Shown here piece after piece: positions 1 to 64,000 of a stretch of DNA of 64,000 nucleotides. Numbering within the stretch: the stretch's first letter is position 1; every line of letters starts with the position of its first letter. The translations under genes and the position numbers were made by a program. This DNA comes from Streptomyces sp. TP-A0356 (GTDB lineage Bacteria > Actinomycetota > Actinomycetes > Streptomycetales > Streptomycetaceae): positions 269,942 to 333,941 of the forward strand of contig NZ_BBZJ01000018.1 in NCBI RefSeq assembly GCF_001417775.1, in the 5' to 3' direction. The notes under the pieces are model-generated. The model was not told where the DNA came from. It saw only the letters and a list, made by a program, of their open reading frames with translations, and did not search any database.

Positions 1-268
1 GCCCACGCACCCCGACCGGGCACGCCCGACGGCGCCCACCGCATCCCGGCGGGGCCGCGCCACGAGACTCGCCGCGTGGGACTCGGCGCCTCCCCCGGCG
101 CCCGCCGCATCGGAAGCGGTATCACTCCCGGCACCGGCTGCCGGGCGCGTCCACCACGCACGAGCAACCGCATCTGACCACGCCCGCCCCGCGAAACCCA
201 CCGCATCCACCCAGCCCCACCCCGCGAAACCCACCGCAGCCAACCGAGCCCGCCCCGCCGCGGTCGCC
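1..268. other. Non-coding upstream segment with a 19-bp direct repeat
   Basis: I see no convincing gene on either strand. A 19-bp direct repeat (core GCGAAACCCACCGCA) lies at 187-205 and 220-238, just ahead of the lipoprotein gene. The composition is C-rich on the plus strand. The promoter of the next gene should lie here, but I could not pick out a clear -10/-35 pair. Confidence 0.4.
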
Positions 269-1075
269 ATGCTTGTCTGTGTGCTGTTGCTCGTCTCGTG
301 CGGGTCGGCGGAGCGGGCCGACGAGCGGGCGCCACGGGCCACGGCGGGGCGGCGGGCCGCCGTGGCCCGGGTCGAGCATCTGCGGGTCAAGGTGCTCCAG
401 GCCCTTCCGCACGACCCCGACGCCTTCACCGAGGGCCTGGAGATGGCCGGGGGCACCCTCTACGAAGCCACCGGGATCTCCGGCCGGTCCTCGGTACGGG
501 CCGGGCCTCCCGGCAGGAAGCCCACGGTCAGCGCCGCACTGCCCACGCCCCTGTTCGGTGAAGGGATCACTGTGCTCGGCCGGACCCTGTGGCAGCTGAC
601 CTGGCGCAACCGGATCGCCATCGAGCGCGACGCCCGCACGCTCGCCGAGCTGCGCCGCGTCCCGTATCCCGGCGAGGGCTGGGGCATGTGCCTCCAGCGG
701 GCACGGCACCGGCTGGTGACCAGCGACGGCTCCGCACGGCTGACGTTCCGTGACCCCGGCACACTCGCGAAGACGGGCGAGATCGCCGTCACCGAAGCGG
801 GCCGGCCGGTGACACAGCTGAACGAGCTGGAGTGCGTCGGCACCACCGTGTACGCCAACGTCCTGTTCACCGACCGCATCGTGCGCATCGACCCCGCCAC
901 CGGCACGGTGACGGCGAGCGTCGACGCCTCCGGCCTGCTGCGCGACGACGAACTCGTCCCCGGGGCCACGCTGAACGGCATCGCGGCCCTCCCCGGAACG
1001 AACCAGTTCCTGATCACCGGGAAGTTCTGGCCCAGGATGTTCCGTGTGCAGTTCGTCCCCGCCGGACCCGCCTGA
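269..1075 (+). CDS. Glutaminyl-peptide cyclotransferase, lipoprotein
   Basis: The 268-residue product looks like the plant/bacterial type of glutaminyl cyclase, a five-bladed beta-propeller that converts N-terminal glutamine to pyroglutamate. The characteristic stretch FPHDxxAFTEGL is represented by LPHDPDAFTEGL near residue 45, followed by propeller blades with GWGMC and NELE segments typical of the family. The N-terminus is a short hydrophobic signal ending in the lipobox LVSC (Cys about residue 11), so the protein should be lipid-anchored outside the membrane. The signal has almost no positively charged n-region, so a start slightly upstream is possible. It is monocistronic and ends in a strong hairpin at 1098-1132. 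Family assignment is by motif; catalytic residues were not mapped. Confidence 0.85.
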   Translation: MLVCVLLLVSCGSAERADERAPRATAGRRAAVARVEHLRVKVLQALPHDPDAFTEGLEMAGGTLYEATGISGRSSVRAGPPGRKPTVSAALPTPLFGEGITVLGRTLWQLTWRNRIAIERDARTLAELRRVPYPGEGWGMCLQRARHRLVTSDGSARLTFRDPGTLAKTGEIAVTEAGRPVTQLNELECVGTTVYANVLFTDRIVRIDPATGTVTASVDASGLLRDDELVPGATLNGIAALPGTNQFLITGKFWPRMFRVQFVPAGPA

Positions 1076-1097
1076 TCCTCCGGACCCCGCCGGACCC

Positions 1098-1132
1098 GCC
1101 GGCACCCGCCGGACGGACCGGCGGGTGCCGGC
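1098..1132 (+). terminator. Intrinsic terminator hairpin after the cyclotransferase gene
   Basis: A perfect 15-bp inverted repeat (arms 1098-1112 and 1118-1132, GCCGGCACCCGCCGG in the left arm) encloses a 5-nt loop, 22 nt after the stop codon. There is no U tract, as is usual in Streptomyces. Confidence 0.75.
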
Positions 1133-1222
1133 GCTGAGCCGGGCCCCACAGCGACGCAGATCACCGCCTGCCCCACTACAGTGCGGCGGCATAAGTGGGT
1201 AGTCTCAGACGGACTGCATAAG

Positions 1223-1236
1223 TTACCGCTTAGTAA
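1223..1236. promoter_or_regulatory. Palindromic operator candidate (TTAC-N6-GTAA)
   Basis: TTACCGCTTAGTAA sits about 77 nt before the etfD-like start codon inside an unusually AT-rich patch. Its symmetry and size suit a TetR-family operator. Because the downstream gene is linked to acyl-CoA oxidation, a fatty-acid-responsive TetR regulator is the natural guess; which one cannot be told from sequence. Confidence 0.45.
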
Positions 1237-1312
1237 TGAACATCTTCGGAGTACACAGGAAGTACACCGAGGAAACCAGGAAACCCCCTCGCAGGCCCGA
1301 GGAGCCCCCAAA

Positions 1313-3619
1313 ATGCAACTCGCCGCGATCATCGTGTCGCTGGTCCTGACCGTGGTCGGCGTTGCGCTGCTCGCACGCGCCATCGGTCAGTTCGTCCGGT
1401 ACTTCAAGCTCGGCCAGCCCGTCCCCGCCGGCAGCCGGACCGACAACCCCTACCAGCGCAGCGTGACGCTGGTGCGGGAGTTCCTCGGGCACACGCGGAT
1501 GAACCGCTGGGGCATCGTGGGCTTCGCCCACTGGTTCGTGGCCGTCGGCTTCCTGACCCTGCCGCCGACCCTGGCCCAGGCGTTCGGCCAGCTCTTCAAG
1601 GCCGACTGGACGCTGCCGCTCCTCGGTGACTTCCTGCCGTTCGAGATGTACACCGAGTTCATCGGCGTGATGACGACCCTCGGCATCCTCGTCCTGATGG
1701 CGATCCGCCTGCTGAGCCTGCCGTCGAGGGCCGGCCGCAAGTCCCGCTTCGCGGGCTCCAAAGCGGGCCAGGCGTACTTCGTCGAGTACGTCATCCTGAC
1801 CATCGGCCTCGCCATCTACGTGCTGCGCGGCCTGGAGGGCACGCTGCACCACGTGGACGGCTACAGGGCGTCGTACTTCGCCTCGTACCCGCTCGTCCTC
1901 GCCTTCCAGGGCCTGTCGGTCGGCACGCTGCAGAACCTGGTCTACCTGGTCGCGATGATCAAGATCAGTGTCTCGTTCATCTGGATGATCGTGGTGTCCC
2001 TCAACACCAACATGGGTGTGGCCTGGCACCGCTTCCTCGCCTTCCCGAACATCTGGTTCAAGCGCAACGCGACCGGTGAGACGGCGCTCGGCGCCCTGCA
2101 GCCGATGACGTCGGGCGGCAAGCCGATCGACTTCGCCGACCCGGGCGAGGACGACGTCTTCGGTGTCTCGCAGGTCGAGCAGTTCTCCTGGAAGGGTCTG
2201 CTGGACTTCTCCACCTGCACCGAGTGCGGCCGCTGCCAGTCGCAGTGCCCGGCCTGGAACACCGGCAAGCCGCTGTCCCCGAAGCTGCTGATCATGTCGC
2301 TGCGCGACCACGCGCACGCCAAGGCGCCGTATCTGCTGGCCGGCGGCGGCAAGACCATGGAGGGCGAGGAGAAGGCGTCCGCCGAGCAGCTGAAGGACGT
2401 CCCCGCCGCCGCTCTCGCCGAGGCCGAGCGCCCGCTGATCGGCACCGCCCAGGAGAACGGCGTCATCGACCCGGACGTCCTGTGGTCCTGCACCACCTGC
2501 GGCGCCTGCGTCGAGCAGTGCCCGGTCGACATCGAGCACGTCGACCACATCGTCGACATGCGCCGCTACCAGGTGATGATCGAGTCGGCGTTCCCGTCCG
2601 AGGCGGGCACGATGCTCAAGAACCTGGAGAAGAAGGGCAACCCCTGGGGCCTGGCCAAGAAGCAGCGCCTGGAATGGACCAAGGAGGTCGACTTCGAGGT
2701 GCCGGTCGTCGGCCGGGACATCGAGGACCTGTCCGAGGTCGAGTACCTGTACTGGGTCGGCTGCGCCGGCGCCCTGGAGGACCGCGCCAAGAAGACCACC
2801 AAGGCCTTCGCGGAGCTGCTGCACATCGCGGGCGTCAAGTTCGCGATCATGGGCGGCGACGAGAAGTGCACCGGTGACTCCGCCCGCCGCCTGGGCAACG
2901 AGCCCCTGTTCCAGGAGCTCGGCATGGAGAACGTGGCCGCGCTGAACATGGCCTTCGGCGAGTCCCTCGACGAGGACGGCAACGTGGACCCGGCGACGAA
3001 GAAGCCGAAGTCCGCCAAGAAGATCGTCGCGACCTGCCCGCACTGCCTCAACACGATCGGCAACGAATACCCGCAGCTCGGCGGCGACTACGAGGTCATC
3101 CACCACACCCAGCTGCTCCAGCACCTCGTCGACGAGGGCAAGCTGGTCCCGGTCACCCCGGTCGAGGGCCTCATCACCTACCACGACCCGTGCTACCTGG
3201 GCCGCCACAACAAGATCTACACGCCCCCGCGCGAGATCATCGGCAAGGTCCCGGGCCTGCGCAACGAGGAGATGCACCGCCACAAGGAGCGCGGCTTCTG
3301 CTGCGGCGCCGGCGGCGCCCGCATGTGGATGGAGGAGCGGATCGGCAAGCGCATCAACAACGAGCGCGTCGACGAGGCCCTCTCCCTCAACCCGGACATC
3401 ATCTCCACCGCCTGCCCGTTCTGCCTGGTCATGCTCACGGACTCGGTGAACGGCAAGAAGGCCGCAGCCGACAACGGCTCCGCCGCGGGCGGCAAGGTCA
3501 AGGAGTCCATCCAGGTCGTGGACGTCGCCCAGCTGCTCCTCGACTCCGTCAGGACGCCGGTCGACCCGGAGGGCGAGGCGGAGACGGAGAGCGAGCCGCA
3601 GCCGGAACCCGTGAAGTAG
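1313..3619 (+). CDS. etfD: Membrane iron-sulfur oxidoreductase, EtfD-type (ETF:menaquinone oxidoreductase)
   Basis: The 768-residue protein has the layout of mycobacterial EtfD (Rv0338c), which passes electrons from electron-transfer flavoprotein, reduced during fatty-acid beta-oxidation, to menaquinone. Residues about 1-290 hold five or six membrane helices of the NarI/HdrE-like kind. Two [4Fe-4S] motifs follow, CTECGRCQSQCP near residue 301 and CTTCGACVEQCP near 393. Two CCG (heterodisulfide-reductase B-like) cysteine clusters come next, with YHDPCYLGRHN near 622, FCCGAGGARMW near 662 and ACPFC near 700. I chose the ATG at 1313 because GGAG lies 8 nt upstream and translation then begins with the first helix; an in-frame extension to 1181 is unlikely. 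A palindromic operator candidate and a terminator flank it, so it appears monocistronic. The C-terminus is an acidic, Glu/Pro-rich tail. Confidence 0.87.
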   Translation: MQLAAIIVSLVLTVVGVALLARAIGQFVRYFKLGQPVPAGSRTDNPYQRSVTLVREFLGHTRMNRWGIVGFAHWFVAVGFLTLPPTLAQAFGQLFKADWTLPLLGDFLPFEMYTEFIGVMTTLGILVLMAIRLLSLPSRAGRKSRFAGSKAGQAYFVEYVILTIGLAIYVLRGLEGTLHHVDGYRASYFASYPLVLAFQGLSVGTLQNLVYLVAMIKISVSFIWMIVVSLNTNMGVAWHRFLAFPNIWFKRNATGETALGALQPMTSGGKPIDFADPGEDDVFGVSQVEQFSWKGLLDFSTCTECGRCQSQCPAWNTGKPLSPKLLIMSLRDHAHAKAPYLLAGGGKTMEGEEKASAEQLKDVPAAALAEAERPLIGTAQENGVIDPDVLWSCTTCGACVEQCPVDIEHVDHIVDMRRYQVMIESAFPSEAGTMLKNLEKKGNPWGLAKKQRLEWTKEVDFEVPVVGRDIEDLSEVEYLYWVGCAGALEDRAKKTTKAFAELLHIAGVKFAIMGGDEKCTGDSARRLGNEPLFQELGMENVAALNMAFGESLDEDGNVDPATKKPKSAKKIVATCPHCLNTIGNEYPQLGGDYEVIHHTQLLQHLVDEGKLVPVTPVEGLITYHDPCYLGRHNKIYTPPREIIGKVPGLRNEEMHRHKERGFCCGAGGARMWMEERIGKRINNERVDEALSLNPDIISTACPFCLVMLTDSVNGKKAAADNGSAAGGKVKESIQVVDVAQLLLDSVRTPVDPEGEAETESEPQPEPVK

Positions 3620-3639
3620 ACGGCGTACGCAAGCCGCCG

Positions 3640-3672
3640 AGGGCCGGGGTCGCAGGGTGCGATCCCGGCCCT
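3640..3672 (+). terminator. Terminator hairpin after etfD
   Basis: A 14-bp stem with one G-U wobble (arms 3640-3653 and 3659-3672) and a 5-nt loop lies 20 nt past the stop codon and is followed by CTTCGTC. Confidence 0.7.
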
Positions 3673-3840
3673 TCGTCACGCACCGGCCGCTCACCCTCTC
3701 GGACCTGCCGCCGCATATGCGCCGGGCATGGCGCTCTGCTCATCGGGTGACAGTTCCCCGTGACCCAGCGTCGCGCCCCCGTCACCCGCAGGCGGCCATA
3801 CACACTCGAACAGTCCCTTTTGATCCCGCTTGGAGGGCGA

Positions 3841-5334
3841 ATGTGGCTGTTCGGGGAGACCATGCCCCACGTACCAGTGGCAAGCCATACGCAGACACAC
3901 GTCATCCCGAAGCAACCACCGTCCGGGCGCCGCACCGGCAAGCCTGCCTGGTACGCGCCGGCCGCCGTCCTCGGTGACGTGGCCGGCGCCGCCGTGCCGG
4001 TGTACCTGTTCTTCGCGCTGGCCGACAGCCCGTACGCCGCGGCGTACGCGACAGCGGCGGCCGCGGCCTGGCTGCTCGTGCGCGGCGCACGGGACCGCTA
4101 CTGCGAACGCCGTCTCGGCGAGCGCGACAACATCGTCCCCGCACTGCAGGACTGGCTGGTGCTGGTCGGACTGCTCGCGGTGGTCAGGGCGGCGACGGGC
4201 GAGGAGTCCCCCTTCCTCCTCGCGCTCGCCGCCCTCGTGCCCTGCGCCCCGACGAGCGCCGGCGTGCAGACGCTGATCCACCGTCATCTGGTCACCCGGC
4301 GCCGGGGCGGCCGGGCCGTGCGCCGGGCCCTGCTGATCGGGGAGGCGGACGCGGTCGACGGTCTGGTGAGCCACCTCGCGAGGCGGACCGACCACGAGGT
4401 CGTCGTGGTCGGGGTGTGCCCGGTCGGCGACGAGGACCCCCAGGCCCTGGCCCCCGTCGCCGCCCGTCTCGACCGGCAGGCACCGCCGCGCATGTCGGCC
4501 GACTCCGCCCCGGTGCTGGAGGCGGCCCGGCGGCTCGACGTGGACGTGGTCCTCGTCGTGCCGGGTCCGTACATGGCCGGAACGCGTCTGCGCCGGCTGT
4601 CATGGGCCCTGCACGGCGAGGAGCGCCCGCTCGTGGTCGTGCCGGGCCTGACCGAGGTGGCGGGGCGCCGGGTGGGCGTCTCCTCCGTGGCCGGGCTCAC
4701 CATGCTGAACGTCGCCCCGCCCCTGCGGCGGGGGCTCGCGACACTGCTGAAGTCGGTGACGGACCGGCTCGGCGCGGCGCTGCTGATCGTGCTGCTGGCC
4801 CCGGTGTTCGCGGTGGTGGCCCTGGCCGTACGACTGGACTCCCCGGGCCCCGTCGTGCACCGGCAGACCCGCATCGGCCGGGGTGGGGTGCCCTTCACCA
4901 TGGCCAAGTTCCGCACCATGGTCGCCGACGCCGAGCGGCTCAGGCACCAGCTGGCCGGGACCAACGAGCAGGACGGCCGTATGTTCAAGATCCGCCGCGA
5001 CCCGCGGATCACCCGCGTCGGCCGGGTGCTGCGCCGCTACTCCCTGGACGAACTGCCCCAGCTGTTCAACGTGGTGCAGGGACACATGTCCCTGGTGGGC
5101 CCACGGCCGCCGCTGCCCGCCGAGGTCGCCGGATACGACGAGGTGGAGCTGCGCAGGCTGGCGGTCAAGCCGGGCCTCACCGGCCTGTGGCAGGTCAGCG
5201 GCCGCTCGGACCTGTCCTGGGACGAGACGATCGCCCTGGACCTCAGGTACGTGGACAACTGGTCCCCGTCCGTGGACCTCGGCGTCCTCGTCCGCACCGT
5301 CCGCGCGGTCATCGCGGGGACCGGAGCCTACTGA
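3841..5334 (+). CDS. Polyprenyl-phosphate sugar-phosphotransferase (priming enzyme of EPS synthesis)
   Basis: This protein should start repeat-unit assembly by transferring a sugar-1-phosphate from a UDP-sugar to undecaprenyl phosphate at the membrane. The 497 residues have the WbaP/CpsE build: several N-terminal membrane helices, a Rossmann-like segment around residue 160, one more hydrophobic helix near 310-330, and the cytoplasmic catalytic domain. Hallmarks are KFRTM near residue 356, LDELPQLFNV followed by MSLVGPRPP near 403-424, and PGLTGLWQVSGRS near 443. The ATG at 3841 is preceded by GGAGGG; an in-frame GTG at 3760 and an ATG at 3862 are alternatives. It opens the exopolysaccharide locus and is followed 75 nt later by a co-directional gene. 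The sugar specificity (hexose-1-P or HexNAc-1-P) cannot be read from sequence. Confidence 0.9.
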   Translation: MWLFGETMPHVPVASHTQTHVIPKQPPSGRRTGKPAWYAPAAVLGDVAGAAVPVYLFFALADSPYAAAYATAAAAAWLLVRGARDRYCERRLGERDNIVPALQDWLVLVGLLAVVRAATGEESPFLLALAALVPCAPTSAGVQTLIHRHLVTRRRGGRAVRRALLIGEADAVDGLVSHLARRTDHEVVVVGVCPVGDEDPQALAPVAARLDRQAPPRMSADSAPVLEAARRLDVDVVLVVPGPYMAGTRLRRLSWALHGEERPLVVVPGLTEVAGRRVGVSSVAGLTMLNVAPPLRRGLATLLKSVTDRLGAALLIVLLAPVFAVVALAVRLDSPGPVVHRQTRIGRGGVPFTMAKFRTMVADAERLRHQLAGTNEQDGRMFKIRRDPRITRVGRVLRRYSLDELPQLFNVVQGHMSLVGPRPPLPAEVAGYDEVELRRLAVKPGLTGLWQVSGRSDLSWDETIALDLRYVDNWSPSVDLGVLVRTVRAVIAGTGAY

Positions 5335-5409
5335 ACCACCGCCGGGCCCGCCCCCGTTCGACGGCACCGGCGACGACCACCACCACCGGCGATCCTCGGG
5401 GAGGGCCCC

Positions 5410-6672
5410 ATGCCGTCGAGAACACCCACCGACCACTCGTCCCGGAACCGCTTCCGGCCGGGCCACCACACCGCGGGCGGCCACCTTCCCGAGCCCTGTG
5501 ACACCGGGGACGTACTCCCCCTGGCGGACCGGCTCTTCCGGTGGGCCGACGCCCGCGACTGGGCGGGTCCCGACCCGTACGACGGGCTGACCGGCCCGCT
5601 GGGACGGCTGGCTGGTCACCGTGTGCTGCGGCAGGCGCTCCTGCAGGCGGTCAAACGCAGCCCGCTCGACCTGCGTCCGGTCCTGGGCATCCGCCCGCTG
5701 CGCACCGCGACGGCCACCGGATGCGCCGCGGGTGCCTGCGCCCGGCTCTCGTCGTCCCCCCTGTGGCGGGAGCGCGCCCTGCGTCTGGGCCGGCGGACGG
5801 CCGCCGAGCAGATGACGGGTCGTTACGCCGGCCTGTGGCGCTACGAGTTCGACGTACAGACCCGGTGGTCGTACTACCCCGCCTCCGTCCCCAACCTCGT
5901 GGCCACCACCTTCTGCGCGGACGGCTGCCTGGACACCGGGACACTCGACGACGATGCGGTGCGCTTGCTCGCCCACGGACTCCTTGAGCACCTGTACAAC
6001 GGCACGTTCTTCACCTACACCCCGACCAGCGGCGTCCTCGTCCACAACGCCAACCTCATGGGCGCCGCGCTCGCCGCCCGTCTGGCCCGCATCGGAACAC
6101 TGCCCGGCGGTCTGGCGGAACGTCTGGCCGGTGCCGCCCGCAGTGCCGTCGAGGTGAGCCTGGACGGCCAGCGTGCCGACGGTTCCTGGCCGTACGGACG
6201 GGGCCCGCGGCTGGACTGGGTGGACGGCTTCCACACCGGGTACGTGCTGCTGCGCCTCGAACAGGCGGGCACCCTGCTCGGTATGGATGTCCGGACCCCT
6301 CTCGAACGGGGGGCCGACCACTACCTGCGGAACCTGTTCGACGGCCCCCTGCCCCTCTACTTCGCGGGCGGCCGGACCAGACGGGACCCGAACAACGATG
6401 CGACAGCGGTACGGATGGCGGCGTGGGCGACCGAACGCGGCTTCGCCGCGGCCGACTTCGGGTGTGCCGTACTGGCAGCGGTCGTGGGACGCTATCCGGG
6501 CCTCGGCACCGGCACACCGGCCGAGGGCTCCCAGGGGAACGGGGCCCTGTGGAGGTCGCCCCGCTGGAGCGCCGCTCCGCTGCTGGACGCGCTGACCGCC
6601 CTCCACGCCGTGGTGGCGGGCGGGCCGCGCCCCTCCTCCCCCACCGCTCAGCGGACGGCGGCGGCCTCGTAG
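5410..6672 (+). CDS. Unassigned protein of EPS locus, probable alpha/alpha-toroid fold
   Basis: The 420-residue protein has no catalytic signature I can name. It is cytoplasmic in appearance, with no signal peptide or membrane helix, and helical, with repeated segments such as ADGSWPYG, DWVDGFHTGYVLLRL and NDATAVRMAAWA. These resemble repeats of six-hairpin/alpha-alpha-toroid proteins (squalene-cyclase or glycosidase type, or VpsJ-like proteins of polysaccharide clusters). A good ribosome-binding site (GGGGAGGG) precedes the ATG. It lies 75 nt after the priming transferase, so it is probably in the same transcript, and its 3' end overlaps the convergent methyltransferase gene by 25 nt. A role in trimming, modifying or exporting the polymer is an inference from position only. 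Confidence 0.7.
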   Translation: MPSRTPTDHSSRNRFRPGHHTAGGHLPEPCDTGDVLPLADRLFRWADARDWAGPDPYDGLTGPLGRLAGHRVLRQALLQAVKRSPLDLRPVLGIRPLRTATATGCAAGACARLSSSPLWRERALRLGRRTAAEQMTGRYAGLWRYEFDVQTRWSYYPASVPNLVATTFCADGCLDTGTLDDDAVRLLAHGLLEHLYNGTFFTYTPTSGVLVHNANLMGAALAARLARIGTLPGGLAERLAGAARSAVEVSLDGQRADGSWPYGRGPRLDWVDGFHTGYVLLRLEQAGTLLGMDVRTPLERGADHYLRNLFDGPLPLYFAGGRTRRDPNNDATAVRMAAWATERGFAAADFGCAVLAAVVGRYPGLGTGTPAEGSQGNGALWRSPRWSAAPLLDALTALHAVVAGGPRPSSPTAQRTAAAS

Positions 6673-7553
6673 CCCGACGGGACGTCGGCCCGCTCCTTCG
6701 GCCTCATGTGGACCCACAGATGCCAGCCCGCCACCCGGCCTCCGGGAAGACGGTGGACGGGCAACGGCGGCGCGTGCAGGAAGTGCTTGTGCGCCCGGGT
6801 GACGGAGAAGTCCGGGAAGTGCTGACGCACCGTGCGCACGTCGTAGACGCGTGAGTGCGGGTTGTCCGGCCCGTCGGTGTTGTGGTGGATGAACTCCCGC
6901 ATCCTCAGATAGCTGCGCAGCCCCGTACGGCGCGCGTTCGTCACATGCGCGCCGACGACTCCGGACGGCTTGAGCAGGCCGGCCCGGGCCAGGGGGTAGA
7001 CCACCGCCAGCGCGGCCCGCCGGACCAGGCCGATGGCCAGCAGATAGTTCAGCGACCACCGGGCATAGAGCATGACGACCAGCTCGCCTCCCGGGCGGAG
7101 CACCCGGTGGATCTCCCGCTGAGCCGCCAGGATGTCCGGCACATGGTGCAGCACACCATGGCTGAAGACCAGGTCGAAGGAATCGGCCGGGAACGGAAGA
7201 TCCAAGACGCTTCCGCAGTGCAGCCCCTCCCGGGGCAGGTTGCGCTGCGACAGCCGTGCTCCGACCCGCTCCACAGAAGTCCGGGTCAGATCGACACCCG
7301 TCCACAGCGCGCCCCGGCGAATGAGCTGTTCCGACTCGGCTCCCTGACCGAGACCGATTTCAAGCACCCGCCGACCGGCGACGTCGAGGTCATCGAGGCA
7401 CCCGGGGATGTGCGGCTCCAATCGGTACTTGAATGTGTCATACCGTGTGAAGAATTCCTCGGAGTCGGATCGGCCTCCTCTGGAGGCGCCACCCACCAGA
7501 TGGTCTCCGCACGGGTGCGCCGACCAGAATTCGGAAATTGTGTTCTCTCGCAT
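6648..7553 (-). CDS. Class I SAM-dependent methyltransferase (EPS locus)
   Basis: The 301-residue protein has the SAM-binding motif VLEIGLGQGAES near residue 65, a second acidic strand (GVDLT), and FDLVFSHGVLHHV, which mark a class I (Methyltransf_11-like) enzyme. The N-terminus FWSAHPCGDHLV is a motif shared with methyltransferases of cell-surface polysaccharide clusters. The methyltransferase at 21943-22707 has a related but looser start and very similar core motifs, so the two look like paralogues. Start: ATG at 7553 with AGGG 5 nt upstream. Its C-terminal coding end overlaps the convergent 5410-6672 gene. It probably O-methylates a sugar or lipid-linked intermediate; the substrate is unknown. 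It is divergent from the Wzy-like gene across a 365-nt spacer. Confidence 0.82.
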   Translation of the reverse strand: MRENTISEFWSAHPCGDHLVGGASRGGRSDSEEFFTRYDTFKYRLEPHIPGCLDDLDVAGRRVLEIGLGQGAESEQLIRRGALWTGVDLTRTSVERVGARLSQRNLPREGLHCGSVLDLPFPADSFDLVFSHGVLHHVPDILAAQREIHRVLRPGGELVVMLYARWSLNYLLAIGLVRRAALAVVYPLARAGLLKPSGVVGAHVTNARRTGLRSYLRMREFIHHNTDGPDNPHSRVYDVRTVRQHFPDFSVTRAHKHFLHAPPLPVHRLPGGRVAGWHLWVHMRPKERADVPSGYEAAAVR

Positions 7554-7918
7554 GTCGCCCTCTCACTCCGGTGAGGCAGCGGACGTCCGGGGACCGGAAC
7601 ATCGGCAATGAATTCCGGGTCAAGGCCTCACACCTCGTCAGCATGGTCACACAGCCGACAATCCCAAGCGGGGAACGCGGGACAGAACGCCCGAAGGAAC
7701 GAATGGCCTCTTACCCGAGCGGCTCATTCGGAGTGGAAATTCGGCCGGTAAGGTGCGTCGTCCGACATCGTAGAGGAAGTCATGACACTAGCGTGTCCCT
7801 CCGCGACCTCGCCATGGAAAACCGACCCTGCCGGACGGATATTCGGAGAGTCAGTGGCCGTTTGGAAGAGCAGCAATGTGATGGAATGCAAAAGCGCCTG
7901 CGACAGGTCAACACCCCT
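7554..7918. promoter_or_regulatory. Divergent promoter region between methyltransferase and wzy-like gene
   Basis: This 365-nt spacer is noticeably less GC-rich than the flanking genes and separates two divergent coding regions, so promoters for both should lie within it. Translation of the plus strand stays open through most of it, but codon usage is not Streptomyces-like, so I treat it as untranslated. I could not fix individual promoter boxes. Confidence 0.45.
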
Positions 7919-9418
7919 ATGAAGACGAATCAGGCCCGGAAAATCACGGCCACAACCGTCTGTTCCGTCCTCTACACGGGGATCGGCACGGCGGCACTGG
8001 CCGGCTTCCTCTTCTCGCCGAGCATGCTCTCGGTGATCTTGTTCTCCGCTGTGATAATGACGGCTTTCGCCCTTGTGGCGGCCCGGAACCCGCTCGCCGC
8101 GGGCCTCACCTGGCTGGTCCTGTCTCCCGTCCTCTATCCCTTCGCCCGCTATCCGCAGTCGGGGACAGTGCTGACGTTCGACCGTGTCTACCTGGGCGCC
8201 CTGGCTCTCACGGTCCTGCTGACAAGGCGGGCCGGAAGGCCGAGCGCCCCCGGTGTGCGGTCCTTCGTCACCGCGGTCACGGGGTTCGCCGCTGCCTTCC
8301 TCTGCCGTGCCCTGAGCACGCACCCCAGCAGCCTGGGCGCACTGCAGACCTTCATCGACGCGATCCTGCTCCCCTGCATCGCCTTCGCTGTCTGCCGCCG
8401 CACGGCGGACAGCCCCGGGCGACTGCGGGCCTGGGCGGCGGGACTGATGGTCTGCGGCACCTCTGTGGCCGTGCTCGGCATCACGGAGCACCTCTTCGGA
8501 TACGAGCTGGCGACCCTCAGCGGCGGAGCCGTGCGAACCGACACCGAGGTCGGCGGGTTGGTCCGTGTCTCCGGGCCGTATGCCGCCCCGGAGGTCTACG
8601 CGCTCACCCTGGCCCTGACACTCGCCGCGACGCTCTTCTGGTGGATGAGCGCGGGCCCCGACGGCTCGCGCCGAAGAGGGTTTGCCGCCCTCACGGGCCC
8701 CCTGCTGGCCGCCGTGCAGATCACGGGCATGGCGCTCTCGCTGTTCCGCGTGGCCTGGGCCTGTGCCCTCCTGGTCCTCTTCCTCGGGCTCGGCCTGCGG
8801 GCCGGGAAGAGGCTGAGACTCGCCGCCGTGGCCGTCGCCGTGGCCCTGGGGGCCCTCATCCTCTTCGTACCGTTGCAGGACAACGACCTCTTCCGTGCCC
8901 GCATGGCCGACACCGACAACGTGGCCGGCCGGTTCGCGACGTATCAGGTGGGTCTGGAGATCTGGCGTTCCGCCCCGGTCACCGGAGTGGGGATCAACCA
9001 GTTCGTCGAGGCTCAGAAGCGGGTCGACCCCAAGGTGGTGTGGGGCGTGCGGTCCGTGCAGTCTCCCCACAGCTCGTTCGTCGGGACGCTGGCGGAGCAG
9101 GGCGTGATCGGCTTCGCGGCCCTGCTCACCGTGTGCGGACACGGCACCAGGATGCTCCGCCGGCTCGGCCGGGCGGCACGTGAGGACGCGACGCGCCAAG
9201 TGCTGCATGCGGCCGTGATCGCCGGGGCCGTGTCCTATCTGGCCTTCTCCGTCGAGTTGACGATGCTGCCGCTGGGGCCGAGCAATGCCGTACTGGCCGT
9301 GGTCCTGGCACTCGCCGCGTCGGCCGTCGAAACGGCCCAGCGGCGACCGGCTCGTGAAAAGGCCGCGGCGGCGGCCCCGGAGCGGGCTCTGGCGCGTATC
9401 GCGGAGCCGGTGGCATGA
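7919..9418 (+). CDS. O-antigen ligase/Wzy-type polysaccharide polymerase
   Basis: The 499-residue protein is very hydrophobic, with roughly 11-12 membrane helices. In its middle-to-late part it has the Wzy_C/O-antigen-ligase signature: NVAGRFATYQVGLEIW, PVTGVGINQFVE and SPHSSFVGTLAEQGVIGF, a large periplasmic-type loop where lipid-linked repeat units are joined. It should polymerise, or ligate, the EPS repeat unit outside the membrane. Start choice is uncertain: the ATG at 7919 begins just before the first helix but has only a weak AGG upstream, and an in-frame ATG at 7886 is possible. Its last codons overlap the start of the flippase gene in ATGA, indicating translational coupling. Confidence 0.82.
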   Translation: MKTNQARKITATTVCSVLYTGIGTAALAGFLFSPSMLSVILFSAVIMTAFALVAARNPLAAGLTWLVLSPVLYPFARYPQSGTVLTFDRVYLGALALTVLLTRRAGRPSAPGVRSFVTAVTGFAAAFLCRALSTHPSSLGALQTFIDAILLPCIAFAVCRRTADSPGRLRAWAAGLMVCGTSVAVLGITEHLFGYELATLSGGAVRTDTEVGGLVRVSGPYAAPEVYALTLALTLAATLFWWMSAGPDGSRRRGFAALTGPLLAAVQITGMALSLFRVAWACALLVLFLGLGLRAGKRLRLAAVAVAVALGALILFVPLQDNDLFRARMADTDNVAGRFATYQVGLEIWRSAPVTGVGINQFVEAQKRVDPKVVWGVRSVQSPHSSFVGTLAEQGVIGFAALLTVCGHGTRMLRRLGRAAREDATRQVLHAAVIAGAVSYLAFSVELTMLPLGPSNAVLAVVLALAASAVETAQRRPAREKAAAAAPERALARIAEPVA

Positions 9419-10773
9419 CGGCCGTCAACGTCGGTGCCGCCGTGAGGACCTGCGCCAAGGTGAGGATCGCCTGGTCCTCCACGACGGTTCGTCAGGCCGT
9501 CGGCTTCGCCTGCTCGAATGCGGCGCTCGGCGGACTGGGCATGATCACGTCCGCGCTGCTGGCCAGGGCCCTGGACGTCGACGCCTACTCGAGCTACACG
9601 TTCGGCAAGCAGCTGCTCCTGTTCAGCGCGATGTTCTTCGAGTTCGGGCTGTTCCTACCCGCGGCCCGGATGCTGGCGCTCTCGGACCCGGCGGAACGGC
9701 GTCGCACCGCCGGCGCGGTCGTGGCGCTCTTCGTTCCGGTCTCCGTCCTGTTCGGGGTCACCGTCTTCGCGCTGTCCTGGATCGTGGACGCCTGCCTGGA
9801 CGTTCACGCGGGCCCGGCGCTGAGAATGGTGGCCCTCGTCTCGGTGGGTTACCCCCTCGACTTCGTGTGTCTCCAGACGGCCCAGGGTCTCGACCGGCTC
9901 CACAGCTACTCGATCGCCTCCGTACTGTCGCGGCTGGGTTTCCTCGGCCTGCTCATGACCCTGCCGACGACGGGGGTACGGCTGACATCGTCAGGAGTTC
10001 TTCTGGCGGACACCCTGTTCCTGCTCGTCGGCTGGGTCGCGCTCCTGGCGAACCTCCGGCCCGTGTTCCGCGGACTTCGCGAAACCATGTCGCGGATGCT
10101 CCGAGGTGCCCGTGACTACGGCTTCTCGGCCTACGTCGGCCGGGTACTGAGCATGGGCACCTACCACATGGACACGCTGATGCTCGGTGCCGCGAGCGAT
10201 CCGCGTTCGTTCGCCTGCTACATGTGTGCCGCAGCGCTCGCGTCTCCCATCGCCCTGCCGAGTGCGGGTGTGGCGACGGCGCTCTTCGGACGGCTCACCC
10301 GCCAGCCTCGTATGGAACCGCGCTGGGTCGCGACGGTGACGCTGATGAGCCTCCTACCGGCGGTCGCGTTGAGCACGCTGGCCGAGCCGGTGGTCCGGCT
10401 CGTCTATTCCGAGAAGTTCGAGATGGCGGCGGGCCTGGTACCGGTCCTGGCCGCGGCGCAGGTGATCAGCGCCGTGACCCGCCTGTTCAATTCCTTTCTG
10501 GCGGCGCACGGGCTCGGCTCGGACCTGCGGACCGCGGCGATCACCCTGACGGTGTCGAACCTCGTCCTCAACCTCCTGCTGATTCCGGCCTTCGGAGCCG
10601 CGGGAGCGGCATGGGCGAGCCTTCTCGCGCTGGCCGTGAACCTGATCGCCCACATCCTGCGCTACCGGCGGGCCGTGGACGCGGGGGAGACCGCCCTCCC
10701 GGACGGCGGGGGAAGCCCGGGAACGAGCTCCACGGTCCCGCCGCCGAGGGGTCAGGGCGCGACCGCGTGGTAG
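9415..10773 (+). CDS. Wzx-type polysaccharide flippase (MOP superfamily)
   Basis: The 452-residue integral membrane protein has about 12 to 14 helices in the two-bundle pattern of the MOP/Polysacc_synt family, beginning with ACSNAALGGLGMITSALLAR, the usual first helix of Wzx flippases. It should flip the undecaprenyl-diphosphate-linked repeat unit across the cytoplasmic membrane for polymerisation by the product of the preceding gene, with which it shares an ATGA overlap. The C-terminus is a short Gly/Pro-rich tail. Its 3' end overlaps the convergent asparagine-synthase gene by 22 nt, so transcription from both sides meets here. A murein-lipid-II flippase (MurJ) is less likely given the context. 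Confidence 0.85.
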   Translation: MTAVNVGAAVRTCAKVRIAWSSTTVRQAVGFACSNAALGGLGMITSALLARALDVDAYSSYTFGKQLLLFSAMFFEFGLFLPAARMLALSDPAERRRTAGAVVALFVPVSVLFGVTVFALSWIVDACLDVHAGPALRMVALVSVGYPLDFVCLQTAQGLDRLHSYSIASVLSRLGFLGLLMTLPTTGVRLTSSGVLLADTLFLLVGWVALLANLRPVFRGLRETMSRMLRGARDYGFSAYVGRVLSMGTYHMDTLMLGAASDPRSFACYMCAAALASPIALPSAGVATALFGRLTRQPRMEPRWVATVTLMSLLPAVALSTLAEPVVRLVYSEKFEMAAGLVPVLAAAQVISAVTRLFNSFLAAHGLGSDLRTAAITLTVSNLVLNLLLIPAFGAAGAAWASLLALAVNLIAHILRYRRAVDAGETALPDGGGSPGTSSTVPPPRGQGATAW

Positions 10774-12674
10774 TCCTGAAGCGCTTCGGCGACCCGTCCG
10801 TCACCGTCGACGTTCCGTTCCCACCACACCGCCGCGCAGATGAGGCCGAAAACGGCCAGCCCGCGCTCACGCTCTCCCGACACGTGCTCGGTCACGAACC
10901 GGTCGGCGGTCCGCCGGTCGAAGAGCTCGTCGAAGATCCCGGACTGCCGCACCCACGGCCACAGTTGCCGTCCGTGCCGCCTCAGCAGGGAGCGGACCGG
11001 TGCTCCGAACCCCGTCTTCGAACGGCGCGTGACGAAGTCCGGAACCCCCGCGGCCGACGCGGCGGCTCTGAACTGCGCCTTGCCCTTCCCGGTACGGAGC
11101 TGGTCTTCCGCTCGCACCGCGAGCGCCGAGGCGACGACGGGTTCGCCGAGGAACGGCACGCGCAGTTCCACGCTGGCCCGCATGGACGCGCGATCCGCGT
11201 ACAGGAGGTTGAGGCCCGGCAGGAACAGACGCCGGTCGCACTCCGCGACGGCGCTCAGCGGGCTCGCTCCCCCCGCCAGCAGGGGGTCCGTGATGTCACG
11301 GTGGGCAGCCACGACCTCTTCCAGTTCGACCTTCGGAGACAGTTGTGCCCATTCCTCGGCCGTGAAGTAGGACTGGCCTCCCCATGCCCAGTCGCGGGGA
11401 CTCTGCCGGCACATCCGGCCGAGCTTGTCCGTCCGTTCGCGAAACCTCCCCGGGACCGGACCCTGTGACGCACGTCCGAGGAGACTGCGGCCCGCCGCCG
11501 GAATCCGCTGCAGCATCCGTACGGCCTGGTACCGCTCGTATCCCAGGAACAGCTCCTCCACCCCGATCCCGGACAGCAGCACGGTCGCCTCGCCGCGGGC
11601 GGCCCGTGACAGGCGCATGAGCGCGATGGCCGCCGGGTCTCCGAACGGCAGCTCCATCACCCGTACCATCTCGGGGATCTGCCGCAGTACGTCGACATCG
11701 AGATCCACCCAGTGCAGCGGCACCCCGAGGTGACGGGCCGCCCGCTCGGCGTACGGGGCGTCCTTCTCGAAGGGCTCCGCCGGGTCTTGCCGCGGCGAGG
11801 CGTCACGCGCCGAGAAGACGGGTCCCGAGAACCCCGCACGGCCCAGTTCCACACCCAGCCATGTGCTGTCGACTCCCCCGCTCAGCAGCAGCCCGACCGG
11901 GACGTCCGCCCTGACCTGGCGTCTCACCGACTCACGCACCGCCTCACCGATTCCCTGCGCCGATGAGGTGGCCTCCGCCTGCCAGAGGAGCCGGGGGCGT
12001 GTGTACTCGGGTGGCCGGACGCAGTGCGCGGAGCCGGCCGGTGCCGCGTGCACGCGGCGCCAGCCCGTGCGCGGGGGAGGCGTCCAGAGGAACATCGCCC
12101 CCTGCGCGACGGCCACGGGATCGACATGGTCGGCGAGGCCGATCGCGCGCAGCGGAGCGATCTCACTGGCCAGGGCGACGAGGCGGCCCGACGTGTCCGA
12201 GGCGACGTAGAGGGGCTTGACGCCCAGCCGGTCGCGTCCATAGCGCACCTGTCCGTCGGGCAGGACCTGGACGAAGCCGAACATCCCGTCGACCCGCCCG
12301 AGCAGTTGTGCGGCATCGGGCTGGAGCAGCAGCTCGTGGAGGACCTCGGTGTCGCCTTCGGTGGTGAACCGGACCCCTCGGGACCGCAGCGTCCCCCGCA
12401 GTTCGGGAGCGTTGTAGATCTCCCCGTTGTAGACGAGGACCCCCCGCTCGGCGTCACCGAAGGGCTGGTCGCTGCGGGAGCCGACGTCGACGATCGCAAG
12501 CCGGCGGAAGTGCAGTGACGCGTGCCAGCCCGCACCCCGAAGGTCCCGATGCCCGCAGGAGTCCGGGCCCCGGTGCTCGATCGTCGTACACGGGTCGTCC
12601 GTCGTACACGGGTTCCTCGTACGGGGGTTGTCCCCGGCCGCACCACGGTTCAGGACCACCACGAAACCGCACAT
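10752..12674 (-). CDS. asnB: Glutamine-dependent asparagine synthase-like amidotransferase (first copy)
   Basis: The 640-residue enzyme has an N-terminal Ntn glutaminase domain that begins MCGF, so Cys2 is the nucleophile, with RGPDS, LVYNGEIYN and GDTEVL motifs. The synthetase domain carries the ATP PP-loop SGGVDST near residue 260. ATG at 12674 is fixed by the catalytic Cys and by GGAGG upstream; an open frame continues upstream but is not needed. AsnB paralogues in polysaccharide clusters are thought to amidate uronic-acid carboxyl groups rather than make asparagine, which would fit the uronate genes here. This is the last gene of the minus-strand operon, 61 nt after the two-domain oxidoreductase, and it is only distantly similar to the second copy at 18194-20113. 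Confidence 0.88.
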   Translation of the reverse strand: MCGFVVVLNRGAAGDNPRTRNPCTTDDPCTTIEHRGPDSCGHRDLRGAGWHASLHFRRLAIVDVGSRSDQPFGDAERGVLVYNGEIYNAPELRGTLRSRGVRFTTEGDTEVLHELLLQPDAAQLLGRVDGMFGFVQVLPDGQVRYGRDRLGVKPLYVASDTSGRLVALASEIAPLRAIGLADHVDPVAVAQGAMFLWTPPPRTGWRRVHAAPAGSAHCVRPPEYTRPRLLWQAEATSSAQGIGEAVRESVRRQVRADVPVGLLLSGGVDSTWLGVELGRAGFSGPVFSARDASPRQDPAEPFEKDAPYAERAARHLGVPLHWVDLDVDVLRQIPEMVRVMELPFGDPAAIALMRLSRAARGEATVLLSGIGVEELFLGYERYQAVRMLQRIPAAGRSLLGRASQGPVPGRFRERTDKLGRMCRQSPRDWAWGGQSYFTAEEWAQLSPKVELEEVVAAHRDITDPLLAGGASPLSAVAECDRRLFLPGLNLLYADRASMRASVELRVPFLGEPVVASALAVRAEDQLRTGKGKAQFRAAASAAGVPDFVTRRSKTGFGAPVRSLLRRHGRQLWPWVRQSGIFDELFDRRTADRFVTEHVSGERERGLAVFGLICAAVWWERNVDGDGRVAEALQDYHAVAP

Positions 12675-12735
12675 CATGCCTCCGTCGTCGCACTCGGCGC
12701 CGCAGCCACCGGTACGGCGGCCGCGCCCCGGGAAC

Positions 12736-15018
12736 TCATGCGCCGGAATTCCCTGTCGTGCCCACGGCGCCCTGAGGCGTGGCAAGGGCCTGCTCCGGGA
12801 CCACACCCACGGCACTCCCGGCTCCAGCGCCGGGGGGTGTGCAGCCGAGGGCCTCCGCGAGCGCCGGGGTGGCCGGCGCGGTCCCGACCTGGCCGCCTTC
12901 CGCGAGGGCGGCAGCCGCGCGGCATGCCACCAGCGAGCTCCACAACGCCAGCCGGAAGTCCGCCTCAGCGACCTTCTCGCCCCTCAGCAGCCGTGTCAGG
13001 GCCCGCATCTCCTCGGCGTGTCCCTTCGGAGCTCCCCGGTAGAGCGACTCCGACTTCTTCCCCCGCTTCCACAGCGTCAAGGAAGCGAAGTCCTCGATCC
13101 GGGCGGCGACACCGTCACAGGCCACCTCGATGAGCTCCTTGGGGGCCCCGGGCGGTGTGGTCCCGCCGTACACGATGGAAGCGGTCGACGCGTCCGAGTA
13201 GGTGATCTGCAGGGTGACGCTCTGGGCCGACACCGGGTCCCTGCTGTCGACGCCCGTCGCGGTCACGCTCACCGGCCCGCCAGGCACGAGGAAGTTCGCG
13301 GTGTCGATGAAATGGCAGACCTCGCCGAGCAGACGGCCGCCCTGCCGGTCATCGAAGTACCAGTGGTCGTCGGGCAGCCGGCCGGCGAAGACCCGATGAA
13401 CGACCTGGAGCGGCGCCCCCTCGGGCAGGGCGGCACGCAACTCCCGCACGGCCGGGGCGAACCGCCGGTTGAAACCGGCGAGGGCCGGGGCGCCGGACCG
13501 GGCCCAGGCGGCCGCCACCTCCTCCAGCTCCTGCTCCGAGAGGCCCACGGGCTTCTCGCAGTACAACGCGATCCCGCGGCGCAGCACTTCTGCCGCGTAG
13601 CGCCCATGGCTGTCATGACGGGACAGCACCATGACACAGTCGGCGTCGGCCGCCGCGAGCCCGTGCTCGGCGCTCTCCGCGACATCGCGGAACCCCCAGC
13701 GCTTGCTCTGCTGGACGGCCGTCAGGCCTCGTGCGCTCGTCACCCAGGAGAAGCCGACACCCTGTTCACGGCGCAGATGCGGGAAGAGCATCTTGGTGGC
13801 GAAGTTCCCGGCTCCGATCGCGGCGATCCTCGCTTCCGCGGCAGGCGGTGACCACCTGGCGGACCCGCCCTGGTGGCGCGGCGGCTCGCTCACCTTCGCG
13901 GTGCCGGGATAGCGCAGCAGCAGAGCGGGGCGCCGGCGGGGCCGTACCGTGTTCAGGACGCGGTACGCCTCGGCGGCGTCCTCGACGGCGAAGACATGGG
14001 GGTCGAGGCTCTCCAGGTCCAGGCTCGGCACCATCCTGAGGACCTCGGCCAGATTACGGCGTTCGGTCCAGGGCACGTAGCCCTCCGGGTACTCCTGGCC
14101 GGCCTCCTCGTAGCGCGGGTCGTAGCGTCCGGGTCCGTACGACCGTGAGTAACGGACCGTCAGTTCCTTGTGGTAGTACGACGACCGGGGCGGGGCCACC
14201 TTGACGTCTCCCACGATGACCACGGTGGCCCGGTCCCGCGCCAGACTCCCGGCCAGCTCCACCGGATCCGTGCTCGAGGTCGCCGCGGTCACCAGCACCG
14301 CGTCCGCCCGTGCCCCGCGCCAATGCCGCGCGACGGTCCCGGGGAGGTCCTCCGTCTCCCGGGGGTGGGCGACGAATCCGGCCGCTCGCGCCGCCTCGAC
14401 GGCCGCGGGGTCCTGGTCCACGCCGACCGCGTCGTACCCGTAGGCCCGCAGCAGCCGCAGGGTGAGCTGCCCCACCAGTCCGAGGCCGATCACCGCGACA
14501 CGGGACCCCGCGGGCGCCTCGGTCTGGTGGATTCCCTGGAGTGCGATGGCGCCCACGGTGGCGAACGCGGCCCAGCGGTCCTCCACTCCGTCCGGTACGG
14601 GCACGACGAGGTTGCGCGGCACGGCCACGATCTCGGCGTGGGAGGCGTAACCGGCTCCGCCCGCGGCCACACGCAAGCCAGGGGTGAGGTCGTCCACCCC
14701 CTCCCCGACCGCGATCACCACACCGGCACAGGAGTACCCGAGCGTCATGGGCCGGTCGAGCCGGTCCTGGACCATGCGGTAGGTCTCGACGACGCCCAGT
14801 TGCCGCGCCGTGTCGAGGACCTGCCGGACCTGGTCGGGACGCTGCCGTGCCTTGCTCAGGAGGCTGCCGGCGCCCGTCTCGAGGGTCGCGCGCTCGGTGC
14901 CCGCGCTGATCAGCGAGTAGGTGTTGCGGATCAGCACCGTGCCCCACTGGGCCACCGGGGGCGGCATCTCCTCCACGCTGATCGAACCGTCCCGGGCCGA
15001 CAGCAGTACTGCCTTCAC
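12736..15018 (-). CDS. Two-domain oxidoreductase: zinc-alcohol-dehydrogenase-like plus Gfo/Idh/MocA
   Basis: The 760-residue fusion has a medium-chain dehydrogenase half (residues about 1-370, Rossmann motif VIGLGLVGQL near 170) joined to a Gfo/Idh/MocA half (Rossmann IGAGNFATKM near 397, conserved CEKPVG near 485). This arrangement is known as the bi-domain-containing oxidoreductase of polysaccharide clusters. It probably oxidises or epimerises a sugar or sugar nucleotide with NAD(P), but no reaction is established from sequence. The start is GTG at 15018: GAAAGG stands 8 nt upstream and translation begins at the first strand KAVLLSARDG. One nucleotide separates it from the stop of the preceding glycosyltransferase gene, so the two are translationally coupled. 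Confidence 0.86.
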   Translation of the reverse strand: MKAVLLSARDGSISVEEMPPPVAQWGTVLIRNTYSLISAGTERATLETGAGSLLSKARQRPDQVRQVLDTARQLGVVETYRMVQDRLDRPMTLGYSCAGVVIAVGEGVDDLTPGLRVAAGGAGYASHAEIVAVPRNLVVPVPDGVEDRWAAFATVGAIALQGIHQTEAPAGSRVAVIGLGLVGQLTLRLLRAYGYDAVGVDQDPAAVEAARAAGFVAHPRETEDLPGTVARHWRGARADAVLVTAATSSTDPVELAGSLARDRATVVIVGDVKVAPPRSSYYHKELTVRYSRSYGPGRYDPRYEEAGQEYPEGYVPWTERRNLAEVLRMVPSLDLESLDPHVFAVEDAAEAYRVLNTVRPRRRPALLLRYPGTAKVSEPPRHQGGSARWSPPAAEARIAAIGAGNFATKMLFPHLRREQGVGFSWVTSARGLTAVQQSKRWGFRDVAESAEHGLAAADADCVMVLSRHDSHGRYAAEVLRRGIALYCEKPVGLSEQELEEVAAAWARSGAPALAGFNRRFAPAVRELRAALPEGAPLQVVHRVFAGRLPDDHWYFDDRQGGRLLGEVCHFIDTANFLVPGGPVSVTATGVDSRDPVSAQSVTLQITYSDASTASIVYGGTTPPGAPKELIEVACDGVAARIEDFASLTLWKRGKKSESLYRGAPKGHAEEMRALTRLLRGEKVAEADFRLALWSSLVACRAAAALAEGGQVGTAPATPALAEALGCTPPGAGAGSAVGVVPEQALATPQGAVGTTGNSGA

Positions 15019-15019
15019 G

Positions 15020-16225
15020 TCAAGCGCCTTTCGGAAGACTGGACGGCTCAGCCGGCCGCCCCTGTTCGGTTTCGGGCCGTGCGTCTGCCCGAGAGGCGAG
15101 CGCACGGTACAGGCGGGTCAGGGTCCTGCTCTCGGTCTCCCAGGAGTAGGTGCCGCGCAGCTTCTCGGCGTTGCGCCGGAACGTTTCCAGGCCATCGGCG
15201 GCCTCGCGCAGCGCGCGGGCCACCGACGCGGGCTCCGCCGGGTCGAAGAGCGCACCCGCCGGGCCGATCCCATTGCCCAGCAGGGCCCTGCGGACCTCGG
15301 GGAAGTCACTGCCCACCACGGCCAGACCGGCCATCAGGTACTCGAAGAGCTTGTTGGTGTCGCCCAGGTAGCAGTTGAGATGTGCGTTGGTGAGGGCGAC
15401 GACGCCGACGTCCGCCGCCGCGGTGTACGAGAGCAGTTCGTCCACCGGGACCGCGGGGAGGATGCTGGTGCGGTCCTCGATGCCGCACTCCGCGACGATC
15501 TCGTGCAGCTTCCGTACGCTGTCGTCGCTGCCGAACCCGATGATCACCCAGTGCCACTCCGGAAGATCCCGCAGCGCCGCCGCGACGGTGTCGAAGCAGC
15601 GGGAGTCCAGATAGAAGCCCCCCTGGAAGATCAGCACGAGCCGGTCACGCGGAATGCCCAGCCGGCGGCGGAGATCCTTCGGTTCGACGTCGGCGTCCGG
15701 TGTACGGGGGTAGTTGCCGACGACGACGGGCCGGTCCCCGTGCAGTTTCTCCAGATAGGCCGCGCGCGAGGCGTTGGTGGTGATCCGTGCCCGCGAGCGC
15801 CGCCAGACCGCCCGCTCCCACCACTCGATCACCTGCCGCACCGGCCACCGGTGCATACAGGCCTCCAGCTCGTGTGCGTCGTACACCAGCGCGGCGCGGC
15901 GACGACGGGCGACCAGTAGGGCAGGCAGGCTGAGATGGAGGTTGTGGCAGTGCACGACGTCCGGCTCACCGCGGCCCATGAGCAGTGCCGCGCGCAGGAT
16001 GCCGAGACCCGCCAGGCCCACCCGCAGGGGCCTCGGCAGGTTCCTCCGTGGGAACGGCAGGACCTCGTAGCGGACGCCTTCCTCGACCATGGCGGTCCGA
16101 CGCCGGACCCCCGAGTCGAAGCCCACGACCCGTACCCGGTGCCCGTCCGCGGCCAGGGAGGCCGCTTCCCGTCGCACGCGCGCGTCGCTGCGCAGGTCCG
16201 ACACCACCGCCATGAGGATCTTCAT
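15020..16225 (-). CDS. Family 4 glycosyltransferase (EPS)
   Basis: The 401-residue GT-B enzyme has the N-terminal strand MKILMAVVSDL, a central DVVHCHNLHLSLPALL segment, and a C-terminal acceptor/nucleotide site with IIGFGSDDSV and TNKLFEYLMAGLAVVGSD, the EX7E-type region of GT4 enzymes. It has no signal peptide and should act at the inner face of the membrane, adding one sugar to the lipid-linked repeat unit. The start ATG at 16225 overlaps the stop of the heparinase gene (ATGA). Donor and linkage are unknown; a mannosyl- or GlcNAc-type activity is possible. Confidence 0.86.
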   Translation of the reverse strand: MKILMAVVSDLRSDARVRREAASLAADGHRVRVVGFDSGVRRRTAMVEEGVRYEVLPFPRRNLPRPLRVGLAGLGILRAALLMGRGEPDVVHCHNLHLSLPALLVARRRRAALVYDAHELEACMHRWPVRQVIEWWERAVWRRSRARITTNASRAAYLEKLHGDRPVVVGNYPRTPDADVEPKDLRRRLGIPRDRLVLIFQGGFYLDSRCFDTVAAALRDLPEWHWVIIGFGSDDSVRKLHEIVAECGIEDRTSILPAVPVDELLSYTAAADVGVVALTNAHLNCYLGDTNKLFEYLMAGLAVVGSDFPEVRRALLGNGIGPAGALFDPAEPASVARALREAADGLETFRRNAEKLRGTYSWETESRTLTRLYRALASRADARPETEQGRPAEPSSLPKGA

Positions 16226-18204
16226 CCCTGCGCTCCGTCCGCCAGGCAGAACCGCACCGACCAGGTGACCGGGCCCTCGACCCGCAGGGTGGCGCGGAGG
16301 ACGTGTGTGGTGACGACCCGGCCGTAGGCGGGCGACCACGGCATCTCCTCGACACGGAAGGAGAGCTGGGGTCCGGCGGTCTGCTCCAGCCTCACCACCG
16401 CGTCGTCGGCGAACAGCAAGGTGTGGCCGCCACGCGGCTCGGCACACACGCCCGGCGCCAGGGGAAGGCTGACCACGAGGGTGTGCCCGGCGCCGCAGTC
16501 GATGTCGTCCGAGACCGTCAGCCCGTGCCGGTCGAGGGTGAAGCGGCGCCGGTGCACCACCGGATCGCCGAGCCTGCGGTAACCCTCGTGGACCGCTTCC
16601 ACGACCTGTCGGCCACCGCTGTCCCTGTGGTGATGGACCACGCGGGCGTGATCGTCATTCCGTAAGGTGAACAGCAGCTCGGGATCGATGTGGTTCTGTT
16701 CCTCACCGTCCACTTCGACCGTGGAGTGCGAGCGGGTCGCGCGCAGGAGGTTCCGCAGATCCGGATCGGGGGTGTACACGCCGGTTCCGGGGTCCGTGAC
16801 GATCTCCCGGCCGTCCACACACAGCACGAACGACAGCGTGTCGTTGTGCCCGTGCCCGCCGTTGCCGTGCTGTCCCACGCCCCCGCACTCCGTGAGACAC
16901 CAGTACGGCCCGTCGGCCAGCACGTACCAGCCGGCCCCCGGGAAGGACGTGGCCCGTGTCCGGGCGTCGACGCCACCGGCCCGCGCCCCGCACCACTGCG
17001 CCAGTTCGGGTGCGGGTTCCGCCACTTCCCGGGAAGGACCCGAATCACTCATGACGGTCGCGGCGGCCAGAACCGGGGACGGGTCACGGGGGTCCCGGCC
17101 GGACTGCAGGCCGACCACCAGACCGCTGTCGTCGTCGCCCAGGGCGGGAATCAGCCCGTCGGGTTTGGTGAGAGCGGACAGCACCCCGGCCGCCGACAGC
17201 ACGCGTTCCCGGACCTCGGGACGTACGGGGATGCCCAGGCGCCGCAGCGCGAGCAGCCCCAGGAGAGCCAGTTCGGTCGAGAGACGGTGGTACCCGGTGG
17301 AGGCCTCGAAGTTGGAGCCGTCCTCGTGGAACTGTTTGAGGACTTCCCGCTGCAACTGCCGGGAGCCCGTCCGGAGCCAGAGGCGCCCGGCGGTGCTGTG
17401 GCGCAGAGCCCCGCCCGCATGGACCAGGCCGACGAGATCGGCCAGGTAGTGGTTGCTGGTCAGGCGCGGGGTGTACTCGAGGTTCGCCAGGATGAACCAT
17501 CCATGGCCGCGCAGCATCCCACCGGCCAGAGCGGTCAGCTCCGGGTCATCGAGGATCTCGGCGGACCACACGAGGTTGGCCGCGCGGATTCCCGCCTCCA
17601 TCGCGTTGGTCCAGTTCGGCCCCGAGCCGACGGGGTTCGCCTCGGCCCACGAACGGAGCAGGTCCACCGCACCGTCGCGGTACCGGGTGTCACCGGTGTG
17701 GGCGTGGGCGCGCGCGAGGGCGGTCAGCCACTGGAGCCGGCTCACCTCCCAGGGAACCTTGATGTCGGCGCGGCCCGGGACGGGGGCCAGGCAACGGTGG
17801 TGCCGGGCCGGCCAGGTGAATCCGTGGACGGGGTCCTGGTGCCAGCCCCGCTCCCGCGGGGCGACCGCCACGGGTCCGTAACCGAGGACGGTGAACCTGC
17901 CGTCGAGCGCCGCGTCCGCCTCGCGCAGGCATTCCTCGAGCTCCAGTGGACTCGGCTCCACCTTCGAACGCGTGCCGACGCCGCCGAGGAGGAAGGGCCT
18001 CCAGGGCTCCGGGAGCGGCGGGCGCGCCCCCGCCCTCCGTTCCCGTCCGTCCTCGAGTCTCCTGGCCCCGGTACGCATGATCCGCCACCCCGCCTCGGCG
18101 GCCAGCACACCGGGCGGCAACGCGGCGGCCGAGACGGCCAGCCGACGCAGGCGCACCAGGCGCCGGGTTCCGGCGGAGTGGTGGCCGGTGCCGTCAGCGG
18201 GCAT
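16222..18204 (-). CDS. Heparinase II/III-family protein (uronate polysaccharide lyase-like)
   Basis: The 660-residue protein has an N-terminal alpha/alpha-toroid domain (conserved SNHYLADLVGL near residue 270) and a C-terminal beta-sandwich with GHGHNDTLSFVL near residue 448, a hallmark of heparinase II/III and alginate lyases. Such lyases cut next to uronic acids by beta-elimination, which suits a ManNAcA-containing polymer made by this locus. No clear signal peptide is present: the N-terminus is Arg-rich with a moderately hydrophobic stretch (AVSAAALPPGVLAA), so export is uncertain and an intracellular role is possible. ATG at 18204 lies inside the end of the upstream asnB, an 11-nt overlap. 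Heparinase, GT4, AsnB and bi-domain oxidoreductase occurring together is a recurrent set in bacterial EPS loci. Confidence 0.88.
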   Translation of the reverse strand: MPADGTGHHSAGTRRLVRLRRLAVSAAALPPGVLAAEAGWRIMRTGARRLEDGRERRAGARPPLPEPWRPFLLGGVGTRSKVEPSPLELEECLREADAALDGRFTVLGYGPVAVAPRERGWHQDPVHGFTWPARHHRCLAPVPGRADIKVPWEVSRLQWLTALARAHAHTGDTRYRDGAVDLLRSWAEANPVGSGPNWTNAMEAGIRAANLVWSAEILDDPELTALAGGMLRGHGWFILANLEYTPRLTSNHYLADLVGLVHAGGALRHSTAGRLWLRTGSRQLQREVLKQFHEDGSNFEASTGYHRLSTELALLGLLALRRLGIPVRPEVRERVLSAAGVLSALTKPDGLIPALGDDDSGLVVGLQSGRDPRDPSPVLAAATVMSDSGPSREVAEPAPELAQWCGARAGGVDARTRATSFPGAGWYVLADGPYWCLTECGGVGQHGNGGHGHNDTLSFVLCVDGREIVTDPGTGVYTPDPDLRNLLRATRSHSTVEVDGEEQNHIDPELLFTLRNDDHARVVHHHRDSGGRQVVEAVHEGYRRLGDPVVHRRRFTLDRHGLTVSDDIDCGAGHTLVVSLPLAPGVCAEPRGGHTLLFADDAVVRLEQTAGPQLSFRVEEMPWSPAYGRVVTTHVLRATLRVEGPVTWSVRFCLADGAQG

Positions 18205-20113
18205 CGACGGTGCACCTGCTCATCATCCGGTCCGTCAGCTCCTCGGCCGGGACGCCTTCGACCCATACGCGGTGCCACACCGCGAAGTTGAGGACGGGCC
18301 ACAGGGACCACGCATGCTGCGCCCGTCCGGCCCGGTGCTCGGCGACCATTTCGGAGAGGGTCCGGGTACGGAAGTACCGGCCCATCGCGGGCGAGGCCAG
18401 CAGGTCGAGGAGCGCGTCCCCCATGGGGCCGCGCAGCCAGTGCGCGATCGGGGCGCCGAATCCCTGCTTCCGCCGCTTCATCACCCTCTCGGGCACGATG
18501 TCGGCGAGGGCCTGTCGCAGAACGATCTTCGTGCGGTCCCGGTCCAACTTGTAGTGGACGGGCAGCCGGTAGGCGAACTCCACGAGCTCGGGGTCGAGGA
18601 AGGGAACACGGGCTTCGACCGAGTGCGCCATGGAGAACCGGTCGATGCGCATGAGAAGCAGCTCGGGCAGCCGGAGGGTGAACTCGTAGTGCTGGGTGTC
18701 GAACGCCACCGTCTGCAGGCCGGTCTCTCCGTCGCCGAGCGGAGGCCGGACGAGCGGCGGGTCGTACTGACGCGGGATCAGCAGCTCCGAGCGCAGGGTC
18801 GTGGGCATGCAGAGCGGGAAGTGCATCGGGTACTGCCTGCCCGCCGCGGCGCCCGAGAGGATGTCGTAGGCCCTGCCGCGCCGGGAGCGGGGCACCGCAC
18901 CGGCGAGGAGGCGGCGCGCGCCGACGGGCAGCCTCTGGAACATCTGCAGCTCGCGTTGCCGTCGCATCACGCGCGCATAGCCCGGGTATCCCCAGAACAG
19001 TTCGTCGGCTCCCTCACCGGCCAGCACCACGGGGACACCCCGCTGCCGGGCCAGGGCACAGACGAAGCCGAGGGGCATGCAGACCGGATCTGCGAGCGGC
19101 TCGTCCTGGTGGTGGACCATGGCCGCCAGCGTCTCCAGCGCCTCGCGGGGGGAGACCGTCACCTCGTGGTGGTCGGTGCCGAAGTGCCGGGCCACCCAGC
19201 GCGCCTCGTGCCGCTCGTCCAGCTCCGGTGCGTCGCCGAAGCCCACGGAGAAGGTCGAGGTGCCCTCGGCCCGGTCGCGCAGCAGCGCGACGAGCGCGGT
19301 GGAGTCGAAGCCGCCGCTGAGCAGGACCCCGACCGGAACGTCGCTCATCAGCCGGGCCTGCACGGACTGTTCCAGCAGGGTGCGCACCCGCTCCGCCGCG
19401 TCGGACAACGGCACATCGAGGAACGTGCGGCCCTCGGCGAGGTCGCGGTACCGCCATGTCCGCACGCCCCCGGCGTCGCACGTGCCGGCAGTCCCGGGAG
19501 GCAGCTTGTTGATGCCGCGGTAGAGGGTCGCCGGGGAGGGAACCACAAGGTTGGCCAGGTAGCTCTCGAGAACCGCGGTGTTGACCTCGGCGGTCACGCG
19601 TGGGTGAGCCAGCAGCGCCTTGGTCTCGGACGCGAACAGGAACGTGCCGTCCTGGACGGTCCAGTAGAAGGGCTTCTCCCCGACCGGGTCACGGGCGAAC
19701 AGAAGCCGCTCGGCACCGGGGTCCCAGAGCGCGAAGGCGAACATGCCGGTGAGGTGCTCGACGCACGCGTCACCGTAGTGCCGGTACGCGTGCAGAATGA
19801 CCTCGGTGTCGCAGTCGGTGCGGAAACGGGCGCCCCTGCCCTCGAGTTCCCGGCGCAGTGCGGGGTAGTTGTAGATCTCCCCGTTGAAGACCAGGCACTC
19901 CCCGCCCTCACCGAACATGGGCTGCAGGCCGTGGGACAGGTCGACGATGGCGAGCCGCCGATGACCGAGGCCCACCCGGCCGTCCTCGCTGATGTGGACT
20001 CCGGCGCCGTCCGGGCCCCGGTGGCCCAGGGTGTCCCGCATCCGCGTGACCGTTTCGGAGGTGACACGCCCCACCGCGCGTCCGTACTCGTAGATCCCTG
20101 CGATGCCGCACAT
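18194..20113 (-). CDS. asnB: Glutamine-dependent asparagine synthase-like amidotransferase (second copy)
   Basis: The 639-residue protein begins MCGIAGIYEYG, with Cys2 as glutaminase nucleophile, followed by HRGPDGAG, LVFNGEIYN and CDTEVILHAY. The PP-loop SGGFDST (near residue 264) opens the ATP-dependent synthetase domain. The conserved KxxxR region near the C-terminus (RRKQGFGAPI) is intact. The sequence is closer to the classical AsnB family than the copy at 10752-12674. In this operon it is more likely to amidate a sugar carboxyl group than to make free asparagine, although ordinary asparagine synthesis is not excluded. One nucleotide separates its start from the stop of the upstream glycosyltransferase gene. 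Confidence 0.89.
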   Translation of the reverse strand: MCGIAGIYEYGRAVGRVTSETVTRMRDTLGHRGPDGAGVHISEDGRVGLGHRRLAIVDLSHGLQPMFGEGGECLVFNGEIYNYPALRRELEGRGARFRTDCDTEVILHAYRHYGDACVEHLTGMFAFALWDPGAERLLFARDPVGEKPFYWTVQDGTFLFASETKALLAHPRVTAEVNTAVLESYLANLVVPSPATLYRGINKLPPGTAGTCDAGGVRTWRYRDLAEGRTFLDVPLSDAAERVRTLLEQSVQARLMSDVPVGVLLSGGFDSTALVALLRDRAEGTSTFSVGFGDAPELDERHEARWVARHFGTDHHEVTVSPREALETLAAMVHHQDEPLADPVCMPLGFVCALARQRGVPVVLAGEGADELFWGYPGYARVMRRQRELQMFQRLPVGARRLLAGAVPRSRRGRAYDILSGAAAGRQYPMHFPLCMPTTLRSELLIPRQYDPPLVRPPLGDGETGLQTVAFDTQHYEFTLRLPELLLMRIDRFSMAHSVEARVPFLDPELVEFAYRLPVHYKLDRDRTKIVLRQALADIVPERVMKRRKQGFGAPIAHWLRGPMGDALLDLLASPAMGRYFRTRTLSEMVAEHRAGRAQHAWSLWPVLNFAVWHRVWVEGVPAEELTDRMMSRCTVDAR

Positions 20114-20114
20114 G

Positions 20115-21869
20115 TCAGCCCCTCTCCAGGACCGGCCGGGGGGCGGGAAGGGACGGCAGGGACAGCTTCGAGAGGATCTGTGCCGCCCGCTTGTCCCAGG
20201 TGTGCTCCGCCAGTGCCTGTCGACGTGCCTCGAGTCCCATGGCCGCTCCCCGGTCGGGCAGTTCCAGCGCCCTTGTGACACCGGCGGCCAGGGACTTCGG
20301 GTCACCGGGCTGGGTGAGCATCGCCGTGACCGCGTCCACGAGGATCTCGCCGATCTGCTCCAGACGGCTGGCCACGATGGGCCTACCGAGTGCCATGTAC
20401 TCGAACACCTTCGTGGGTGAACCGAAGAACGCGCCATCTCCCTTCCACACATGGGGCGACAGCAGGACGTCGCAGCCCGACAGGACCCGGAGGGCCTCGG
20501 CCCGGGGAAGACTCCCGGTCCAGGTGATGCGGCCGCCCAGGCCCAGCCGGGCCGCCATCTGCTCACACGCCTCTCGCCGCTCCCCGTCGCCGACCATGAC
20601 CAGCTCGACGTCCCGGGGGAGGTGGCACAGGCATTCGATCGCCGCCTCGACACCGTGCCAGTGGCCGAAACTGCCGGCCCATCCCAGCAGGGCGCCCGGG
20701 CGGGGGTCCTTCGGTGCCGGTTCGGGAACATCCGCGGCGTCGACCGCGTTGGCCACCACCGCGATGCTCGCCGGATCGGCTCCCACGTCCGTCGCCATCG
20801 TCGCCGCACCGCGCGAGACCGCGGCCACGACATCGGCGCTCCTCGTGGTGTACCTCTCGTAGCGCTCCCCGAGGGCCGCGAAGAACTTCTTCGCGGGGCT
20901 CTGCCGGTACCAGTGCCGGTGCTCCCAGACGGCCGAGGCGTTCCATTCCAGGACGAAGGGGGTGCCCAGTCGGCGGCTGACATCGGCGCCCGCGCGGGTC
21001 AGGAAGGCATTGCGCTCGTAGACGAAGGCAGGCGGCATACGACGGGCGACGTCGAGGGCGGTCCTGCACATCTCGTCGTTGGCGGCGACCCACGCCGACT
21101 CCCTGGTGAACCGGGACCCCCGGGGCAACGGTGCGGCCATCTCGACGACATCGACCGCCGCCCGGAGCGGTTCGGGCGGACTGCCGTTGGTCACCAGGGC
21201 CACCCGCCAGCCGAGCTGCCGGAAACCGCCGAGGATGCCCGCCACATGACTGACGGCCCCGCCCGCCCCGGCGTCCGGGGCGTCCCGCCACAGGGCGAGG
21301 ATCCAGGACCGTCCGGCCGGAGCGGTACCGGATGGGTTCTTCGGTGGCCCCTCCACCTGAGAGGTCAGCCCCCTCACGAGGAGACGGCCGGCCGTGGCGG
21401 CGTCCCGGGCGCAGCGCGCCACCACGGGCCCGGTGCCGCCGACCGGCAGCGTGCGGCCGGGTGGGCGCGCGTCGATGACGCAGCGTTCTCGCACCGGCGC
21501 CAGCGCCAGCACCAGGTCGTAGGGGCCGGCGAACGTTCTGCGCGCCGCGTCCTTGCTGAGCAGCGCGACACCCGACACGTCCTGCCGCCTCAGCTGTGCC
21601 CGGTATCCGCCGAGGTTGCGGATGGCGTCGGACGCGGCCATCACCATGACCGGTTCCTGTCCGAGCACCTGGGCGGCGACGCGGCCCGCCTCATGGACCT
21701 GGGAGCGCGACTCGGCCAGGACCGCCCACCTCGATCCCCCGCCTCCACCGCTTCGACCATCGCTATGAGCAGACAGTGGAACCTCCAGAGGACGGCCGTA
21801 CGCATTCGGGCGAAGGCCAACATACGGCCGCGACTTCCTCTGTCGGCCCTGCAACACCGGAATACCCAA
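20115..21869 (-). CDS. Family 4 glycosyltransferase with long N-terminal extension
   Basis: The C-terminal about 390 residues are a GT-B glycosyltransferase of the GT4 type: FVYERNAFLTRAG, LEWNASAVWEH, LLGWAGSFGHWHG, ELVMVGDGERR and SPTKVFEYMALGRPIVAS. The first about 190 residues are an extra segment with a Rossmann-like feel (VMVMAASDAIRNLGGY, YDLVLALAP) ahead of the usual start point WILALWRDAPDAGAG. The open frame begins with TTG at 21869; no better start with a ribosome-binding site is visible, so the true N-terminus is uncertain. It is the first gene of the six-gene minus-strand operon and is divergent from the methyltransferase gene. It should add a sugar to the repeat unit. Confidence 0.78.
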   Translation of the reverse strand: MGIPVLQGRQRKSRPYVGLRPNAYGRPLEVPLSAHSDGRSGGGGGSRWAVLAESRSQVHEAGRVAAQVLGQEPVMVMAASDAIRNLGGYRAQLRRQDVSGVALLSKDAARRTFAGPYDLVLALAPVRERCVIDARPPGRTLPVGGTGPVVARCARDAATAGRLLVRGLTSQVEGPPKNPSGTAPAGRSWILALWRDAPDAGAGGAVSHVAGILGGFRQLGWRVALVTNGSPPEPLRAAVDVVEMAAPLPRGSRFTRESAWVAANDEMCRTALDVARRMPPAFVYERNAFLTRAGADVSRRLGTPFVLEWNASAVWEHRHWYRQSPAKKFFAALGERYERYTTRSADVVAAVSRGAATMATDVGADPASIAVVANAVDAADVPEPAPKDPRPGALLGWAGSFGHWHGVEAAIECLCHLPRDVELVMVGDGERREACEQMAARLGLGGRITWTGSLPRAEALRVLSGCDVLLSPHVWKGDGAFFGSPTKVFEYMALGRPIVASRLEQIGEILVDAVTAMLTQPGDPKSLAAGVTRALELPDRGAAMGLEARRQALAEHTWDKRAAQILSKLSLPSLPAPRPVLERG

Positions 21870-21942
21870 AAGTCATCCCGGAACCAGGAATCGCCGCCCC
21901 ATGGGAGACGCTTTTTCAGCCGTAATGGGTAGCATCCGGTTC
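21870..21942. promoter_or_regulatory. Short divergent promoter region
   Basis: This 73-nt, comparatively A-rich spacer separates the divergent glycosyltransferase operon and methyltransferase gene, so two promoters must lie in or near it. An in-frame ATG at 21901 could extend the methyltransferase into this region. No clear boxes were assigned. Confidence 0.35.
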
Positions 21943-22707
21943 ATGGAGACCGAAGCGCGCACAGCGGCGACAAAACAATGGTCGGAGAATCCGGCGGGTA
22001 TCAACCACGCAGCCGCACCAGAGGGAACACCAGAATTCTACGAACAAATGACACGCAGTCGATATGCACTACAGCCCTGGCTTCCGGACCTGCTGCGCTC
22101 GTGGGTACCCGCCGGGGGGCGTGTCCTGGAGATCGGGTGCGGTGCAGGAACCGACCACTCCGTAATTGCCGGAATCGCCCGGGAAACCGCCGCGATCGAT
22201 CTGGCTTCCCGCGGCGCCCGGCTGACTCAGAAACGACTGGAACTCGAGGGACGTCCGGGAATCGCTCAGGTGGCCGATGCCGAGGACATGCCCTTCCCGG
22301 ACCAGTCGTTCGACGGTGTCTACTCCTTCGGTGTGCTGCACCACACGGACCACCCGGAGCGCGTGGTCGAGGAGATGTGGCGAGTCATGCGTCCGGGCGC
22401 GACATTCATGGTCGCGCTGTACCACAAACACAGCATGTTCGCCGCGCAGAAGGCCATCGAGTACATCGTCCGGTTCCGCTGGCGTTCGCAGACGTGGCGG
22501 GACTTCCTTGCGGAGCTGGAATACGGAGCGGCCGACCTGGTACAGCGCCCGCTCGTGCGTCTCTACAGCCGGCAGGCCGCACGGAACCTGTTCGCCCGAT
22601 TCCACGACGTCCGCGTACGCACCGAGCACCCGGCCCTGAGCGGTTACCTCCTGTCGGACCGGCTCCGCCCCTTCGGCTGGTACGTCGTGGTGACCGGTCG
22701 GCGGTGA
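21943..22707 (+). CDS. Class I SAM-dependent methyltransferase (EPS locus, second copy)
   Basis: The protein has 254 residues from ATG 21943 (268 from ATG 21901; neither has a strong ribosome-binding site). It contains VLEIGCGAGTDHSV near residue 56, the acidic strand AIDLA, and FDGVYSFGVLHHTDHPERVV, the class I methyltransferase core. The N-terminal KQWSENPAG and GTPEFYEQMTRSRY are typical of methyltransferases found in surface-polysaccharide clusters. It resembles the protein encoded at 6648-7553. The substrate may be a sugar hydroxyl or carboxyl group of the polymer. The stop codon lies in a perfect 15-bp tandem duplication (22700-22729) that repeats the stop in frame. Confidence 0.82.
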   Translation: METEARTAATKQWSENPAGINHAAAPEGTPEFYEQMTRSRYALQPWLPDLLRSWVPAGGRVLEIGCGAGTDHSVIAGIARETAAIDLASRGARLTQKRLELEGRPGIAQVADAEDMPFPDQSFDGVYSFGVLHHTDHPERVVEEMWRVMRPGATFMVALYHKHSMFAAQKAIEYIVRFRWRSQTWRDFLAELEYGAADLVQRPLVRLYSRQAARNLFARFHDVRVRTEHPALSGYLLSDRLRPFGWYVVVTGRR

Positions 22708-22721
22708 ACCGGCCGGCGGTG

Positions 22722-22750
22722 AACCGGCCGGGCCGACGGCCCGGCCGGTT
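22722..22750. terminator. Bidirectional terminator between convergent genes
   Basis: A perfect 13-bp stem (AACCGGCCGGGCC, arms 22722-22734 and 22738-22750) with a 3-nt loop lies between the methyltransferase stop (plus strand) and the wecC-like stop (minus strand). Confidence 0.7.
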
Positions 22751-22800
22751 CCGTCTCGCCGCGCCGACTGTGGACACCCTGCGCAGCCGCCCACCGGGCA

Positions 22801-24042
22801 TTACCGCCAGATGCCCCGTGTGTCGAAGACGACCTTTCCCCTCAGCTGGGTCCGCTTGACCGCACGGAACGCGTCATGGTCGACCAGCAGGACGATGACA
22901 TCCGCCTCGTGGAGGGCGGCCTCGAGGTCGACGAGCTTGGACTGTCCCGTCTCGGCCAGCACGGCGGGCAGTTCATCGATGTGCGGCTCGACCACGAGCA
23001 GGCGGCCGACCTCCTGCCGGGCGAGTTCCGACGCGATGTGCAGGGCGGGGCTCTCCCGCAGATCGTCGACGTTCGCCTTGAAGGCGAGTCCCAGGCAGGC
23101 GATGACGGGGGACTTGAACCGCGAGGCCGTGTTCCGCACTTCGGCGATGACGTGCCCCGGCTTGGTGTCGTTCACCTGCCTCGCGGTTCTGATCAGCTGG
23201 GCCTGTTCGGGCGCCGCACTGACGATGAACCACGGATCGACGGCGATGCAGTGCCCGCCCACTCCCGGGCCCGGTTGCAGGATGTTCACCCGCGGATGCC
23301 GATTGGCCAGCGCGATCACGTCGGCGGTGTCGACGCCGAGCCTGTCGCAGATCATCGAAAGCTCGTTCGCGAAGGCGATGTTGACGTCCCGGAAGGCGTT
23401 CTCACTCAGCTTGGCGATCTCCGCGGTGGTGGCATCCGTGACATGGCACCGCCCCTGGGTGAACACCTCGTACAGGCCCTTCGCCCGAGCGCCGCAGCAT
23501 TCGCTCACCCCGCCGATCAGACGGTCGTTGGTGACGATCTCGATCATGATCCTGCCCGGCAGGACGCGCTCCGGGCAGTGTGCGACGTGCACGTCCGCGG
23601 CACTGCCGGCGCTGTGCGGGAAGGTCAGGTCGGGCCGACGCTCGGCCAGCCACCGGGAGAGCCGCAATGTCGTTCCCGGTGGCGACGTCGACTCCAGGAC
23701 CACGAGCGCCCCGGGTTGCAGCACATCGGCCACCGCTGTCGCCGCGTCCCGGACGTAGGAGAGATCCGGTTCCCGGTCCTCACCCACGGGAGTGGGGACG
23801 GCGATGATGAACGCGTCGGCAGGCTCGGCCTTCGACGAGGCCCGCAGGCGTCCCATCGCCACCGCACCGCTCACCGCGACGGCGAGGTCCGGTTCCACGA
23901 AGGGCGCCTGTCCGGCGTTGATCAGATCGACGGTGGCCTGGTTGACGTCCACGCCGACGACGTCCACTCCCTTGGTGGCGAGCGCGGCGGCGGTCGGCAG
24001 CCCGATGTATCCGAGCCCTACGACGGAGACGGTGCTGAACAC
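22801..24042 (-). CDS. wecC: UDP-N-acetylmannosamine dehydrogenase (WecC-like nucleotide-sugar dehydrogenase)
   Basis: The 413-residue member of the UDP-glucose/GDP-mannose dehydrogenase superfamily has the N-terminal NAD motif VVGLGYIGLPTAAAL, AHCPERVLPG near residue 157, and the catalytic-cysteine motif PGVGGHCIAVDPW near residue 257. The HCIAVDP form is typical of the WecC/UDP-HexNAc dehydrogenase branch, unlike the GSCFPKD form of the Ugd at 28021-29346. It should oxidise UDP-ManNAc to UDP-ManNAcA in two NAD-dependent steps, using the product of the wecB gene nearby. GTG at 24042 is preceded by GAAAGGA with good spacing, and the upstream open frame is not needed. It is downstream of the WecG-like gene in the same direction (88-nt gap). 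A UDP-GlcNAc dehydrogenase is the main alternative. Confidence 0.87.
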   Translation of the reverse strand: MFSTVSVVGLGYIGLPTAAALATKGVDVVGVDVNQATVDLINAGQAPFVEPDLAVAVSGAVAMGRLRASSKAEPADAFIIAVPTPVGEDREPDLSYVRDAATAVADVLQPGALVVLESTSPPGTTLRLSRWLAERRPDLTFPHSAGSAADVHVAHCPERVLPGRIMIEIVTNDRLIGGVSECCGARAKGLYEVFTQGRCHVTDATTAEIAKLSENAFRDVNIAFANELSMICDRLGVDTADVIALANRHPRVNILQPGPGVGGHCIAVDPWFIVSAAPEQAQLIRTARQVNDTKPGHVIAEVRNTASRFKSPVIACLGLAFKANVDDLRESPALHIASELARQEVGRLLVVEPHIDELPAVLAETGQSKLVDLEAALHEADVIVLLVDHDAFRAVKRTQLRGKVVFDTRGIWR

Positions 24043-24130
24043 ACGAGTTCCTTTCTCAACTTCGTCAAGCGGGAGCACAGGGGATAAGAGGTCATCGCCA
24101 GAGGACGAGAAGGGCGGAACCGCCACGGTG

Positions 24131-24928
24131 CTAGCCACGGTGGGTGCGCCGCGCCACGACGTCACGCAGGACCATCAGGACGAAGGCGGTGTTGCCGACG
24201 AGGTAGCGGGCGAACAGACGCCGTGGCTCCTGCATGAGCCGGAAGAGCCACTCCAGACCGGCCCTGCGCATGCATCGGGGAGCACGCGCCCGGATCCCGG
24301 CCACCACGTCGAAGGACCCGCCGACGCCCACCGCCAGGCCGCAGTTCAGTGCCACCAGATGCCGGGCGAGGAAGTACTCCTTCCGCGGTGTCGGCACCGC
24401 GAGGAAGAGAAGGTCGGGACGGGCCGCGCGGACGGCGGCGACCACGTCCTGCTCCTGTTCCTCCCGCCAGTAGCCATCGCGCTGTCCGACGACGTGCACG
24501 CCCCGGCTCGCCGCGATGGCCGCCACCCTGCTCACCACGTCGGGCTCGGCGCCCAGCAGGAAGACCCGGTAGTGCTCACGCGCGGCGCGTTCCCACAGAG
24601 CGAGCATGAGGTCGATACCGGTGACCCGTTCGGGCAGAGGCTGTCCGAGAATGCGGCCGGCCCACACCACCGCCTGTCCATCGGCATTGATCAGGGAACA
24701 GGAACGGATGATGCGCGCCAGTTCGGGATCCCGCCGGGCCCTGACGATTTTCGCCGCGTTCACCGACACGTGTTGGTGGGGTCGTCTTTCGGCGATCAAC
24801 TCTTCAGCCGCGGCGACGCTTTCCGCCAGGGTCAATGCGTGCACCGGAACCCCGCAAATGGGGACCGGAACTGTCTCGCTCAAGAGGGTCGACCGATCCA
24901 TCGGTGCGGGAACATTTTCAGGCCCCAT
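24131..24928 (-). CDS. WecG/TagA/CpsF-family glycosyltransferase (UDP-ManNAcA transferase-like)
   Basis: The protein has 265 residues from ATG 24928. The family (GT26) uses UDP-ManNAc or UDP-ManNAcA to extend an undecaprenyl-diphosphate-linked GlcNAc. Signature segments are VNAAKIVRARRD, INADGQAVVWAGRILG, ERVTGIDLM, VFLLGAEPD and AVGVGGSFDVVAG, in the expected order. The start is uncertain: GGAGG lies only 2 nt before ATG 24928, and ATG 24901 is a shorter alternative. With the dehydrogenase downstream and the divergent WecB-type epimerase it forms a complete make-and-transfer set for ManNAcA, as in enterobacterial common antigen. A membrane-proximal C-terminus (LFARYLVGNTAFVLMVLRDVV) is normal for the family. 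Confidence 0.87.
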   Translation of the reverse strand: MGPENVPAPMDRSTLLSETVPVPICGVPVHALTLAESVAAAEELIAERRPHQHVSVNAAKIVRARRDPELARIIRSCSLINADGQAVVWAGRILGQPLPERVTGIDLMLALWERAAREHYRVFLLGAEPDVVSRVAAIAASRGVHVVGQRDGYWREEQEQDVVAAVRAARPDLLFLAVPTPRKEYFLARHLVALNCGLAVGVGGSFDVVAGIRARAPRCMRRAGLEWLFRLMQEPRRLFARYLVGNTAFVLMVLRDVVARRTHRG

Positions 24929-25280
24929 AGCCTCCGCCTGGACAGTGGACGTGTTCGCCACGCTATGTGCCTGTGCCACCCATACGGTCCCTGAATTGCG
25001 CGACCGGCCCGTAACGCAACTCGAATGGACCACCTGGGGCACCGGCGCCGGCCTCGCCGGGACATACCGCCGGGCGCCGCTGTCACGCTGCGACGGAGAC
25101 GGCTCCCTCCGTCGAAAGGACGGCGGAACCGACGGTCCGGCCGATCATCAAGGACCTGAAAGGGCGATTTCCCTCGTCCGGCCAGCCGACTGACGCGCCC
25201 GCCTTCACCACCGGCCTCGTCCAGCGGGATAGCTAGCTGCATATGCACGAGTGCGGTGACCCCACAGCCGGAGGAGAGAC
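24929..25280. promoter_or_regulatory. Divergent spacer between wecG-like and wecB genes
   Basis: This 352-nt region separates genes transcribed outward, so promoters for both directions should be here. Several frames remain open but show no consistent codon bias. A strong ribosome-binding site (GGAGGAGA) at its right end serves wecB. No individual promoter or operator was recognised. Confidence 0.4.
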
Positions 25281-26558
25281 TTGAAGCGAATCATGGCCGT
25301 CTACGGAACCCGGCCGGAAGCGATCAAAATGGCCCCCGCTGTCGAGGCGCTGCGGGAGTCGGCCGGCTTCGAGCCGCTGGTCGCGGTCACCGGACAGCAC
25401 CGGTCGATGCTCGACCAGGTGAATCGGCTGTTCGGCATCGAACCCGACTACGACCTGGACATCCTCAGCGCCGGGCAGACTCTGACCGACATCACCAACC
25501 GCACGCTGCACCGGCTGCGGCCCGTCCTCGAGAAGGAACGGCCGGACGCGGTGCTCGTCCAGGGGGACACCACCACCACGCTGGCGGGTGCGCTGGCCGC
25601 CTTCTACCAGAAGATCCCCGTCTTCCATCTGGAGGCGGGGCTGCGGACACGAAGCAAGTACGCTCCCTACCCGGAGGAGATGAACCGCCGGCTCACCACC
25701 CGGCTGGCGGACCTGCACCTGGCGCCGACCACGAACGCACGGCAGAACCTCCTGCGCGAGGGAGTCGGGGAGAAGTCGGTCGTCGTCACCGGCAACACGG
25801 TCATCGACGCCCTGCTCAGGACCCTTGACCGCACGGCCGACCAGGCGTCCGACCCCACCATGGAGCTCCTGGAGAAGGACCCCCGGCGAGTCCTCCTGGT
25901 CACGGCACACCGCCGCGAGTCCTGGGGCGAAGGCATGGAGTCCATCGGCGGCGCCCTCGCCACCCTGGCCGCGCTCCACCCCGACCTGCTGGTGGTCTTC
26001 CCCATTCACCGCAACCCGGCCGTACGGTCCGCCATCCTGCCCAAGGTCGCGGGACTGGAGAACGTCAGGGTGGTGGAGCCGCTGGACTACCAGGGCTTCG
26101 CCCATCTGATGAACCGTGCGCATCTCATCCTCACGGACAGCGGCGGTGTCCAGGAGGAGGGGCCCAGCCTCGGCAAGCCGGTCCTGGTGATGCGTGAGAG
26201 CACCGAACGCCCCGAGGGGGTGACCGCGGGAACCGTGGCACTTGTCGGCACCGACGGCGCGCGCATCGTGGCCGAGGTGACGCGATTGCTGCGTGACCCC
26301 GTGGCGCACGCCAGGATGGCGCAGGCCGTGAATCCCTACGGTGACGGGCGCGCGGCGGAGCGCATGGTCCAGGCCCTGGGGCACTGGTTCGGACTGTGCG
26401 ACGCACCGGCGGACTTCATCGGGGCGTCGGCCGTGGCCGCCGCGGCCACGGCCGGGGACGACGTCCCGGCGCAGTCTCGCCGACACGACGCGCTGGCCGC
26501 CGGTCTTGAAGGGGACGGGCTCCGCCTCTCCCTGTCGGGCGGCGTCGGCCACCCCTGA
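25281..26558 (+). CDS. wecB: UDP-N-acetylglucosamine 2-epimerase (non-hydrolysing)
   Basis: The 425-residue protein interconverts UDP-GlcNAc and UDP-ManNAc and supplies the WecC-like dehydrogenase. It has every family landmark: YGTRPEAIKMAP at the N-terminus, GQH near residue 45, VQGDTTTTLAGALAAFY near 95, HLEAGLRTR and EEMNRRL near 115-140, TAHRRESWG near 212, and TDSGGVQEEGPSLGKPVLVMRESTERPE near 285. The start is TTG at 25281, chosen because the family begins K(R/V)xxxxYGTRPE and a strong Shine-Dalgarno sequence precedes it; ATG at 25293 is an alternative. It is about 45 residues longer than usual, with a low-complexity Ala/Gly tail after residue 380. Monocistronic; it is followed by a 425-nt non-coding stretch. 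Confidence 0.93.
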   Translation: MKRIMAVYGTRPEAIKMAPAVEALRESAGFEPLVAVTGQHRSMLDQVNRLFGIEPDYDLDILSAGQTLTDITNRTLHRLRPVLEKERPDAVLVQGDTTTTLAGALAAFYQKIPVFHLEAGLRTRSKYAPYPEEMNRRLTTRLADLHLAPTTNARQNLLREGVGEKSVVVTGNTVIDALLRTLDRTADQASDPTMELLEKDPRRVLLVTAHRRESWGEGMESIGGALATLAALHPDLLVVFPIHRNPAVRSAILPKVAGLENVRVVEPLDYQGFAHLMNRAHLILTDSGGVQEEGPSLGKPVLVMRESTERPEGVTAGTVALVGTDGARIVAEVTRLLRDPVAHARMAQAVNPYGDGRAAERMVQALGHWFGLCDAPADFIGASAVAAAATAGDDVPAQSRRHDALAAGLEGDGLRLSLSGGVGHP

Positions 26559-26983
26559 AAGCAGCCGCCCTCGCTCACCGTGACCACAGGGCAGTCAGCC
26601 CGCCGCGGCACCCCGGCCCGCCCGATCCGCTTCCCGACCATGACCCGCTCGACGGGGACGGCCTGAACAAGCTTCCACGGAGGCCGACCAGGCCGTCACC
26701 GTCGCGGTTCATGTCCGCGGGCGGGCCCACCTCGGGCAGCGTCGGGGGAGGCGGGTGGCGGGTGGCGGGTGTTCCGAGGCCGGACGACGGCCCGTAGACA
26801 TCGGAACTAGGAGGCGCCAGGGGCTTTCCCGGTGCAGTCCGCCGAAACCCCGAGGGGCCACTGAGACCCCCCTGATTCTGCATTTCAGGGGCCCCCTAGG
26901 GGATGTCACAGGTCGGCCGCAAAGCCGGGCCCGTTGCCCCGGGCCCGGCACATCGCCCTCCGGGACCGGGTACGTTCGAGAGC
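26559..26983. other. Intergenic region after the EPS locus
   Basis: No convincing gene is present. A plus-strand frame at 26624-26674 reads DPLPDHDPLDGDGLNKL, reminiscent of calcium-binding thrombospondin-type-3 repeats, but it cannot be extended into a gene. A short GGCGGGTG-type repeat follows near 26750, and a hairpin lies at 26869-26891. The region marks the right border of the EPS locus. Confidence 0.4.
26869..26891 (+). terminator. Hairpin, possible terminator or attenuator
   Basis: CCCCTGA (26869-26875) and TCAGGGG (26885-26891) form a 7-bp stem with a 9-nt AT-rich loop, followed at once by the self-complementary CCCCTAGGGG. It could end the wecB transcript, about 310 nt upstream, or lie in the leader of the next gene. 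Confidence 0.35.
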
Positions 26984-27874
26984 GTGGCTGGATTCAGGAT
27001 CGGGCGCGGCCGGGACAACCGCGCTCCTCAAGCGCGACCGCAACGACCCCCGTACGGACGGCAGGCGCCGCAGGGCCCGTCGTACGGCTACCCCTCCGCG
27101 CCGCAGCAGCGGTACGGCGGAGCACAGCCCTACGGCGGCCACCCGCAGTGGCAGGCGCCGCAGGGCCAGGGCGAGCCGGAGTACTTCGGCGACGACGGCC
27201 GGGGCCACCCGCGGACCCCGGATCCTTACGCGGCCAACAACCCGGGCCACACCCAGGCCTTCTCCGTCGGCGAGGACCCCTACAGCGAGGGCGAGACCTA
27301 CCGCGCGGGCCAGGCCTCGGCGCCCCCGGTCGGTCCGCGCCTGCACTGGAAGGACCTGCTGCGGGGCATCGTGATGTCCCCGACGCAGACGTTCCTGCAG
27401 ATGCGGGACTACACGATGTGGGCCCCGGCCCTGATCGTGACCCTCCTGTACGGGCTGCTCGCGGTCTTCGGCTTCGACGGCGCGCGCCACGACGCGATCA
27501 ACGCCACCCTGTCCAGCGCGGTCCCGATCGTCCTGACGACGTCCGTGGCCATGGTGCTCAGCTCCTTCGTCCTGGGCGTGGTCACCCACACCCTGGCCCG
27601 GCAGCTCGGTGGCGACGGGGCCTGGCAGCCCACGGTCGGCCTCTCCATGCTGATCATGTCCATCACGGACGCGCCACGCCTGGTCGTCGCGATGTTCTTC
27701 GGCGGCAACGCGCCCTTCGTCCAGCTGCTGGGCTGGGTGACCTGGATCGCGGCGGGCGCACTGCTGACCCTGATGGTCTCCAAGTCCCACGACCTGCCGT
27801 GGCCCAAGGCGCTGGGCGCGTCGGCGATCCAGCTGATCGCGATCCTGTCGATCGTGAAGCTGGGCACCTTCTGA
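26984..27874 (+). CDS. Yip1-family membrane protein
   Basis: The 296-residue protein has a hydrophilic N-terminal third (residues 1-115) rich in Pro, Gln, Gly and Tyr (QAPQGPSYGYPSAPQQ type), then about five membrane helices beginning LIVTLLYGLLAVFGF, matching the Yip1 domain layout in actinobacteria. The start is GTG at 26984 (VAGFRIGRGRDNR), the usual N-terminus of streptomycete homologues as I know them; no good ribosome-binding site precedes it, so leaderless translation is possible. The function is unknown; Yip1 proteins act in membrane trafficking in eukaryotes, but nothing is established for bacterial members. The stop codon is inside a 23-bp tandem duplication, and a terminator follows at 27930. 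Confidence 0.82.
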   Translation: MAGFRIGRGRDNRAPQARPQRPPYGRQAPQGPSYGYPSAPQQRYGGAQPYGGHPQWQAPQGQGEPEYFGDDGRGHPRTPDPYAANNPGHTQAFSVGEDPYSEGETYRAGQASAPPVGPRLHWKDLLRGIVMSPTQTFLQMRDYTMWAPALIVTLLYGLLAVFGFDGARHDAINATLSSAVPIVLTTSVAMVLSSFVLGVVTHTLARQLGGDGAWQPTVGLSMLIMSITDAPRLVVAMFFGGNAPFVQLLGWVTWIAAGALLTLMVSKSHDLPWPKALGASAIQLIAILSIVKLGTF

Positions 27875-27902
27875 CCGAGAAGCTGGGCACCTTCTAACCG
27901 AG
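27857..27902. repeat. 23-bp tandem duplication spanning the Yip1 stop codon
   Basis: Two 23-bp copies (27857-27879, 27880-27902) differ only at TGA versus TAA. The unit contains the last four codons and the stop of the Yip1 gene. Being 23 nt, the second copy is out of frame. Confidence 0.9.
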
Positions 27903-27929
27903 GCCTCAAGCCTCGCCTGCCACGCACAC

Positions 27930-27958
27930 GGGCCCCGGCGCCGCGTCCCCCGGGGCCC
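27930..27958 (+). terminator. Terminator after the Yip1-family gene
   Basis: GGGCCCCGG (27930-27938) pairs with CCGGGGCCC (27950-27958) across an 11-nt loop and is followed by TTTCG. It is 56 nt past the stop codon and also faces the convergent ugd gene. Confidence 0.7.
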
Positions 27959-28020
27959 TTTCGCGTCCCCGCACCGGTCCGTCGTCGCCGGTCAGGACCG
28001 GCCGGGCCGCGGGTCCCCGA

Positions 28021-29346
28021 TCACTCCGATCCGGAAGCCCGTCGTGGACGGGCGGTGGCGCGCCCCACGCTCATGCAGATGAAACCCACCCGGGCCAGGG
28101 CGGCCGGGTCGAGCGTGTTGCGCCCGTCGAAGAGCAGCGGCGTGCGCATCAGGTCGCGCACCGCCTCCCAGTCCACCTCGCGGAGCTCGGGCCACTCGGT
28201 CACGAGCACGGCGGCATCGGCATGCGTCACGGCCTCCGCGACGGTCGGGTGACGCTCCGCCGCGTTCCAGGGTGCGGCGTCGGCCGGGCGTGCCACCGGG
28301 TCCCAGCAGGTGAGGGTGGCGCCTTCGGCGAGGAGCCGCGAGGCGAGGACGGTGCTCGGGGCCTCCCGCATGTCGTCGGTGCCGGGCTTGAACGTCATCC
28401 CCAGCAGGGCGATGCGGCGCTGGTTCAGGGTGCCGAGCTCGGCCTTCAGACGCTGGACGGCGCGGCGGGGCTGGAGATCGTTGACCTCGATGACGGCGTT
28501 GAGGAGCTGGAAGGAGTAGCCGGTGTTGCTCGCCATGGCGCGCAGGGCGCGGGAGTCCTTGGGGAAGCAGGATCCGCCGTAGCCGAGGCCGGCGTTGAGG
28601 AAGTGGCGGCCGAGGCGGTGGTCCAGGCCCACGGCGTCGGCGACGCGGGTGACATCGGCGCCGGTGGCTTCGCACACGGTGGCGCTCTCGTTGATGAAGG
28701 TGATCTTGGTGGCGAGCAGCGCGTTGGAGGCCAGCTTGACCATCTCGGCCGACGCGACGTCCATCCTCTGGACGGGACCGTCGATACCGGCGTGAAGGTC
28801 GGTCAGCAGGGCGGCCGTGGCTTCGTCGGCGGTACCGATGACGATGCGGTCGGGACGCAGGAAGTCCTCGACGGCCCGGCCCTCCGCGGTGAACTCGGGG
28901 TTGGAGGCGTAGCCGACCCGCTCCAGGCCCGCCTCGTCCAGGGCGGCACGGACGCGCGAGCCGGTACCCACCGGGACGGTCGACTTGACCACGACGGCGG
29001 CGAGATGGGAAGCCCCGCGCAGGGCGTCGATGACCGCCCAGACCCGGGACAGGTCGGCGTCGCCGGACGCGGTGGGCGGCGTGTCCACGCAGATGTAGGC
29101 GACTTCCGCCTCCGCGACCGCTTCGGCGGCGTCGAGCGTGTAGACGAGGCGCTCCTTGTTCTGCGCCAGCATGTCGCCCAGGCCGGGCTCGTAGATGGGC
29201 ACATCCCCGGCGCGCAGCAGCCGGATGCGTTCCGGCTGGATGTCACGGACCGTGACCCGGTGGCCCAGTTGGGCGAAGCACGCGGCCGTGACCAGGCCGA
29301 TGTATCCGGCGCCGAAGACGGCAACGCTGCGGCTGCTGCCCGCCAT
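28021..29346 (-). CDS. UDP-glucose 6-dehydrogenase
   Basis: The 441-residue enzyme oxidises UDP-glucose to UDP-glucuronate with two NAD. The NAD site is VFGAGYIGLVTAACFAQLGH at the N-terminus, with VDTPP near residue 85, STVPVGTG near 120, NPEFTAEGRAVEDFL near 145, and the catalytic Cys in YGGSCFPKDSRAL near 258-262. This is the Ugd branch, distinct from the WecC-like enzyme at 22801-24042. ATG at 29346 has GGAG 9 nt upstream; the open frame upstream lacks coding character. It is divergent from the small membrane protein and the processive glycosyltransferase at 29644-31256, which would use UDP-glucuronate if they make a hyaluronan-like polymer. Confidence 0.92.
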   Translation of the reverse strand: MAGSSRSVAVFGAGYIGLVTAACFAQLGHRVTVRDIQPERIRLLRAGDVPIYEPGLGDMLAQNKERLVYTLDAAEAVAEAEVAYICVDTPPTASGDADLSRVWAVIDALRGASHLAAVVVKSTVPVGTGSRVRAALDEAGLERVGYASNPEFTAEGRAVEDFLRPDRIVIGTADEATAALLTDLHAGIDGPVQRMDVASAEMVKLASNALLATKITFINESATVCEATGADVTRVADAVGLDHRLGRHFLNAGLGYGGSCFPKDSRALRAMASNTGYSFQLLNAVIEVNDLQPRRAVQRLKAELGTLNQRRIALLGMTFKPGTDDMREAPSTVLASRLLAEGATLTCWDPVARPADAAPWNAAERHPTVAEAVTHADAAVLVTEWPELREVDWEAVRDLMRTPLLFDGRNTLDPAALARVGFICMSVGRATARPRRASGSE

Positions 29347-29643
29347 GAGGGATGCTCCAATTCGTCGGGGGTCGAGGAGGCGTCGGCGCTGTGTGGGGCA
29401 GGCGGGGCGGCCTCGGGTTGCTCGCGGGGTACGCGCGTGAGGGGACGTCAGCAGCTGTCCGGATGACGGTCGGCCGGGCGTGTGCCCCGGCGCAGGAGAG
29501 TAAACGATTCTGCAGCGCTCAGCTGCAACTTCTCCAGATCGTCTCCTACTCCGAGATGAAGTATCTGGTTCAACTAATCGCATGATATACACGTCCTCCA
29601 CAACTCCTTCACTCCTGTTTCTTAACTCCTTGGGGGGAGCTCC
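29347..29643. promoter_or_regulatory. Divergent promoter region, AT-rich
   Basis: This spacer between divergent ugd and the small membrane gene includes one of the most AT-rich stretches in the window (about 29500-29630, for example CTAATCGCATGATATACA), consistent with a plus-strand promoter. A Shine-Dalgarno GGGGGGAG closes it at 29634-29641. Confidence 0.5.
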
Positions 29644-29865
29644 ATGTCCGGACACGGACAGCTTGCGCAGACCGGTATGCCCGCCATCGTGATCGGCGGC
29701 ATCACCTACCCGCTCGGCGGCTGGATGGTCGCCGCCGCCGTCGCCGTGGTGGTCGGCGCGATCCTCGTCGCGCGCTTCCGTTACCGCCCCGGCCTGGAGG
29801 CCGGGCAGGGCACGGTCGGCCAGGACGCCGCGTCGCAGGGCCGCTCCCGGCGCCGGCGCCGCTAG
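29644..29865 (+). CDS. Small single-pass membrane protein coupled to glycosyltransferase
   Basis: The 73-residue protein has a Gly/Ile-rich start (MPAIVIGGITYPLGG) running into one membrane helix (MVAAAVAVVVGAILVARF) and a basic C-terminus ending RSRRRRR, so the tail should be cytoplasmic. The ribosome-binding site GGGGGGAG is strong. Its TAG stop overlaps the GTG start of the next gene by one base (TAGTG), so the two are translationally coupled. I know no named family. A role as an accessory or anchoring subunit of the processive glycosyltransferase is inferred from coupling and size. Confidence 0.75.
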   Translation: MSGHGQLAQTGMPAIVIGGITYPLGGWMVAAAVAVVVGAILVARFRYRPGLEAGQGTVGQDAASQGRSRRRRR

Positions 29866-31256
29866 TGCAGGCAAGCACCCGCCAGGAACCGGTGCTGTCG
29901 GCCCATCAGCACCGGTCCGCAACGGTCCTCATGGGGATCGTCGTCATGCTGGCGGCAGCAGCCTGGGCCGGTCACCACGCGCTCAGCGCGTTCGCCCACG
30001 ACAGCCGGAGCCAGAGCCGTCTGACCGTGGTGTGGACCTCGCTGTTCGTCATCTTCCTGCTGCAGACGTTCATGTACCACCTCGAACGTCCGAGGAGGCT
30101 CACCCCGCGCATCGCGCGACAACTGCGCGATCTGCACGTGGCCGTCCTCGTCCCCGTCTACAACGAGGATCCCGGCTACCTCAAGCTCGGTCTGGAGTCC
30201 TTCCTGCGCCAGACCCGCCTGCCGGACTCCGTCCACATCGTCGACGACGGCTCCACCAACGGGGACTACGCCGACGTACGCGCCTGGTGGGAGCAGGCCG
30301 CGCAGCAGGCGGGCGTCGCCACCACCTGGCAGCGCGTCCCCAACGGCGGCAAGCGCCACGCCCAGACCCACGCCGTACGGGTCAGCCCCGAGGCCGAGAT
30401 CTACATCACCTGCGACAGCGACAGCTGTTTCGCGCCCACGGCAATCGAACAGGCCCTCATCCCGTTCTCACGCCCCCGGGTTCAGTCCGTGGCCGGCATC
30501 GTCATCGCGACCAACAACCGCGCGAACTGGCTCGTACGCATCACCGACCTCTGGTTCGTGGTCTGCCAGCTCGTCGACCGTTCCGGCCAGTCCGCCGTGG
30601 GGGCCGTCATGGTCAACTCCGGTCCACTGGCCGCCTATCGAGCAGCCGTTATCCGCGACAACCTCGACGGATACCTGAACGAGACGTTCATGGGACGCCC
30701 CGTGAACTTCTCCGACGACAGCATGCTCACCCTCTACGCGCAGGAGAGGGGACTGACCGTCCAGCAGCCCTCGGCGATCTGCTTCACCGCGATGCCGGAG
30801 AAATGGTCGCACTTCAATCGCATGTACCTGCGCTGGATGCGTGGCTCGACGATACGTTCCATCTGGCGTATGCGTTACCTCACACCGACGCGGCCGGCGT
30901 TCTGGTTGCACACGATGCGCTGGACCCAGATGGTCCTCACCCAGGTGGTCACCCTCTGGATGCTCGTCGTCGAACCGCTCGCCTACGACAACATGCCCCC
31001 CACCAGCATGCTGGTGGTGCCGTTCCTCATCGGCTGGGCCCAGGGCCTGCGCTACCTGAGCATCATCCGCTCCGACGAACGCATCCGCTCCCGCGTGGTG
31101 ACCTGGCTCGCCATGCCCGCGGCCATCCTGCTGGCCTGGACCGTGCTGCGCTGGCTGCGCTGGTACGGCATCATCACCTGCGCCAAGACGGGCTGGGGAA
31201 CCCGCCAGAACGGCGCCGAGGTCGCACTCGCCGACTCGGTGACGACGGCGGCGTAG
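29865..31256 (+). CDS. Processive family 2 glycosyltransferase, hyaluronan-synthase-like
   Basis: The 463-residue membrane enzyme has two N-terminal helices, a cytoplasmic GT-A domain and at least three C-terminal helices, as in HasA/NodC/cellulose synthases. Catalytic landmarks are VPVYNED near residue 97, VDDGST near 126, CDSDSCF near 183 (the DxD), FSDDSMLT near 281 (catalytic base region) and LRWMRGS near 324, the QxxRW site, where the usual Gln is replaced by Met. Such enzymes polymerise and extrude a beta-linked polysaccharide from UDP-sugars. With ugd divergent next to it, glucuronate is a likely monomer, but the actual product is unknown. GTG start overlaps the preceding stop. Its own stop lies in the first unit of a 17-bp tandem repeat. 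Confidence 0.87.
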   Translation: MQASTRQEPVLSAHQHRSATVLMGIVVMLAAAAWAGHHALSAFAHDSRSQSRLTVVWTSLFVIFLLQTFMYHLERPRRLTPRIARQLRDLHVAVLVPVYNEDPGYLKLGLESFLRQTRLPDSVHIVDDGSTNGDYADVRAWWEQAAQQAGVATTWQRVPNGGKRHAQTHAVRVSPEAEIYITCDSDSCFAPTAIEQALIPFSRPRVQSVAGIVIATNNRANWLVRITDLWFVVCQLVDRSGQSAVGAVMVNSGPLAAYRAAVIRDNLDGYLNETFMGRPVNFSDDSMLTLYAQERGLTVQQPSAICFTAMPEKWSHFNRMYLRWMRGSTIRSIWRMRYLTPTRPAFWLHTMRWTQMVLTQVVTLWMLVVEPLAYDNMPPTSMLVVPFLIGWAQGLRYLSIIRSDERIRSRVVTWLAMPAAILLAWTVLRWLRWYGIITCAKTGWGTRQNGAEVALADSVTTAA

Positions 31257-31352
31257 GCGGAGGGTTCCTGTAGCCGGAGGGTTCGCGTAGCCGGGGGGTT
31301 CGCGTAGCCGGAGGGTTCGCACTAGGCGGGTTCGCATGACCGGCGGGTTCGC
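31253..31352. repeat. 17-bp tandem array beginning at the glycosyltransferase stop codon
   Basis: Units of GTAGCCGGAGGGTTCGC are nearly perfect at 31270-31286, 31287-31303 and 31304-31320. One divergent unit lies before (31253-31269, containing the TAG stop) and two decayed units after, to 31352. Confidence 0.88.
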
Positions 31353-31446
31353 GCAACCGCCAACGTCGGCGGCGCCGACGAGGCGCACGTGACCGACGAC
31401 GACAGCGTGACGGACGACGACCGCGTGACTGCGGCCCGCCGACCAT

Positions 31447-31478
31447 CGAAGCGCCCGTCAATGCCGACGGGCGCTTCG
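31447..31478. terminator. Strong hairpin terminator
   Basis: A perfect 13-bp inverted repeat (31447-31459 and 31466-31478, CGAAGCGCCCGTC) with a 6-nt loop. It probably terminates the glycosyltransferase transcript after the repeat array. Confidence 0.75.
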
Positions 31479-31592
31479 GCGTGACCGGGGGCGTCGGCGT
31501 TTCCTGGGGACGGGCTGGGCGGGGGCGGGCGGGGGCGTGGGCGTTCGCTGGCTGTGCGCCCGACGCCCTGCCACATAACCAGGAGCCCGGCT

Positions 31593-31724
31593 GGCCGGAA
31601 GGCCGGACGGAAGCCCGGAGACCGGAAGGCCGGAAAGCCGGAAAGCCGGAAAGCCGGACGGAAGCCCGGAAAGCCGGAACGGGAAGCCCGGAGAGCCGGA
31701 AGGCCGGAAGGCCGACTGCCCGGC
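31593..31724. repeat. Degenerate 9-10 bp GC-rich minisatellite
   Basis: About 13 short units of the type CCGGAAAGC/CCGGAAGGC/CCCGGAGA run through this segment, with exact runs of AAAGCCGG in the middle (about 31634-31655). Confidence 0.8.
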
Positions 31725-31909
31725 CGCCCGGAACGCCTACTCGGCCGGGATGACCGCCTCGGCCGCCACCCCGGCTCGTCGGCGGAAGGCCGCATGCTCA
31801 CGCCCTACGAGGCCACTACGGGGCCCCTTACGGGCGGCCCCGTACACGAGGACGACCGCACCGCTGCCCCTTCCGCTCCGGCGGCCGGCGGCCGGCGATC
31901 AAGCCCTGC

Positions 31910-32419
31910 TCAGAGCGCTTCCTTGGACGGAGTGATCGGCTCCCCCGCCTTACGGACGGGAGGCAGCACGCTCCACGGGAAGTTGATCCACTCGTCCGTC
32001 CGCTTCCAGACGTACTCGCACTTCACGAGGGACTGGGACTTCTCATAGATCACCGCGGAGCGGACCTCGGCGACGGTCTCCAGGCAGAAGTCATGCACCA
32101 GCTTGAGCGTCTTGCCGGTGTCGGCCACGTCGTCGGCGATCAGCACCTTCTGGTCGGTGAAGTCGATCACGTTGGGGACGGGAGCGAGCATGACGGGCAT
32201 TTCGAGCGTGGTGCCCACACCTGTGTAGAACTCCACGTTGACCAAGTGGATGTTCTTGCAGTCCAGGGCGTACGCGAGCCCACCGGCCACGAACACGCCG
32301 CCGCGCGCGATGCTGAGCACGATGTCGGGCTCGTAGCCGTCGTCGGCGATGGTCTGGGCGAGCTCACGAACGGCGCGCCCGAACGCCTCGTAGGTCAGGT
32401 TCTCTCGTACGTCGGTCAT
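31910..32419 (-). CDS. Purine-type phosphoribosyltransferase
   Basis: The 169-residue protein has the PRPP-binding motif VLIADDVADTGKTL (residues about 90-103) with the paired acidic residues and TGKT loop of type I phosphoribosyltransferases. SIARGGVFVAGGLA near residue 37 forms the second PRPP loop. It probably salvages hypoxanthine, guanine or xanthine, forming the nucleotide from PRPP; the base cannot be decided from sequence. ATG at 32419 is 7 nt after the dcd stop, so it is co-transcribed with dCTP deaminase as a small nucleotide-metabolism operon. The N-terminus VRENLTYEAFGRAVRELA is typical of the actinobacterial branch. Confidence 0.87.
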   Translation of the reverse strand: MTDVRENLTYEAFGRAVRELAQTIADDGYEPDIVLSIARGGVFVAGGLAYALDCKNIHLVNVEFYTGVGTTLEMPVMLAPVPNVIDFTDQKVLIADDVADTGKTLKLVHDFCLETVAEVRSAVIYEKSQSLVKCEYVWKRTDEWINFPWSVLPPVRKAGEPITPSKEAL

Positions 32420-32426
32420 GTCGCGC

Positions 32427-33002
32427 TCACACCTGGGTGCGGTGGAAGTTCACGAAGGAGCGGGAGGCGGTGGGTCCGCGCTGCCCCTGGTAGCGGGAGC
32501 CGTACCGCTCGCTGCCGTAGGGGAACTCGGACGGCGAGCTGAGCCGGAACATGCACAGCTGCCCGATCTTCATGCCCGGCCAGAGCTTGATGGGAAGGGT
32601 GGCGAGGTTGGACAGTTCAAGCGTCACGTGACCGGAGAAGCCGGGATCGATGAACCCGGCGGTGGAGTGGGTGACGAGCCCGAGCCGCCCGAGGGAGCTC
32701 TTCCCCTCCAGCCGCGACGCGAGATCGTCGGGCAGGGTGATGACCTCGTAGGTACTGGCGAGGACGAACTCCCCGGGGTGGAGGATGAACGGCTCGTCGC
32801 CCTCGGGCTCGACAAGCCGGGTGAGGTCGACCTGCTCGATGGAGGGATCGATGTGGGGGTACTTGTGGTTCTCGAACACCCGGAAGTAGCGGTCGAGCCG
32901 CACGTCGATGCTCGAGGGCTGGACCATGGTCGGATCGAATGGATCGATCACGACCCGCCCCTTGTCGATCTCGGTCCGGATGTCCTTGTCTGAGAGAAGC
33001 AC
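32427..33002 (-). CDS. dcd: dCTP deaminase
   Basis: The 191-residue enzyme deaminates dCTP to dUTP, the precursor for dTMP. Motifs are MLLSDKDI at the N-terminus, [10 protein letters not shown] near residue 28, [10 protein letters not shown] near 77, and [17 protein letters not shown] and [14 protein letters not shown] near 100-130, which form the trimeric active site. Length is normal. The start is GTG at 33002 with GGGGG a few bases upstream. An 18-bp hairpin (33020-33059) sits just upstream, between this gene and the zinc-ribbon gene, so dcd may depend on a promoter within or after the hairpin or on read-through. Confidence 0.95.
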
Positions 33003-33019
33003 CCCCCGAGAATACGCAA

Positions 33020-33059
33020 GGCGCGTGGGGTCGCCACAATCGTGGCGACCCCACGCGCC
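33020..33059 (-). terminator. Perfect 18-bp hairpin between zinc-ribbon gene and dcd
   Basis: Arms 33020-33037 and 33042-33059 (GGCGCGTGGGGTCGCCAC) are perfectly complementary with a 4-nt loop. It lies 27 nt beyond the zinc-ribbon stop on the minus strand and ends 17 nt before the dcd start, so it is a terminator or a leader hairpin of dcd. Confidence 0.75.
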
Positions 33060-33086
33060 CGGACCGCTATGCCACTACTGCTTCTG

Positions 33087-33245
33087 CTACTGCTTCTGCA
33101 AGGTCACCGGCACCACACTGCGGAGCCGGGCGCAGCGCGGACACCGGACGAGCCGGCCGGGGCCGAGGCGCTCGGCCCGCTGCATCGGGAACGAAGCGGT
33201 GCTGAACACGTGCCCCTCGGCACAACGGACGACGGTGCGCTCCAT
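33087..33245 (-). CDS. Small zinc-ribbon protein
   Basis: This 52-residue gene reads from ATG 33245, with GAGGA 4 nt upstream, to TAG at 33087. The sequence has RCAEGHVF near residue 8 and RCPRCARLR near residue 35, giving a C-x3-H plus C-x2-C set able to bind one zinc. The spacing is compact and Pro/Arg-rich, as in rubredoxin-like or nucleic-acid-binding ribbons. I recall close relatives at this place next to dcd in other Streptomyces, but that is memory, not a search. The last four codons (QKQ and stop) are exactly duplicated in frame in the 12 nt that follow. The function is unknown; a nucleic-acid or rRNA-associated role would suit the fold. Confidence 0.75.
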   Translation of the reverse strand: MERTVVRCAEGHVFSTASFPMQRAERLGPGRLVRCPRCARLRSVVPVTLQKQ

Positions 33246-33447
33246 CAAGTCCTCAGAGTCCCTTCCCCAAGAGCCTTCGTCTCACCTGCATGACGGACGA
33301 CGAAAGCCACATTACGGGATGAAAGGGACGGCCCTCCAGGGGGCACTCCGACCACACACAGCCCCTCTTCCCCACCGCCACCGTACGCCCCAACTCCTGC
33401 CCGCCGCAGCCTCATCCACACCCCACAACGACGCCGGACCCCACGGC

Positions 33448-33479
33448 TTGAGCACCGGGGGTCCGACATGAGGTACAGT
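33448..33479 (+). promoter_or_regulatory. Possible promoter of tRNA-Gly
   Basis: TTGAGC (33448-33453) and TACAGT (33474-33479) could be -35 and -10 boxes, but the 20-nt spacing is longer than ideal. The -10 lies 38 nt upstream of the mature tRNA. The rest of 33246-33517 holds no recognisable gene. Confidence 0.35.
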
Positions 33480-33517
33480 GAGCGAGCGTTCAGACACCGG
33501 GCGATCCGGCGTCTTAC

Positions 33518-33591
33518 GCGGGTGTAGTTTAATGGTAGAACATCAGCTTCCCAAGCTGAGAGCGCGAGTTCGATTCTCGTCACCCGCTCCA
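33518..33591 (+). tRNA. tRNA-Gly (anticodon CCC)
   Basis: The cloverleaf is complete. The acceptor stem GCGGGTG (33518-33524) pairs with CACCCGC (33581-33587), followed by discriminator T and an encoded CCA (33589-33591). The anticodon stem TCAGC/GCTGA encloses the loop TTCCCAA with anticodon CCC. The T arm is GCGAG-TTCGATT-CTCGT. Its 3' half and terminator are repeated at 37816-37889, marking it as the integration site of the island downstream. Confidence 0.97.
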
Positions 33592-33619
33592 GAGAGAAAC
33601 CCCAGGTCAGCGGCCTGGG
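33546..33619 (+). repeat. attL-like direct repeat (within tRNA-Gly 3' half and terminator)
   Basis: Left copy of a 74-bp direct repeat, identical to 37816-37889 except at 33599 (A versus G). It begins in the anticodon stem and covers the anticodon loop, T arm, acceptor, CCA and the terminator stem, the usual attachment-site layout for tRNA-integrating elements. Confidence 0.88.
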
Positions 33620-33629
33620 GTTTTGTTGT
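33600..33629 (+). terminator. tRNA-Gly terminator
   Basis: CCCCAGG (33600-33606) and CCTGGGG (33614-33620) form a stem with a 7-nt loop followed by TTTTGTTGT, a classic intrinsic terminator 9 nt after the encoded CCA. Confidence 0.85.
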
Positions 33630-33825
33630 CCGGTCTCGGCGGGCCGAGTCGCGCCGCCCCGCCGGGGTCCTGACCCAGTGAGCCGGGGCTCCCTTCGCCC
33701 CGGCTTCCGGTCCGTCGGCGGAGATGCAGGCCGTCACGCACCATCGCGGCGACGATCTGGACGTGGCGGTCGGCCGCCGTGTTCGAGTACTCGTTGTCGT
33801 GGTCCAGGGCCGTACGGCCAGAAGC

Positions 33826-34024
33826 GCCCGGCTCCGACGGCTTGACCATGAGCGGCCGGCTCTTTCGTGTCGGGTACGAGTACAGGTCGGCGGGCGAGAA
33901 CGTCGCCTACGGGTACAACCTCCCGAGACGTCATGGACGGCTGGATGAACAGCTCCGGCCACAGGGCGAACATGCGGCTCAAGGAGATCCGCAAGCGGGC
34001 GGACTCGTCACCGGTACGTCGCGC
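33826..34024 (+). pseudogene. Remnant of a CAP/SCP-domain protein, frameshifted
   Basis: Two adjacent plus-strand frames together spell a CAP (cysteine-rich secretory/SCP-like) domain core: GSDGLTMSGRLFRVGYEYRS and AGENVAYGYN in one frame, then, after a shift near 33925-33930, DVMDGWMNSSGHRANM and LKEI in another. These are the family's hallmark GENVAYG and NSSGHRAN motifs. No signal peptide, start codon or C-terminal part can be joined on, so it is a fragment of a secreted CAP protein. An opposite-strand frame over 33607-33849 (ending in NTAADRHVQIVAAMVRDG) also looks partly coding but is not recognised. Confidence 0.7.
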
Positions 34025-34202
34025 TGCGGGCGCGGCCGGTGCGGTGCGCCCGCTCGCCCAGCAGTGCACCGCGGACAGCAATGTCTCCCCAGCAGGCCGA
34101 AGGCACCGAGGCGAACCATGAGCTGCGGCGAGTCGTCCGGGAACCTGCTGCGGCGCTCGCGAGCAGGCGGCACCTTCTGTATGGGAGCCGGTACCCGCAA
34201 GT

Positions 34203-35111
34203 TCAGCGGAACGACCAGGTCAGCACCGCTGTCATCAGGAACACGACGACCGCCGCAAGCCAGACCATCAGGCGCGTCGGCCCCGAAGACCTGACCGACG
34301 CCCACTCCTCTCCCTCCCGTGACAGCAGCGCGTCCGCGAACGCCTGCGCGGTCTGCGGTCGTTCGTCAGGTTCAACGGACAGCGCAGCGCGAAGCAGTGT
34401 TTCGATGCCGTCCGGAACCCCCAGCTCCCTGGGAAGGGACGGCAACGACGTCGTCGACGCCTGCTGCGTCACAAGGACTGTGCGACCGCCCGACCCGAAC
34501 GGCTTGCGTCCGGTCAACAACTCGAACGCGACGACACCGAGGGCGTACACATCGGCTCGGCCGTCGAACCCGCCCGTCTGAAAGGCCTGTTCGGGCGCCA
34601 TGTACGCGGGAGTGCCGGTGGTGACTGTCAGCCCCGACGCGTCGGCCAGTTGCTTCGCGCTGCCGAGGTCCGCGACAAGTACGGCGGCAGGCGTGCGGCC
34701 GGCGTCGAGCAGGAGGTTCGACGGCTTGATGTCGCGGTGGATGACGCCCGCGTCATGGAGCTCCTGAACTGCGTATCCGGCCTCGGCCGCGAGCCGGAGC
34801 GCCTCCGCAGGCCGGCAGTGCCCTGTCTTCTCGGCCAGCGTGCCGCCTCGGACGTAGTCCATGACGAAGTACGGCCGGTCGTCCTGGACGCCGACGTCGT
34901 GAACGCGCACGACACGTGGGCTGGAAATCCTGCGGAGCAGCCTCGCCTCCGCCAGGAAGCGCTGTCGTACATCGGCGTTCGACGCCCAGTTGTCGGCCAG
35001 CACCTTGACCGCGACATCGGTGTCGAGCTCGGGGTCGTATGCCTTCCAGACGGTGGCGAACGAACCGGCTCCCAGCCTGTCCTCAAGGAGATAACGACCT
35101 AGCTTCTGCAT
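34203..35111 (-). CDS. Ser/Thr protein kinase with C-terminal membrane anchor
   Basis: The 302-residue Hanks-type kinase has a glycine loop GAGSFATVWKAYD near residue 14, catalytic lysine in VAVKVL, catalytic loop HRDIKPSNLLLD near 130, DLG in place of DFG (VADLGSAK) near 155, and the activation/P+1 segment GTPAYMAPEQ near 175. The last 20 or so residues form one membrane helix (MVWLAAVVVFLMTAVLTWSF) with no external domain, so any sensor must be a separate protein. ATG at 35111 starts right at MQKLGRYLLEDRLG; the ribosome-binding site is weak. It is divergent from the sigma-factor gene across 108 nt, and two exported sensor-like proteins follow that gene, suggesting one signalling module. 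Confidence 0.9.
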   Translation of the reverse strand: MQKLGRYLLEDRLGAGSFATVWKAYDPELDTDVAVKVLADNWASNADVRQRFLAEARLLRRISSPRVVRVHDVGVQDDRPYFVMDYVRGGTLAEKTGHCRPAEALRLAAEAGYAVQELHDAGVIHRDIKPSNLLLDAGRTPAAVLVADLGSAKQLADASGLTVTTGTPAYMAPEQAFQTGGFDGRADVYALGVVAFELLTGRKPFGSGGRTVLVTQQASTTSLPSLPRELGVPDGIETLLRAALSVEPDERPQTAQAFADALLSREGEEWASVRSSGPTRLMVWLAAVVVFLMTAVLTWSFR

Positions 35112-35219
35112 GTGGCAACATTTTTCCCGGGGCGATGTGGCGGATGTGGCCGGCTGTAGTCGGGAACTTCCGTGCGACACAGTGGGGTCCAGGTCGGACG
35201 ATAGCGGGGGGACAGCAGG
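35112..35219. promoter_or_regulatory. Divergent kinase/sigma-factor spacer
   Basis: 108 nt between divergent start codons must hold promoters for both the kinase and the sigma factor. GGGGGGACAG directly precedes the sigma-factor GTG and can serve as a ribosome-binding site. No -35/-10 pair was confidently assigned, and autoregulation could be tested here. Confidence 0.4.
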
Positions 35220-35765
35220 GTGCTCGAGGAGGATGAGCTGACGCAGCTCGTGGCGTCTGCCCAGGCAGGTGACCGGGCGTCCCTGGACCGCCTCCTCGTC
35301 AGGCTTCGGCCCACCGTGATGCGCCGCTGCTCCCGGTTTCTTCCGCACCACGCCGACGCCGAAGAGGCGGCGCAGGACGCCCTGTTGTCCATCAGCACAC
35401 ATCTGCACGAGTACACCGGGCGAGGCTCGTTCCTCGGCTGGGTGACAGTGATCGCCTCGAACGCCGCCAGGTCCACGTATCGCTCGATGCGCCGACGCGC
35501 GGAGGACAGTCATGCCATCGTTCCCGACGGTGTCGATCCACGGACGACGAGCGTCATCGCGGGGACCCGCCTGGACCTGATGGAGTCGCTGGCCGCACTG
35601 GAGGAGCGGCACCCGGCCCTGGTGGAGTCCTTCGTGCTCCGCGATCTCGGAGACCTGACCTATCTTCAGGTCGCCGAGATCACCGACGCTCCTTTGGGCA
35701 CGGTCAAGGACCGCATCCATCAGGCCCGCCGCTTCATGCGGGACCGCCTCGGCGGTGGCCTCTGA
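35220..35765 (+). CDS. Sigma-70 family (ECF-like) RNA polymerase sigma factor
   Basis: The 181-residue protein has only regions 2 and 4, as in extracytoplasmic-function factors. Region 2 runs HADAEEAAQDALLSI then GSFLGWVTVIASNAARSTYRS, the -10-binding helix. Region 4 is ALEERHPALVESFVLRDLGDLTYLQVAEI with the recognition helix PLGTVKDRIHQARR. The start is GTG at 35220. No zinc-finger anti-sigma gene follows, unlike classical ECF operons. Instead a Ser/Thr kinase is divergent, and an exported protein overlaps its 3' end by 11 nt. Kinase-linked ECF groups are known in which phosphorylation replaces the anti-sigma factor; that is the favoured reading here. Confidence 0.88.
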   Translation: MLEEDELTQLVASAQAGDRASLDRLLVRLRPTVMRRCSRFLPHHADAEEAAQDALLSISTHLHEYTGRGSFLGWVTVIASNAARSTYRSMRRRAEDSHAIVPDGVDPRTTSVIAGTRLDLMESLAALEERHPALVESFVLRDLGDLTYLQVAEITDAPLGTVKDRIHQARRFMRDRLGGGL

Positions 35766-36573
35766 GACGCCCCGGCTTCCCGCTCTCACCTGGCATCAGC
35801 TCGACCGCGGACCGGGAGGTGCTGCCGTGCGTCCTCGGACGATTGTCGTCATCCTGGCGGTAGCCATCGGACTCGGCCTGTTGACAGGCCGGTTCGTCCT
35901 GCCCGCGCCCTCTGCTCCGGCCACCCCGACGGTGACGCCAGGCGCTGCGGCGTCCTCGCGGGGCAACGGCTCTCCGACGCCGAGGCCCGCGAGCGGGCCC
36001 ATGACGAACGGGCACTTGTTGACAGCGGCCGACTTCAGGAAGGTTGGTCTCTCCAAGCGCATCTACGTGCGGGATCGCGTCGGAGACGGCAACTACGCCA
36101 ATGCGGCCTGCACCGGCGAGAAGACCCTCGGCGAGACGCTGGGATCGTCCGACGCGCACTTCCGCGGGTTGGTGACGAGCAAGGACACAGGCCAGGGCGA
36201 CCCCACCGAGGCGGCGAACATCGACGATCAGGTCGCACGCGAAGTCGCCGACGACGCCGGAAGCCGCGCACTGGCTCAGAACTACGCGCAACGCCTGCTG
36301 TTGGAGGAGGTGCCGTGCCAGAGCGAGCCCGCCACCCACTGGATCTACGGGCCGACGCACACGATTGACGTCGCTGCGGACATCACCGCGAGTTGGATGG
36401 GTGTTTACGGCGGCGACCTGAACACCACAGGGACCGCACCACGAGGCAAGGAGCCGTGTGGAGGCGTCGCCATACTCCGCAACGGCTCGCACTACGGGGT
36501 CCTGGAGGTTGATGCCTGCCTGGACACGGCTGCGATGACGCGGATCGTCCGTGCGGCCGTGACACGGCTCTGA
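35755..36573 (+). CDS. Membrane-anchored extracytoplasmic protein, kinase-sensor-like domain
   Basis: The 272-residue protein has one N-terminal membrane helix (IVVILAVAIGLGLLTGRFVL, residues about 29-48), a Ser/Thr/Pro/Gly linker and an outer domain of about 190 residues. That domain has LLTAADF, four cysteines (ACTGEK, VPCQSE, EPCGGVA, DACLDT) able to form two disulfides, and the HWIYGPTHTIDV segment. This overall pattern is like the PknH sensor domain of mycobacteria. The start is GTG 35755, overlapping the sigma-factor gene by 11 nt (translational coupling). It shares the HWxYGxxHTI and GGVAxxRxGxxxG motifs with the next protein. It probably senses a ligand outside the cell for the kinase; a direct anti-sigma role is less likely as it has no cytoplasmic domain. 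Confidence 0.75.
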   Translation: MASETPRLPALTWHQLDRGPGGAAVRPRTIVVILAVAIGLGLLTGRFVLPAPSAPATPTVTPGAAASSRGNGSPTPRPASGPMTNGHLLTAADFRKVGLSKRIYVRDRVGDGNYANAACTGEKTLGETLGSSDAHFRGLVTSKDTGQGDPTEAANIDDQVAREVADDAGSRALAQNYAQRLLLEEVPCQSEPATHWIYGPTHTIDVAADITASWMGVYGGDLNTTGTAPRGKEPCGGVAILRNGSHYGVLEVDACLDTAAMTRIVRAAVTRL

Positions 36574-36598
36574 GACCACCACCACCCCACCAGTGGAC

Positions 36599-36612
36599 GT
36601 GACATACGTCAC
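36599..36612. promoter_or_regulatory. Small inverted repeat upstream of secreted paralogue
   Basis: GTGAC-N4-GTCAC lies about 100 nt before the start at 36711, in the only gap of the sigma-factor operon. It could be an operator or a promoter element for the last gene. Confidence 0.3.
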
Positions 36613-36710
36613 ATCGACCGCGGTAGATCGCCATCCAACATCTCCCGTACCTCCGGCATCTCCCAGATGTGTGACGACGCCAACCGCGTCGCGACCAGAC
36701 AGGAGATGAG

Positions 36711-37406
36711 ATGTTCGACAACCAGGCAGCCCGCAGGAAGTTCGCGCGTCGCGGTCGTACCGCAGGAATAGCCGCCTCCGTCGGTGCCGCCCTGATAGCG
36801 GTCGGCATCGGCGCGCTTCCCGCCGTCGGCGCGGACACGAGCTCTGCGAGCCGGTCGGCAACCGCCCTTGCCGCCGCTCCTGCCGAACCCGGTCTCGGCT
36901 CCGCCGGCCTGATGCAGAGTGACGACTTCTTCCAGCAGGGCCTGGCCCCGGTCCGCGCGACGGTGGACCTGACCGGGAAGCAAGCTCTCTCGGCATGCTC
37001 CGGCGAGGAGACGATGCGAGAGCTGACCAAGGGGCAGGCCGCCGCCTATGCCGACGTGACCTGGTCCTTCGACACCAAAGGCACCTCGCTGACCGAATCC
37101 GTCGCTGACGGTTCCACCGACACATCGGCGGCCTCGTACGAGAAGCAGCTCGACAAGCTGGTGCGCGGCTGCCAGGACGAGCCGCATGGTCACTGGTACT
37201 ACGGCAAGGGGCACACGATCACCGTCAAGGCCGGCGAGGGCAGTTGGTACCCGGCCTTCAGCGGCGACGGCAAGGTTTCCGGCGGCGTCGCGGTGATCCG
37301 CAGCGGCCACAGGTTCGGCATCGTCGAACTCACCGGTCAGCCCAGTGACGACCCCGGCTACGTGGAGGGCATCACCGCCGGTGCCGTCAACCGGCTGGCC
37401 GGCTGA
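36711..37406 (+). CDS. Secreted sensor-like protein, paralogue of the preceding gene
   Basis: The 231-residue protein has a twin-Arg-like/Sec signal (RRKFARRGRTAGIAAS, then a hydrophobic stretch, cleavage after AVGA near residue 41). The mature part contains two Cys (SACSGEE, RGCQDE) and HWYYGKGHTITV plus GGVAVIRSGHRFGIVEL, matching the C-terminal half of the protein encoded by 35755-36573. It has a perfect ribosome-binding site (AGGAGATGAG before ATG 36711). With no membrane anchor it may be a diffusible partner or a ligand-binding protein for the kinase system. The function is otherwise unknown. Confidence 0.78.
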   Translation: MFDNQAARRKFARRGRTAGIAASVGAALIAVGIGALPAVGADTSSASRSATALAAAPAEPGLGSAGLMQSDDFFQQGLAPVRATVDLTGKQALSACSGEETMRELTKGQAAAYADVTWSFDTKGTSLTESVADGSTDTSAASYEKQLDKLVRGCQDEPHGHWYYGKGHTITVKAGEGSWYPAFSGDGKVSGGVAVIRSGHRFGIVELTGQPSDDPGYVEGITAGAVNRLAG

Positions 37407-37815
37407 TCTGGTCCGGGCGGTTCCGGGAGCTGTTCGCGTGGGTGCTGCCCCGGCCCCTGGAACCGTCCGGGCAAGCCGATGAACGTCTGGTCGGGGCACG
37501 GCTTCGGCGGCCCGCGACCGCCGTCCGACGCCACCGGTTCCTGAACCTCGGCTACCGGCTGTCGTTCGACGTCGGCTCCGGGCCCGCCTACGCATCCGCA
37601 ATCACGCATGTCCTGGGCAAGAGGCACCTGGACGCAGGATCCTTCCAACGTCCGTCGCCCAATCCCCCTGGCCAATGGCTCCGGAGCCGTGCCCATAGCG
37701 TGCCCGTGAGGACGGACGACCACGGTCGACAGCGGTGCGATCCGGCCCACGCGACCACCTCGAGGACCACGTATCTGCGCTGGTCAGAACCCATGGAACC
37801 CGCCCAGGCTCCGTC
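37407..37815. other. Island right-end non-coding stretch
   Basis: 409 nt from the last island gene to the right attachment copy. A plus-strand frame (FLNLGYRLSFDVGSGPAYA near 37540) has some coding feel but no start, ribosome-binding site or recognised motif. This is where an integrase would be expected, but neither strand shows a tyrosine-recombinase RHxxRY box. Confidence 0.45.
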
Positions 37816-37889
37816 GCTTCCCAAGCTGAGAGCGCGAGTTCGATTCTCGTCACCCGCTCCAGAGAGAAGCCCCAGGTCAGCGGCCTGGG
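37816..37889 (+). repeat. attR-like direct repeat (displaced tRNA-Gly 3' half)
   Basis: Second copy of the 74-bp repeat, starting at GCTTCCCAAGCTGAG and running through the T arm, CCA and most of the terminator stem. No 5' half precedes it, so it is not a functional tRNA. It ends 16 nt before the photolyase stop codon. Confidence 0.88.
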
Positions 37890-37904
37890 TTTGATCTGTT
37901 CCGG

Positions 37905-39272
37905 TCACTCGGCGCCCCGTCGCTCCCTGAACCGGGCGGCGGCCTCGGCGAGATCCACGATCGGAGCGGGGTAGTCCAGGCCCGCATGGGTGGCTGCGTC
38001 CAGGTGGGGGACGCGGTGGACCGCCGTGGCGTCGAGGTGGCGGAGCTCGGGGAGCCAGCGGCGTTCGTACTCCCCGCGGGGGTCGTACCGGCGTGCCTGG
38101 ACGAGTGGGTTGAGGAGCCGGTTCGGGCGGGTGTCCGTGCCGGTCCCGGCGACCCATTGCCAGTTGAGCTGGTTGTTCGCCACATCTCCGTCGACAAGGA
38201 GGTCCAGGAAGTGGCGGGCTCCCACCCGCCAGTCCACGTACAGCGTCTTGGTGAGAAAGCTTGCCGCGAGCAGGCGGGCCCGGCCCGGCATCCAGCCCTC
38301 GTGGCGCAGCTGCCGCATGGCGGCGTCGACGACGGGGTAGCCCGTGCGGCCGTCCTGCCAGGCTTCGAACTCCTTCGTGGCACGGCGCCAGCGGTCGTGC
38401 CGGGGCCGGTAGTCGTGGTCGGCCGCGTCGGGGCGGGCCGCCAGGACCTGGTGGTGGAAGTCCCGCCAGGCGAGCTGGCGGACGAAGGCGTGCGCACCGG
38501 GATCGTCCTGGGCGCGGGCCCGGTGCAGCAGTTCGGTCGGTGAGAGGCAGCCGAAGTGCAGGTAGGGGGAGAGCCGGGAGGTCGCGTCGGCGGCCAGGTC
38601 GTCGTGCCGGTCCCCGTATACGGACAGCGGGCCCGCCAGCCATGACCGCAGCCTGCGACGGGCCTCGGATTCCCCGCCGGCGGGCAGGCCCGGCGACGTG
38701 GGGCCCGACGCGATGGACTCTGCGCGAGGAAGGCCGACCGAGCCGACGTCCGGTAGCCGTACGACGTCCGGTGCGGGCAGGACGCCGCGCACGGAGAAGC
38801 TCTCCCACCGCCGGAAGTACGGGGTGAAGACGGCGAAGTGGTCCTTGCCCGCCGGTGTCAGCGCTCCCGGCGGTACGACCGTCAACGAGGCGTCGTGGAC
38901 GTGTAGTTCGCGTCGGCCGTCGGCCAGCTCCGCGCGCAGCCGCTCCTCGCGCCGTGCCGCGTAGCGGCTCACCCCGCCCGCGATGTGCACCACGGCTGCC
39001 CCGGTCTCCGCCGCCACCCGACAGGTCTCCTCGACCACGTCACCGACGCGCACCACCAGCCGGCCGCCCCGAGCCCGCAGGGCCGCGTCGAGGTCGGCCA
39101 GGCTGTCGGCGAGGAACGCCGCGCGGTTGGGTCCGGCGAAGCCGGTGCGGCGGATGCCGGTGTCGACGACGAAGAGCGGGACCACACGTTCGGCGTCCTT
39201 CAGAGCGGCCTGGAGGACCGGGTTGTCGTGCACCCGCAGGTCGGCGGTGAACAGGGCGACCGAGACGCGCAC
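37905..39272 (-). CDS. phr: Deoxyribodipyrimidine photolyase (CPD photolyase)
   Basis: The 455-residue flavoprotein repairs cyclobutane pyrimidine dimers with light. The N-terminal antenna-binding domain starts VALFTADLRVHDNPVL. The FAD domain has LSPYLHFGCLSPTELL near residue 240, FVRQLAWRDFHHQVL near 265, TGYPVVDAAMRQLRHEGWM near 315, ARLLAASFLTKTL near 335 and VDWRVGARHFLDLLVDGDVANNQLNWQW near 350-380, all standard class I signatures. GTG at 39272 is used because GAGGG precedes it and the domain begins right after. The upstream SDR gene ends 16 nt before, so the two are probably co-transcribed. The island's right repeat lies directly downstream. Confidence 0.93.
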   Translation of the reverse strand: MRVSVALFTADLRVHDNPVLQAALKDAERVVPLFVVDTGIRRTGFAGPNRAAFLADSLADLDAALRARGGRLVVRVGDVVEETCRVAAETGAAVVHIAGGVSRYAARREERLRAELADGRRELHVHDASLTVVPPGALTPAGKDHFAVFTPYFRRWESFSVRGVLPAPDVVRLPDVGSVGLPRAESIASGPTSPGLPAGGESEARRRLRSWLAGPLSVYGDRHDDLAADATSRLSPYLHFGCLSPTELLHRARAQDDPGAHAFVRQLAWRDFHHQVLAARPDAADHDYRPRHDRWRRATKEFEAWQDGRTGYPVVDAAMRQLRHEGWMPGRARLLAASFLTKTLYVDWRVGARHFLDLLVDGDVANNQLNWQWVAGTGTDTRPNRLLNPLVQARRYDPRGEYERRWLPELRHLDATAVHRVPHLDAATHAGLDYPAPIVDLAEAAARFRERRGAE

Positions 39273-39288
39273 AGTCCCTCGAGCCCCC

Positions 39289-40800
39289 TCAGTGAGTACG
39301 GGCCGGTTCAGGGGCGGCCGATTCGGCCGCGGCGGCGATGTTGCGGGCCATGCCACCGAAGACCGCGGCGTGGAAGGGGGCCACGCCCCACCAGTACACG
39401 TGCCCGGCCAGGCCGTGCGGATGGAACAGGGCCCGCTGCCGGTACACCGTGCGCCCCTGTGGGTCTCGGTCGACGGCCATCTCCAGCCAGGCCAGGCCAG
39501 GCAGCCGCATCTCCGCGCGCAGCCGGAGCAGCCGGCCCGGCTCGATCTCCTCCACTCGCCAGAAGTCCAGGCTGTCGCCGACCCTCAGCCGGGTCGCGTC
39601 CCGGCGGCCCCGACGCAGGCCGACACCACCCACCAGGGTGTCCAGCCAGCCCCGCAGGGACCAGGCGAGCGGCGAGGAGTACCAGCCGTTCTCGCCGCCG
39701 ATCGCCTCCACCACCCGCCACAGGGCCTGCGGCGACGCCGCGACCGTGCGCTCGCGGTGATCCGTGTAGAGGCTCCCGCCCGCCCAGTCGGGGTCGGTGG
39801 GCAGCGGATCGCTGGGGGCGCGGGGAATCGAGGCCGAGGACCACCTGGTGGCAACGTCCGCGTCCTGCACGCGCCTCAGAGCCAGCCGGATCGCCTGGTC
39901 GAGGTTAACCGGTGCCTCCGGCGGGTCCGGCACATAACGGACGATGTCCCGCTCGGCGCAGACCACCTCGTGCTTCAGGGACTCGACCAACGGGCGCGCG
40001 AGAGCGCCCGGCACCGGGGTGACCAGACCGACCCACAGGCTGGACAGCCGGGGGGTGAGCAGCGGAACCGGGAGGATGACGCGTTTCGGTAGCCCGGCGA
40101 CGACGGCGTACTGCCGCATCATCTCCTCGTACGTGACGATGTCCGGTCCGCCGATGTCGAAGGCACGGTTCACGTCGTACGGAAGCCTCGCGCATCCCAC
40201 GAGGAAGCGCAGCACGTCGCGGACGGCGATCGGCTGGATGCCGGTGCGCACCCAGCTCGGGGTCACCATCACGGGCAGCCGCTCGGTCAGATACCGCAGC
40301 ATCTCGAACGAGGCCGAACCCGACCCGATGATCACGGCTGCCCGCAGTACGGCGGTGGGCACGCCCGAGGCCAGGAAGATGCGGCCCACTTCGGCGCGGG
40401 ACCGCAGATGGGGCGAGAGTGCGTGCTCGGGTACTCCGGAAGGGCTCAGACCGCCGAGGTAAACGATCCGGCGGATTCCGGCGGCACGCGCCTGCTCACC
40501 GAAGATCCTGGCCGCGCGCCTGTCGGTCTCCTCGAAGCCCCGACCGGTGCCCAGTGCGTGCACCAGGTAGTACGCGACGTCCATGCCCTTCATGGCCGCG
40601 CGCACGGCCCACTCGTCCGTCACGTCCCCGCGCACGGCCTCCACCTGCCCAGACCACGGATGGTCCCGCAGCTTGCCGGGGGCGCGGGCCAGGCAGCGCA
40701 CGTTGTGCCCGGCGGCCAGCAGCTCCGGCACCAGCCTGCCGCCGATGTAACCGGTGGCACCGGTGACCAGACAGCGCAGCGGCCGGTCGTCGTCGGTCAT
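39289..40800 (-). CDS. SDR-family NAD(P)-binding protein with DUF2867-type C-terminal domain
   Basis: The 503-residue protein has an N-terminal atypical short-chain dehydrogenase domain with VTGATGYIGGRLVPEL, the NAD(P) site, and RIVYLGGLSP near 110. The C-terminal about 170 residues have ENGWYSSPLAWSLRGWLDTLVGGVGLRRGRRD and LRLRAEMRLPGLAWLEM, typical of the DUF2867 domain fused to these proteins in actinobacteria. The reaction is unknown. The ATG at 40800 starts MTDDDRPLRCLV; an in-frame ATG at 40815 is possible and neither has a strong ribosome-binding site. It is the first gene of a likely two-gene operon with photolyase, so a light- or stress-related role is an inference from context. Confidence 0.8.
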   Translation of the reverse strand: MTDDDRPLRCLVTGATGYIGGRLVPELLAAGHNVRCLARAPGKLRDHPWSGQVEAVRGDVTDEWAVRAAMKGMDVAYYLVHALGTGRGFEETDRRAARIFGEQARAAGIRRIVYLGGLSPSGVPEHALSPHLRSRAEVGRIFLASGVPTAVLRAAVIIGSGSASFEMLRYLTERLPVMVTPSWVRTGIQPIAVRDVLRFLVGCARLPYDVNRAFDIGGPDIVTYEEMMRQYAVVAGLPKRVILPVPLLTPRLSSLWVGLVTPVPGALARPLVESLKHEVVCAERDIVRYVPDPPEAPVNLDQAIRLALRRVQDADVATRWSSASIPRAPSDPLPTDPDWAGGSLYTDHRERTVAASPQALWRVVEAIGGENGWYSSPLAWSLRGWLDTLVGGVGLRRGRRDATRLRVGDSLDFWRVEEIEPGRLLRLRAEMRLPGLAWLEMAVDRDPQGRTVYRQRALFHPHGLAGHVYWWGVAPFHAAVFGGMARNIAAAAESAAPEPARTH

Positions 40801-41306
40801 GCCGATCGCACGCATGCCTGTCGAGTGCGCCTTGTCCTGCGACGGCCGACGGACCGGGGGGCAGGAAACGTCATGGCTCTCATGTCCTCCCGGGACGTTC
40901 CCCCTCCGATGTGCTCTGTCGCTGTTCTCCTCAGCCCATGCTTGGGCCCGAGGACGAAGACCGCAACCTCGCCGGTCCCGGCCGGAGGGTGGTGACCACG
41001 GGGTCGGCACACGCCTGGGTGCCAACCGTATGGGTCGGTCTCACTTCGGACGGGGCCGAAAGGCGCGTGACAGACCCCCGGGACGGCGAGGACGGGTTGC
41101 GGCAGGGACGTGCCCGATCCGTGCCCGTAAGTGCGCAGGTCAGAGGTCTGGGGGTTCTTTGTTGTCTAGACCGGTGGGTGGTGACGCACCACAAGTGTGA
41201 CGAAGGTCGTAGAGGTGGAAGCCGTCCGGGCGACCCGCAGCGGCGCGAGCCCGACGCCACTTCCGGCCGAACGAGGTGCGCCGGAAGGCCGCAGTGCACA
41301 CAAGCC
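40801..41306. other. Intergenic region with a partial tRNA-terminator-like sequence
   Basis: No gene is seen. At 41137-41166 the text AGGTCAGAGGTCTGGGGG followed by TTCTTTGTTGTC resembles the tRNA-Gly terminator segment at 33602-33630, perhaps a further decayed copy. The promoter of the photolyase operon should be at the left side. Confidence 0.4.
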
Positions 41307-41334
41307 GGGGGCCCCGGAGTGATCCGGGGCCCCC
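41307..41334. terminator. Terminator after the exported beta-propeller gene
   Basis: A perfect 12-bp stem (GGGGGCCCCGGA, arms 41307-41318 and 41323-41334) with a 4-nt loop, 25 nt past the minus-strand stop at 41360. Confidence 0.75.
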
Positions 41335-41359
41335 TGGTGTTTCCGACGCGGGGAGCGGT

Positions 41360-42430
41360 CTACTTTCGCTCGTCGCGGTCGGCGGCGACGAAGAGCAGGC
41401 CCTTCGGGCTGGCGACGGCGTTGCCGAAGGCAGTGACCGTGCCGGTCTTCAGGCTGAGAGTGCCGAGACCGCCCTTCGCGGAGACGAACGCCTCGCCCTT
41501 GGTGAAGTGGCCGGTGACGGCAACGACCTGGCCCTTGGCGCTGTCCACCACGTAGAGGGTGCCCTCGGTGGAGGTCGCAAAGGCGGTGTCGTCGACCTGC
41601 TGGCTCAGCGGCAGAACGTCGGCGCGCTGCTTCTTCGTCCCCCAGTTCTTGACGAAGACCGCCTGCTGGTCGCCCTGACCGTCGAGCAGCAGGCTACCGC
41701 CGAGGCCAGGCACGCTGCGCGGGACGAAGGTGCTGGAGTCCGGGTCGGTGAGGTTGAGCGCGCCGGCTTTGCCGGTCACCAGGTTGGTGGCGGTGATGTT
41801 GTCGTCGAAGACCGGGGTGGTCTTGGCGGTGGTGCCGTGGAAGCTGACCTTGTAAAGCGCGGGGCGGCCGGCGGTGCTGCCCTTGGCGTCCGCGGTCGGG
41901 TTGGAGGCGACGATGTAGACGACGCCGTTCCGGACACTGACGTTGTCGGTGCCGCCGCCGTGCGGCAGCGAGCTGAAGTGGTAGTGCTTGACGGCGTGGT
42001 GCTTACTGTCCGGGTCGATGGTGTAAGCGCTGCTGTCGCCGTCCTCGTTGACCGTGGCGATGACCTGCCCGGTGCGCTTGTCGGCGCCGAGACCGTCGAC
42101 CTTGCCGGCCACGTCCCAGTGCGCCACCTCCTTGCCGTGCTTGTCGAACTCCACCACGGTGCTGTTCTTGGTGCCGTTGGCAGCGGGCTCACCCTTGGAG
42201 CCAACACCGTTCTGGTAACCGACGAAGAGCTTGTCGCCGAGCCGGGCGATGTCGTCCGCTCCGGTCAGCTTCCCCCCGGCATGGGCGAACACGGTCGTGG
42301 AGAAGCCCGCGGGCACGGTCGCCGACGTCGTGGCGGCACCCGCCGACGCCGAGAAGCCGAGCCCGGTGACGGCCACAGCCGCGACGGCTGCCGCGCAGTT
42401 GCGGACGAACTTGGTGGACATCCTTGCCAT
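41360..42430 (-). CDS. Exported beta-propeller protein (NHL/SMP-30-like)
   Basis: The 356-residue protein has a Sec signal peptide (basic start MARMSTKFVRN, hydrophobic AAAVAAVAVTGLGFSASA, cleavage near residue 33). The mature protein has repeating strands of the type LGDKLFVGYQNGVG, GQVIATVNEDGDS, NGVVYIVASNP and GTLYVVDSAKGQVVAV, consistent with a six-bladed propeller. No catalytic residues are clear; it could bind a ligand or be a lactonase-like enzyme. ATG at 42430 is preceded by AAGGA at good distance. A 20-bp palindrome (42535-42554) lies about 105 nt upstream, and a strong terminator follows, so it is a single, probably regulated, transcription unit. Confidence 0.78.
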   Translation of the reverse strand: MARMSTKFVRNCAAAVAAVAVTGLGFSASAGAATTSATVPAGFSTTVFAHAGGKLTGADDIARLGDKLFVGYQNGVGSKGEPAANGTKNSTVVEFDKHGKEVAHWDVAGKVDGLGADKRTGQVIATVNEDGDSSAYTIDPDSKHHAVKHYHFSSLPHGGGTDNVSVRNGVVYIVASNPTADAKGSTAGRPALYKVSFHGTTAKTTPVFDDNITATNLVTGKAGALNLTDPDSSTFVPRSVPGLGGSLLLDGQGDQQAVFVKNWGTKKQRADVLPLSQQVDDTAFATSTEGTLYVVDSAKGQVVAVTGHFTKGEAFVSAKGGLGTLSLKTGTVTAFGNAVASPKGLLFVAADRDERK

Positions 42431-42534
42431 GAGATTCCTTAAGCCGTGAGGGTGGGGGGCTCGTGTCCGACCCTTCGCGGAATGCATGGCGCACTTGTGG
42501 CCCTGAACAAGCCCACAGACAACACGCGGATTAA

Positions 42535-42554
42535 CGTCTACACCTATGTAGACG
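42535..42554. promoter_or_regulatory. Perfect palindromic operator candidate
   Basis: CGTCTAC-N6-GTAGACG, seven perfectly paired bases per half-site, lies in the AT-richer leader upstream of the exported propeller gene. The rest of 42431-42640 contains nothing else I recognise. The size suits a dimeric repressor or activator. Confidence 0.5.
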
Positions 42555-42649
42555 CTGATGGCCCAGACCCGCTCCCCTCGGCATCGGACAGGCGCCCGGC
42601 GCAGTGCTGGGACCTCTGTCCCGTGCGGCTCCTGACCGGTCAGTGTGAC

Positions 42650-42686
42650 GCGGCCCCGGCGTGTCCCGAGGACATGCCGGGGCCGC
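42650..42686 (-). terminator. Terminator after the protease gene
   Basis: A 17-bp stem with one wobble pair (arms 42650-42666 and 42670-42686, GCGGCCCCGGC core) and a 3-nt loop, 17 nt beyond the minus-strand stop at 42704. Confidence 0.75.
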
Positions 42687-42703
42687 TCGGCGATGGTCGG
42701 CCG

Positions 42704-44561
42704 TCAGCCGAAGAGGTTGTACTGCTGCCAGCCGGTGCCGATCGTCACAGGGGTGCTGAAGATGTCGGACGTGGCCTTGCCCGTGCCCGGGTACAGGTAG
42801 AGCGTGCCGGCCGGGGTGCGTGCGACGAGGTCGGCCCTGCCGTCCCCGGTGATGTCGCCGACGGTGTCGAACGCGTTGAACTGGCCCCACGTACGGACGT
42901 GGATCCGGGTGCCGAACGCCCCCGAACCGGACTTGCCGGTGCCCGGGTAGACGTAGACGTAGGAGTTGCTGCTGCTGCGGGCGATCAGGTCCGCCTTGCC
43001 GTCGCCCGTGAAGTCGCCGTGGCCGAGAAGCCGGTTGTACTGGTTCCAGCCGCTGCTGACCGCGACCGGTGAGCCGAAGGTGCCGTTGCCCATGCCCGGG
43101 TAGATGTAGAGGGTCCCGCTCGCCGTCACCGACAGCAGGTCGGGCAGGGCGTCGCCGGTGACGTCGCCGGGCGCGACGATCTGCGTACGGGTGGACCAGT
43201 TGCCGAAGACCATGGTGGTGGCCCAGCTGTTGCTCGCCGGGATGTAGTGCCGCCAGTAGACGGCGCCGGTGGAGGCGCGGCGGATGATCTGGTCCTGGTA
43301 GCCGTCCCGGTTGAGGTCGGTCTGCAGGATGACGTTCTTGTCGCTGTAGGAACCCCAGGGGATCCGCGTGCCGAAGGACGTGCCCTTGGAGTCGTACTCG
43401 AAACCGGAGTTGTCGGACGCGCGGCGCACGAACAGGTCGGCGTTGGCATCGCCGCTCAGGTTGGTGTCGTCGAGACGCGGGTAGGCCGCGCCGACGTACG
43501 TGCTCACCTTCGTGAAGACGCTGTACGAGCCGGAGGCCACGCAGTTCTCGACGCCCCAGGAGACCACGCCGACGATCTTGCCGCCGACGATCAGCGGGCC
43601 GCCCGAGTCACCGTTGCAGGCGGCGACGGTGCCGCTGTCCGAGCCGGTGGCCGGGGTGCCGGCGCAGACCATGTGGCCCGCGACGAAGTTGGTGGTGTAG
43701 GTGCTGGAGCAGGTGGCGTCCGAGACCATGGGAAGGGTTGCGGTGCGCAGCGTCTGCGAGATGTCGCCGCTGGTGGAGCTGGTGCGGCCCCAGCCGTACA
43801 GGGTGGCCTTGGTACCCGCGGTGTAGGAGGAGGCGTCGTTCGACGTGGTGATGTTGATGGGCTTGGCGCTGACCGGGTTCGGCAGCGTCAGGACCGCGAT
43901 GTCGTTGTCGACCGTCGTCGAGTTGAAGGACGGGTGGTTCCACTGCCGCCATACGCCGGAGACGGTGCCTCCGTGCAGGTCGACGGAGCCGTCGCTGTTG
44001 TCGGTCGGCAGTTGGCTGGTGCCGGTGACAATGGTGCCGTTCGCGTGCCAGTCGTAGCCCTTGACGCAGTGCGCGGCGGTGAGGATCTTCGTCGGGGACA
44101 CGACCGAGCCGCCGCAGAAGAAGCCGACGTCGTCCGTGGTGTCGCTGGTGCCCTTGTCGTCGTAGTACCAGAGCTGGGCCATCCACGGCGCCGTGGCGAT
44201 CGTGGTCTCCGTACCGCCGATGATCTTCGGGTCGACGGTGGACGGCGAGGTGGTCGAGGACCTGGCGGTGGGCGGCGCGGTGGTCGCGGACGGGGCGGTG
44301 GGCCGCGCGGTGGTCGCGGACGGCTTGGACCGCGTCCGCGAGGCGTGGTCGGTCCGCAGTGCGCCCTTCACGCGGGCCGTCAGTTGGGTCTGGGAGGGGA
44401 CCGCGGCCCTCACCGGGGTGGGAGCAGCCGGGGGAAGCGTGGGCGGACGCGAAAGAGAGGGCGCCGGCGAGGGCGGCGGCGAGCGCCACCGCTGCGGGAA
44501 CGACTCTCCGCGCCCGTCGCCTCCGTCTTGCGCCCTTGTTGGCCCTGTGGGCAGAGAACAC
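42704..44561 (-). pseudogene. Secreted trypsin-like protease with FG-GAP repeats, frameshifted after the signal peptide
   Basis: From GTG 44561 (GGGAG 6 nt upstream) the gene encodes an Arg-rich signal peptide (hydrophobic VVPAAVALAAALAGALSFASAHA). A run of five G on the plus strand at 44430-44434 then puts the rest in another frame; removing one base rejoins them as SPAAPTPVRA. Downstream is a full S1 protease: activation site IIGG, His in TAAHC, Asp in DNDIAVL, Ser in GDSGGP. After it come about five FG-GAP/VCBS-type segments (GDVTGDALPDLL, GDFTGDGKADLI, GDITGDGRADLV). The enzyme would be secreted and self-activating. As read, the gene cannot make an exported protease. A sequencing error or a slippage-prone switch in the homopolymer are both possible. 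Confidence 0.72.
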
Positions 44562-45114
44562 TCAGGTCTCCCGTCGGTGAAAGGGGTCTTCTCGCACGCG
44601 GACAGGGAGAAAGCCGTCGACCGACGGCAGCTCGTGGATACCGCCAACTGGTTCGGGACCAACGCGTTCCCGAAATTCTGTTCCCCGCCCGGCGGCCGCC
44701 CGACCATATGGTCAATCAAGAATTGACGCGAGACCGTCCAGGAAACGAATGCGGAACAATCGCACAAGGCTTTGCAAAGTCACTGCAGTTGGCGAAGGTG
44801 CCGGAGACTACCCTGACCGTCGCTCAGCGAGACTCGCTGAGTTGTGCGCGCCAACGGCGCGGAGTGGGTTGGCAGTTCCGCCCGCACTTCGGGACCTCCG
44901 GCGTCAACGCGGCTCCGGACCCGGCCTCGCGGGCCTACGAACGTTGGGCATGGCGCTCGGTGAACGCAGGCGCCGCCGATGACGTGAGATCGCGGACCGA
45001 CCGCGCGAACCACCACGCCGCCGGGCACTGTTCACCGCTTGTCCTCCGTGAGGGGACCTGGTGGTCGACCACGTCCGGGAGATTGACGCGCCTTTCCGAT
45101 CACAGGAGGACACG
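44562..45114. promoter_or_regulatory. Divergent intergenic region, 553 nt
   Basis: The region lies between the divergent protease and phosphoesterase genes. It includes AT-richer parts around 44690-44800 and a perfect 19-bp palindrome at 44823-44841. Coding-like frames are not supported by codon use. An excellent ribosome-binding site, AGGAGG, closes it at 45105-45110. Confidence 0.45.
44823..44841. promoter_or_regulatory. Perfect 19-bp palindrome
   Basis: CTCAGCGAG-A-CTCGCTGAG, nine paired bases around a central A, lies 274 nt upstream of the phosphoesterase start and 262 nt upstream of the protease start, with AT-rich sequence to its left. It is a plausible operator shared by the two divergent genes, or a hairpin. 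Confidence 0.45.
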
Positions 45115-46146
45115 ATGAGACAGTGGCGTTATGCAGCATCCACCGCGGTTGCCCTGAGCGTGTTGTCCATCACCCTGTCCACCGGGTCGGCGCCGGCCGG
45201 CGCGGCCACCGCCGGTTCCCCCGACTCCCGGTTCACCTTCGCGGTGATCGGTGACGTTCCCTACGGGAACGCCGAGATCGCCCAGTTCCCCAAAGTCGTC
45301 CAGCAGATCAACGCCGATCCCGACGTGCAGTTCGTGGATCACCTCGGTGACATCAAGAACGGCTCGTCCGTGTGCAGTGACGCCTACTTCCAGATGATCA
45401 AGTCGGACTTCGACCAGTTCAAGGACCCGCTGGTCTACACCGTTGGCGACAATGAGTGGACCGACTGCCACCGGCCGAACAACGGCCCGTACAACCCGCT
45501 CGAACGCCTCGCCACGATCCGCAGAGTGTTCTTCCCGAGTCCCGGCCGGACACTCGGGCAGAACAGTGTCCGCGTCGCCTCGCAGGCAAACCAGGGATAC
45601 CCCGAGGATGTCCGCTACACCCGGGCGGACGTGGCCTTCGCCGCGCTGCACATCGTCGGCAGCAACAACAGCATGGCGCCGTGGACCGGCAACACCCAGC
45701 CCACCCCGGAGCAGGCCGCCGAGGTCCTCGGCCGCACCGCCGCCGTGGTCCAGTCGATCCGCGAGACCTTCGACGGGGCCCGGCGCCACCACGACAAGGC
45801 CGTCGCCCTGCTCACCCAGGCCGACATGTTCGACCCGACGGTGACCGCCCCGTCGTACGCCGACTACTACGCCTGCCAGCCGATCGTCGACGCGATCGCC
45901 CAGGAATCCGCCCGATTCCGCGGCCCGGTGTACCTGTTCAACGGCGACAGCCACGTCTACAACGCCGACCAGCCGCTGGCCGCCGGCTCCAAGTGGCTGT
46001 CGTTCTACAAGCAGACGGCCGCTGTGCCCAACCTGCACCGCGTCACCGTCGACGGGTCCGGCAACGCCACCAACTACCTCAAGGTGACGGTCGACCCCGG
46101 CAGCCCGCAGGTCCTCAACTGGACCCGCGTGCCCTTCACCTCCTGA
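45115..46146 (+). CDS. Secreted calcineurin-like metallophosphoesterase
   Basis: The 343-residue protein has a Sec signal peptide (MRQWRYAAST, hydrophobic AVALSVLSITLSTGSA, cleavage after GAA near residue 31). The di-metal phosphoesterase motifs follow in order: IGDVPYG near 47, DHLGDIKNG near 75, VGDNEWTDC near 111, LHIVGSNN near 182, and GDSHVYNADQPL near 280. The GDNEW form is usual for this exported family. It should hydrolyse phosphate esters outside the cell, but the substrate is unknown. The ribosome-binding site AGGAGG 5 nt before ATG 45115 is near-optimal, so expression may be high. Its end abuts the fragmentary alpha/beta-hydrolase gene. Confidence 0.85.
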   Translation: MRQWRYAASTAVALSVLSITLSTGSAPAGAATAGSPDSRFTFAVIGDVPYGNAEIAQFPKVVQQINADPDVQFVDHLGDIKNGSSVCSDAYFQMIKSDFDQFKDPLVYTVGDNEWTDCHRPNNGPYNPLERLATIRRVFFPSPGRTLGQNSVRVASQANQGYPEDVRYTRADVAFAALHIVGSNNSMAPWTGNTQPTPEQAAEVLGRTAAVVQSIRETFDGARRHHDKAVALLTQADMFDPTVTAPSYADYYACQPIVDAIAQESARFRGPVYLFNGDSHVYNADQPLAAGSKWLSFYKQTAAVPNLHRVTVDGSGNATNYLKVTVDPGSPQVLNWTRVPFTS

Positions 46147-46742
46147 CCACACCAGGGAGACGTCCGGCGGTCGGTGGGAAGCGTGCGGATCCGACCGACC
46201 GTCGGCCTCTTTGTCGGCGTGCGGTGCCCGAAGTGCAGGCACAGGCGTCCGACGGTCGGGACCGAGCGGCGGCGAAGCGGCGAGCCGGGCGGCCCGCTCC
46301 AGCATCGGCGGACGCGGACCGGGCAGACCGGTGCGCGGGGCAGCCACACGTCACCGTTCGCGTCCGGGGAGCTGGACAACAGCACCAGCGACCACACGAG
46401 TTCGGGCCGGTCGAGGGCGAGCAACTGGGCCACCATGCCGCCGAACGACGGGCCCACCACGTGCGCCCGGCCCAGCCCGAGCCCGGCGATCACCTCGGCG
46501 GCGTCCGATGCCGGCGCCGACAGGTCGTACTCGCCGTCGGACTTGCCCGATCTGCCGGTGTCCCGGTGGTCGTAGCGCGCCACGAAGTAGCCGTCCACGG
46601 CGAGCAGTCGGCACAGTTCGTCCGGCCACACGATGCCGGGCGCCGTACCGCCTATCCCCGGCAGCACCGCCGGATCACGGCGGCTGCCGAACGTCTCCGT
46701 CCACAGCCGCAGTCCGTCCCGCGTCGTGATTGGCCTCTCCAC
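46074..46742 (-). pseudogene. Truncated and frameshifted alpha/beta hydrolase
   Basis: From GTG 46742 the first about 140 residues are a normal alpha/beta hydrolase: LRLWTETFGS, the oxyanion-type PGIGGTAPGIVWP, RYDHRDTGRSG and the nucleophile elbow GPSFGGMVAQLLAL. After SSSPDANGD the frame loses similarity; a neighbouring frame continues with GLPGPRPPMLERAARLAA for about 20 residues, so there is a frameshift near 46330-46345. The C-terminal part with the acid and the catalytic His is missing, and the open frame runs into the end of the phosphoesterase gene. The gene is therefore inactive. Relatives are usually about 280 residues. Confidence 0.72.
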
Positions 46743-46805
46743 TGAGCTGTTCTTCCCCTTGGTAGTGTGCGCAGGACCGCCGATCACCCGTCCCTGGGGG
46801 ACCAC

Positions 46806-47339
46806 ATGACCCGCGCCCGCACGGCACTTGTCCTGATTGATCTGCAGCGGTGGATCGTCGACATGCCGTGGCAGCCGGTCAGCGGTGACGCCGTGGTCGA
46901 CGCGTGTGGAAGGCTGCGCGAGCACTTCACGAACGCCGACTCCTCGACCGTCGTCCTCGTCCGGTACGTACGGGCCGACGGCGCCGACGGCGGCATCGGT
47001 GCCGCCCCCAACCAGCTGGTCCCCGCCTGCGCACCGCGCACCGGCGACCACCTGGTGACCAAGAACGGCCTCGACGCCTTCGAGGGCACCGAACTGCACG
47101 ACGTCCTGCGCCGCGAGGAGGTCGCCGAGGTGGTGGTCGCCGGACTGTCCACCGCACACGGTGTCGCGGCCACGGCCGCGACGGCGCTGCGCCTGGGCTA
47201 CAACGTGGTGGTCGTCTCCGACGCCACCGCGAGCGTGGACGAGGCGCAGCACCGCGAGGCGCTCGACCGGCTCACCGCGCTCGGCGCGCGCACCGCCCTG
47301 GTGGCGGATCTCCTGGCCACACAGATCGCCGGGAACTGA
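46806..47339 (+). CDS. Isochorismatase-like hydrolase lacking the catalytic cysteine
   Basis: The 177-residue protein has the cysteine-hydrolase/isochorismatase fold. The catalytic Asp is in LVLIDLQRW at the N-terminus, the catalytic Lys in VTKNGLDAFEGTEL near residue 82, and the strand VVVAGLSTAHGVAATAATAL near 105-125 is where the nucleophilic Cys usually stands (ATxxCVxxT). Here that place reads HGVA, so the Cys is replaced by Gly, as in true isochorismatases (PhzD, EntB type) rather than nicotinamidases. It could therefore hydrolyse a vinyl ether, or have lost activity. ATG at 46806 follows GGGGGA by 6 nt. It is divergent from the broken hydrolase gene. Confidence 0.82.
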   Translation: MTRARTALVLIDLQRWIVDMPWQPVSGDAVVDACGRLREHFTNADSSTVVLVRYVRADGADGGIGAAPNQLVPACAPRTGDHLVTKNGLDAFEGTELHDVLRREEVAEVVVAGLSTAHGVAATAATALRLGYNVVVVSDATASVDEAQHREALDRLTALGARTALVADLLATQIAGN

Positions 47340-47728
47340 CCCGGCGACCGGCGGTCGGGCCGCTACTGGTGGCTGACCGCCGTGGGCTTGACCACGTACA
47401 CGATCCGGTGCTCGGCGTCCGGCGGCGGGCCGTCCAGCTTCATGCCGTACCCGGACGCCTTCCTGCCGGGCGCGAACAACACCGCCCCGACCTACACCCT
47501 GAAGCTGTCCGACAGCACCGCGAAGCTGACCCGCATCTTCGGCGTCAACGACACGGCCACCGTGATCAACCCCGCCAAGGGCGCCCCGGCCAAGGCCAAG
47601 CTCGGCCTGACCGGCCCGGACTCAAACCGCTGGATCCCCGGCCGCGACGGCGGCACGCTGCCCCGCCGGGGCCGGGGCGGGCCAGGTGGGCGAAGGCGTG
47701 CCGGGGGGGGCGCCGTACCAACACGCGA
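47340..47728 (+). other. Coding-like fragment of unknown origin, then degraded sequence
   Basis: Roughly 47352-47640 in one plus-strand frame has strong Streptomyces codon bias and reads as a normal protein piece (GRYWWLTAVGLTTYTI, LKLSDSTAKLTRIFGVNDTATVINPAKG). It has no convincing start or ribosome-binding site and dissolves into GC-rich low-complexity sequence after DSNRWIPGRD. It looks like the remains of a larger exported protein gene. The family is not recognised. Confidence 0.4.
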
Positions 47729-47780
47729 AGCTCCTGGCAGGTGTGGGGGTCTTGATCGAGACCCGTGCCTGCCAGGAGCT
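47729..47780. terminator. Large inverted repeat, terminator or mobile-element end
   Basis: AGCTCCTGGCAGG (47729-47741) pairs perfectly with CCTGCCAGGAGCT (47768-47780), and an inner GGGTCT/AGACCC pair closes around TTGATCG-type sequence. It stands between gene debris and the convergent peptide gene. It could be a bidirectional terminator or the residue of an insertion-sequence end. Confidence 0.5.
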
Positions 47781-47871
47781 CTGTCGTTCCGTACGGCCTG
47801 CATCCGCCTTGCCGGCCCCGATCACGCCGTGGGGCCGGGGGGACATCAGCGAGCGGCGGTCAGGCTGTCGG

Positions 47872-48081
47872 TCAGAAGGAGACGGCGACGCCGGCCTGGT
47901 GGTACTGGCTGACGGTGCCCAGAACCTCGTTCTTGACGCCGTCGGCCTGAGCCAGGACAGCGGAGTCGCTGATCGTCGTGGCGCCGACGAAGACGCTGGC
48001 GTGCGGGTTCAGGCCGCCGGAGACGTTGTCGAGCTCGGCGTCGGAGATCTCGGCGGTCTGAACCTGGGGAGCGGAGTTCAC
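47872..48081 (-). CDS. Double-glycine-leader peptide (bacteriocin/RiPP-like precursor)
   Basis: The 69-residue peptide has the leader MNSAPQVQTAEISDAELDNV-SGG. The ELDNVSGG end is the double-glycine type recognised by peptidase-containing ABC exporters and used in class II bacteriocins and some RiPP precursors. The 46-residue core that follows (from LNPHASVFVGATTISD to QYHQAGVAVSF) has no cysteine, several Ser/Thr residues, and ends hydrophobic. The start is GTG 48081 with GGGAAG 6 nt upstream; the longer frame upstream is not needed. No modification enzyme, protease-exporter or immunity gene is visible next to it, so it is an orphan here. It could act as a bacteriocin, a signal, or a substrate of an enzyme encoded elsewhere. 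Confidence 0.72.
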   Translation of the reverse strand: MNSAPQVQTAEISDAELDNVSGGLNPHASVFVGATTISDSAVLAQADGVKNEVLGTVSQYHQAGVAVSF

Positions 48082-48519
48082 GATGAAACTTCCCTTCGCA
48101 TGGATATTCCACAAGGGGGGAGCGGCGCACAGGATCCAATCACGGAGCGCGCCGGGCATCCAATCAATCGCCACACCGGTCGGGGCAGTTGAACGCAGGG
48201 GCTACGCATACGTGCGGACGTGACCACGAATTGGGGGCGGTTTCTCTACACGTTGTTCGCCACAGCGCGATGACCGGTATTTCCACGGCGCCCCCGAATG
48301 GGACACTCCACGCCAACGGAGCAGAGTCCGGCAGGCGTTCATGCAGATGCAGCGCACCCCGTGCGGCGGTTGCGCATTCGATGTGCAGATTCACTGAAGC
48401 CGGTTCACCGGCCCACTCGCGCGAACCGAATGCGGTCGACCGACAGCAGTCTGTGATCGGCGGAACCGCGGCGTGGAGCAGGACGTCACAATGGCGTTCG
48501 GTGGAGCGAGGGGGCCGTT
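48082..48519. promoter_or_regulatory. Divergent spacer between peptide gene and lipoprotein gene
   Basis: 438 nt between divergent genes, noticeably AT-richer at 48100-48300. Promoters for the peptide (minus) and lipoprotein (plus) should lie here. No credible gene was seen in it. Confidence 0.4.
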
Positions 48520-49128
48520 GTGGCGGTGGAGCGCAGGGGACCCGGCCCGGGGGTCGGGTCGGCCCGGCCTTGGTTCGGGACCGTCCTGGTGGCCGTTTGC
48601 TGTCTGCTCACCGCCTGCGCGGGAAGCGGCAGCGACTCACCGGCGCGACCCTCCGCCGATCCGCGGCCCTCCACCGATCCGCGGCCCTCCACCGATCCGC
48701 GGCCCTCCGCCGATCCGCGGCCCTCCACCGATCCGCGGCCCTCCGCCGATCCGCGGCCCTCCGCCGATCCGCGGCCCTCGACGCCCTCGGGGAGTGGCCC
48801 CGCGACAGCCTCCGCGTCACCGGGCTGTGTCGCCGGCTCCGCCACCGTCACCCATGGCCCCGGGGACGTCCCCGTCCGATCCTTGTGTGTACGCCCCGGC
48901 GCGAGGGTGACCGTCGTCCTGGCGCCCCGTCCCGAGGGTTCCTGGCCGCAGCCGCACAGCAGCAGTCCGATGCTGGCGATGGTGACCTCGAACGCCACCG
49001 ACGGGCAGGGCGTCACCCGCGTCACGGTGCGGGCCGCGCGGACCGGCTCGGTGACCGTCATCTGGGGCACCGGGGGCGAGCCCGTGTTCACTCTCCGGCT
49101 GAGTGTGGCGGCGTATCCGGTGCAGTGA
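48520..49128 (+). CDS. Lipoprotein with a DPRPS(T/A) repeat stalk
   Basis: The 202-residue protein has a lipoprotein signal (hydrophobic TVLVAVCCLLTAC, lipobox LTAC, Cys near residue 33), then a Ser/Pro-rich stalk made of seven 6-residue DPRPS(T/A) units, and a C-terminal domain of about 100 residues with two Cys (PGCVAG, SLCVRPG). That domain has a beta-rich pattern (ARVTVVLAPR, VTRVTVRAARTGSVTVIWGTGG) and looks immunoglobulin-like. It should be anchored outside the membrane with the stalk crossing the cell wall. The function is unknown. The start is GTG 48520 after GAGGGGG; GTG 48526 is possible. It ends at a bidirectional terminator. Confidence 0.75.
   Translation: MAVERRGPGPGVGSARPWFGTVLVAVCCLLTACAGSGSDSPARPSADPRPSTDPRPSTDPRPSADPRPSTDPRPSADPRPSADPRPSTPSGSGPATASASPGCVAGSATVTHGPGDVPVRSLCVRPGARVTVVLAPRPEGSWPQPHSSSPMLAMVTSNATDGQGVTRVTVRAARTGSVTVIWGTGGEPVFTLRLSVAAYPVQ
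48658..48783 (+). repeat. Seven 18-bp in-frame tandem repeats in the lipoprotein gene
   Basis: Seven units of GATCCGCGGCCCTCC(A/G)CC, nearly identical at DNA level, encode DPRPS(T/A). The last unit has one to two changes. High nucleotide identity implies recent expansion and likely copy-number variation between strains. Confidence 0.93.
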
Positions 49129-49144
49129 CGCGATCGAACGCGAG

Positions 49145-49185
49145 ACGGCCGGTGCGCCCCCGGGAGCGGGGGCCGCACCGGCCGT
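49145..49185. terminator. Bidirectional terminator
   Basis: An 18-bp stem with a one-base bulge (arms 49145-49162 and 49167-49185, ACGGCCGGTGCG core) and a 4-nt loop lies between the convergent lipoprotein and BNR-repeat genes. Confidence 0.75.
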
Positions 49186-49211
49186 CGTGGTGAGACGGGC
49201 GTCGACCGCGG

Positions 49212-51887
49212 TCAGTCGTTACGGCCCTTGAGGCGTCGTACGTCGAAGGACCACAGGCCGCGTCCGTGGGTGGCGGCGTACAACTTGCCGTCCGGGCCGA
49301 GGCGCAGTTGCATCACGGCCGTGCTGGGCAGGTTGTGTCCCAGCACCTGCCACCGGGTGGCGCCGGCGGGCCGGTAGAAGGTGGCCAGGTCGGTGCCGAG
49401 GGCGAGGCCGCCGCCCGGGATCAGCTTCACCGTGTTGGCGGGGACGTCGGGGAGGTTCGCCGAGATGTCCGTCCAGTCGGCGCCGCCGTTCTTCGACTCG
49501 AAGATGTGGCCGACGCCCGCGCCTGGGCCTTCGGTCCACTTGCGGGAGAAGCCGTTGACGGCGACGTACACGTGCTGGGCGTTGGCCGGGTCGACCTCGA
49601 AGCCGGAGATGTAGCGGTTCGGGATGGTGCCGTCGACCGGGAGGTCCAGCTGGTGCCAGCCGGTGCCGTCGGCGTTGCCGACCGCGATGCCCCGGGTGAA
49701 GCCCTGGTTGTTGCAGGGCCCGCACCAGCCGACGTACACCGTGCCGCCCGATGACGTCACGGCGGTGGCCACATGGCCGGCACCGAGGTCGTAGGCGTTC
49801 TTCCACTCCGCGCCGGAGCGGATCGCGAAGCCCTTGGTGTTGATCCACACGTGCCGGCCGCCGGCCACCCAGGTGTTGGTGTCCTTGGCGTCGGCGTTGA
49901 TCGGCGCGATGAAGCGGGCGCCCGCGCCACCCAGATCCTTGTCCGGCGGGGCGACCTCGTACTCGGTGGCCTTGGACGGGTCGGTGCTCCACGAACCGTC
50001 GTTGACACCGCAGTTCTGGGTGACCCACATGTCGAGGTAGACGTACTCCTCGGCGATGTTGCAGCCGTTGGCAGGGTCGGCGATGGTGTCGCCGCCGTCA
50101 CCGCCGAAGTTGGAACCCATGACCTTGTCCCGGCCGCGCAGGATCGACTGGCCGTTGTCCTGGAGGCCTCCGGTCACCGACACGCCGCCGTGGGAGAGGT
50201 CCTTGCCGACGCCCACGGAGTAGTACTGCAGGGTGTCGAGGGTGCCGTCGTTGAGGGACTGCCAGTCCTTGGCGTGGCCCCCGGAGTCGACCGCGCCGTT
50301 GAGCGGACGCCGGTAGATGCCGCCGTCGTTGCCGACGTAGGCCCAGGTCCTGCCCTTGTAGCTGCCGAACGCGACCGCGTGCTGGTCGGAGTGGGTGGTG
50401 GGTGAGCAGTCGCCGGTCTGCTTGGCCGGGTCGATGCTCCAGCAGGGGAAGGGGAAGTTCCAGTACGGCCCCGGCGTGGTCCAGCTCGCGCCGCCGTTCT
50501 TGGTCTCGAACACCTCTTCAAGACCGAGGTAGAGGTGGTCGGCGTTGGCCGGGTCGACCTGAAGGAACTGGTTGTACCAGGACTGGATGCCGGGCTGGTA
50601 GCCCGCGCCCTGAAGCGCCGATCCGGACGCCTTCAGCTTGGTGTAGTCCGCGATCAGCGTCCACGGCCCGAACGGCGAACCGTCCTTCGACACGTACACG
50701 CCCTTGAGCCCGCTGTCCGGGTTGGTGGCCATCTGCGCCGGCGACTGGTCGATGGCGTACAGGCGCGAGCCGTCGGCCGAGGCGGCGAAGGTCATATTGC
50801 CGACATCGTCACTGCTGGTGGGCAGGTCGCCGAGTCCGCCGACCGGCTTCCAGCTGCCGTCGGCCTGCTTCGCGTACAGCCCGTTGTAGGTGTCGCCGCC
50901 GCGCCAGCCGACCGCGAGCAGGACCTTGGAGGGGTCCTTCGGGTCGACGGCGATGTCGTTGGCGATGTTCTTGTACGGCGCGCTGGGGTCGGACGCCTTC
51001 GGACCGCCCGGCAGATAGTCGGGGTTGGGCGCGAACTCCTGCTTCCACGGCCCCGACAGGGTGGTCGTGGAGTGGGACCACACGCCGCTGCTGGTCGCCG
51101 CCCAGACCTTGGTGCCGGCGAACCGCAGCGCGTGGATGACGGTGCTCTCCAGTTCGGCACCGCCCACGCGGTCGCCGGGCTGGAACTGCCCGTGGCGGGG
51201 GTCCTTCAGCAGGTAGACGCCCGTGCCGACGAAGGACGTCGCCCCGGTGTTGGACTCGCCGGTGGCGTACCAGAGGCGCTCCTTGCCGTCCAGGGCGAGC
51301 GTGCCCGTCGACAGGGACGGCAGCTTGTCGGAGATCGGCTGCCAGTGTCCGCCACCGGTCTTCGACCGGAAGACGCCGCCGTTGGCACCGCCCGCGTACA
51401 CATAGCCCTGGTCGTCGGCGGCGATCCCGGTGATACGGCCGGTCACGTCGCCCGCGCCGCCGCTGGAGTTGGAGTTCACATCGCGATAGCGGGGATCGTC
51501 CGAGTTGTACTTCTTGCCGGTGACGTGGTCCCAGTCGCCGCGCGTGTGCCGCAGCGACTGGAGTTGCTGCCAGGCCGCTCCGTAGGCGCCGGGTGCGACC
51601 ACGCCGGGGGCGGTGCGCGCCTCGGTGAACTGGGCCGTGGCCTCGGCGGAGTTCTCGGCCTCGTCGGAGCCGCCGTCCCCGCCCCCGGATGTGGCGAGGG
51701 CGGACATCCCGTTGCCGGCGTGCACCGCCTTGATGTGATGGCGGCCTATGTCGGCCTGGTGGCGCGCGTTCCAGGGCCGGGGTCTGGTGTCGGCCTGTGC
51801 GGCGAACGACTGGGTACTGACCAGCCCGAACGCGACCGCTACGACGGTGCAGGTGATGAACCGTCGCTGATGCCGTTGGGGCATCAT
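49212..51887 (-). CDS. Large secreted BNR/sortilin-like beta-propeller protein
   Basis: The 891-residue protein has a Sec signal peptide (MMPQRHQRRFITCTVV then AVAFGLVSTQSFAAQA, cleavage near residue 32) and a long series of Asp-box/BNR-like units such as GGVFRSKTGGGHWQPISD, VFETKNGGASWTTPG and IFESKNGGADWTDIS. This pattern is shared by GH74-type and sortilin-like exported propellers. No hydrolase catalytic residues can be assigned with confidence, so glycan hydrolysis is only a possibility. ATG 51887 has GGAGGAGAG directly upstream. The gene is separate from the two-gene minus-strand pair upstream (168-nt gap). Confidence 0.8.
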   Translation of the reverse strand: MMPQRHQRRFITCTVVAVAFGLVSTQSFAAQADTRPRPWNARHQADIGRHHIKAVHAGNGMSALATSGGGDGGSDEAENSAEATAQFTEARTAPGVVAPGAYGAAWQQLQSLRHTRGDWDHVTGKKYNSDDPRYRDVNSNSSGGAGDVTGRITGIAADDQGYVYAGGANGGVFRSKTGGGHWQPISDKLPSLSTGTLALDGKERLWYATGESNTGATSFVGTGVYLLKDPRHGQFQPGDRVGGAELESTVIHALRFAGTKVWAATSSGVWSHSTTTLSGPWKQEFAPNPDYLPGGPKASDPSAPYKNIANDIAVDPKDPSKVLLAVGWRGGDTYNGLYAKQADGSWKPVGGLGDLPTSSDDVGNMTFAASADGSRLYAIDQSPAQMATNPDSGLKGVYVSKDGSPFGPWTLIADYTKLKASGSALQGAGYQPGIQSWYNQFLQVDPANADHLYLGLEEVFETKNGGASWTTPGPYWNFPFPCWSIDPAKQTGDCSPTTHSDQHAVAFGSYKGRTWAYVGNDGGIYRRPLNGAVDSGGHAKDWQSLNDGTLDTLQYYSVGVGKDLSHGGVSVTGGLQDNGQSILRGRDKVMGSNFGGDGGDTIADPANGCNIAEEYVYLDMWVTQNCGVNDGSWSTDPSKATEYEVAPPDKDLGGAGARFIAPINADAKDTNTWVAGGRHVWINTKGFAIRSGAEWKNAYDLGAGHVATAVTSSGGTVYVGWCGPCNNQGFTRGIAVGNADGTGWHQLDLPVDGTIPNRYISGFEVDPANAQHVYVAVNGFSRKWTEGPGAGVGHIFESKNGGADWTDISANLPDVPANTVKLIPGGGLALGTDLATFYRPAGATRWQVLGHNLPSTAVMQLRLGPDGKLYAATHGRGLWSFDVRRLKGRND

Positions 51888-52055
51888 GAGCTCTCCTCCC
51901 TACGACCGGGTTTGGGGTGTCGTCCCCGGGCGCGGAGCAGATCTTGGCGTGCCCGTGACAGTGGCTGAATGAACTCACAGGAAAAATGGCGGGGAGTTTA
52001 CCGAGGACCTGGCACTCGGTCCGCCGTCGTCCACGACCGGGGCGCGAGGAGCTCC

Positions 52056-52682
52056 TCAGGCGTGATCCGCGCAGCAGGGCGTGGGATTGGGCACTTCGAA
52101 GGGCGCGAGTGCGCCGCCGACGGCCGGGACCAGGGCGAGGGCCAGTCGTCCGTCCCGCCACTCGGGTCGTACGTGGTCGCGCGTGAGCACCCGTGTGGCG
52201 GGGCTGGGTCCATCGGCGTCCGCCGACGGTGCGCCGACCACGGTGACCAGGTCGATGGCGGTCAGGGCGAGCAGGTCGGCCACGGTGACGGTGCCGGTGA
52301 GGTGCTGGACTCCGGGGAAGACCACGGCTCGCCCGCTGCTGCGGCGGGCGTGCTCCACGGCTGCCAGTGCCGCCGCGCGGGCAGCCTCCTCCGGGCCGTA
52401 CCCACGCTCCCCCAGTACCGCTCCCACCACCGGCCCTTCCCGCGTACCGGCGAGGCGCTCCCATGCCGCCTCGGCCGCTCCGGTGTCGGGCAGGGCGAGG
52501 GAGACGGCCGTGCCCCGGCGCTCACCGGTGCGGATCAGATGGGTGCAGGCGATGGTGCCCGGCAGGAGGCCGAGGTGATCCACCAGGTGGTGGATCAGGT
52601 GGTCGGCCTCACGCAGGCTGCCCGTCCCGGCGTCCACCCCGATGACGGAGTGGACGCCGGGCGCGAGGTGCGGTGCGGTCAT
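52056..52682 (-). CDS. Unassigned protein coupled to PHP metallohydrolase gene
   Basis: The 208-residue, probably cytoplasmic protein starts at ATG 52682, which overlaps the stop of the PHP metallohydrolase gene (ATGA), so they are translated together. The sequence has VHSVIGVDAGTGSLREADHLIHHLVDHLG at the N-terminus and VFPGVQHLTGTVTVADLLALTAIDLVTVVGA in the middle, alternating like an alpha/beta domain. It ends in PTPCCADHA with a Cys pair. I do not recognise a family. A regulator, chaperone or partner of the secreted metallohydrolase would fit its coupling, but that is inference. Confidence 0.68.
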   Translation of the reverse strand: MTAPHLAPGVHSVIGVDAGTGSLREADHLIHHLVDHLGLLPGTIACTHLIRTGERRGTAVSLALPDTGAAEAAWERLAGTREGPVVGAVLGERGYGPEEAARAAALAAVEHARRSSGRAVVFPGVQHLTGTVTVADLLALTAIDLVTVVGAPSADADGPSPATRVLTRDHVRPEWRDGRLALALVPAVGGALAPFEVPNPTPCCADHA

Positions 52683-54376
52683 GCGGGCAGGACCCACATC
52701 GGGTTGGAGTAAAACCACAGGTCCTTCCACGGGTCGGCGTCCCCGAGGACATCCATGGCCGGACCTGCCGGGTCGACGGCGGCGCCGTTCAGGCCGACGG
52801 CGGTGCGGTTTCCGTCGGTGCCGCGCAGCCGGACGTAGACCGGCCTGTCGACCTGGCCGAGCGAGTAGGTCAGGCGCACCGAGCCGGTGGACCGGTTCAC
52901 CTCGAAGGACTTGACGACCTTGGTGTTGGGCGTGGTGAGGGCGTCCTTGTCGGAGACCGGGCCGGTGACGTCTCCCTGGATGACGTCCACGCGGGCCAGC
53001 GTGGGCACGAACTGCGCCCAGTTGGGGCCGTTGGCCAGGCTGATCTCGACGACCAGGTCGACCTGACTGCCGCGGCGTACGGTCAGCGCCCCGCCCAGCG
53101 TGACCGCGTCTCCCCGGGAGCGCAGCCGGGCGTCGAGGCCGCTGATGAGCCCTCCGTGGTCGACCCAGACACGGCCGGCGCGGATGCCGTCCATGACCGC
53201 CTTGTAGGAGAAGGAGGCGGCGCCGACGTGGGTGCGGGAGTACTGGCCCGGCCAGTAGTCGCCGTCGGACAGGTTCAGGCCGCCGCCGTAGACGGGGTCG
53301 TTGTAGCGGCCGTTCGTGGCGAAGTCGCTGTTCGGGCCGCGAACGGCGGTGTCGGCGTAGACGTTGTGGGAGTCGGAGTTCGCGGTGATCCACCAGGGCT
53401 TGCCCTCGGCCAGCAGGCTGTCCCACAGGCCGCCGACGGTGGCGGTCATCCAGTCGAAGCCGCCCCAGGTGCGGTAGCTCTCCAGCGGGTAGCCGGCGAA
53501 GGAGTCGGCGCTGGGGCTGTTGTCGTAGTAGCCGCGGCCGGAGCCCGGGCCCTGCGGGGCGCGGATGCCGGCGGCCTGGTGGCCGGGAGCGCCCTCCATA
53601 CCGACCGCGATGGTGGGCTGGGCGTCGCGCCAGGCGCGGATCTCGTGCGGGGAGTCGATGCCCTTGCGGGCCGGGTGGTTGGCCAGGAACAGGATGTCCT
53701 TGACCTTGCGGCGCTGCACCTGTTCGGCGAGGAAGTTGATGCCCGCGATGGCCAGCGTCTCGTTCGCCGGGGTGCCGGCGGAGGCCTTCTTCACCGCGCC
53801 GTCGAAGGAGTTCTCGAACTCCTTCAGCACCGCGACCTCGTTCTTGCCGGGGTGCACGAAGACGGTGCCGTGCTCGGCGGCCGGGATGTTCCACTCCAGG
53901 CCCTGGAAGACCAGCGTGTCGTCGATCTGCTCGCGGGCGGCGACGATGTCCGGGTTGACCTTCTCCACACCGATCTTGGCGTGCGTCTCACTGCCGTGGT
54001 CGGTGATGACCATCCAGTCCAGGCCGTGCGCGTTGGCCTGGCGCACGTGGTCGATGACCCGGTACTTGGCGTCGGAGCTGTACTGCGTGTGGATGTGGTG
54101 GTCACCGGCCAGCCACAGATACCCGTCGGAATGCTCGTCCCGGGAGTCCCCGTGCGCGGGCTCCGCCGCGGTGGCCCGGGCCGTGCCGCCGAGGACGCTG
54201 CCCGCCGCGAGGCCCGCCCCGAGAAGGCCGGTGCGACGCAGCATGGAGCGCCGCGAGAGCTGGCTGGGAGTCAGTTCCTCGTCCGGGACCGACATGTCGA
54301 GGGCGGGTGGCAGGGAGGAGGCGTCGCCGCTCCCGTGGTGGTGGTGACCGTGGTCATGTCTGTGGCCGTGGCTCAT
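52679..54376 (-). CDS. CehA/McbA-type PHP-domain metallohydrolase, Tat-exported, His-rich N-terminus
   Basis: The 565-residue protein begins MSHGHRHDHGHHHHGSG, a natural His cluster, about 40 residues before a twin-arginine signal (SRRSMLRRTGLLGAG, then AAGSVLGGTARATA). The catalytic domain has the PHP metal sites: GDHHIHTQYSSD near 92, VITDHGS near 122, NHPAR near 235 and NSDSHN near 335. CehA/McbA relatives include esterases that split carbamates and organophosphates. A C-terminal beta domain follows. ATG 54376 has GGGAG 6 nt upstream. The His tail before a Tat signal may bind metal, such as zinc or nickel, during folding, since Tat carries folded proteins. It is co-translated with the gene at 52056-52682. 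Confidence 0.85.
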   Translation of the reverse strand: MSHGHRHDHGHHHHGSGDASSLPPALDMSVPDEELTPSQLSRRSMLRRTGLLGAGLAAGSVLGGTARATAAEPAHGDSRDEHSDGYLWLAGDHHIHTQYSSDAKYRVIDHVRQANAHGLDWMVITDHGSETHAKIGVEKVNPDIVAAREQIDDTLVFQGLEWNIPAAEHGTVFVHPGKNEVAVLKEFENSFDGAVKKASAGTPANETLAIAGINFLAEQVQRRKVKDILFLANHPARKGIDSPHEIRAWRDAQPTIAVGMEGAPGHQAAGIRAPQGPGSGRGYYDNSPSADSFAGYPLESYRTWGGFDWMTATVGGLWDSLLAEGKPWWITANSDSHNVYADTAVRGPNSDFATNGRYNDPVYGGGLNLSDGDYWPGQYSRTHVGAASFSYKAVMDGIRAGRVWVDHGGLISGLDARLRSRGDAVTLGGALTVRRGSQVDLVVEISLANGPNWAQFVPTLARVDVIQGDVTGPVSDKDALTTPNTKVVKSFEVNRSTGSVRLTYSLGQVDRPVYVRLRGTDGNRTAVGLNGAAVDPAGPAMDVLGDADPWKDLWFYSNPMWVLPA

Positions 54377-54695
54377 ACGCAACTCCCGCGTGCGACAGGG
54401 ACGCTTGGGACGTGCAGAGTCTGAGAAGGCCGGGTGAACAACGGGAGTCAAGGTGATAGTGAGGTAAGGAAGGACAGAAGGCGGATGTGCAGCGGGAGCG
54501 GTTCGGGACCGCGGCTCGTGCTCGCCCGGGGTTCCTTCACCGCGTCGTGGTGCTGGGGCACTACCGCGTGCTCAGAGCTCCGAACAGAATGGGCGCCCGG
54601 CTCCCGGCTCGGACTCCCACTGTGTTCGGAGGGCCCTGGAAGGCCGGTACGGGTCGTACGGGCCCGTCGTGCAGGGCGGGACGTACGGTGGGGGC
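54377..54695. other. Divergent spacer, no gene seen
   Basis: 319 nt between the PHP metallohydrolase and DedA-family genes. Some frames stay open but none has a start with a ribosome-binding site and matching codon use. It includes GTGAGGTAAGGAAGGACA near 54459-54476, which resembles a ribosome-binding site but leads to no convincing gene. Confidence 0.4.
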
Positions 54696-55319
54696 ATGGC
54701 CCCTCCTCCGCTTCCGGGTCCGCTGGCTCACCTGGCCCCACTGCTCAGCCACTACGGCTACTGGGCCGTCGGCGTCCTGGTCTTCGTGGAGGACTTCGGG
54801 GTGCCCGCCCCGGGCGAGACGATCCTGATCGCCGCCGGTGTCTACGCCGGTGCGGGTCAGCTGAACATCGTGGCGGTGGCCGCCATCGCGTTCGCCGCGG
54901 CCGTGATCGGGGACAACGTCGGCTATCTGATCGGCCGGGTCGGCGGGCGTGCCTTCGTCCACCGGTGCGGCCGGTACGTCTTCCTGACTCCTCAACGCTT
55001 CCACTCGGCCGAGGAGTTCTTCACCCGCCACGGCGGCAAGATCGTCACCGTCGCCCGCTTCGTCGAGGGCCTGCGCCAGGCCAACGGCATCATCGCGGGC
55101 ACCACCGGGATGCACTGGCGCCGCTTCCTCGCCTTCAACGCGCTCGGCGCGGCGCTGTGGGTCGGCCTGTGGGCGACCCTGGCCTACGTGGCCGGGTCCC
55201 ACATCACCGTGATCTACGAGGAGATCCACCGCTACCAGCTCTACGCCCTGATCGCCCTGGGAGTGCTGGTCGCCGCATTCGTCGTCCGGCATCTGCTGCG
55301 TCGCAGGCGCGAGCGGTGA
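54696..55319 (+). CDS. DedA-family membrane protein
   Basis: The 207-residue protein has the family core: FVEDFGVPAPGETILIAAGVYA near residue 30, GDNVGYLIGRVGG near 70, and VTVARFVEGLRQANGIIAGTTGMHWRRFLAFNALGA near 115-150. In relatives the Arg and Glu/Asp residues in these motifs are needed for proton-linked phospholipid or undecaprenyl-phosphate transport across the membrane. Since this window also has undecaprenyl-diphosphatase and EPS genes, recycling of the lipid carrier is a reasonable guess. ATG 54696 has GGTGGGGG upstream; GTG 54669 is an in-frame alternative. The C-terminus is basic (RRRRER). A repeat-rich spacer follows. Confidence 0.87.
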   Translation: MAPPPLPGPLAHLAPLLSHYGYWAVGVLVFVEDFGVPAPGETILIAAGVYAGAGQLNIVAVAAIAFAAAVIGDNVGYLIGRVGGRAFVHRCGRYVFLTPQRFHSAEEFFTRHGGKIVTVARFVEGLRQANGIIAGTTGMHWRRFLAFNALGAALWVGLWATLAYVAGSHITVIYEEIHRYQLYALIALGVLVAAFVVRHLLRRRRER

Positions 55320-55725
55320 CACCGCGTGCTTCGGCGCGCGGGGTCGTTCCCCACGGACCGGAGCCGACGCCCGCGTGTCCATTGGCGGCGCCCGGGGGCG
55401 CCGATATCGACACTCGCCCGTTCGGCCCGAGGGCGCGGCGGTGCCCGGTCGGGGACGGGGACGGACCAGGACCAGGGCGGGGAGGGACCAGGGTCAGGGG
55501 CGGGGACGGATCAGGATCAGGGTCGGGACGGACCAGGATCAGGGTCGGGGACGGACCAGGATCAGGATCGGGACGGACCAGGATCAGGGTCGGGGACGGA
55601 CCAGGGTCAGCTTCGGGGACGAGTCAGGGCCGGTCCCGGTACCCCTCGGGTCGGGTCCCGAACAGGATGGGCCGGGTCGGTGAGTACCGCTCGCCCACCC
55701 GAATCCCGATCTCATGGAGCGTCAT
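55320..55725. other. Intergenic region with minisatellite
   Basis: 406 nt between the DedA and serine-hydrolase genes, mostly a tandem repeat (55451-55615). No terminator or gene was recognised outside the repeat; the promoter of the serine hydrolase should lie at its right end. Confidence 0.45.
55451..55615. repeat. Minisatellite of about 24-bp units
   Basis: About seven imperfect units related to GGACGGACCAGGATCAGGGT plus CGGG lie between the DedA-family and serine-hydrolase genes. Any reading frame across it gives only DQDQG/GSGSGT low-complexity text. Confidence 0.88.
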
Positions 55726-57012
55726 ATGAAGCCTGTCACGCGCCGCGTCGTAGCCCTCGGTCTGATCGGCTCCGCCTTCCTCGGCCTCACCGCCGGCACC
55801 GGCGCGCAGGCATTCGCCTCCGGTGACGCACGTACCAGCGCCACAAGGTCCTTTCCCCCACTCGACCCGACGGCGCTCCAGGACTCCATCCGGACCCGGC
55901 CCACCGACGGCGCCTCCGGCGCGATCGCCCGGGTCGGCGAGCCGGGGCAGATCTGGCGGGGTTCCACCGTCGACGCCCAGAGCGGCCGGAAGATCCCGGA
56001 GAACGCGCACTTCCACATCGGCAGCATCTCCAAGGTCTTCGAGACCACCGTCATCCTGCAACTCGCCGCCGAGGGCCGGATCGACCTCGACCGGACCGTC
56101 CAGCACTACCTGCCCGGGGTGCTCCCGGACACCTTCCAGCCCATCACCGTCCGCGAACTGATCACCTACACGAGCGGCCTTCCGGACGTGGACGAGGGCA
56201 AGCCCGCCGAGAGCGTCGACGAGACGATCGCCCACCGCTACACGTACCGCACCTTCGACGAGATCATCCGGAGCACCCTGCGCCCCGCAGGCCGTCCGTG
56301 GCCCGGACCGCACTTCGCGCCGGGAACCAAGCAGGAGTACAACTCCCTGGGCTTCCGGATCGCGGGCGAACTCATCGAACGGATCACCGGCCACTCCTTC
56401 AAGCAGGAGGTCACGACGCGCATCCTGGAGCCGCTGCACCTCGAACAGACCTCGGTGCCCGAGGACGACCCCACGATGCCCAGGCCCTGTCTGCACGGCT
56501 ACGTGACCGACAGCCGGGGCACGGCGGTGGACGTCAGCGAGCAGGGCGGCGATCCGTCCAACATGATCTCCACCCCGGCCGACCTCGACCGCTTCATCAC
56601 CGCCCTGTTCCAGGGCCGCCTGCTGACCGCCGCCCAGCTGGACGAGATGTTCACCCTGCCCAAGGACGCCAAGGGCGAAATCGTCCCGTTCGTCGGCGGT
56701 ACCGCCTGCGGCAACCTGGCCTGCTTCGGCGCCGGCCTCATGTCCACTCCGCTGCCGAACGGCACCGTGCTCTGGGGCAAGACCGGCCACGACGAGGGCT
56801 ACGCCAACGGCATGTTCGCCACCCGCGACCTGTCCGTGCGCGGTGTCTACTCGGTCTCCAACCTGAGCCTCGACTTCGGCGCGCCGACCCCCCTGGCCAA
56901 CCGCCTGCTGGCGGCGGTCCTGAGGCCCGTACACGACGGCGCCCGCTCCCCGGGCCGGTCCATGGCGCAGCGGACCGCCCACGGGACTGCCCTCGGGGAC
57001 GCCCGCTCGTAA
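55726..57012 (+). CDS. Secreted serine hydrolase (class C beta-lactamase/D-Ala-D-Ala carboxypeptidase family)
   Basis: The 428-residue protein has a Sec/Tat-like signal (MKPVTRRVVALGLIGSAFLG, cleavage after AQAFA near 32). Catalytic motifs are the SxxK in GSISKVFETTV near residue 101, the YxN in EYNSLGF near 204, and KTGHDEGYANG near 351, matching the third motif. Such enzymes act as D,D-carboxypeptidases, D-aminopeptidases or esterases outside the membrane. A true beta-lactamase is less likely as the sequence is nearer the R61/EstB branch. ATG 55726 with GGAG 6 nt upstream was chosen over ATG 55714, four codons earlier. Two Cys (ACGNLAC) near 328 might form a disulfide. Confidence 0.88.
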   Translation: MKPVTRRVVALGLIGSAFLGLTAGTGAQAFASGDARTSATRSFPPLDPTALQDSIRTRPTDGASGAIARVGEPGQIWRGSTVDAQSGRKIPENAHFHIGSISKVFETTVILQLAAEGRIDLDRTVQHYLPGVLPDTFQPITVRELITYTSGLPDVDEGKPAESVDETIAHRYTYRTFDEIIRSTLRPAGRPWPGPHFAPGTKQEYNSLGFRIAGELIERITGHSFKQEVTTRILEPLHLEQTSVPEDDPTMPRPCLHGYVTDSRGTAVDVSEQGGDPSNMISTPADLDRFITALFQGRLLTAAQLDEMFTLPKDAKGEIVPFVGGTACGNLACFGAGLMSTPLPNGTVLWGKTGHDEGYANGMFATRDLSVRGVYSVSNLSLDFGAPTPLANRLLAAVLRPVHDGARSPGRSMAQRTAHGTALGDARS

Positions 57013-57239
57013 GCTCCAGTTCACTTCGCGCGGGCAGAATCCGCCGTGCACGGCCACCTTGCCAAGCGGCCCGGCATACGGCACGGGCGCAGGGGGGTGG
57101 CCGGATGGGCGCGGCTGGGGCGAACGCTATCCTTCAGGAGTTGCGCAACCTTTGAAGTCTGTTGGCCGCATCAGGCCGGTCTTCCCGGGGCGCTCGACGG
57201 TCGGCACGTCAGCCCCAGACTGAGAGGAAATCGCTTCTG
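57013..57239. promoter_or_regulatory. Upstream region of uppP with a palindrome
   Basis: 227 nt of non-coding sequence. The palindrome GTTGCGCAAC at 57140-57149 lies 91 nt before the uppP start, next to CTATCCTT, a possible -10-like patch. The same TTGCGCAA core recurs at 60605-60612. Confidence 0.4.
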
Positions 57240-58160
57240 ATGTCCGCCTTGTCCTACAGCGAAGCCGTGGGGGTCGGTCTCCTGCAAGGCGTCACGGAAC
57301 TGTTCCCGGTGTCCAGCCTGGGCCACAGCATTCTGCTGCCCGCCCTGCTCGGGGGCCACTGGGCACGGGATCTGAACGTCTCGGCCGACAAGTCGCCCTA
57401 TCTGAGCGTCCTGGTCGGCCTGCACCTCGCCACGGCGGCGGCCCTGGTCGTCTACTTCCGACGCGACTGGGCCCGTGTGATCGGCGGCCTGGTCTCCTCC
57501 CTGCGCACCCGCCGCATAGAGACACCCGCGCAGAAGCTCGCCTGGCTGCTCATCGTGGGCACGATCCCGGTCGGCATCGTGGGACTGGCCCTGGAGCACT
57601 TCCTGCGCACGGTGATGGGCCGCCCCACACCCGTCGCGATCTTCCTCACCCTCAACGGCCTGGTGCTGTACATCACGGAACGGCTGCGCCAGGGCGGCGG
57701 CGGCCGACACCGGGCCCGGCACGGCGCCGGCCCCGGCGAGGAACAGCTCGACGAGGGCGAACTCTCCGACCACCGTCTCGCCCAGATGTCCTTCCGCCAG
57801 GCCGCACTGATAGGCGCGGCGCAGATCCTGGCGCTGTTCCCCGGCATCAGCCGCTCCGGCTCCACCATCAGCGCCGGCATCCTGCGCGGCCTGGGGCACG
57901 AGGACTCCGCCCGCTTCGCCTTCCTGCTCGCCACCCCGGTCATCGGCGCGGCCGCCCTGCTGAAGCTGCCCGAGCTGTTCGGCCCCGCCGGCAACGGCAT
58001 CCACGGGCAGTTGCTGGTGGGCAGCATCGCCGCGTTCGCCGCCGGCTACGTCGCCGTGGCCTTCCTCACCAAGTACTTCGAGACCCGCTCCCTGACCCCC
58101 TTCGCCGTCTACTGCACCCTCGCCGGCCTGGGCAGCCTCGCCTACCTCAGCCTCGCCTGA
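57240..58160 (+). CDS. uppP: Undecaprenyl-diphosphate phosphatase
   Basis: The 306-residue integral membrane enzyme dephosphorylates undecaprenyl diphosphate to recycle the lipid carrier of cell-wall and EPS synthesis. Signature motifs are LLQGVTELFPVSSLGH near residue 14 (the catalytic Glu and SS) and PGISRSGSTISAGILRGL near 200, with about eight helices. There is a longer than usual polar loop at about 155-175 (RLRQGGGGRHRARHGAGPGE). ATG 57240 starts MSALSYSEAVGVGLLQG, with GAGAGGAA 10 nt upstream. It gives resistance to bacitracin in other bacteria when abundant. Functionally it supports both polysaccharide modules in this window. Confidence 0.93.
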   Translation: MSALSYSEAVGVGLLQGVTELFPVSSLGHSILLPALLGGHWARDLNVSADKSPYLSVLVGLHLATAAALVVYFRRDWARVIGGLVSSLRTRRIETPAQKLAWLLIVGTIPVGIVGLALEHFLRTVMGRPTPVAIFLTLNGLVLYITERLRQGGGGRHRARHGAGPGEEQLDEGELSDHRLAQMSFRQAALIGAAQILALFPGISRSGSTISAGILRGLGHEDSARFAFLLATPVIGAAALLKLPELFGPAGNGIHGQLLVGSIAAFAAGYVAVAFLTKYFETRSLTPFAVYCTLAGLGSLAYLSLA

Positions 58161-58311
58161 GCAGCACGGGCATGGGGACGGGGACGGGGACGGGCCCAAA
58201 GACAACCCAGGCCCGGAGACACCTCACCTCCGCGACCGCCCGTTCCCGCAGGGCCCGTTCCTGCAGGGCCCGCTCCTCGCACGGCCCGCTCCCCGCACCG
58301 CCCGGCGGTTC

Positions 58312-58806
58312 TCAGCGCTTCGACCGGGCGGCGTCGACGATCAGATGGGCCAGGTCGGCGGGAAGGCTCAGGCGCCTTTCCAGCCCTACGGCGTCCATCC
58401 CGTGGTTGGCCAGGATCCAGGCGGTGTAGAGACGCTCGACGGGCGGCGCACCGGGCGCCCCGAGCCTGGCACGGACGGCCTCCTCGGGGAAGCCGTCCAG
58501 GGTGTGGGCGCTGAACCATGAAGTCTCGACCGGGGCGGCCGCCTGGCGCCGGGAGGTCCGCACCCTTCGGTGCCGGCCGCTCCGTACCACCATGACGAGG
58601 AAGAACACGACGCAGACGCCGGCCAGCGCGGCGGCGGCCACTCCCGCCCGCTCGGCGGCGGGGACCGGGGCCCACACCCTCCCCAGGACGGCCGACGGCA
58701 CAGCGAGGACCCCGACGGCCGACGGTACGCCGGGCCCCACGACGGCCCGCGGCACACCGAGGACCACCGTGCCCTCCGTGCGGCGAGGGTGAGGCAGGAT
58801 CCGCAT
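58312..58806 (-). CDS. Hypothetical membrane protein
   Basis: The 164-residue protein has a Val/Pro/Gly-rich N-terminal part with a weak hydrophobic segment (VLGVPRAVVGPGVPSAVGVL), one clear membrane helix (GVAAAALAGVCVVFFLVMVV, about residues 55-75) and a cytoplasmic-type C-terminal part with SWFSAHTLDGFPEEAVRARLG and YTAWILANHGMDAVGLERRL. I recognise no domain. ATG 58806 has GGGAGGG 5 nt upstream, a good start; an in-frame extension to 58959 has poor codon use. It lies 149 nt after the GT-C-like gene on the same strand and may be co-transcribed. Confidence 0.65.
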   Translation of the reverse strand: MRILPHPRRTEGTVVLGVPRAVVGPGVPSAVGVLAVPSAVLGRVWAPVPAAERAGVAAAALAGVCVVFFLVMVVRSGRHRRVRTSRRQAAAPVETSWFSAHTLDGFPEEAVRARLGAPGAPPVERLYTAWILANHGMDAVGLERRLSLPADLAHLIVDAARSKR

Positions 58807-58955
58807 CGGCGCCCTCCCTTCGCACCACCATCCTGTAGCCGTCCACCGCCTCGGGCGCAAGGGCCCCGCAACCCATACGGGACCCATACGCTCTCGTCGC
58901 CTTCGGCGTGGGCGAAGCCCGGACCGTCGATGCCGGGGCCGGGCGCGCGCCGGCG

Positions 58956-60290
58956 TCACACGTACGAGGGCGGTCCGGCGGGTGCGGCCGGGCGGTCGGC
59001 GACCCGCGCGGCGTTTCCCGCGACCACATCCACGAGTGACTTCCGCACCGTCGGATGGGTATGCGCGTCGAGCGTCATCCGGGCCTCAGGGACGGTCTGC
59101 CCCGGCTGCGGGGGCGGGCCCTCGGCCTCTCCGTTGCGGCGCTTGTTGCGGGGCGTGCGCTGGGGCCACCACAGCACGTAGAGGGCGGAGCCGACGGCGA
59201 ACGCGAGCCGGATCAACCCTCGGGTGGAGTCGGAGGGGACCAGCAGCGCGCTGCCGTACAGCGAGATCAGCGCGATCCAGCTCACCCAGGGCACCAGCCG
59301 CCGCTGCCCGATCGAGTCCCAGATCAGCGTGCCGAGCAGTACCGAGGCGTTGTAGTACGTGTACACGCTCGGGTCCAGCAGGATCCGCGCGTCGGCGGCG
59401 AGCAGCACCACCGCGGCCCAGCGGTGTCTGCGCACCGCCAGCGCGCCGAGGCCCATACCGAGGGCCATCTGTGCGGGCCGGTCCCACCAGGGGGTGGACG
59501 GGTCGTTCACGCCGAACCAGCGCAGGGACGACGCCGCCTGGTTGGGGATGGTGAAGCGCGCCGCGGCGAAGGTTTCCATGTGCGTGAGGTAGAACGGCAG
59601 CCAGGCGGCGGCGACCAGCCCGACGACCCAGACGGCGGAGCGCAGGCGCGCGGGCCGGGGCAGCACCAGCAGCAGCGGCAGGAAGCCCACCGCCCAGGGC
59701 TTGGAGTCCACGGCCAGCGCCAGGAACACACCGACGCCGACGGCGTTGCCGCGCACCAGCGCGCGTACGGCGAGGGTGGTGAAGAACAGCGCCAGTACGT
59801 CGTCGAGATGTGCGAAGCGCACCGAGACCTCCACCCACATGGGGATGAAGGCGGCGCCGGCTATCAGTACACGCTGCTGGAGGCGCTTGTGGTTCAGCCC
59901 GGTGCCCAGGTTGTGGTCGGCGGCCGCGCGGCCGACCAGGACCAGCATGTACATGCCCAAACCCGACATGAACGCCTCGGCGAGCTTCTCGCCCACGAGG
60001 GTGGGGAACGGTGAGAAGAGCCCGGCGACCAGGAAGCTGACCGGGCCTATCTGCAGCTCGGGGTGGTTGGCGTACAGCGCGAGGCCGCCGCCGGGCACCT
60101 GGCTGAAGAGCAGTTCCTCACCGGTTCTCAGATAGTGCCAGGACACGGCTCCGTGGCGTTCGGCCACGAAGAACCAGAGAGCCGTCCACAAGGTCAGCAG
60201 TGCGTGGTGCCATCGCACTGGATAGCGCCCGATCCGGCCGATCCGCGTCCCGTCCCTGGGCGCGACTCCCGCCGTCTCCGCGTTCCGCAC
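58956..60290 (-). CDS. Polytopic membrane protein, GT-C glycosyltransferase-like
   Basis: The 444-residue protein has about 10-12 membrane helices with an early outward loop (GAVSWHYLRTGEELLFSQVPGGGL) and acidic residues after the first helices, the style of polyprenyl-phosphate-dependent GT-C (mannosyl-/arabinosyl-like) transferases of actinobacteria. RFAHLDDVLALFFTTLAVRAL near residue 170 and DSKPWAVGFLPLLL near 200 are typical of this group. It may transfer a sugar to a lipid or wall glycan outside the membrane; donor and acceptor are unknown. The C-terminal 70 residues are a polar, Pro-rich tail. GTG 60290 has GGAAGGA 6 nt upstream; an earlier GTG at 60347 is less likely. Confidence 0.72.
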   Translation of the reverse strand: MRNAETAGVAPRDGTRIGRIGRYPVRWHHALLTLWTALWFFVAERHGAVSWHYLRTGEELLFSQVPGGGLALYANHPELQIGPVSFLVAGLFSPFPTLVGEKLAEAFMSGLGMYMLVLVGRAAADHNLGTGLNHKRLQQRVLIAGAAFIPMWVEVSVRFAHLDDVLALFFTTLAVRALVRGNAVGVGVFLALAVDSKPWAVGFLPLLLVLPRPARLRSAVWVVGLVAAAWLPFYLTHMETFAAARFTIPNQAASSLRWFGVNDPSTPWWDRPAQMALGMGLGALAVRRHRWAAVVLLAADARILLDPSVYTYYNASVLLGTLIWDSIGQRRLVPWVSWIALISLYGSALLVPSDSTRGLIRLAFAVGSALYVLWWPQRTPRNKRRNGEAEGPPPQPGQTVPEARMTLDAHTHPTVRKSLVDVVAGNAARVADRPAAPAGPPSYV

Positions 60291-60998
60291 GTTCCGTCCT
60301 TCCCATCTGCCCGCCTCCGGCGTTGGGACGGCCGAGGACGCGGCCACCGCGCGTCGTCATCGACTCGGCGGGGAGTGGATCCGGCCGCGTCCGCAGCCGA
60401 TCCACCCCACGTGTCACAGTGGTGCCACCACGCGGCGCATCCCCGCGGAGGGGACGCCCCTTGGGGTCATCCGCTGGACCGGGGGCCCGCGCCCGCCCGG
60501 GGCATCTCTCGACGTCGCCGGGTCGTGGCCGGTGTCCCGCAGGCGCCTCGGCGAACGAGGTACCTGTCGCGAATCGCCGGAAGCATAGCGAGACACTTGC
60601 CGGATTGCGCAACTATAGAGTGAACTCTTGGCGCCGAGCGAACCGCGTCGAGCCTGGTCTTCGCGTTCGTCGACGATAGATACGCATCCCGTCGGGATCC
60701 TGCTCAACGCAGCCTACGCGGGCCCGGATCGCGGCTACGTGCTCCCCCTCCCCAAGAGGCGCCGGCGCGACGGCCGTGTCCCCGGGCGCGCCACGGCGAC
60801 CGGACGGTCCGGGCGGTCCGGACGGTCCGGGCGGTCCGGGCGGTCCAGGCGGTCCGTACGAGGTCTCCCCACCATCCACTCCACACACGGCGGGACACCT
60901 GGGCCCCAGGGCCTTCATACTCACGGGGGATCGCCGTTCCCGCGAGCGGCATGGACCGTAGGAAGCGGGGGCCGGAGGAAAACCGAGGAGGAGCAGGC
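60291..60998. other. 708-nt divergent non-coding region
   Basis: The region lies between the GT-C-like gene and a small membrane-protein gene. It contains an AT-rich patch with TTGCGCAA (60605-60612) and CTATAGAGTG just after, a plausible promoter area, and a 9-bp array at 60806-60859. Long open frames in it, including a collagen-like one, are products of the array and GC content. Confidence 0.5.
60806..60859. repeat. 9-bp tandem array (GGTCCGGGC)
   Basis: Six 9-bp units: GGTCCGGGC, GGTCCGGAC, GGTCCGGGC twice, GGTCCAGGC and GGTCCGTAC. Because it is GGNCCN-like, both strands read as Gly/Pro collagen-like triplets. Confidence 0.9.
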
Positions 60999-61256
60999 AT
61001 GCGACGCCGAGAGGGCATCGCCGACCGCAGGCACGCGCTGCGTGACTGGGCCATTCCGCTCTGCGTCATCGCCGTCAGCACCATCCTGGTGACGGCGATC
61101 GCGACCGAGAGCGGGAGCGGGGTGGAGGACAGCGGACGTGCGGCCTTCGTCCGCTCCTCCCCACATGCGCCCGTGAATCCGAATACGCCCGTGAATCCGA
61201 GTCCGGCCGGCCGCGCCGCACATCCGGTGCGCATCGCGTCGCTGAAGGGGCAGTGA
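60999..61256 (+). CDS. Small single-pass membrane protein, unknown
   Basis: The 85-residue protein has a basic N-terminus (MRRREGIADRRHALRDW), one membrane helix (AIPLCVIAVSTILVTAIA) and a Pro/Ser/Ala-rich outer tail containing a repeated PVNPNTPVNPS. GAGGAGCAGGC precedes ATG 60999. It is convergent with the CtaG-like gene, 51 nt away. I cannot assign a function. Confidence 0.6.
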   Translation: MRRREGIADRRHALRDWAIPLCVIAVSTILVTAIATESGSGVEDSGRAAFVRSSPHAPVNPNTPVNPSPAGRAAHPVRIASLKGQ

Positions 61257-61307
61257 TCCGAGCCGACGGCTCCTGACGTGGCGGCTGTGCTGCCGTCCCC
61301 TTCGCGC

Positions 61308-62324
61308 TCAGCGCCGCTGTCGCCGGATGCGGTCGGCGACGTCGCTCTGCTCGGTCTCCCACCAGGGCCGTACGAGGTCGGGAGCCTCCAACGGGCCCGG
61401 GCCCGGGCTCTGCGGCCGTGGGGCGGCGGGGACGAGCTCAGTCTCCAGGCGGCGGTCGAGGGCCGCGGACTGAAGGCGCTCGTGGCGCGCCCACTGCACC
61501 AGGATCGCCAGCAGGAAGGGCAGCGCGACCAGCTCGGCGATGCCGAGCATCGCGCCGCCGCCCAGCTGCTGGTCCTGGTGGACGTCCGGCGCCCAGGACG
61601 GCGCGTGGTGCAGATACCAGGCCCCCGCGATCAGCGTGCCGTGGGTCATCACCACGACGCCCGGCACCGCGTCCACGATCCCGTCGAGGAAGACCAGCGC
61701 CGCCCGCACGGGGTGAGTGCACCAGGCGGGCAACGCCTGCTCATGGGTGAGCACCGGCACCACGAACAGGCTTCCGGCCGCCAGGAGGTGGAGATACATC
61801 AGCTCGTGCAGCCAGCCCACGCGCAGGGCGGTGGCGAAGTATGGCGTGAAGTAGACCGTGAGCTCGGTGGCGAGCACCAGCGCCGTGCTGACCAGGGGGA
61901 AGGTGAGCACACGCACCAGTCGCCCGGTCATCGTCCGCCGAAGCCGGCCCGAGGCGCGTTCCGGGAGCGCCCGGACGGCCAGGCGCAGCGGGTCGCCGAG
62001 GGCAAGACCGAGAGGCGCGACGAGGTCGAGCAGGATGTTCTGGACCGCGGCCGGCCAGAACAGCACATGGTCGTACACGGCGAGCCCGGACATCGTGGCC
62101 ACCACCAGCGCCCCGAGCCCGAGCAGGGTGAAGGCCGCGGTGCGGGCCGGTGACCAGGGCTCGCCCCGGCGGCGCAGTCGCAGGACTCCCCAGCCGTAGA
62201 GCGAGCCGAGGACGAGGACCAGGAGCAGCGCGGGCACATCCAGCTGCCAGGAGGACAGCAGACGGCCCGTGGTCAGCTCCGGCAGGCTCGCCGCCGCGAG
62301 ATCGCTCCACGGGTAACCAACCAC
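61308..62324 (-). CDS. Cytochrome c oxidase assembly protein, CtaG-like
   Basis: The 338-residue protein has about eight membrane helices and several conserved His and Asp residues in or near helices: SGLAVYDHVLFWPAAVQNILLDLVAPLGLALG near 90-120, HELMYLHLLAAGSLFVVPVL near 180, MTHGTLIAGAWYLHHAPSW near 230 and DQQLGGGAMLGIAEL near 255. This is the caa3_CtaG family, which helps insert copper into cytochrome oxidase. GTG 62324 is used, with GGAGGAGGG about 9 nt upstream; a TTG further upstream (62375) is unlikely. A Pro/Glu-rich cytoplasmic tail follows. It is divergent from the PAS-domain gene. Confidence 0.86.
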   Translation of the reverse strand: MVGYPWSDLAAASLPELTTGRLLSSWQLDVPALLLVLVLGSLYGWGVLRLRRRGEPWSPARTAAFTLLGLGALVVATMSGLAVYDHVLFWPAAVQNILLDLVAPLGLALGDPLRLAVRALPERASGRLRRTMTGRLVRVLTFPLVSTALVLATELTVYFTPYFATALRVGWLHELMYLHLLAAGSLFVVPVLTHEQALPAWCTHPVRAALVFLDGIVDAVPGVVVMTHGTLIAGAWYLHHAPSWAPDVHQDQQLGGGAMLGIAELVALPFLLAILVQWARHERLQSAALDRRLETELVPAAPRPQSPGPGPLEAPDLVRPWWETEQSDVADRIRRQRR

Positions 62325-62635
62325 GCGAATCACCCTCCTCCGGTCCAAGGGGACGAGCCGGATGCAGCCCGACAACGGGACGTTAGCCCCAAGGGAGACC
62401 GGGTGTGAAACCGGGGTGTGAGACCCGGGTGTGAAACCGGGGTGTGAGACCGGGGCCTGCGGCGCGGGGCCGCGCCGGGCGAAGGCTTCGCGTGGGCAGG
62501 ACCGCTCGGAGTGCCCTGGGCTGGGCAGGCCACCCGGCCAGGGGCAGCATGGAGATACCGGAAGCCAGGACGCGGCGTCGAGCGATGCCGGTGCAGGACG
62601 GCAGGTCGCGTCGGCAGGCGGAGGGAGAATCTGGG
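62325..62635. promoter_or_regulatory. Divergent spacer between ctaG-like and PAS-domain genes
   Basis: 311 nt including a four-unit 13-bp array at 62401-62452. Promoters for both genes should be here; none was picked out. GGAGGGAG near 62620 serves the plus-strand gene. Confidence 0.4.
62401..62452. repeat. 13-bp tandem array
   Basis: Four units alternating GGGTGTGAAACCG and GGGTGTGAGACC(C/G) make a perfect-to-near-perfect 26-bp duplication in the spacer. Confidence 0.92.
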
Positions 62636-64000
62636 ATGACAGCCGAATCCTTCCAGGCCGACGGCGACCAGCCCCTGCGCGGGCAGCCCCGGCCGACGGG
62701 CTTGCTGGACGTGCTCAGCATCGCCGCGGTGGTGCTGGACACCCGAGGGCGCATCGTGTTCTGGAGCCCGCAGGCCGAGGAGCTCTTCGGATACAACGCG
62801 AAGGAGGCCCTCGGCAAGTACGCCGCGCGGCTGCTCGTCCGCCCGGAACACCTTCAGGCGGTCCTGAGTCTGTTCGCCGAGGTGTTGGAGACCGGCCGGA
62901 GCTGGGCCGGTGCCTTCCCCATCCGGCACAAGGACGGCACCACCCGCCTGATGGAGTTCCGCAACATGCGGCTGCTGAACGACCTCGGGGACGTCTACGC
63001 CCTGGGCATCGCCGCCGACCACACCACCCTGCAACGCGTCGAGACGGACCTGGCCCTGTGCGAACGGCTGGTCAACCAGTCCCCGATCGGTCTGGCCCTC
63101 ATGGACCCCGACCTGCGCTGTCTCCTGGTCAACCCGGCACTGGAGCGCATCGACGGCATACCCGCCCAGGAGCACCTCGGCCGCCATCTGAGGGACACCC
63201 TGACCTTCCCCGACATCGACACCATCGAGTCCGCGCTGCACCAGGTGCTGACGACCGGCACCCCGCTGCTCGACCAGTACGCCGTCGGCCGCACCCCCGC
63301 CGACCCCGACAACGACCACGCCTGGTCCCTCTCCTTCTACCGCCTGGAGGACCCCGGTGGGCGGGTCCTCGGCGCGGCCCTCTCGGTCGTCGACGTCACC
63401 GAGCGGCACCGCGCGGCCACCGAGGCCGACCGGGCCCGCCGCCGCCTGGCCCTGATCGCCGACGCCTCCGCCCGCGTCGGAACCACCCTGGAGGTGGAGC
63501 GGACCGCCCGCGAACTGGCCGAGATCGCTACCCCGGAGCTCGCCGACGTCGTCGCGGTGGACGTCCTGGACTCCGCCCTCGCCTGCCGTCGCACCAGCGC
63601 GCCGGACAGTGGCCCGGAACTCTTCCGCGCCCTGGCCCTCACCGCGTCCCATCCCACCGTCGCCCTGCGCGCCGCCGACCCTCCCGGTGACCTCGCGGCC
63701 TACGACGGCGACCGCCTGGTCACCCTGTGCGTCCACACCGGCCGGCCGGTCCTGGTGCGTCATGTGGGCGACGAGGATCTACGGCACATCGCCCGTGACC
63801 CCGAGGCCACCTCCCTGCTGGCCCGCGCCGGCGTCCACTCGTATCTCGCGGTGCCGCTGATCGCCCACGGGGAGGTGCTCGGCGCCCTCGACCTCAAGCG
63901 CACCCTCAACCCCGCACCGTTCGACGAGGACGACGTCGTCCTGGCGAGCGAACTGGCCGGCCGCGCCGCCGTGGCCATCGACAACGCCCGCTGGTACCAG
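62636..64000 (+). CDS. PAS-PAS-GAF regulator, probable SpoIIE-type phosphatase, cut by the window end
   Basis: The visible 455 residues read without a stop to the window edge. A first PAS domain (VVLDTRGRIVFWSPQAEELFGY, residues about 33-54) is followed by a second (IGLALMDPDLRCLLVNPALERI near 150) and a GAF domain (near 290-455, with HSYLAVPLIAHGEVLGALDLKR). In Streptomyces this order is usually followed by a SpoIIE/PP2C Ser/Thr phosphatase domain that acts on anti-sigma antagonists, but that part is outside the window, so this is inference. The ATG at 62636 is preceded by GGAGGGAG with slightly long spacing. The signal sensed is unknown. Confidence 0.85.
   Translation, partial: MTAESFQADGDQPLRGQPRPTGLLDVLSIAAVVLDTRGRIVFWSPQAEELFGYNAKEALGKYAARLLVRPEHLQAVLSLFAEVLETGRSWAGAFPIRHKDGTTRLMEFRNMRLLNDLGDVYALGIAADHTTLQRVETDLALCERLVNQSPIGLALMDPDLRCLLVNPALERIDGIPAQEHLGRHLRDTLTFPDIDTIESALHQVLTTGTPLLDQYAVGRTPADPDNDHAWSLSFYRLEDPGGRVLGAALSVVDVTERHRAATEADRARRRLALIADASARVGTTLEVERTARELAEIATPELADVVAVDVLDSALACRRTSAPDSGPELFRALALTASHPTVALRAADPPGDLAAYDGDRLVTLCVHTGRPVLVRHVGDEDLRHIARDPEATSLLARAGVHSYLAVPLIAHGEVLGALDLKRTLNPAPFDEDDVVLASELAGRAAVAIDNARWYQ

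Follow-up and report, generated by a model that had tools for sequence, protein, structure and literature searches.

Does this stretch of Streptomyces DNA encode the assembly of a polysaccharide containing ManNAcA, and if so, is the system a new one? In the window, by which we mean the whole stretch of 64,000 nucleotides that was analysed, Pfam and NCBIfam family scans of 20 genes (281 to 31256) located between positions 3841 and 26558 all of the polysaccharide genes named in the original prediction: a priming phosphoglycosyltransferase, Wzy, a Wzx-like protein, two GT4 enzymes, WecB, WecC and WecG. The same span holds genes missing from that earlier list, namely two AsnB proteins, a bi-domain oxidoreductase (biox), a heparinase II/III protein (hep), two methyltransferases and a toroid protein, Tor (Table 1). 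We favor, at a probability of roughly 0.7, a reading from the gene content in which the locus would direct a Wzx/Wzy/Wzc-dependent surface or wall heteropolysaccharide carrying a tailored ManNAcA-type residue.

Table 1. Genes of the locus, with window coordinates and best family evidence.
Feature	Position	Strand	Family evidence
Priming polyprenyl-phosphate hexose-1-phosphate transferase (PGT)	3841..5334 (start maybe 3760)	+	PF02397 215 bits
Tor, (alpha/alpha)-toroid protein, 420 aa	5410..6672	+	no Pfam family of its own
SAM methyltransferase MT1	6648..7553	-	PF08241 82.6 bits
Wzy-like polymerase/O-antigen ligase family membrane protein	7886..9418 (open frame from 7538)	+	PF04932 (Wzy_C) 65.5 bits
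Wzx-like flippase	9415..10773	+	PF01943 22.4 bits, E 9.5e-5, below 28.2 cut-off
AsnB1 glutamine-dependent amidotransferase/synthetase	10752..12674	-	PF00733 189 bits; TIGR01536 282 bits, cut-off 267
biox, bi-domain oxidoreductase (MDR/ADH-like + Gfo/Idh/MocA)	12736..15018	-	PF08240, PF00107, PF01408, PF22725
GT4 glycosyltransferase a	15020..16225	-	PF13579 66.9 bits
hep, heparinase II/III-family protein	16222..18204	-	PF07940 136 bits, PF16889 59 bits
AsnB2 glutamine-dependent amidotransferase/synthetase	18194..20113	-	PF00733 320 bits
GT4 glycosyltransferase b	20115..21869 (start 21647 or 21869)	-	PF13692 78.8 bits
SAM methyltransferase MT2	21901..22707	+	PF08241 74.9 bits
WecC-type UDP-ManNAc dehydrogenase	22801..24165 (start 24042 or 24165)	-	NF008286 623 bits, cut-off 459
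WecG/TagA/CpsF (GT26) transferase	24131..25042	-	PF03808 186 bits
WecB non-hydrolysing UDP-GlcNAc 2-epimerase	25281..26558	+	TIGR00236 476.6 bits, cut-off 210

The capacity to make UDP-ManNAcA, which the original prediction had assigned to the locus, is borne out by WecB and WecC, both of which score at equivalog level with their catalytic positions kept. WecB matches the solved structure 1f6d at 424.6 bits and is the only PF02350 (Epimerase_2) gene found in the genome, while the best solved match of WecC is Cap5O (3ojl, 333 bits), with the GGHC cysteine and the KL-EN lysine conserved. We take the conserved residues of the two enzymes to have catalytic roles. Cap5O belongs to the Staphylococcus aureus capsule 5/8 system, a Gram-positive ManNAcA capsule whose locus is not known to include a GT26 enzyme or an AsnB.

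Assembly functions are also represented. The PGT is of the PHPT type (TIGR03025 EPS_sugtrans, 363 bits against a cut-off of 295.6); it falls below the cut-offs of both the WcaJ and the WbaP models, so that neither assigns it a sugar. Roughly nine hydrophobic segments were counted in the Wzx-like protein. Absence of a Wzz-type regulator or tyrosine kinase, as originally predicted, holds inside the window. The genome, however, carries a Wzz-plus-kinase protein of the Wzc type (PF02706 at 30.2 bits, or 49.9 bits in the genome search, with AAA_31), a Wzb-type phosphatase (LMWPc) and a DUF4012 gene, all 0.6-5.5 kb ahead of the point where the window begins, and this Wzc is its only Wzz-family gene. 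The co-polymerase (Wzz/Wzc) and phosphatase that a Wzx/Wzy locus requires are thus supplied from outside the window, and Wzc and the DUF4012 gene also adjoin the locus in five of the six close relatives found via biox. The proposal that length control and export may differ for lack of Wzc is therefore not supported. As a whole, the locus is flanked by Wzb-Wzc-DUF4012, which adjoins dnaK, on one side and by upp/dcd on the other.

What might be done to the ManNAcA-type residue is suggested by the additional genes, from which amidation is likely and C5-epimerisation possible. Both AsnB proteins combine a glutaminase Cys2 with the SGGxDS synthetase motif (SGGVDS in AsnB1, SGGFDS in AsnB2), the motif pair of WbpS, an AsnB-type enzyme that, in the available text of the reports, sets the precedent for amidation of a uronate (PMC7468200, PMC3684757). 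Against TIGR03108 they score 223.3 and 473.2 bits, short of the cut-off of 816.9. That the pair are housekeeping asparagine synthetases is less likely; three more PF00733 genes lie elsewhere in the genome, so the cluster copies need not serve that role. The oxidoreductase biox, which carries an EKP motif, has similar company in distant loci: among 14 fetched, asnB accompanies it in 13, a heparinase in 12 and a nucleotide-sugar dehydrogenase in nine. Three further distant biox loci have less of the module: G153 has asnB, with neither heparinase nor dehydrogenase in 20 kb, and L174 and L175, covered over 13-14 kb, show no asnB and no heparinase.

In hep, residues N251, H252, Y305, H451, H453 and Y477 are identical in all 15 alignment rows. 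The best solved relatives are the heparinase III lyases 4mmi/4mmh (49.7 bits), whose own lyase residues are matched by N251 and H451; hep thus has both the domain and the catalytic residues of a heparinase II/III lyase. A predicted function as a lyase for trimming or removing the polymer, as opposed to an epimerase, falls only just short of an even chance. The mildly hydrophobic N-terminus of the window protein (17-aa mean 1.44) would be compatible with export. Simple hydropathy, however, gave none of the 15 rows, several of which have uncertain start codons, a clear signal peptide, and hep lies within a tight run of biosynthetic genes. Moreover, uronate epimerisation is an activity of dermatan-sulfate epimerase 1 (DS-epi1), which combines the heparinase fold that hep's Pfam domains indicate with a His/double-Tyr site (PMC8006597, available part). 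Unlike DS-epi1, hep sits in a bacterial biosynthetic cluster, and the residue correspondence between them comes from spacing, not superposition. An AF2 model of hep was poor (pLDDT 46.7 from 3 sequences) and was set aside. A search of the open-access literature for heparinase together with wzx returned S. suis hepC and capsule genes, listed apart in the accessible portion of the source.

A wall-linked, teichuronic-acid-like product joined by an LCP enzyme, in place of a secreted exopolysaccharide, has an appreciable chance of being correct, somewhat under even. Teichuronic acid of Micrococcus luteus is a ManNAcA-Glc polymer (PMC3005890, in the text available), and in S. griseus a teichuronic polymer containing ManNAc3NAcA is carried on the teichoic acid (PMC13274773, in the part available). 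No feature of our locus tells wall-linked from secreted, however, and the S. griseus Utr route, as far as the accessible text describes it, names no Wzx or other flippase and is anchored at another site, by tagF and ribosomal L21/L27 (PMC13274773). Like our locus, the Utr locus uses a UDP-sugar dehydrogenase and a 2-epimerase to feed a mannosaminuronate-type residue and varies in content between species; in the same portion of the report, an aminotransferase/oxidase pair serves ManNAc3NAcA there (PMC13274773). The 20 scanned genes of our window (281 to 31256) include no aminotransferase, although biox does carry a Gfo/Idh/MocA oxidoreductase domain. A locus of the Utr type was ruled out on this gene content and because the site is dnaK-to-dcd, not tagF/L21/L27.

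The surface or wall heteropolysaccharide that we favor has partial counterparts elsewhere. The wps-1, wps-2 and imp clusters of Actinoplanes missouriensis share with our locus Wzx (here a Wzx-like protein), Wzy, a Wzz-domain protein, sugar transferases and a SAM methyltransferase; in the available portion of that report, sulfotransferases or aminotransferases are named and WecB/C/G are not, and both "heparinase" and "asparagine synthase" are absent as terms (PMC13390465). Enterobacterial common antigen has the WecB, WecC and WecG families in common with our locus, in which the primer is instead of the PHPT type and two AsnB, biox, Tor and heparinase-fold genes are added. An antigen locus of that kind was ruled out, since no Fuc4NAc aminotransferase or acetyltransferase family is present among the 20 genes (281 to 31256). 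Among the papers listed by searches of the open-access literature, none describes this Streptomyces locus. The original claim of an undescribed system is nonetheless weakened, as far as the accessible texts go, by the Wzx/Wzy/Wzz loci studied experimentally in an actinomycete (PMC13390465) and by the wall polymer of S. griseus (PMC13274773). Since that wall polymer, with ManNAc3NAcA, was known beforehand, the locus represents a variation on an established type.

WecG, which gave the genome's sole PF03808 hit, exceeds the superfamily cut-off (TIGR00696, 139.4 bits against 69) and misses the equivalog cut-offs both for ManNAcA transferases (NF002980, 126.7 bits against 323) and for TarA (121.2 bits against 350), so that these scores do not separate ManNAcA from ManNAc as its sugar. 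It could be a TarA-like ManNAc transferase, with UDP-ManNAcA a minor product or used by another transferase: among solved structures it is related to TarA (7mpk, 137 bits; ADG opposite PDG in the alignment), and its two equivalog scores are nearly equal. We regard this as unlikely, given that wecG and wecC share a strand, with wecG immediately upstream (22801-25042), and that wecG, wecC and wecB occur together in 8 of 10 other same-genus wecG regions fetched (exceptions, G009 and G034). From this adjacency, transfer of ManNAcA rather than ManNAc is plausible. Still less probable, and in our view quite unlikely, is that the Wzy_C-family protein, with about 12 hydrophobic segments and a PF04932 match that cannot separate polymerase from ligase, is an oligosaccharide ligase and that the locus glycosylates proteins with no free polymer: PF04932 is described as O-antigen ligase and there is a weak PEP_O_lig_1 match (29 bits against a cut-off of 188), but Wzc and Wzb adjoin the locus, which fits chain polymerisation.

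Under the heteropolysaccharide reading, WecB and WecC would convert UDP-GlcNAc to UDP-ManNAcA, and undecaprenyl phosphate would be primed by the PGT, or by a WecA-type enzyme encoded away from the locus. WecG would then add ManNAc(A), after which the GT4 enzymes would complete the repeat, uronate carboxyls being amidated by AsnB1 and AsnB2. The remaining proteins, biox, Tor and, where present, hep, may modify either the sugar or the repeat on its lipid carrier, most likely ahead of flipping by Wzx, and Wzy would polymerise the repeats under control of Wzc/Wzb.

Comparison of the locus with other genomes, which the original prediction had proposed as a check, recovered a close version in 6 of 342 other same-genus genomes and a conserved core of genes. 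Tor, the oxidoreductase, WecB and WecC are kept, mostly together with the primer, AsnB1 and WecG, while the Wzx/Wzy/GT/heparinase/AsnB2 genes can be exchanged for others from one species to the next, a pattern of assembly-gene replacement around a core that may be called serotype-like by its resemblance to serotype loci. In one of the six close relatives (G432) the locus is rearranged, and its 36 kb contain no PGT, Wzc, Wzx or Wzy. Since G568 and G470 keep WecB/C/G and lack heparinase and AsnB2, these last two genes are not tied to ManNAcA.

Streptomyces surface glycans were recently shown to be receptors for the umbrella toxins of rival species, and two targeted species are, according to the available part of that report, without the known teichuronic genes (PMC13274773). 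As a second ManNAcA-type locus, serotype-like and present in part of the genus Streptomyces, the one described here is a candidate for such receptors. In addition, the intact active-site residues of hep within biosynthetic clusters raise the question of lyase versus epimerase for a widespread gene module.

Tor, which has no Pfam or NCBIfam match, retains 18 invariant residues over 27 alignment rows, and its AF2 model (pLDDT 85.9) resembles cellobiose 2-epimerase 9l8i (VIA-align Z 25.5, rmsd 3.6, 321 aligned; residues not superposed). Other toroids lie close behind: drimenyl diphosphate synthase 7xqz at Z 24.0 and GH88/105 at Z 22-23. Foldseek places drimenyl diphosphate synthase first (E 3.5e-4, TM 0.47) and cellobiose 2-epimerase next (E 3.7e-4). 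Because several toroid families lie so close in both Z and Foldseek ranking, we dropped the attempt to read an activity, such as that of an AGE-superfamily epimerase or a GH88/105 hydrolase, from fold and assign none. Tor presumably resembles Vibrio VpsJ, a likeness on which the open-access literature yielded nothing useful. In other Streptomyces, a different toroid-like gene, which has no Pfam match, lies upstream of wecG; kinship between it and Tor was judged weak (hhalign probability 5% one way and 32%, P 5e-4, the other way).

A bolder and rather improbable proposal casts Tor as the first member of a new (alpha/alpha)-barrel enzyme family specific to WecG (GT26) pathways, with a ManNAc(A)-bearing lipid-linked intermediate as its substrate. 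Together with hep as uronate C5-epimerase and the AsnB proteins as amidases, it would make a hitherto unseen residue (for example, amidated L-GulNAcA from D-ManNAcA) in the surface glycans of Streptomyces, and species would differ by exchanging assembly genes while keeping the ManNAcA core constant. In 15 of 21 loci outside Streptomyces, 11 of the 15 belonging to Kocuria, Tor is the gene immediately upstream of a WecG-family gene, an arrangement spanning about five lineages. Tor represents a conserved, unannotated, enzyme-like family that often accompanies WecG-family genes.

Reading frames in the window were called by GC-by-codon-position. Pfam families were sought in 20 genes and NCBIfam families in 19 of these (all but the SAM methyltransferase MT2). 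All genes named in the original prediction were found in the locus: a priming transferase (PGT), a Wzx-like protein, Wzy, the glycosyltransferases GT4a and GT4b, WecB, WecC and WecG. The same 23 kb of this 8.4-Mb genome also encodes a 420-aa (alpha/alpha)-toroid protein (Tor), two methyltransferases, two AsnB-type amidotransferases (AsnB1 and AsnB2), a bi-domain oxidoreductase (biox) and a heparinase II/III-family protein (hep). The minus-strand genes GT4b, asnB2, hep, GT4a and biox are separated by 1-base gaps or overlap by 4-11 bases, and asnB1 comes 61 bases after biox, a spacing so tight that GT4b to asnB1 look like a single transcription unit. We consider it probable (roughly 0.7) that the region is a Wzx/Wzy/Wzc surface heteropolysaccharide locus with a ManNAcA-type residue.

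Features of the locus and its surroundings (L178, retrieved upstream stretch; window base 1 = L178:14943)
Feature	Coordinates	Basis
Low-molecular-weight phosphatase	L178:9434-10072	family scan
Wzz + P-loop kinase protein, 467 aa	L178:10069-11472	family scan
DUF4012 protein	L178:12570-14372	family scan
CCG/4Fe-4S domain protein	window 1313-3619	
Tor gene	window 5410-6672	
UDP-glucose-dehydrogenase-like gene	window 28021-29346	
NodC/hyaluronan-synthase-like GT2	window 29892-31256	

An unusual length control had been suggested as a possibility, since no Wzc/CpsD was visible. This was not borne out: a Wzz-kinase protein and a phosphatase sit just upstream, and the impression comes from the position of the window's edge. 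A PF02706 search of the genome gave a single match, 3.4-3.7 kb upstream of window base 1, and the upstream stretch carries the Wzz-kinase, phosphatase and DUF4012 genes, then dnaK-grpE-dnaJ. Wzc and DUF4012 genes adjoin the locus in five of six close relatives found through biox (G614, G546, G568, G470 and G505) and were not found in the 36 kb of the sixth, G432, examined; they also lie beside the locus in L148, L150 and L155. Separately, the CCG/4Fe-4S gene, between a glutamine-cyclotransferase-like gene and PGT, occurs near that site in G614, G568 and L155 and was not found between DUF4012 and PGT in L148, L150 and L152.

WecB and WecC both score above NCBIfam equivalog cut-offs. In alignments, the Cys of GGHC (residue 265, 413-aa form) and the Lys of KLSEN agree between WecC and Cap5O, the positions of the E. 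coli Asp, two Glu and His agree between WecB and 1f6d, and WecG aligns with TarA across 225 residues, the A/P-DG motif Asp among them; we take all of these to be catalytic residues. Genome-wide, there is one match each for WecB, WecG and Wzz, all at this locus. Both PF00953 genes of the genome lie elsewhere; one could be a WecA-type primer, MraY being the other candidate identity.

Among ten other same-genus wecG regions retrieved, wecG-wecC-wecB occur together in eight (L068-L083; G033, G041, G025, G054, G042, G039, G012 and G046). These loci carry another conserved, unannotated toroid-like protein upstream of wecG, with clean frames in six and a seventh case, G025, by gene calling; it matches Tor weakly by profile. 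By eye, Wzz-like and flippase-like genes follow wecG-wecC-wecB in G025.

At E <= 1e-60, biox was found in 139 of 343 same-genus genomes (three candidates scored per genome) and 21 of 296 across the phylum, own genome included in both. Only six genomes besides our own (G614, G432, G546, G568, G470 and G505) have it at 70-91% identity; the remaining 132 have it at 40-47%, and G470 has such a copy additionally. Three of the 40-47% loci (G007, G020 and G031; L032-L037) proved to be a different locus, whose genes for PGT, a UDP-glucose-type dehydrogenase, GT4, AsnB, biox and heparinase share 29-48% identity with those of the window. By biox score, this second type is the commoner (about 132/343 same-genus genomes).

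Gene presence in the six close relatives was scored by tblastn (E <= 1e-6). tor, wecB and wecC were present in all six, PGT in five (not G432), asnB1 in five (not G505) and wecG in five (not G505, whose contig stops before it). Homologues of hep, GT4a, GT4b, asnB2, Wzx and Wzy were present in G614 and G546, and were not found in G568 and G470 (stretches from dnaK to beyond wecG) or the rearranged G432; the G505 stretch is cut off. G568 has instead another Wzy_C protein, a GT, an FkbM methyltransferase and a hydrophobic protein that is flippase-like by eye (no Pfam match). A kept core with apparently swapped assembly genes is a serotype-locus pattern, on the basis of six genomes only.

Uronate tailoring at the locus is less certain than the surface-polysaccharide reading. 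In same-genus loci other than our own (L003-L025; biox E < 1e-80, 1.5-kb flanks, n = 23), biox neighbours include asnB in 23 and heparinase in 20. Fourteen distant biox loci (four from the search that also gave L003-L025 and ten of the other 20 phylum matches; 20-36 kb each) contain asnB in 13 (not G321), heparinase in 12 (not G246, G152) and a nucleotide-sugar dehydrogenase in nine (not G372, G321, G246, G297, G344). Three other biox loci fit this association less well: L174 and L175 (see below) and G153, where asnB stands in 20 kb that contain no heparinase or dehydrogenase gene. In both AsnB1 and AsnB2, the glutaminase Cys2 and an SGGxDS motif are conserved. Because they fall below the TIGR03108 cut-off and above the general asparagine-synthase one, we only infer a uronate substrate. 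Deletion of P. gingivalis wbpS abolishes uronamide, establishing uronate amidation by this AsnB-type enzyme (PMC7468200); PMC3684757 likewise discusses WbpS.

The closest solved structures to hep are HepIII lyases, and N251, H252, Y305, H451, H453 and Y477 are identical in 15/15 rows; a structure prediction from three sequences reached pLDDT 46.7. Simple hydropathy gave no clear export signal; with several start codons uncertain and, in the window protein, a mildly hydrophobic N-terminal segment (17-aa mean 1.44), export is still conceivable. Human DS-epi1 has the fold and a His/double-Tyr site, is similar to lyases of bacteria and acts as a uronate epimerase; according to its authors' proposal, minute changes can turn lyase into epimerase (PMC8006597). 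Given the biosynthetic operon and the lack of a clear signal, epimerisation or trimming before export would fit somewhat better than outside degradation. Since G568 and G470 keep WecB/WecC without a detected hep, hep is not tied to ManNAcA.

Tor has no Pfam family; a few of 27 homologues gave weak toroid matches, namely to Prenyltrans in 4/27 (best 1.6e-5). Eighteen residues are invariant in these homologues (including D148, H212, N213, D272, H275, D326 and R385), which suggests an enzyme. The AF2 model (pLDDT 85.9) is an (alpha/alpha) barrel. VIA-align places cellobiose 2-epimerases first (Z 25.5, rmsd 3.6, 321 aligned), followed by GH76 mannanase (24.1), drimenyl diphosphate synthase (24.0) and GH88/105 hydrolases (22-23); Foldseek ranks drimenyl diphosphate synthase first. 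The fold shared by the model would by itself show no function.

Tor is rare across the phylum (4/396 genomes including our own). The search gave 30 loci, nine of them in Streptomyces (two from one strain), where tor adjoins PGT, not wecG. Named carriers are S. hygroscopicus ATCC 21589, S. shenzhenensis, S. glomeratus, S. cellulosae, S. actuosus, S. diastatochromogenes, Streptomyces sp. NBC_01549 and CoH27. Directly downstream of tor, on the same strand, wecG lies in 15 of the 21 other loci (11 Kocuria and one each from Arthrobacter, Aeromicrobium, a Coriobacteriia MAG and an unclassified actinobacterial MAG). biox adjoins tor in four (L162, L165, L174 and L175), the last two with neither asnB nor heparinase within 13-14 kb; L172 and L177 have neither wecG nor biox beside tor. 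In G372 (L116/L117), a single open frame of about 880-884 aa covers both GT4a and Tor.

The proposal of an undescribed system is weakened: as far as the open-access literature searched shows, novelty lies in the combination of genes and in the Tor family. The pathway type and sugar class are not new for Streptomyces, because WecG-family genes occur in 27/120 relatives (source genome included), normal sporangia of Actinoplanes missouriensis require Wzx/Wzy clusters (PMC13390465), M. luteus teichuronic acid contains ManNAcA (PMC3005890), and S. griseus has ManNAc3NAcA from a locus that differs from species to species and produces a toxin receptor (PMC13274773).

Further along the window, the UDP-glucose-dehydrogenase-like gene, a 62-aa membrane peptide frame and the GT2 lie between a Yip1 gene and upp/dcd; the GT2 scores 44.9 bits against hyaluronan synthase 7sp7. 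In G614 and G568 the genes of 28021-31256 are missing from this position, so they resemble a polysaccharide cassette of its own that was inserted here.
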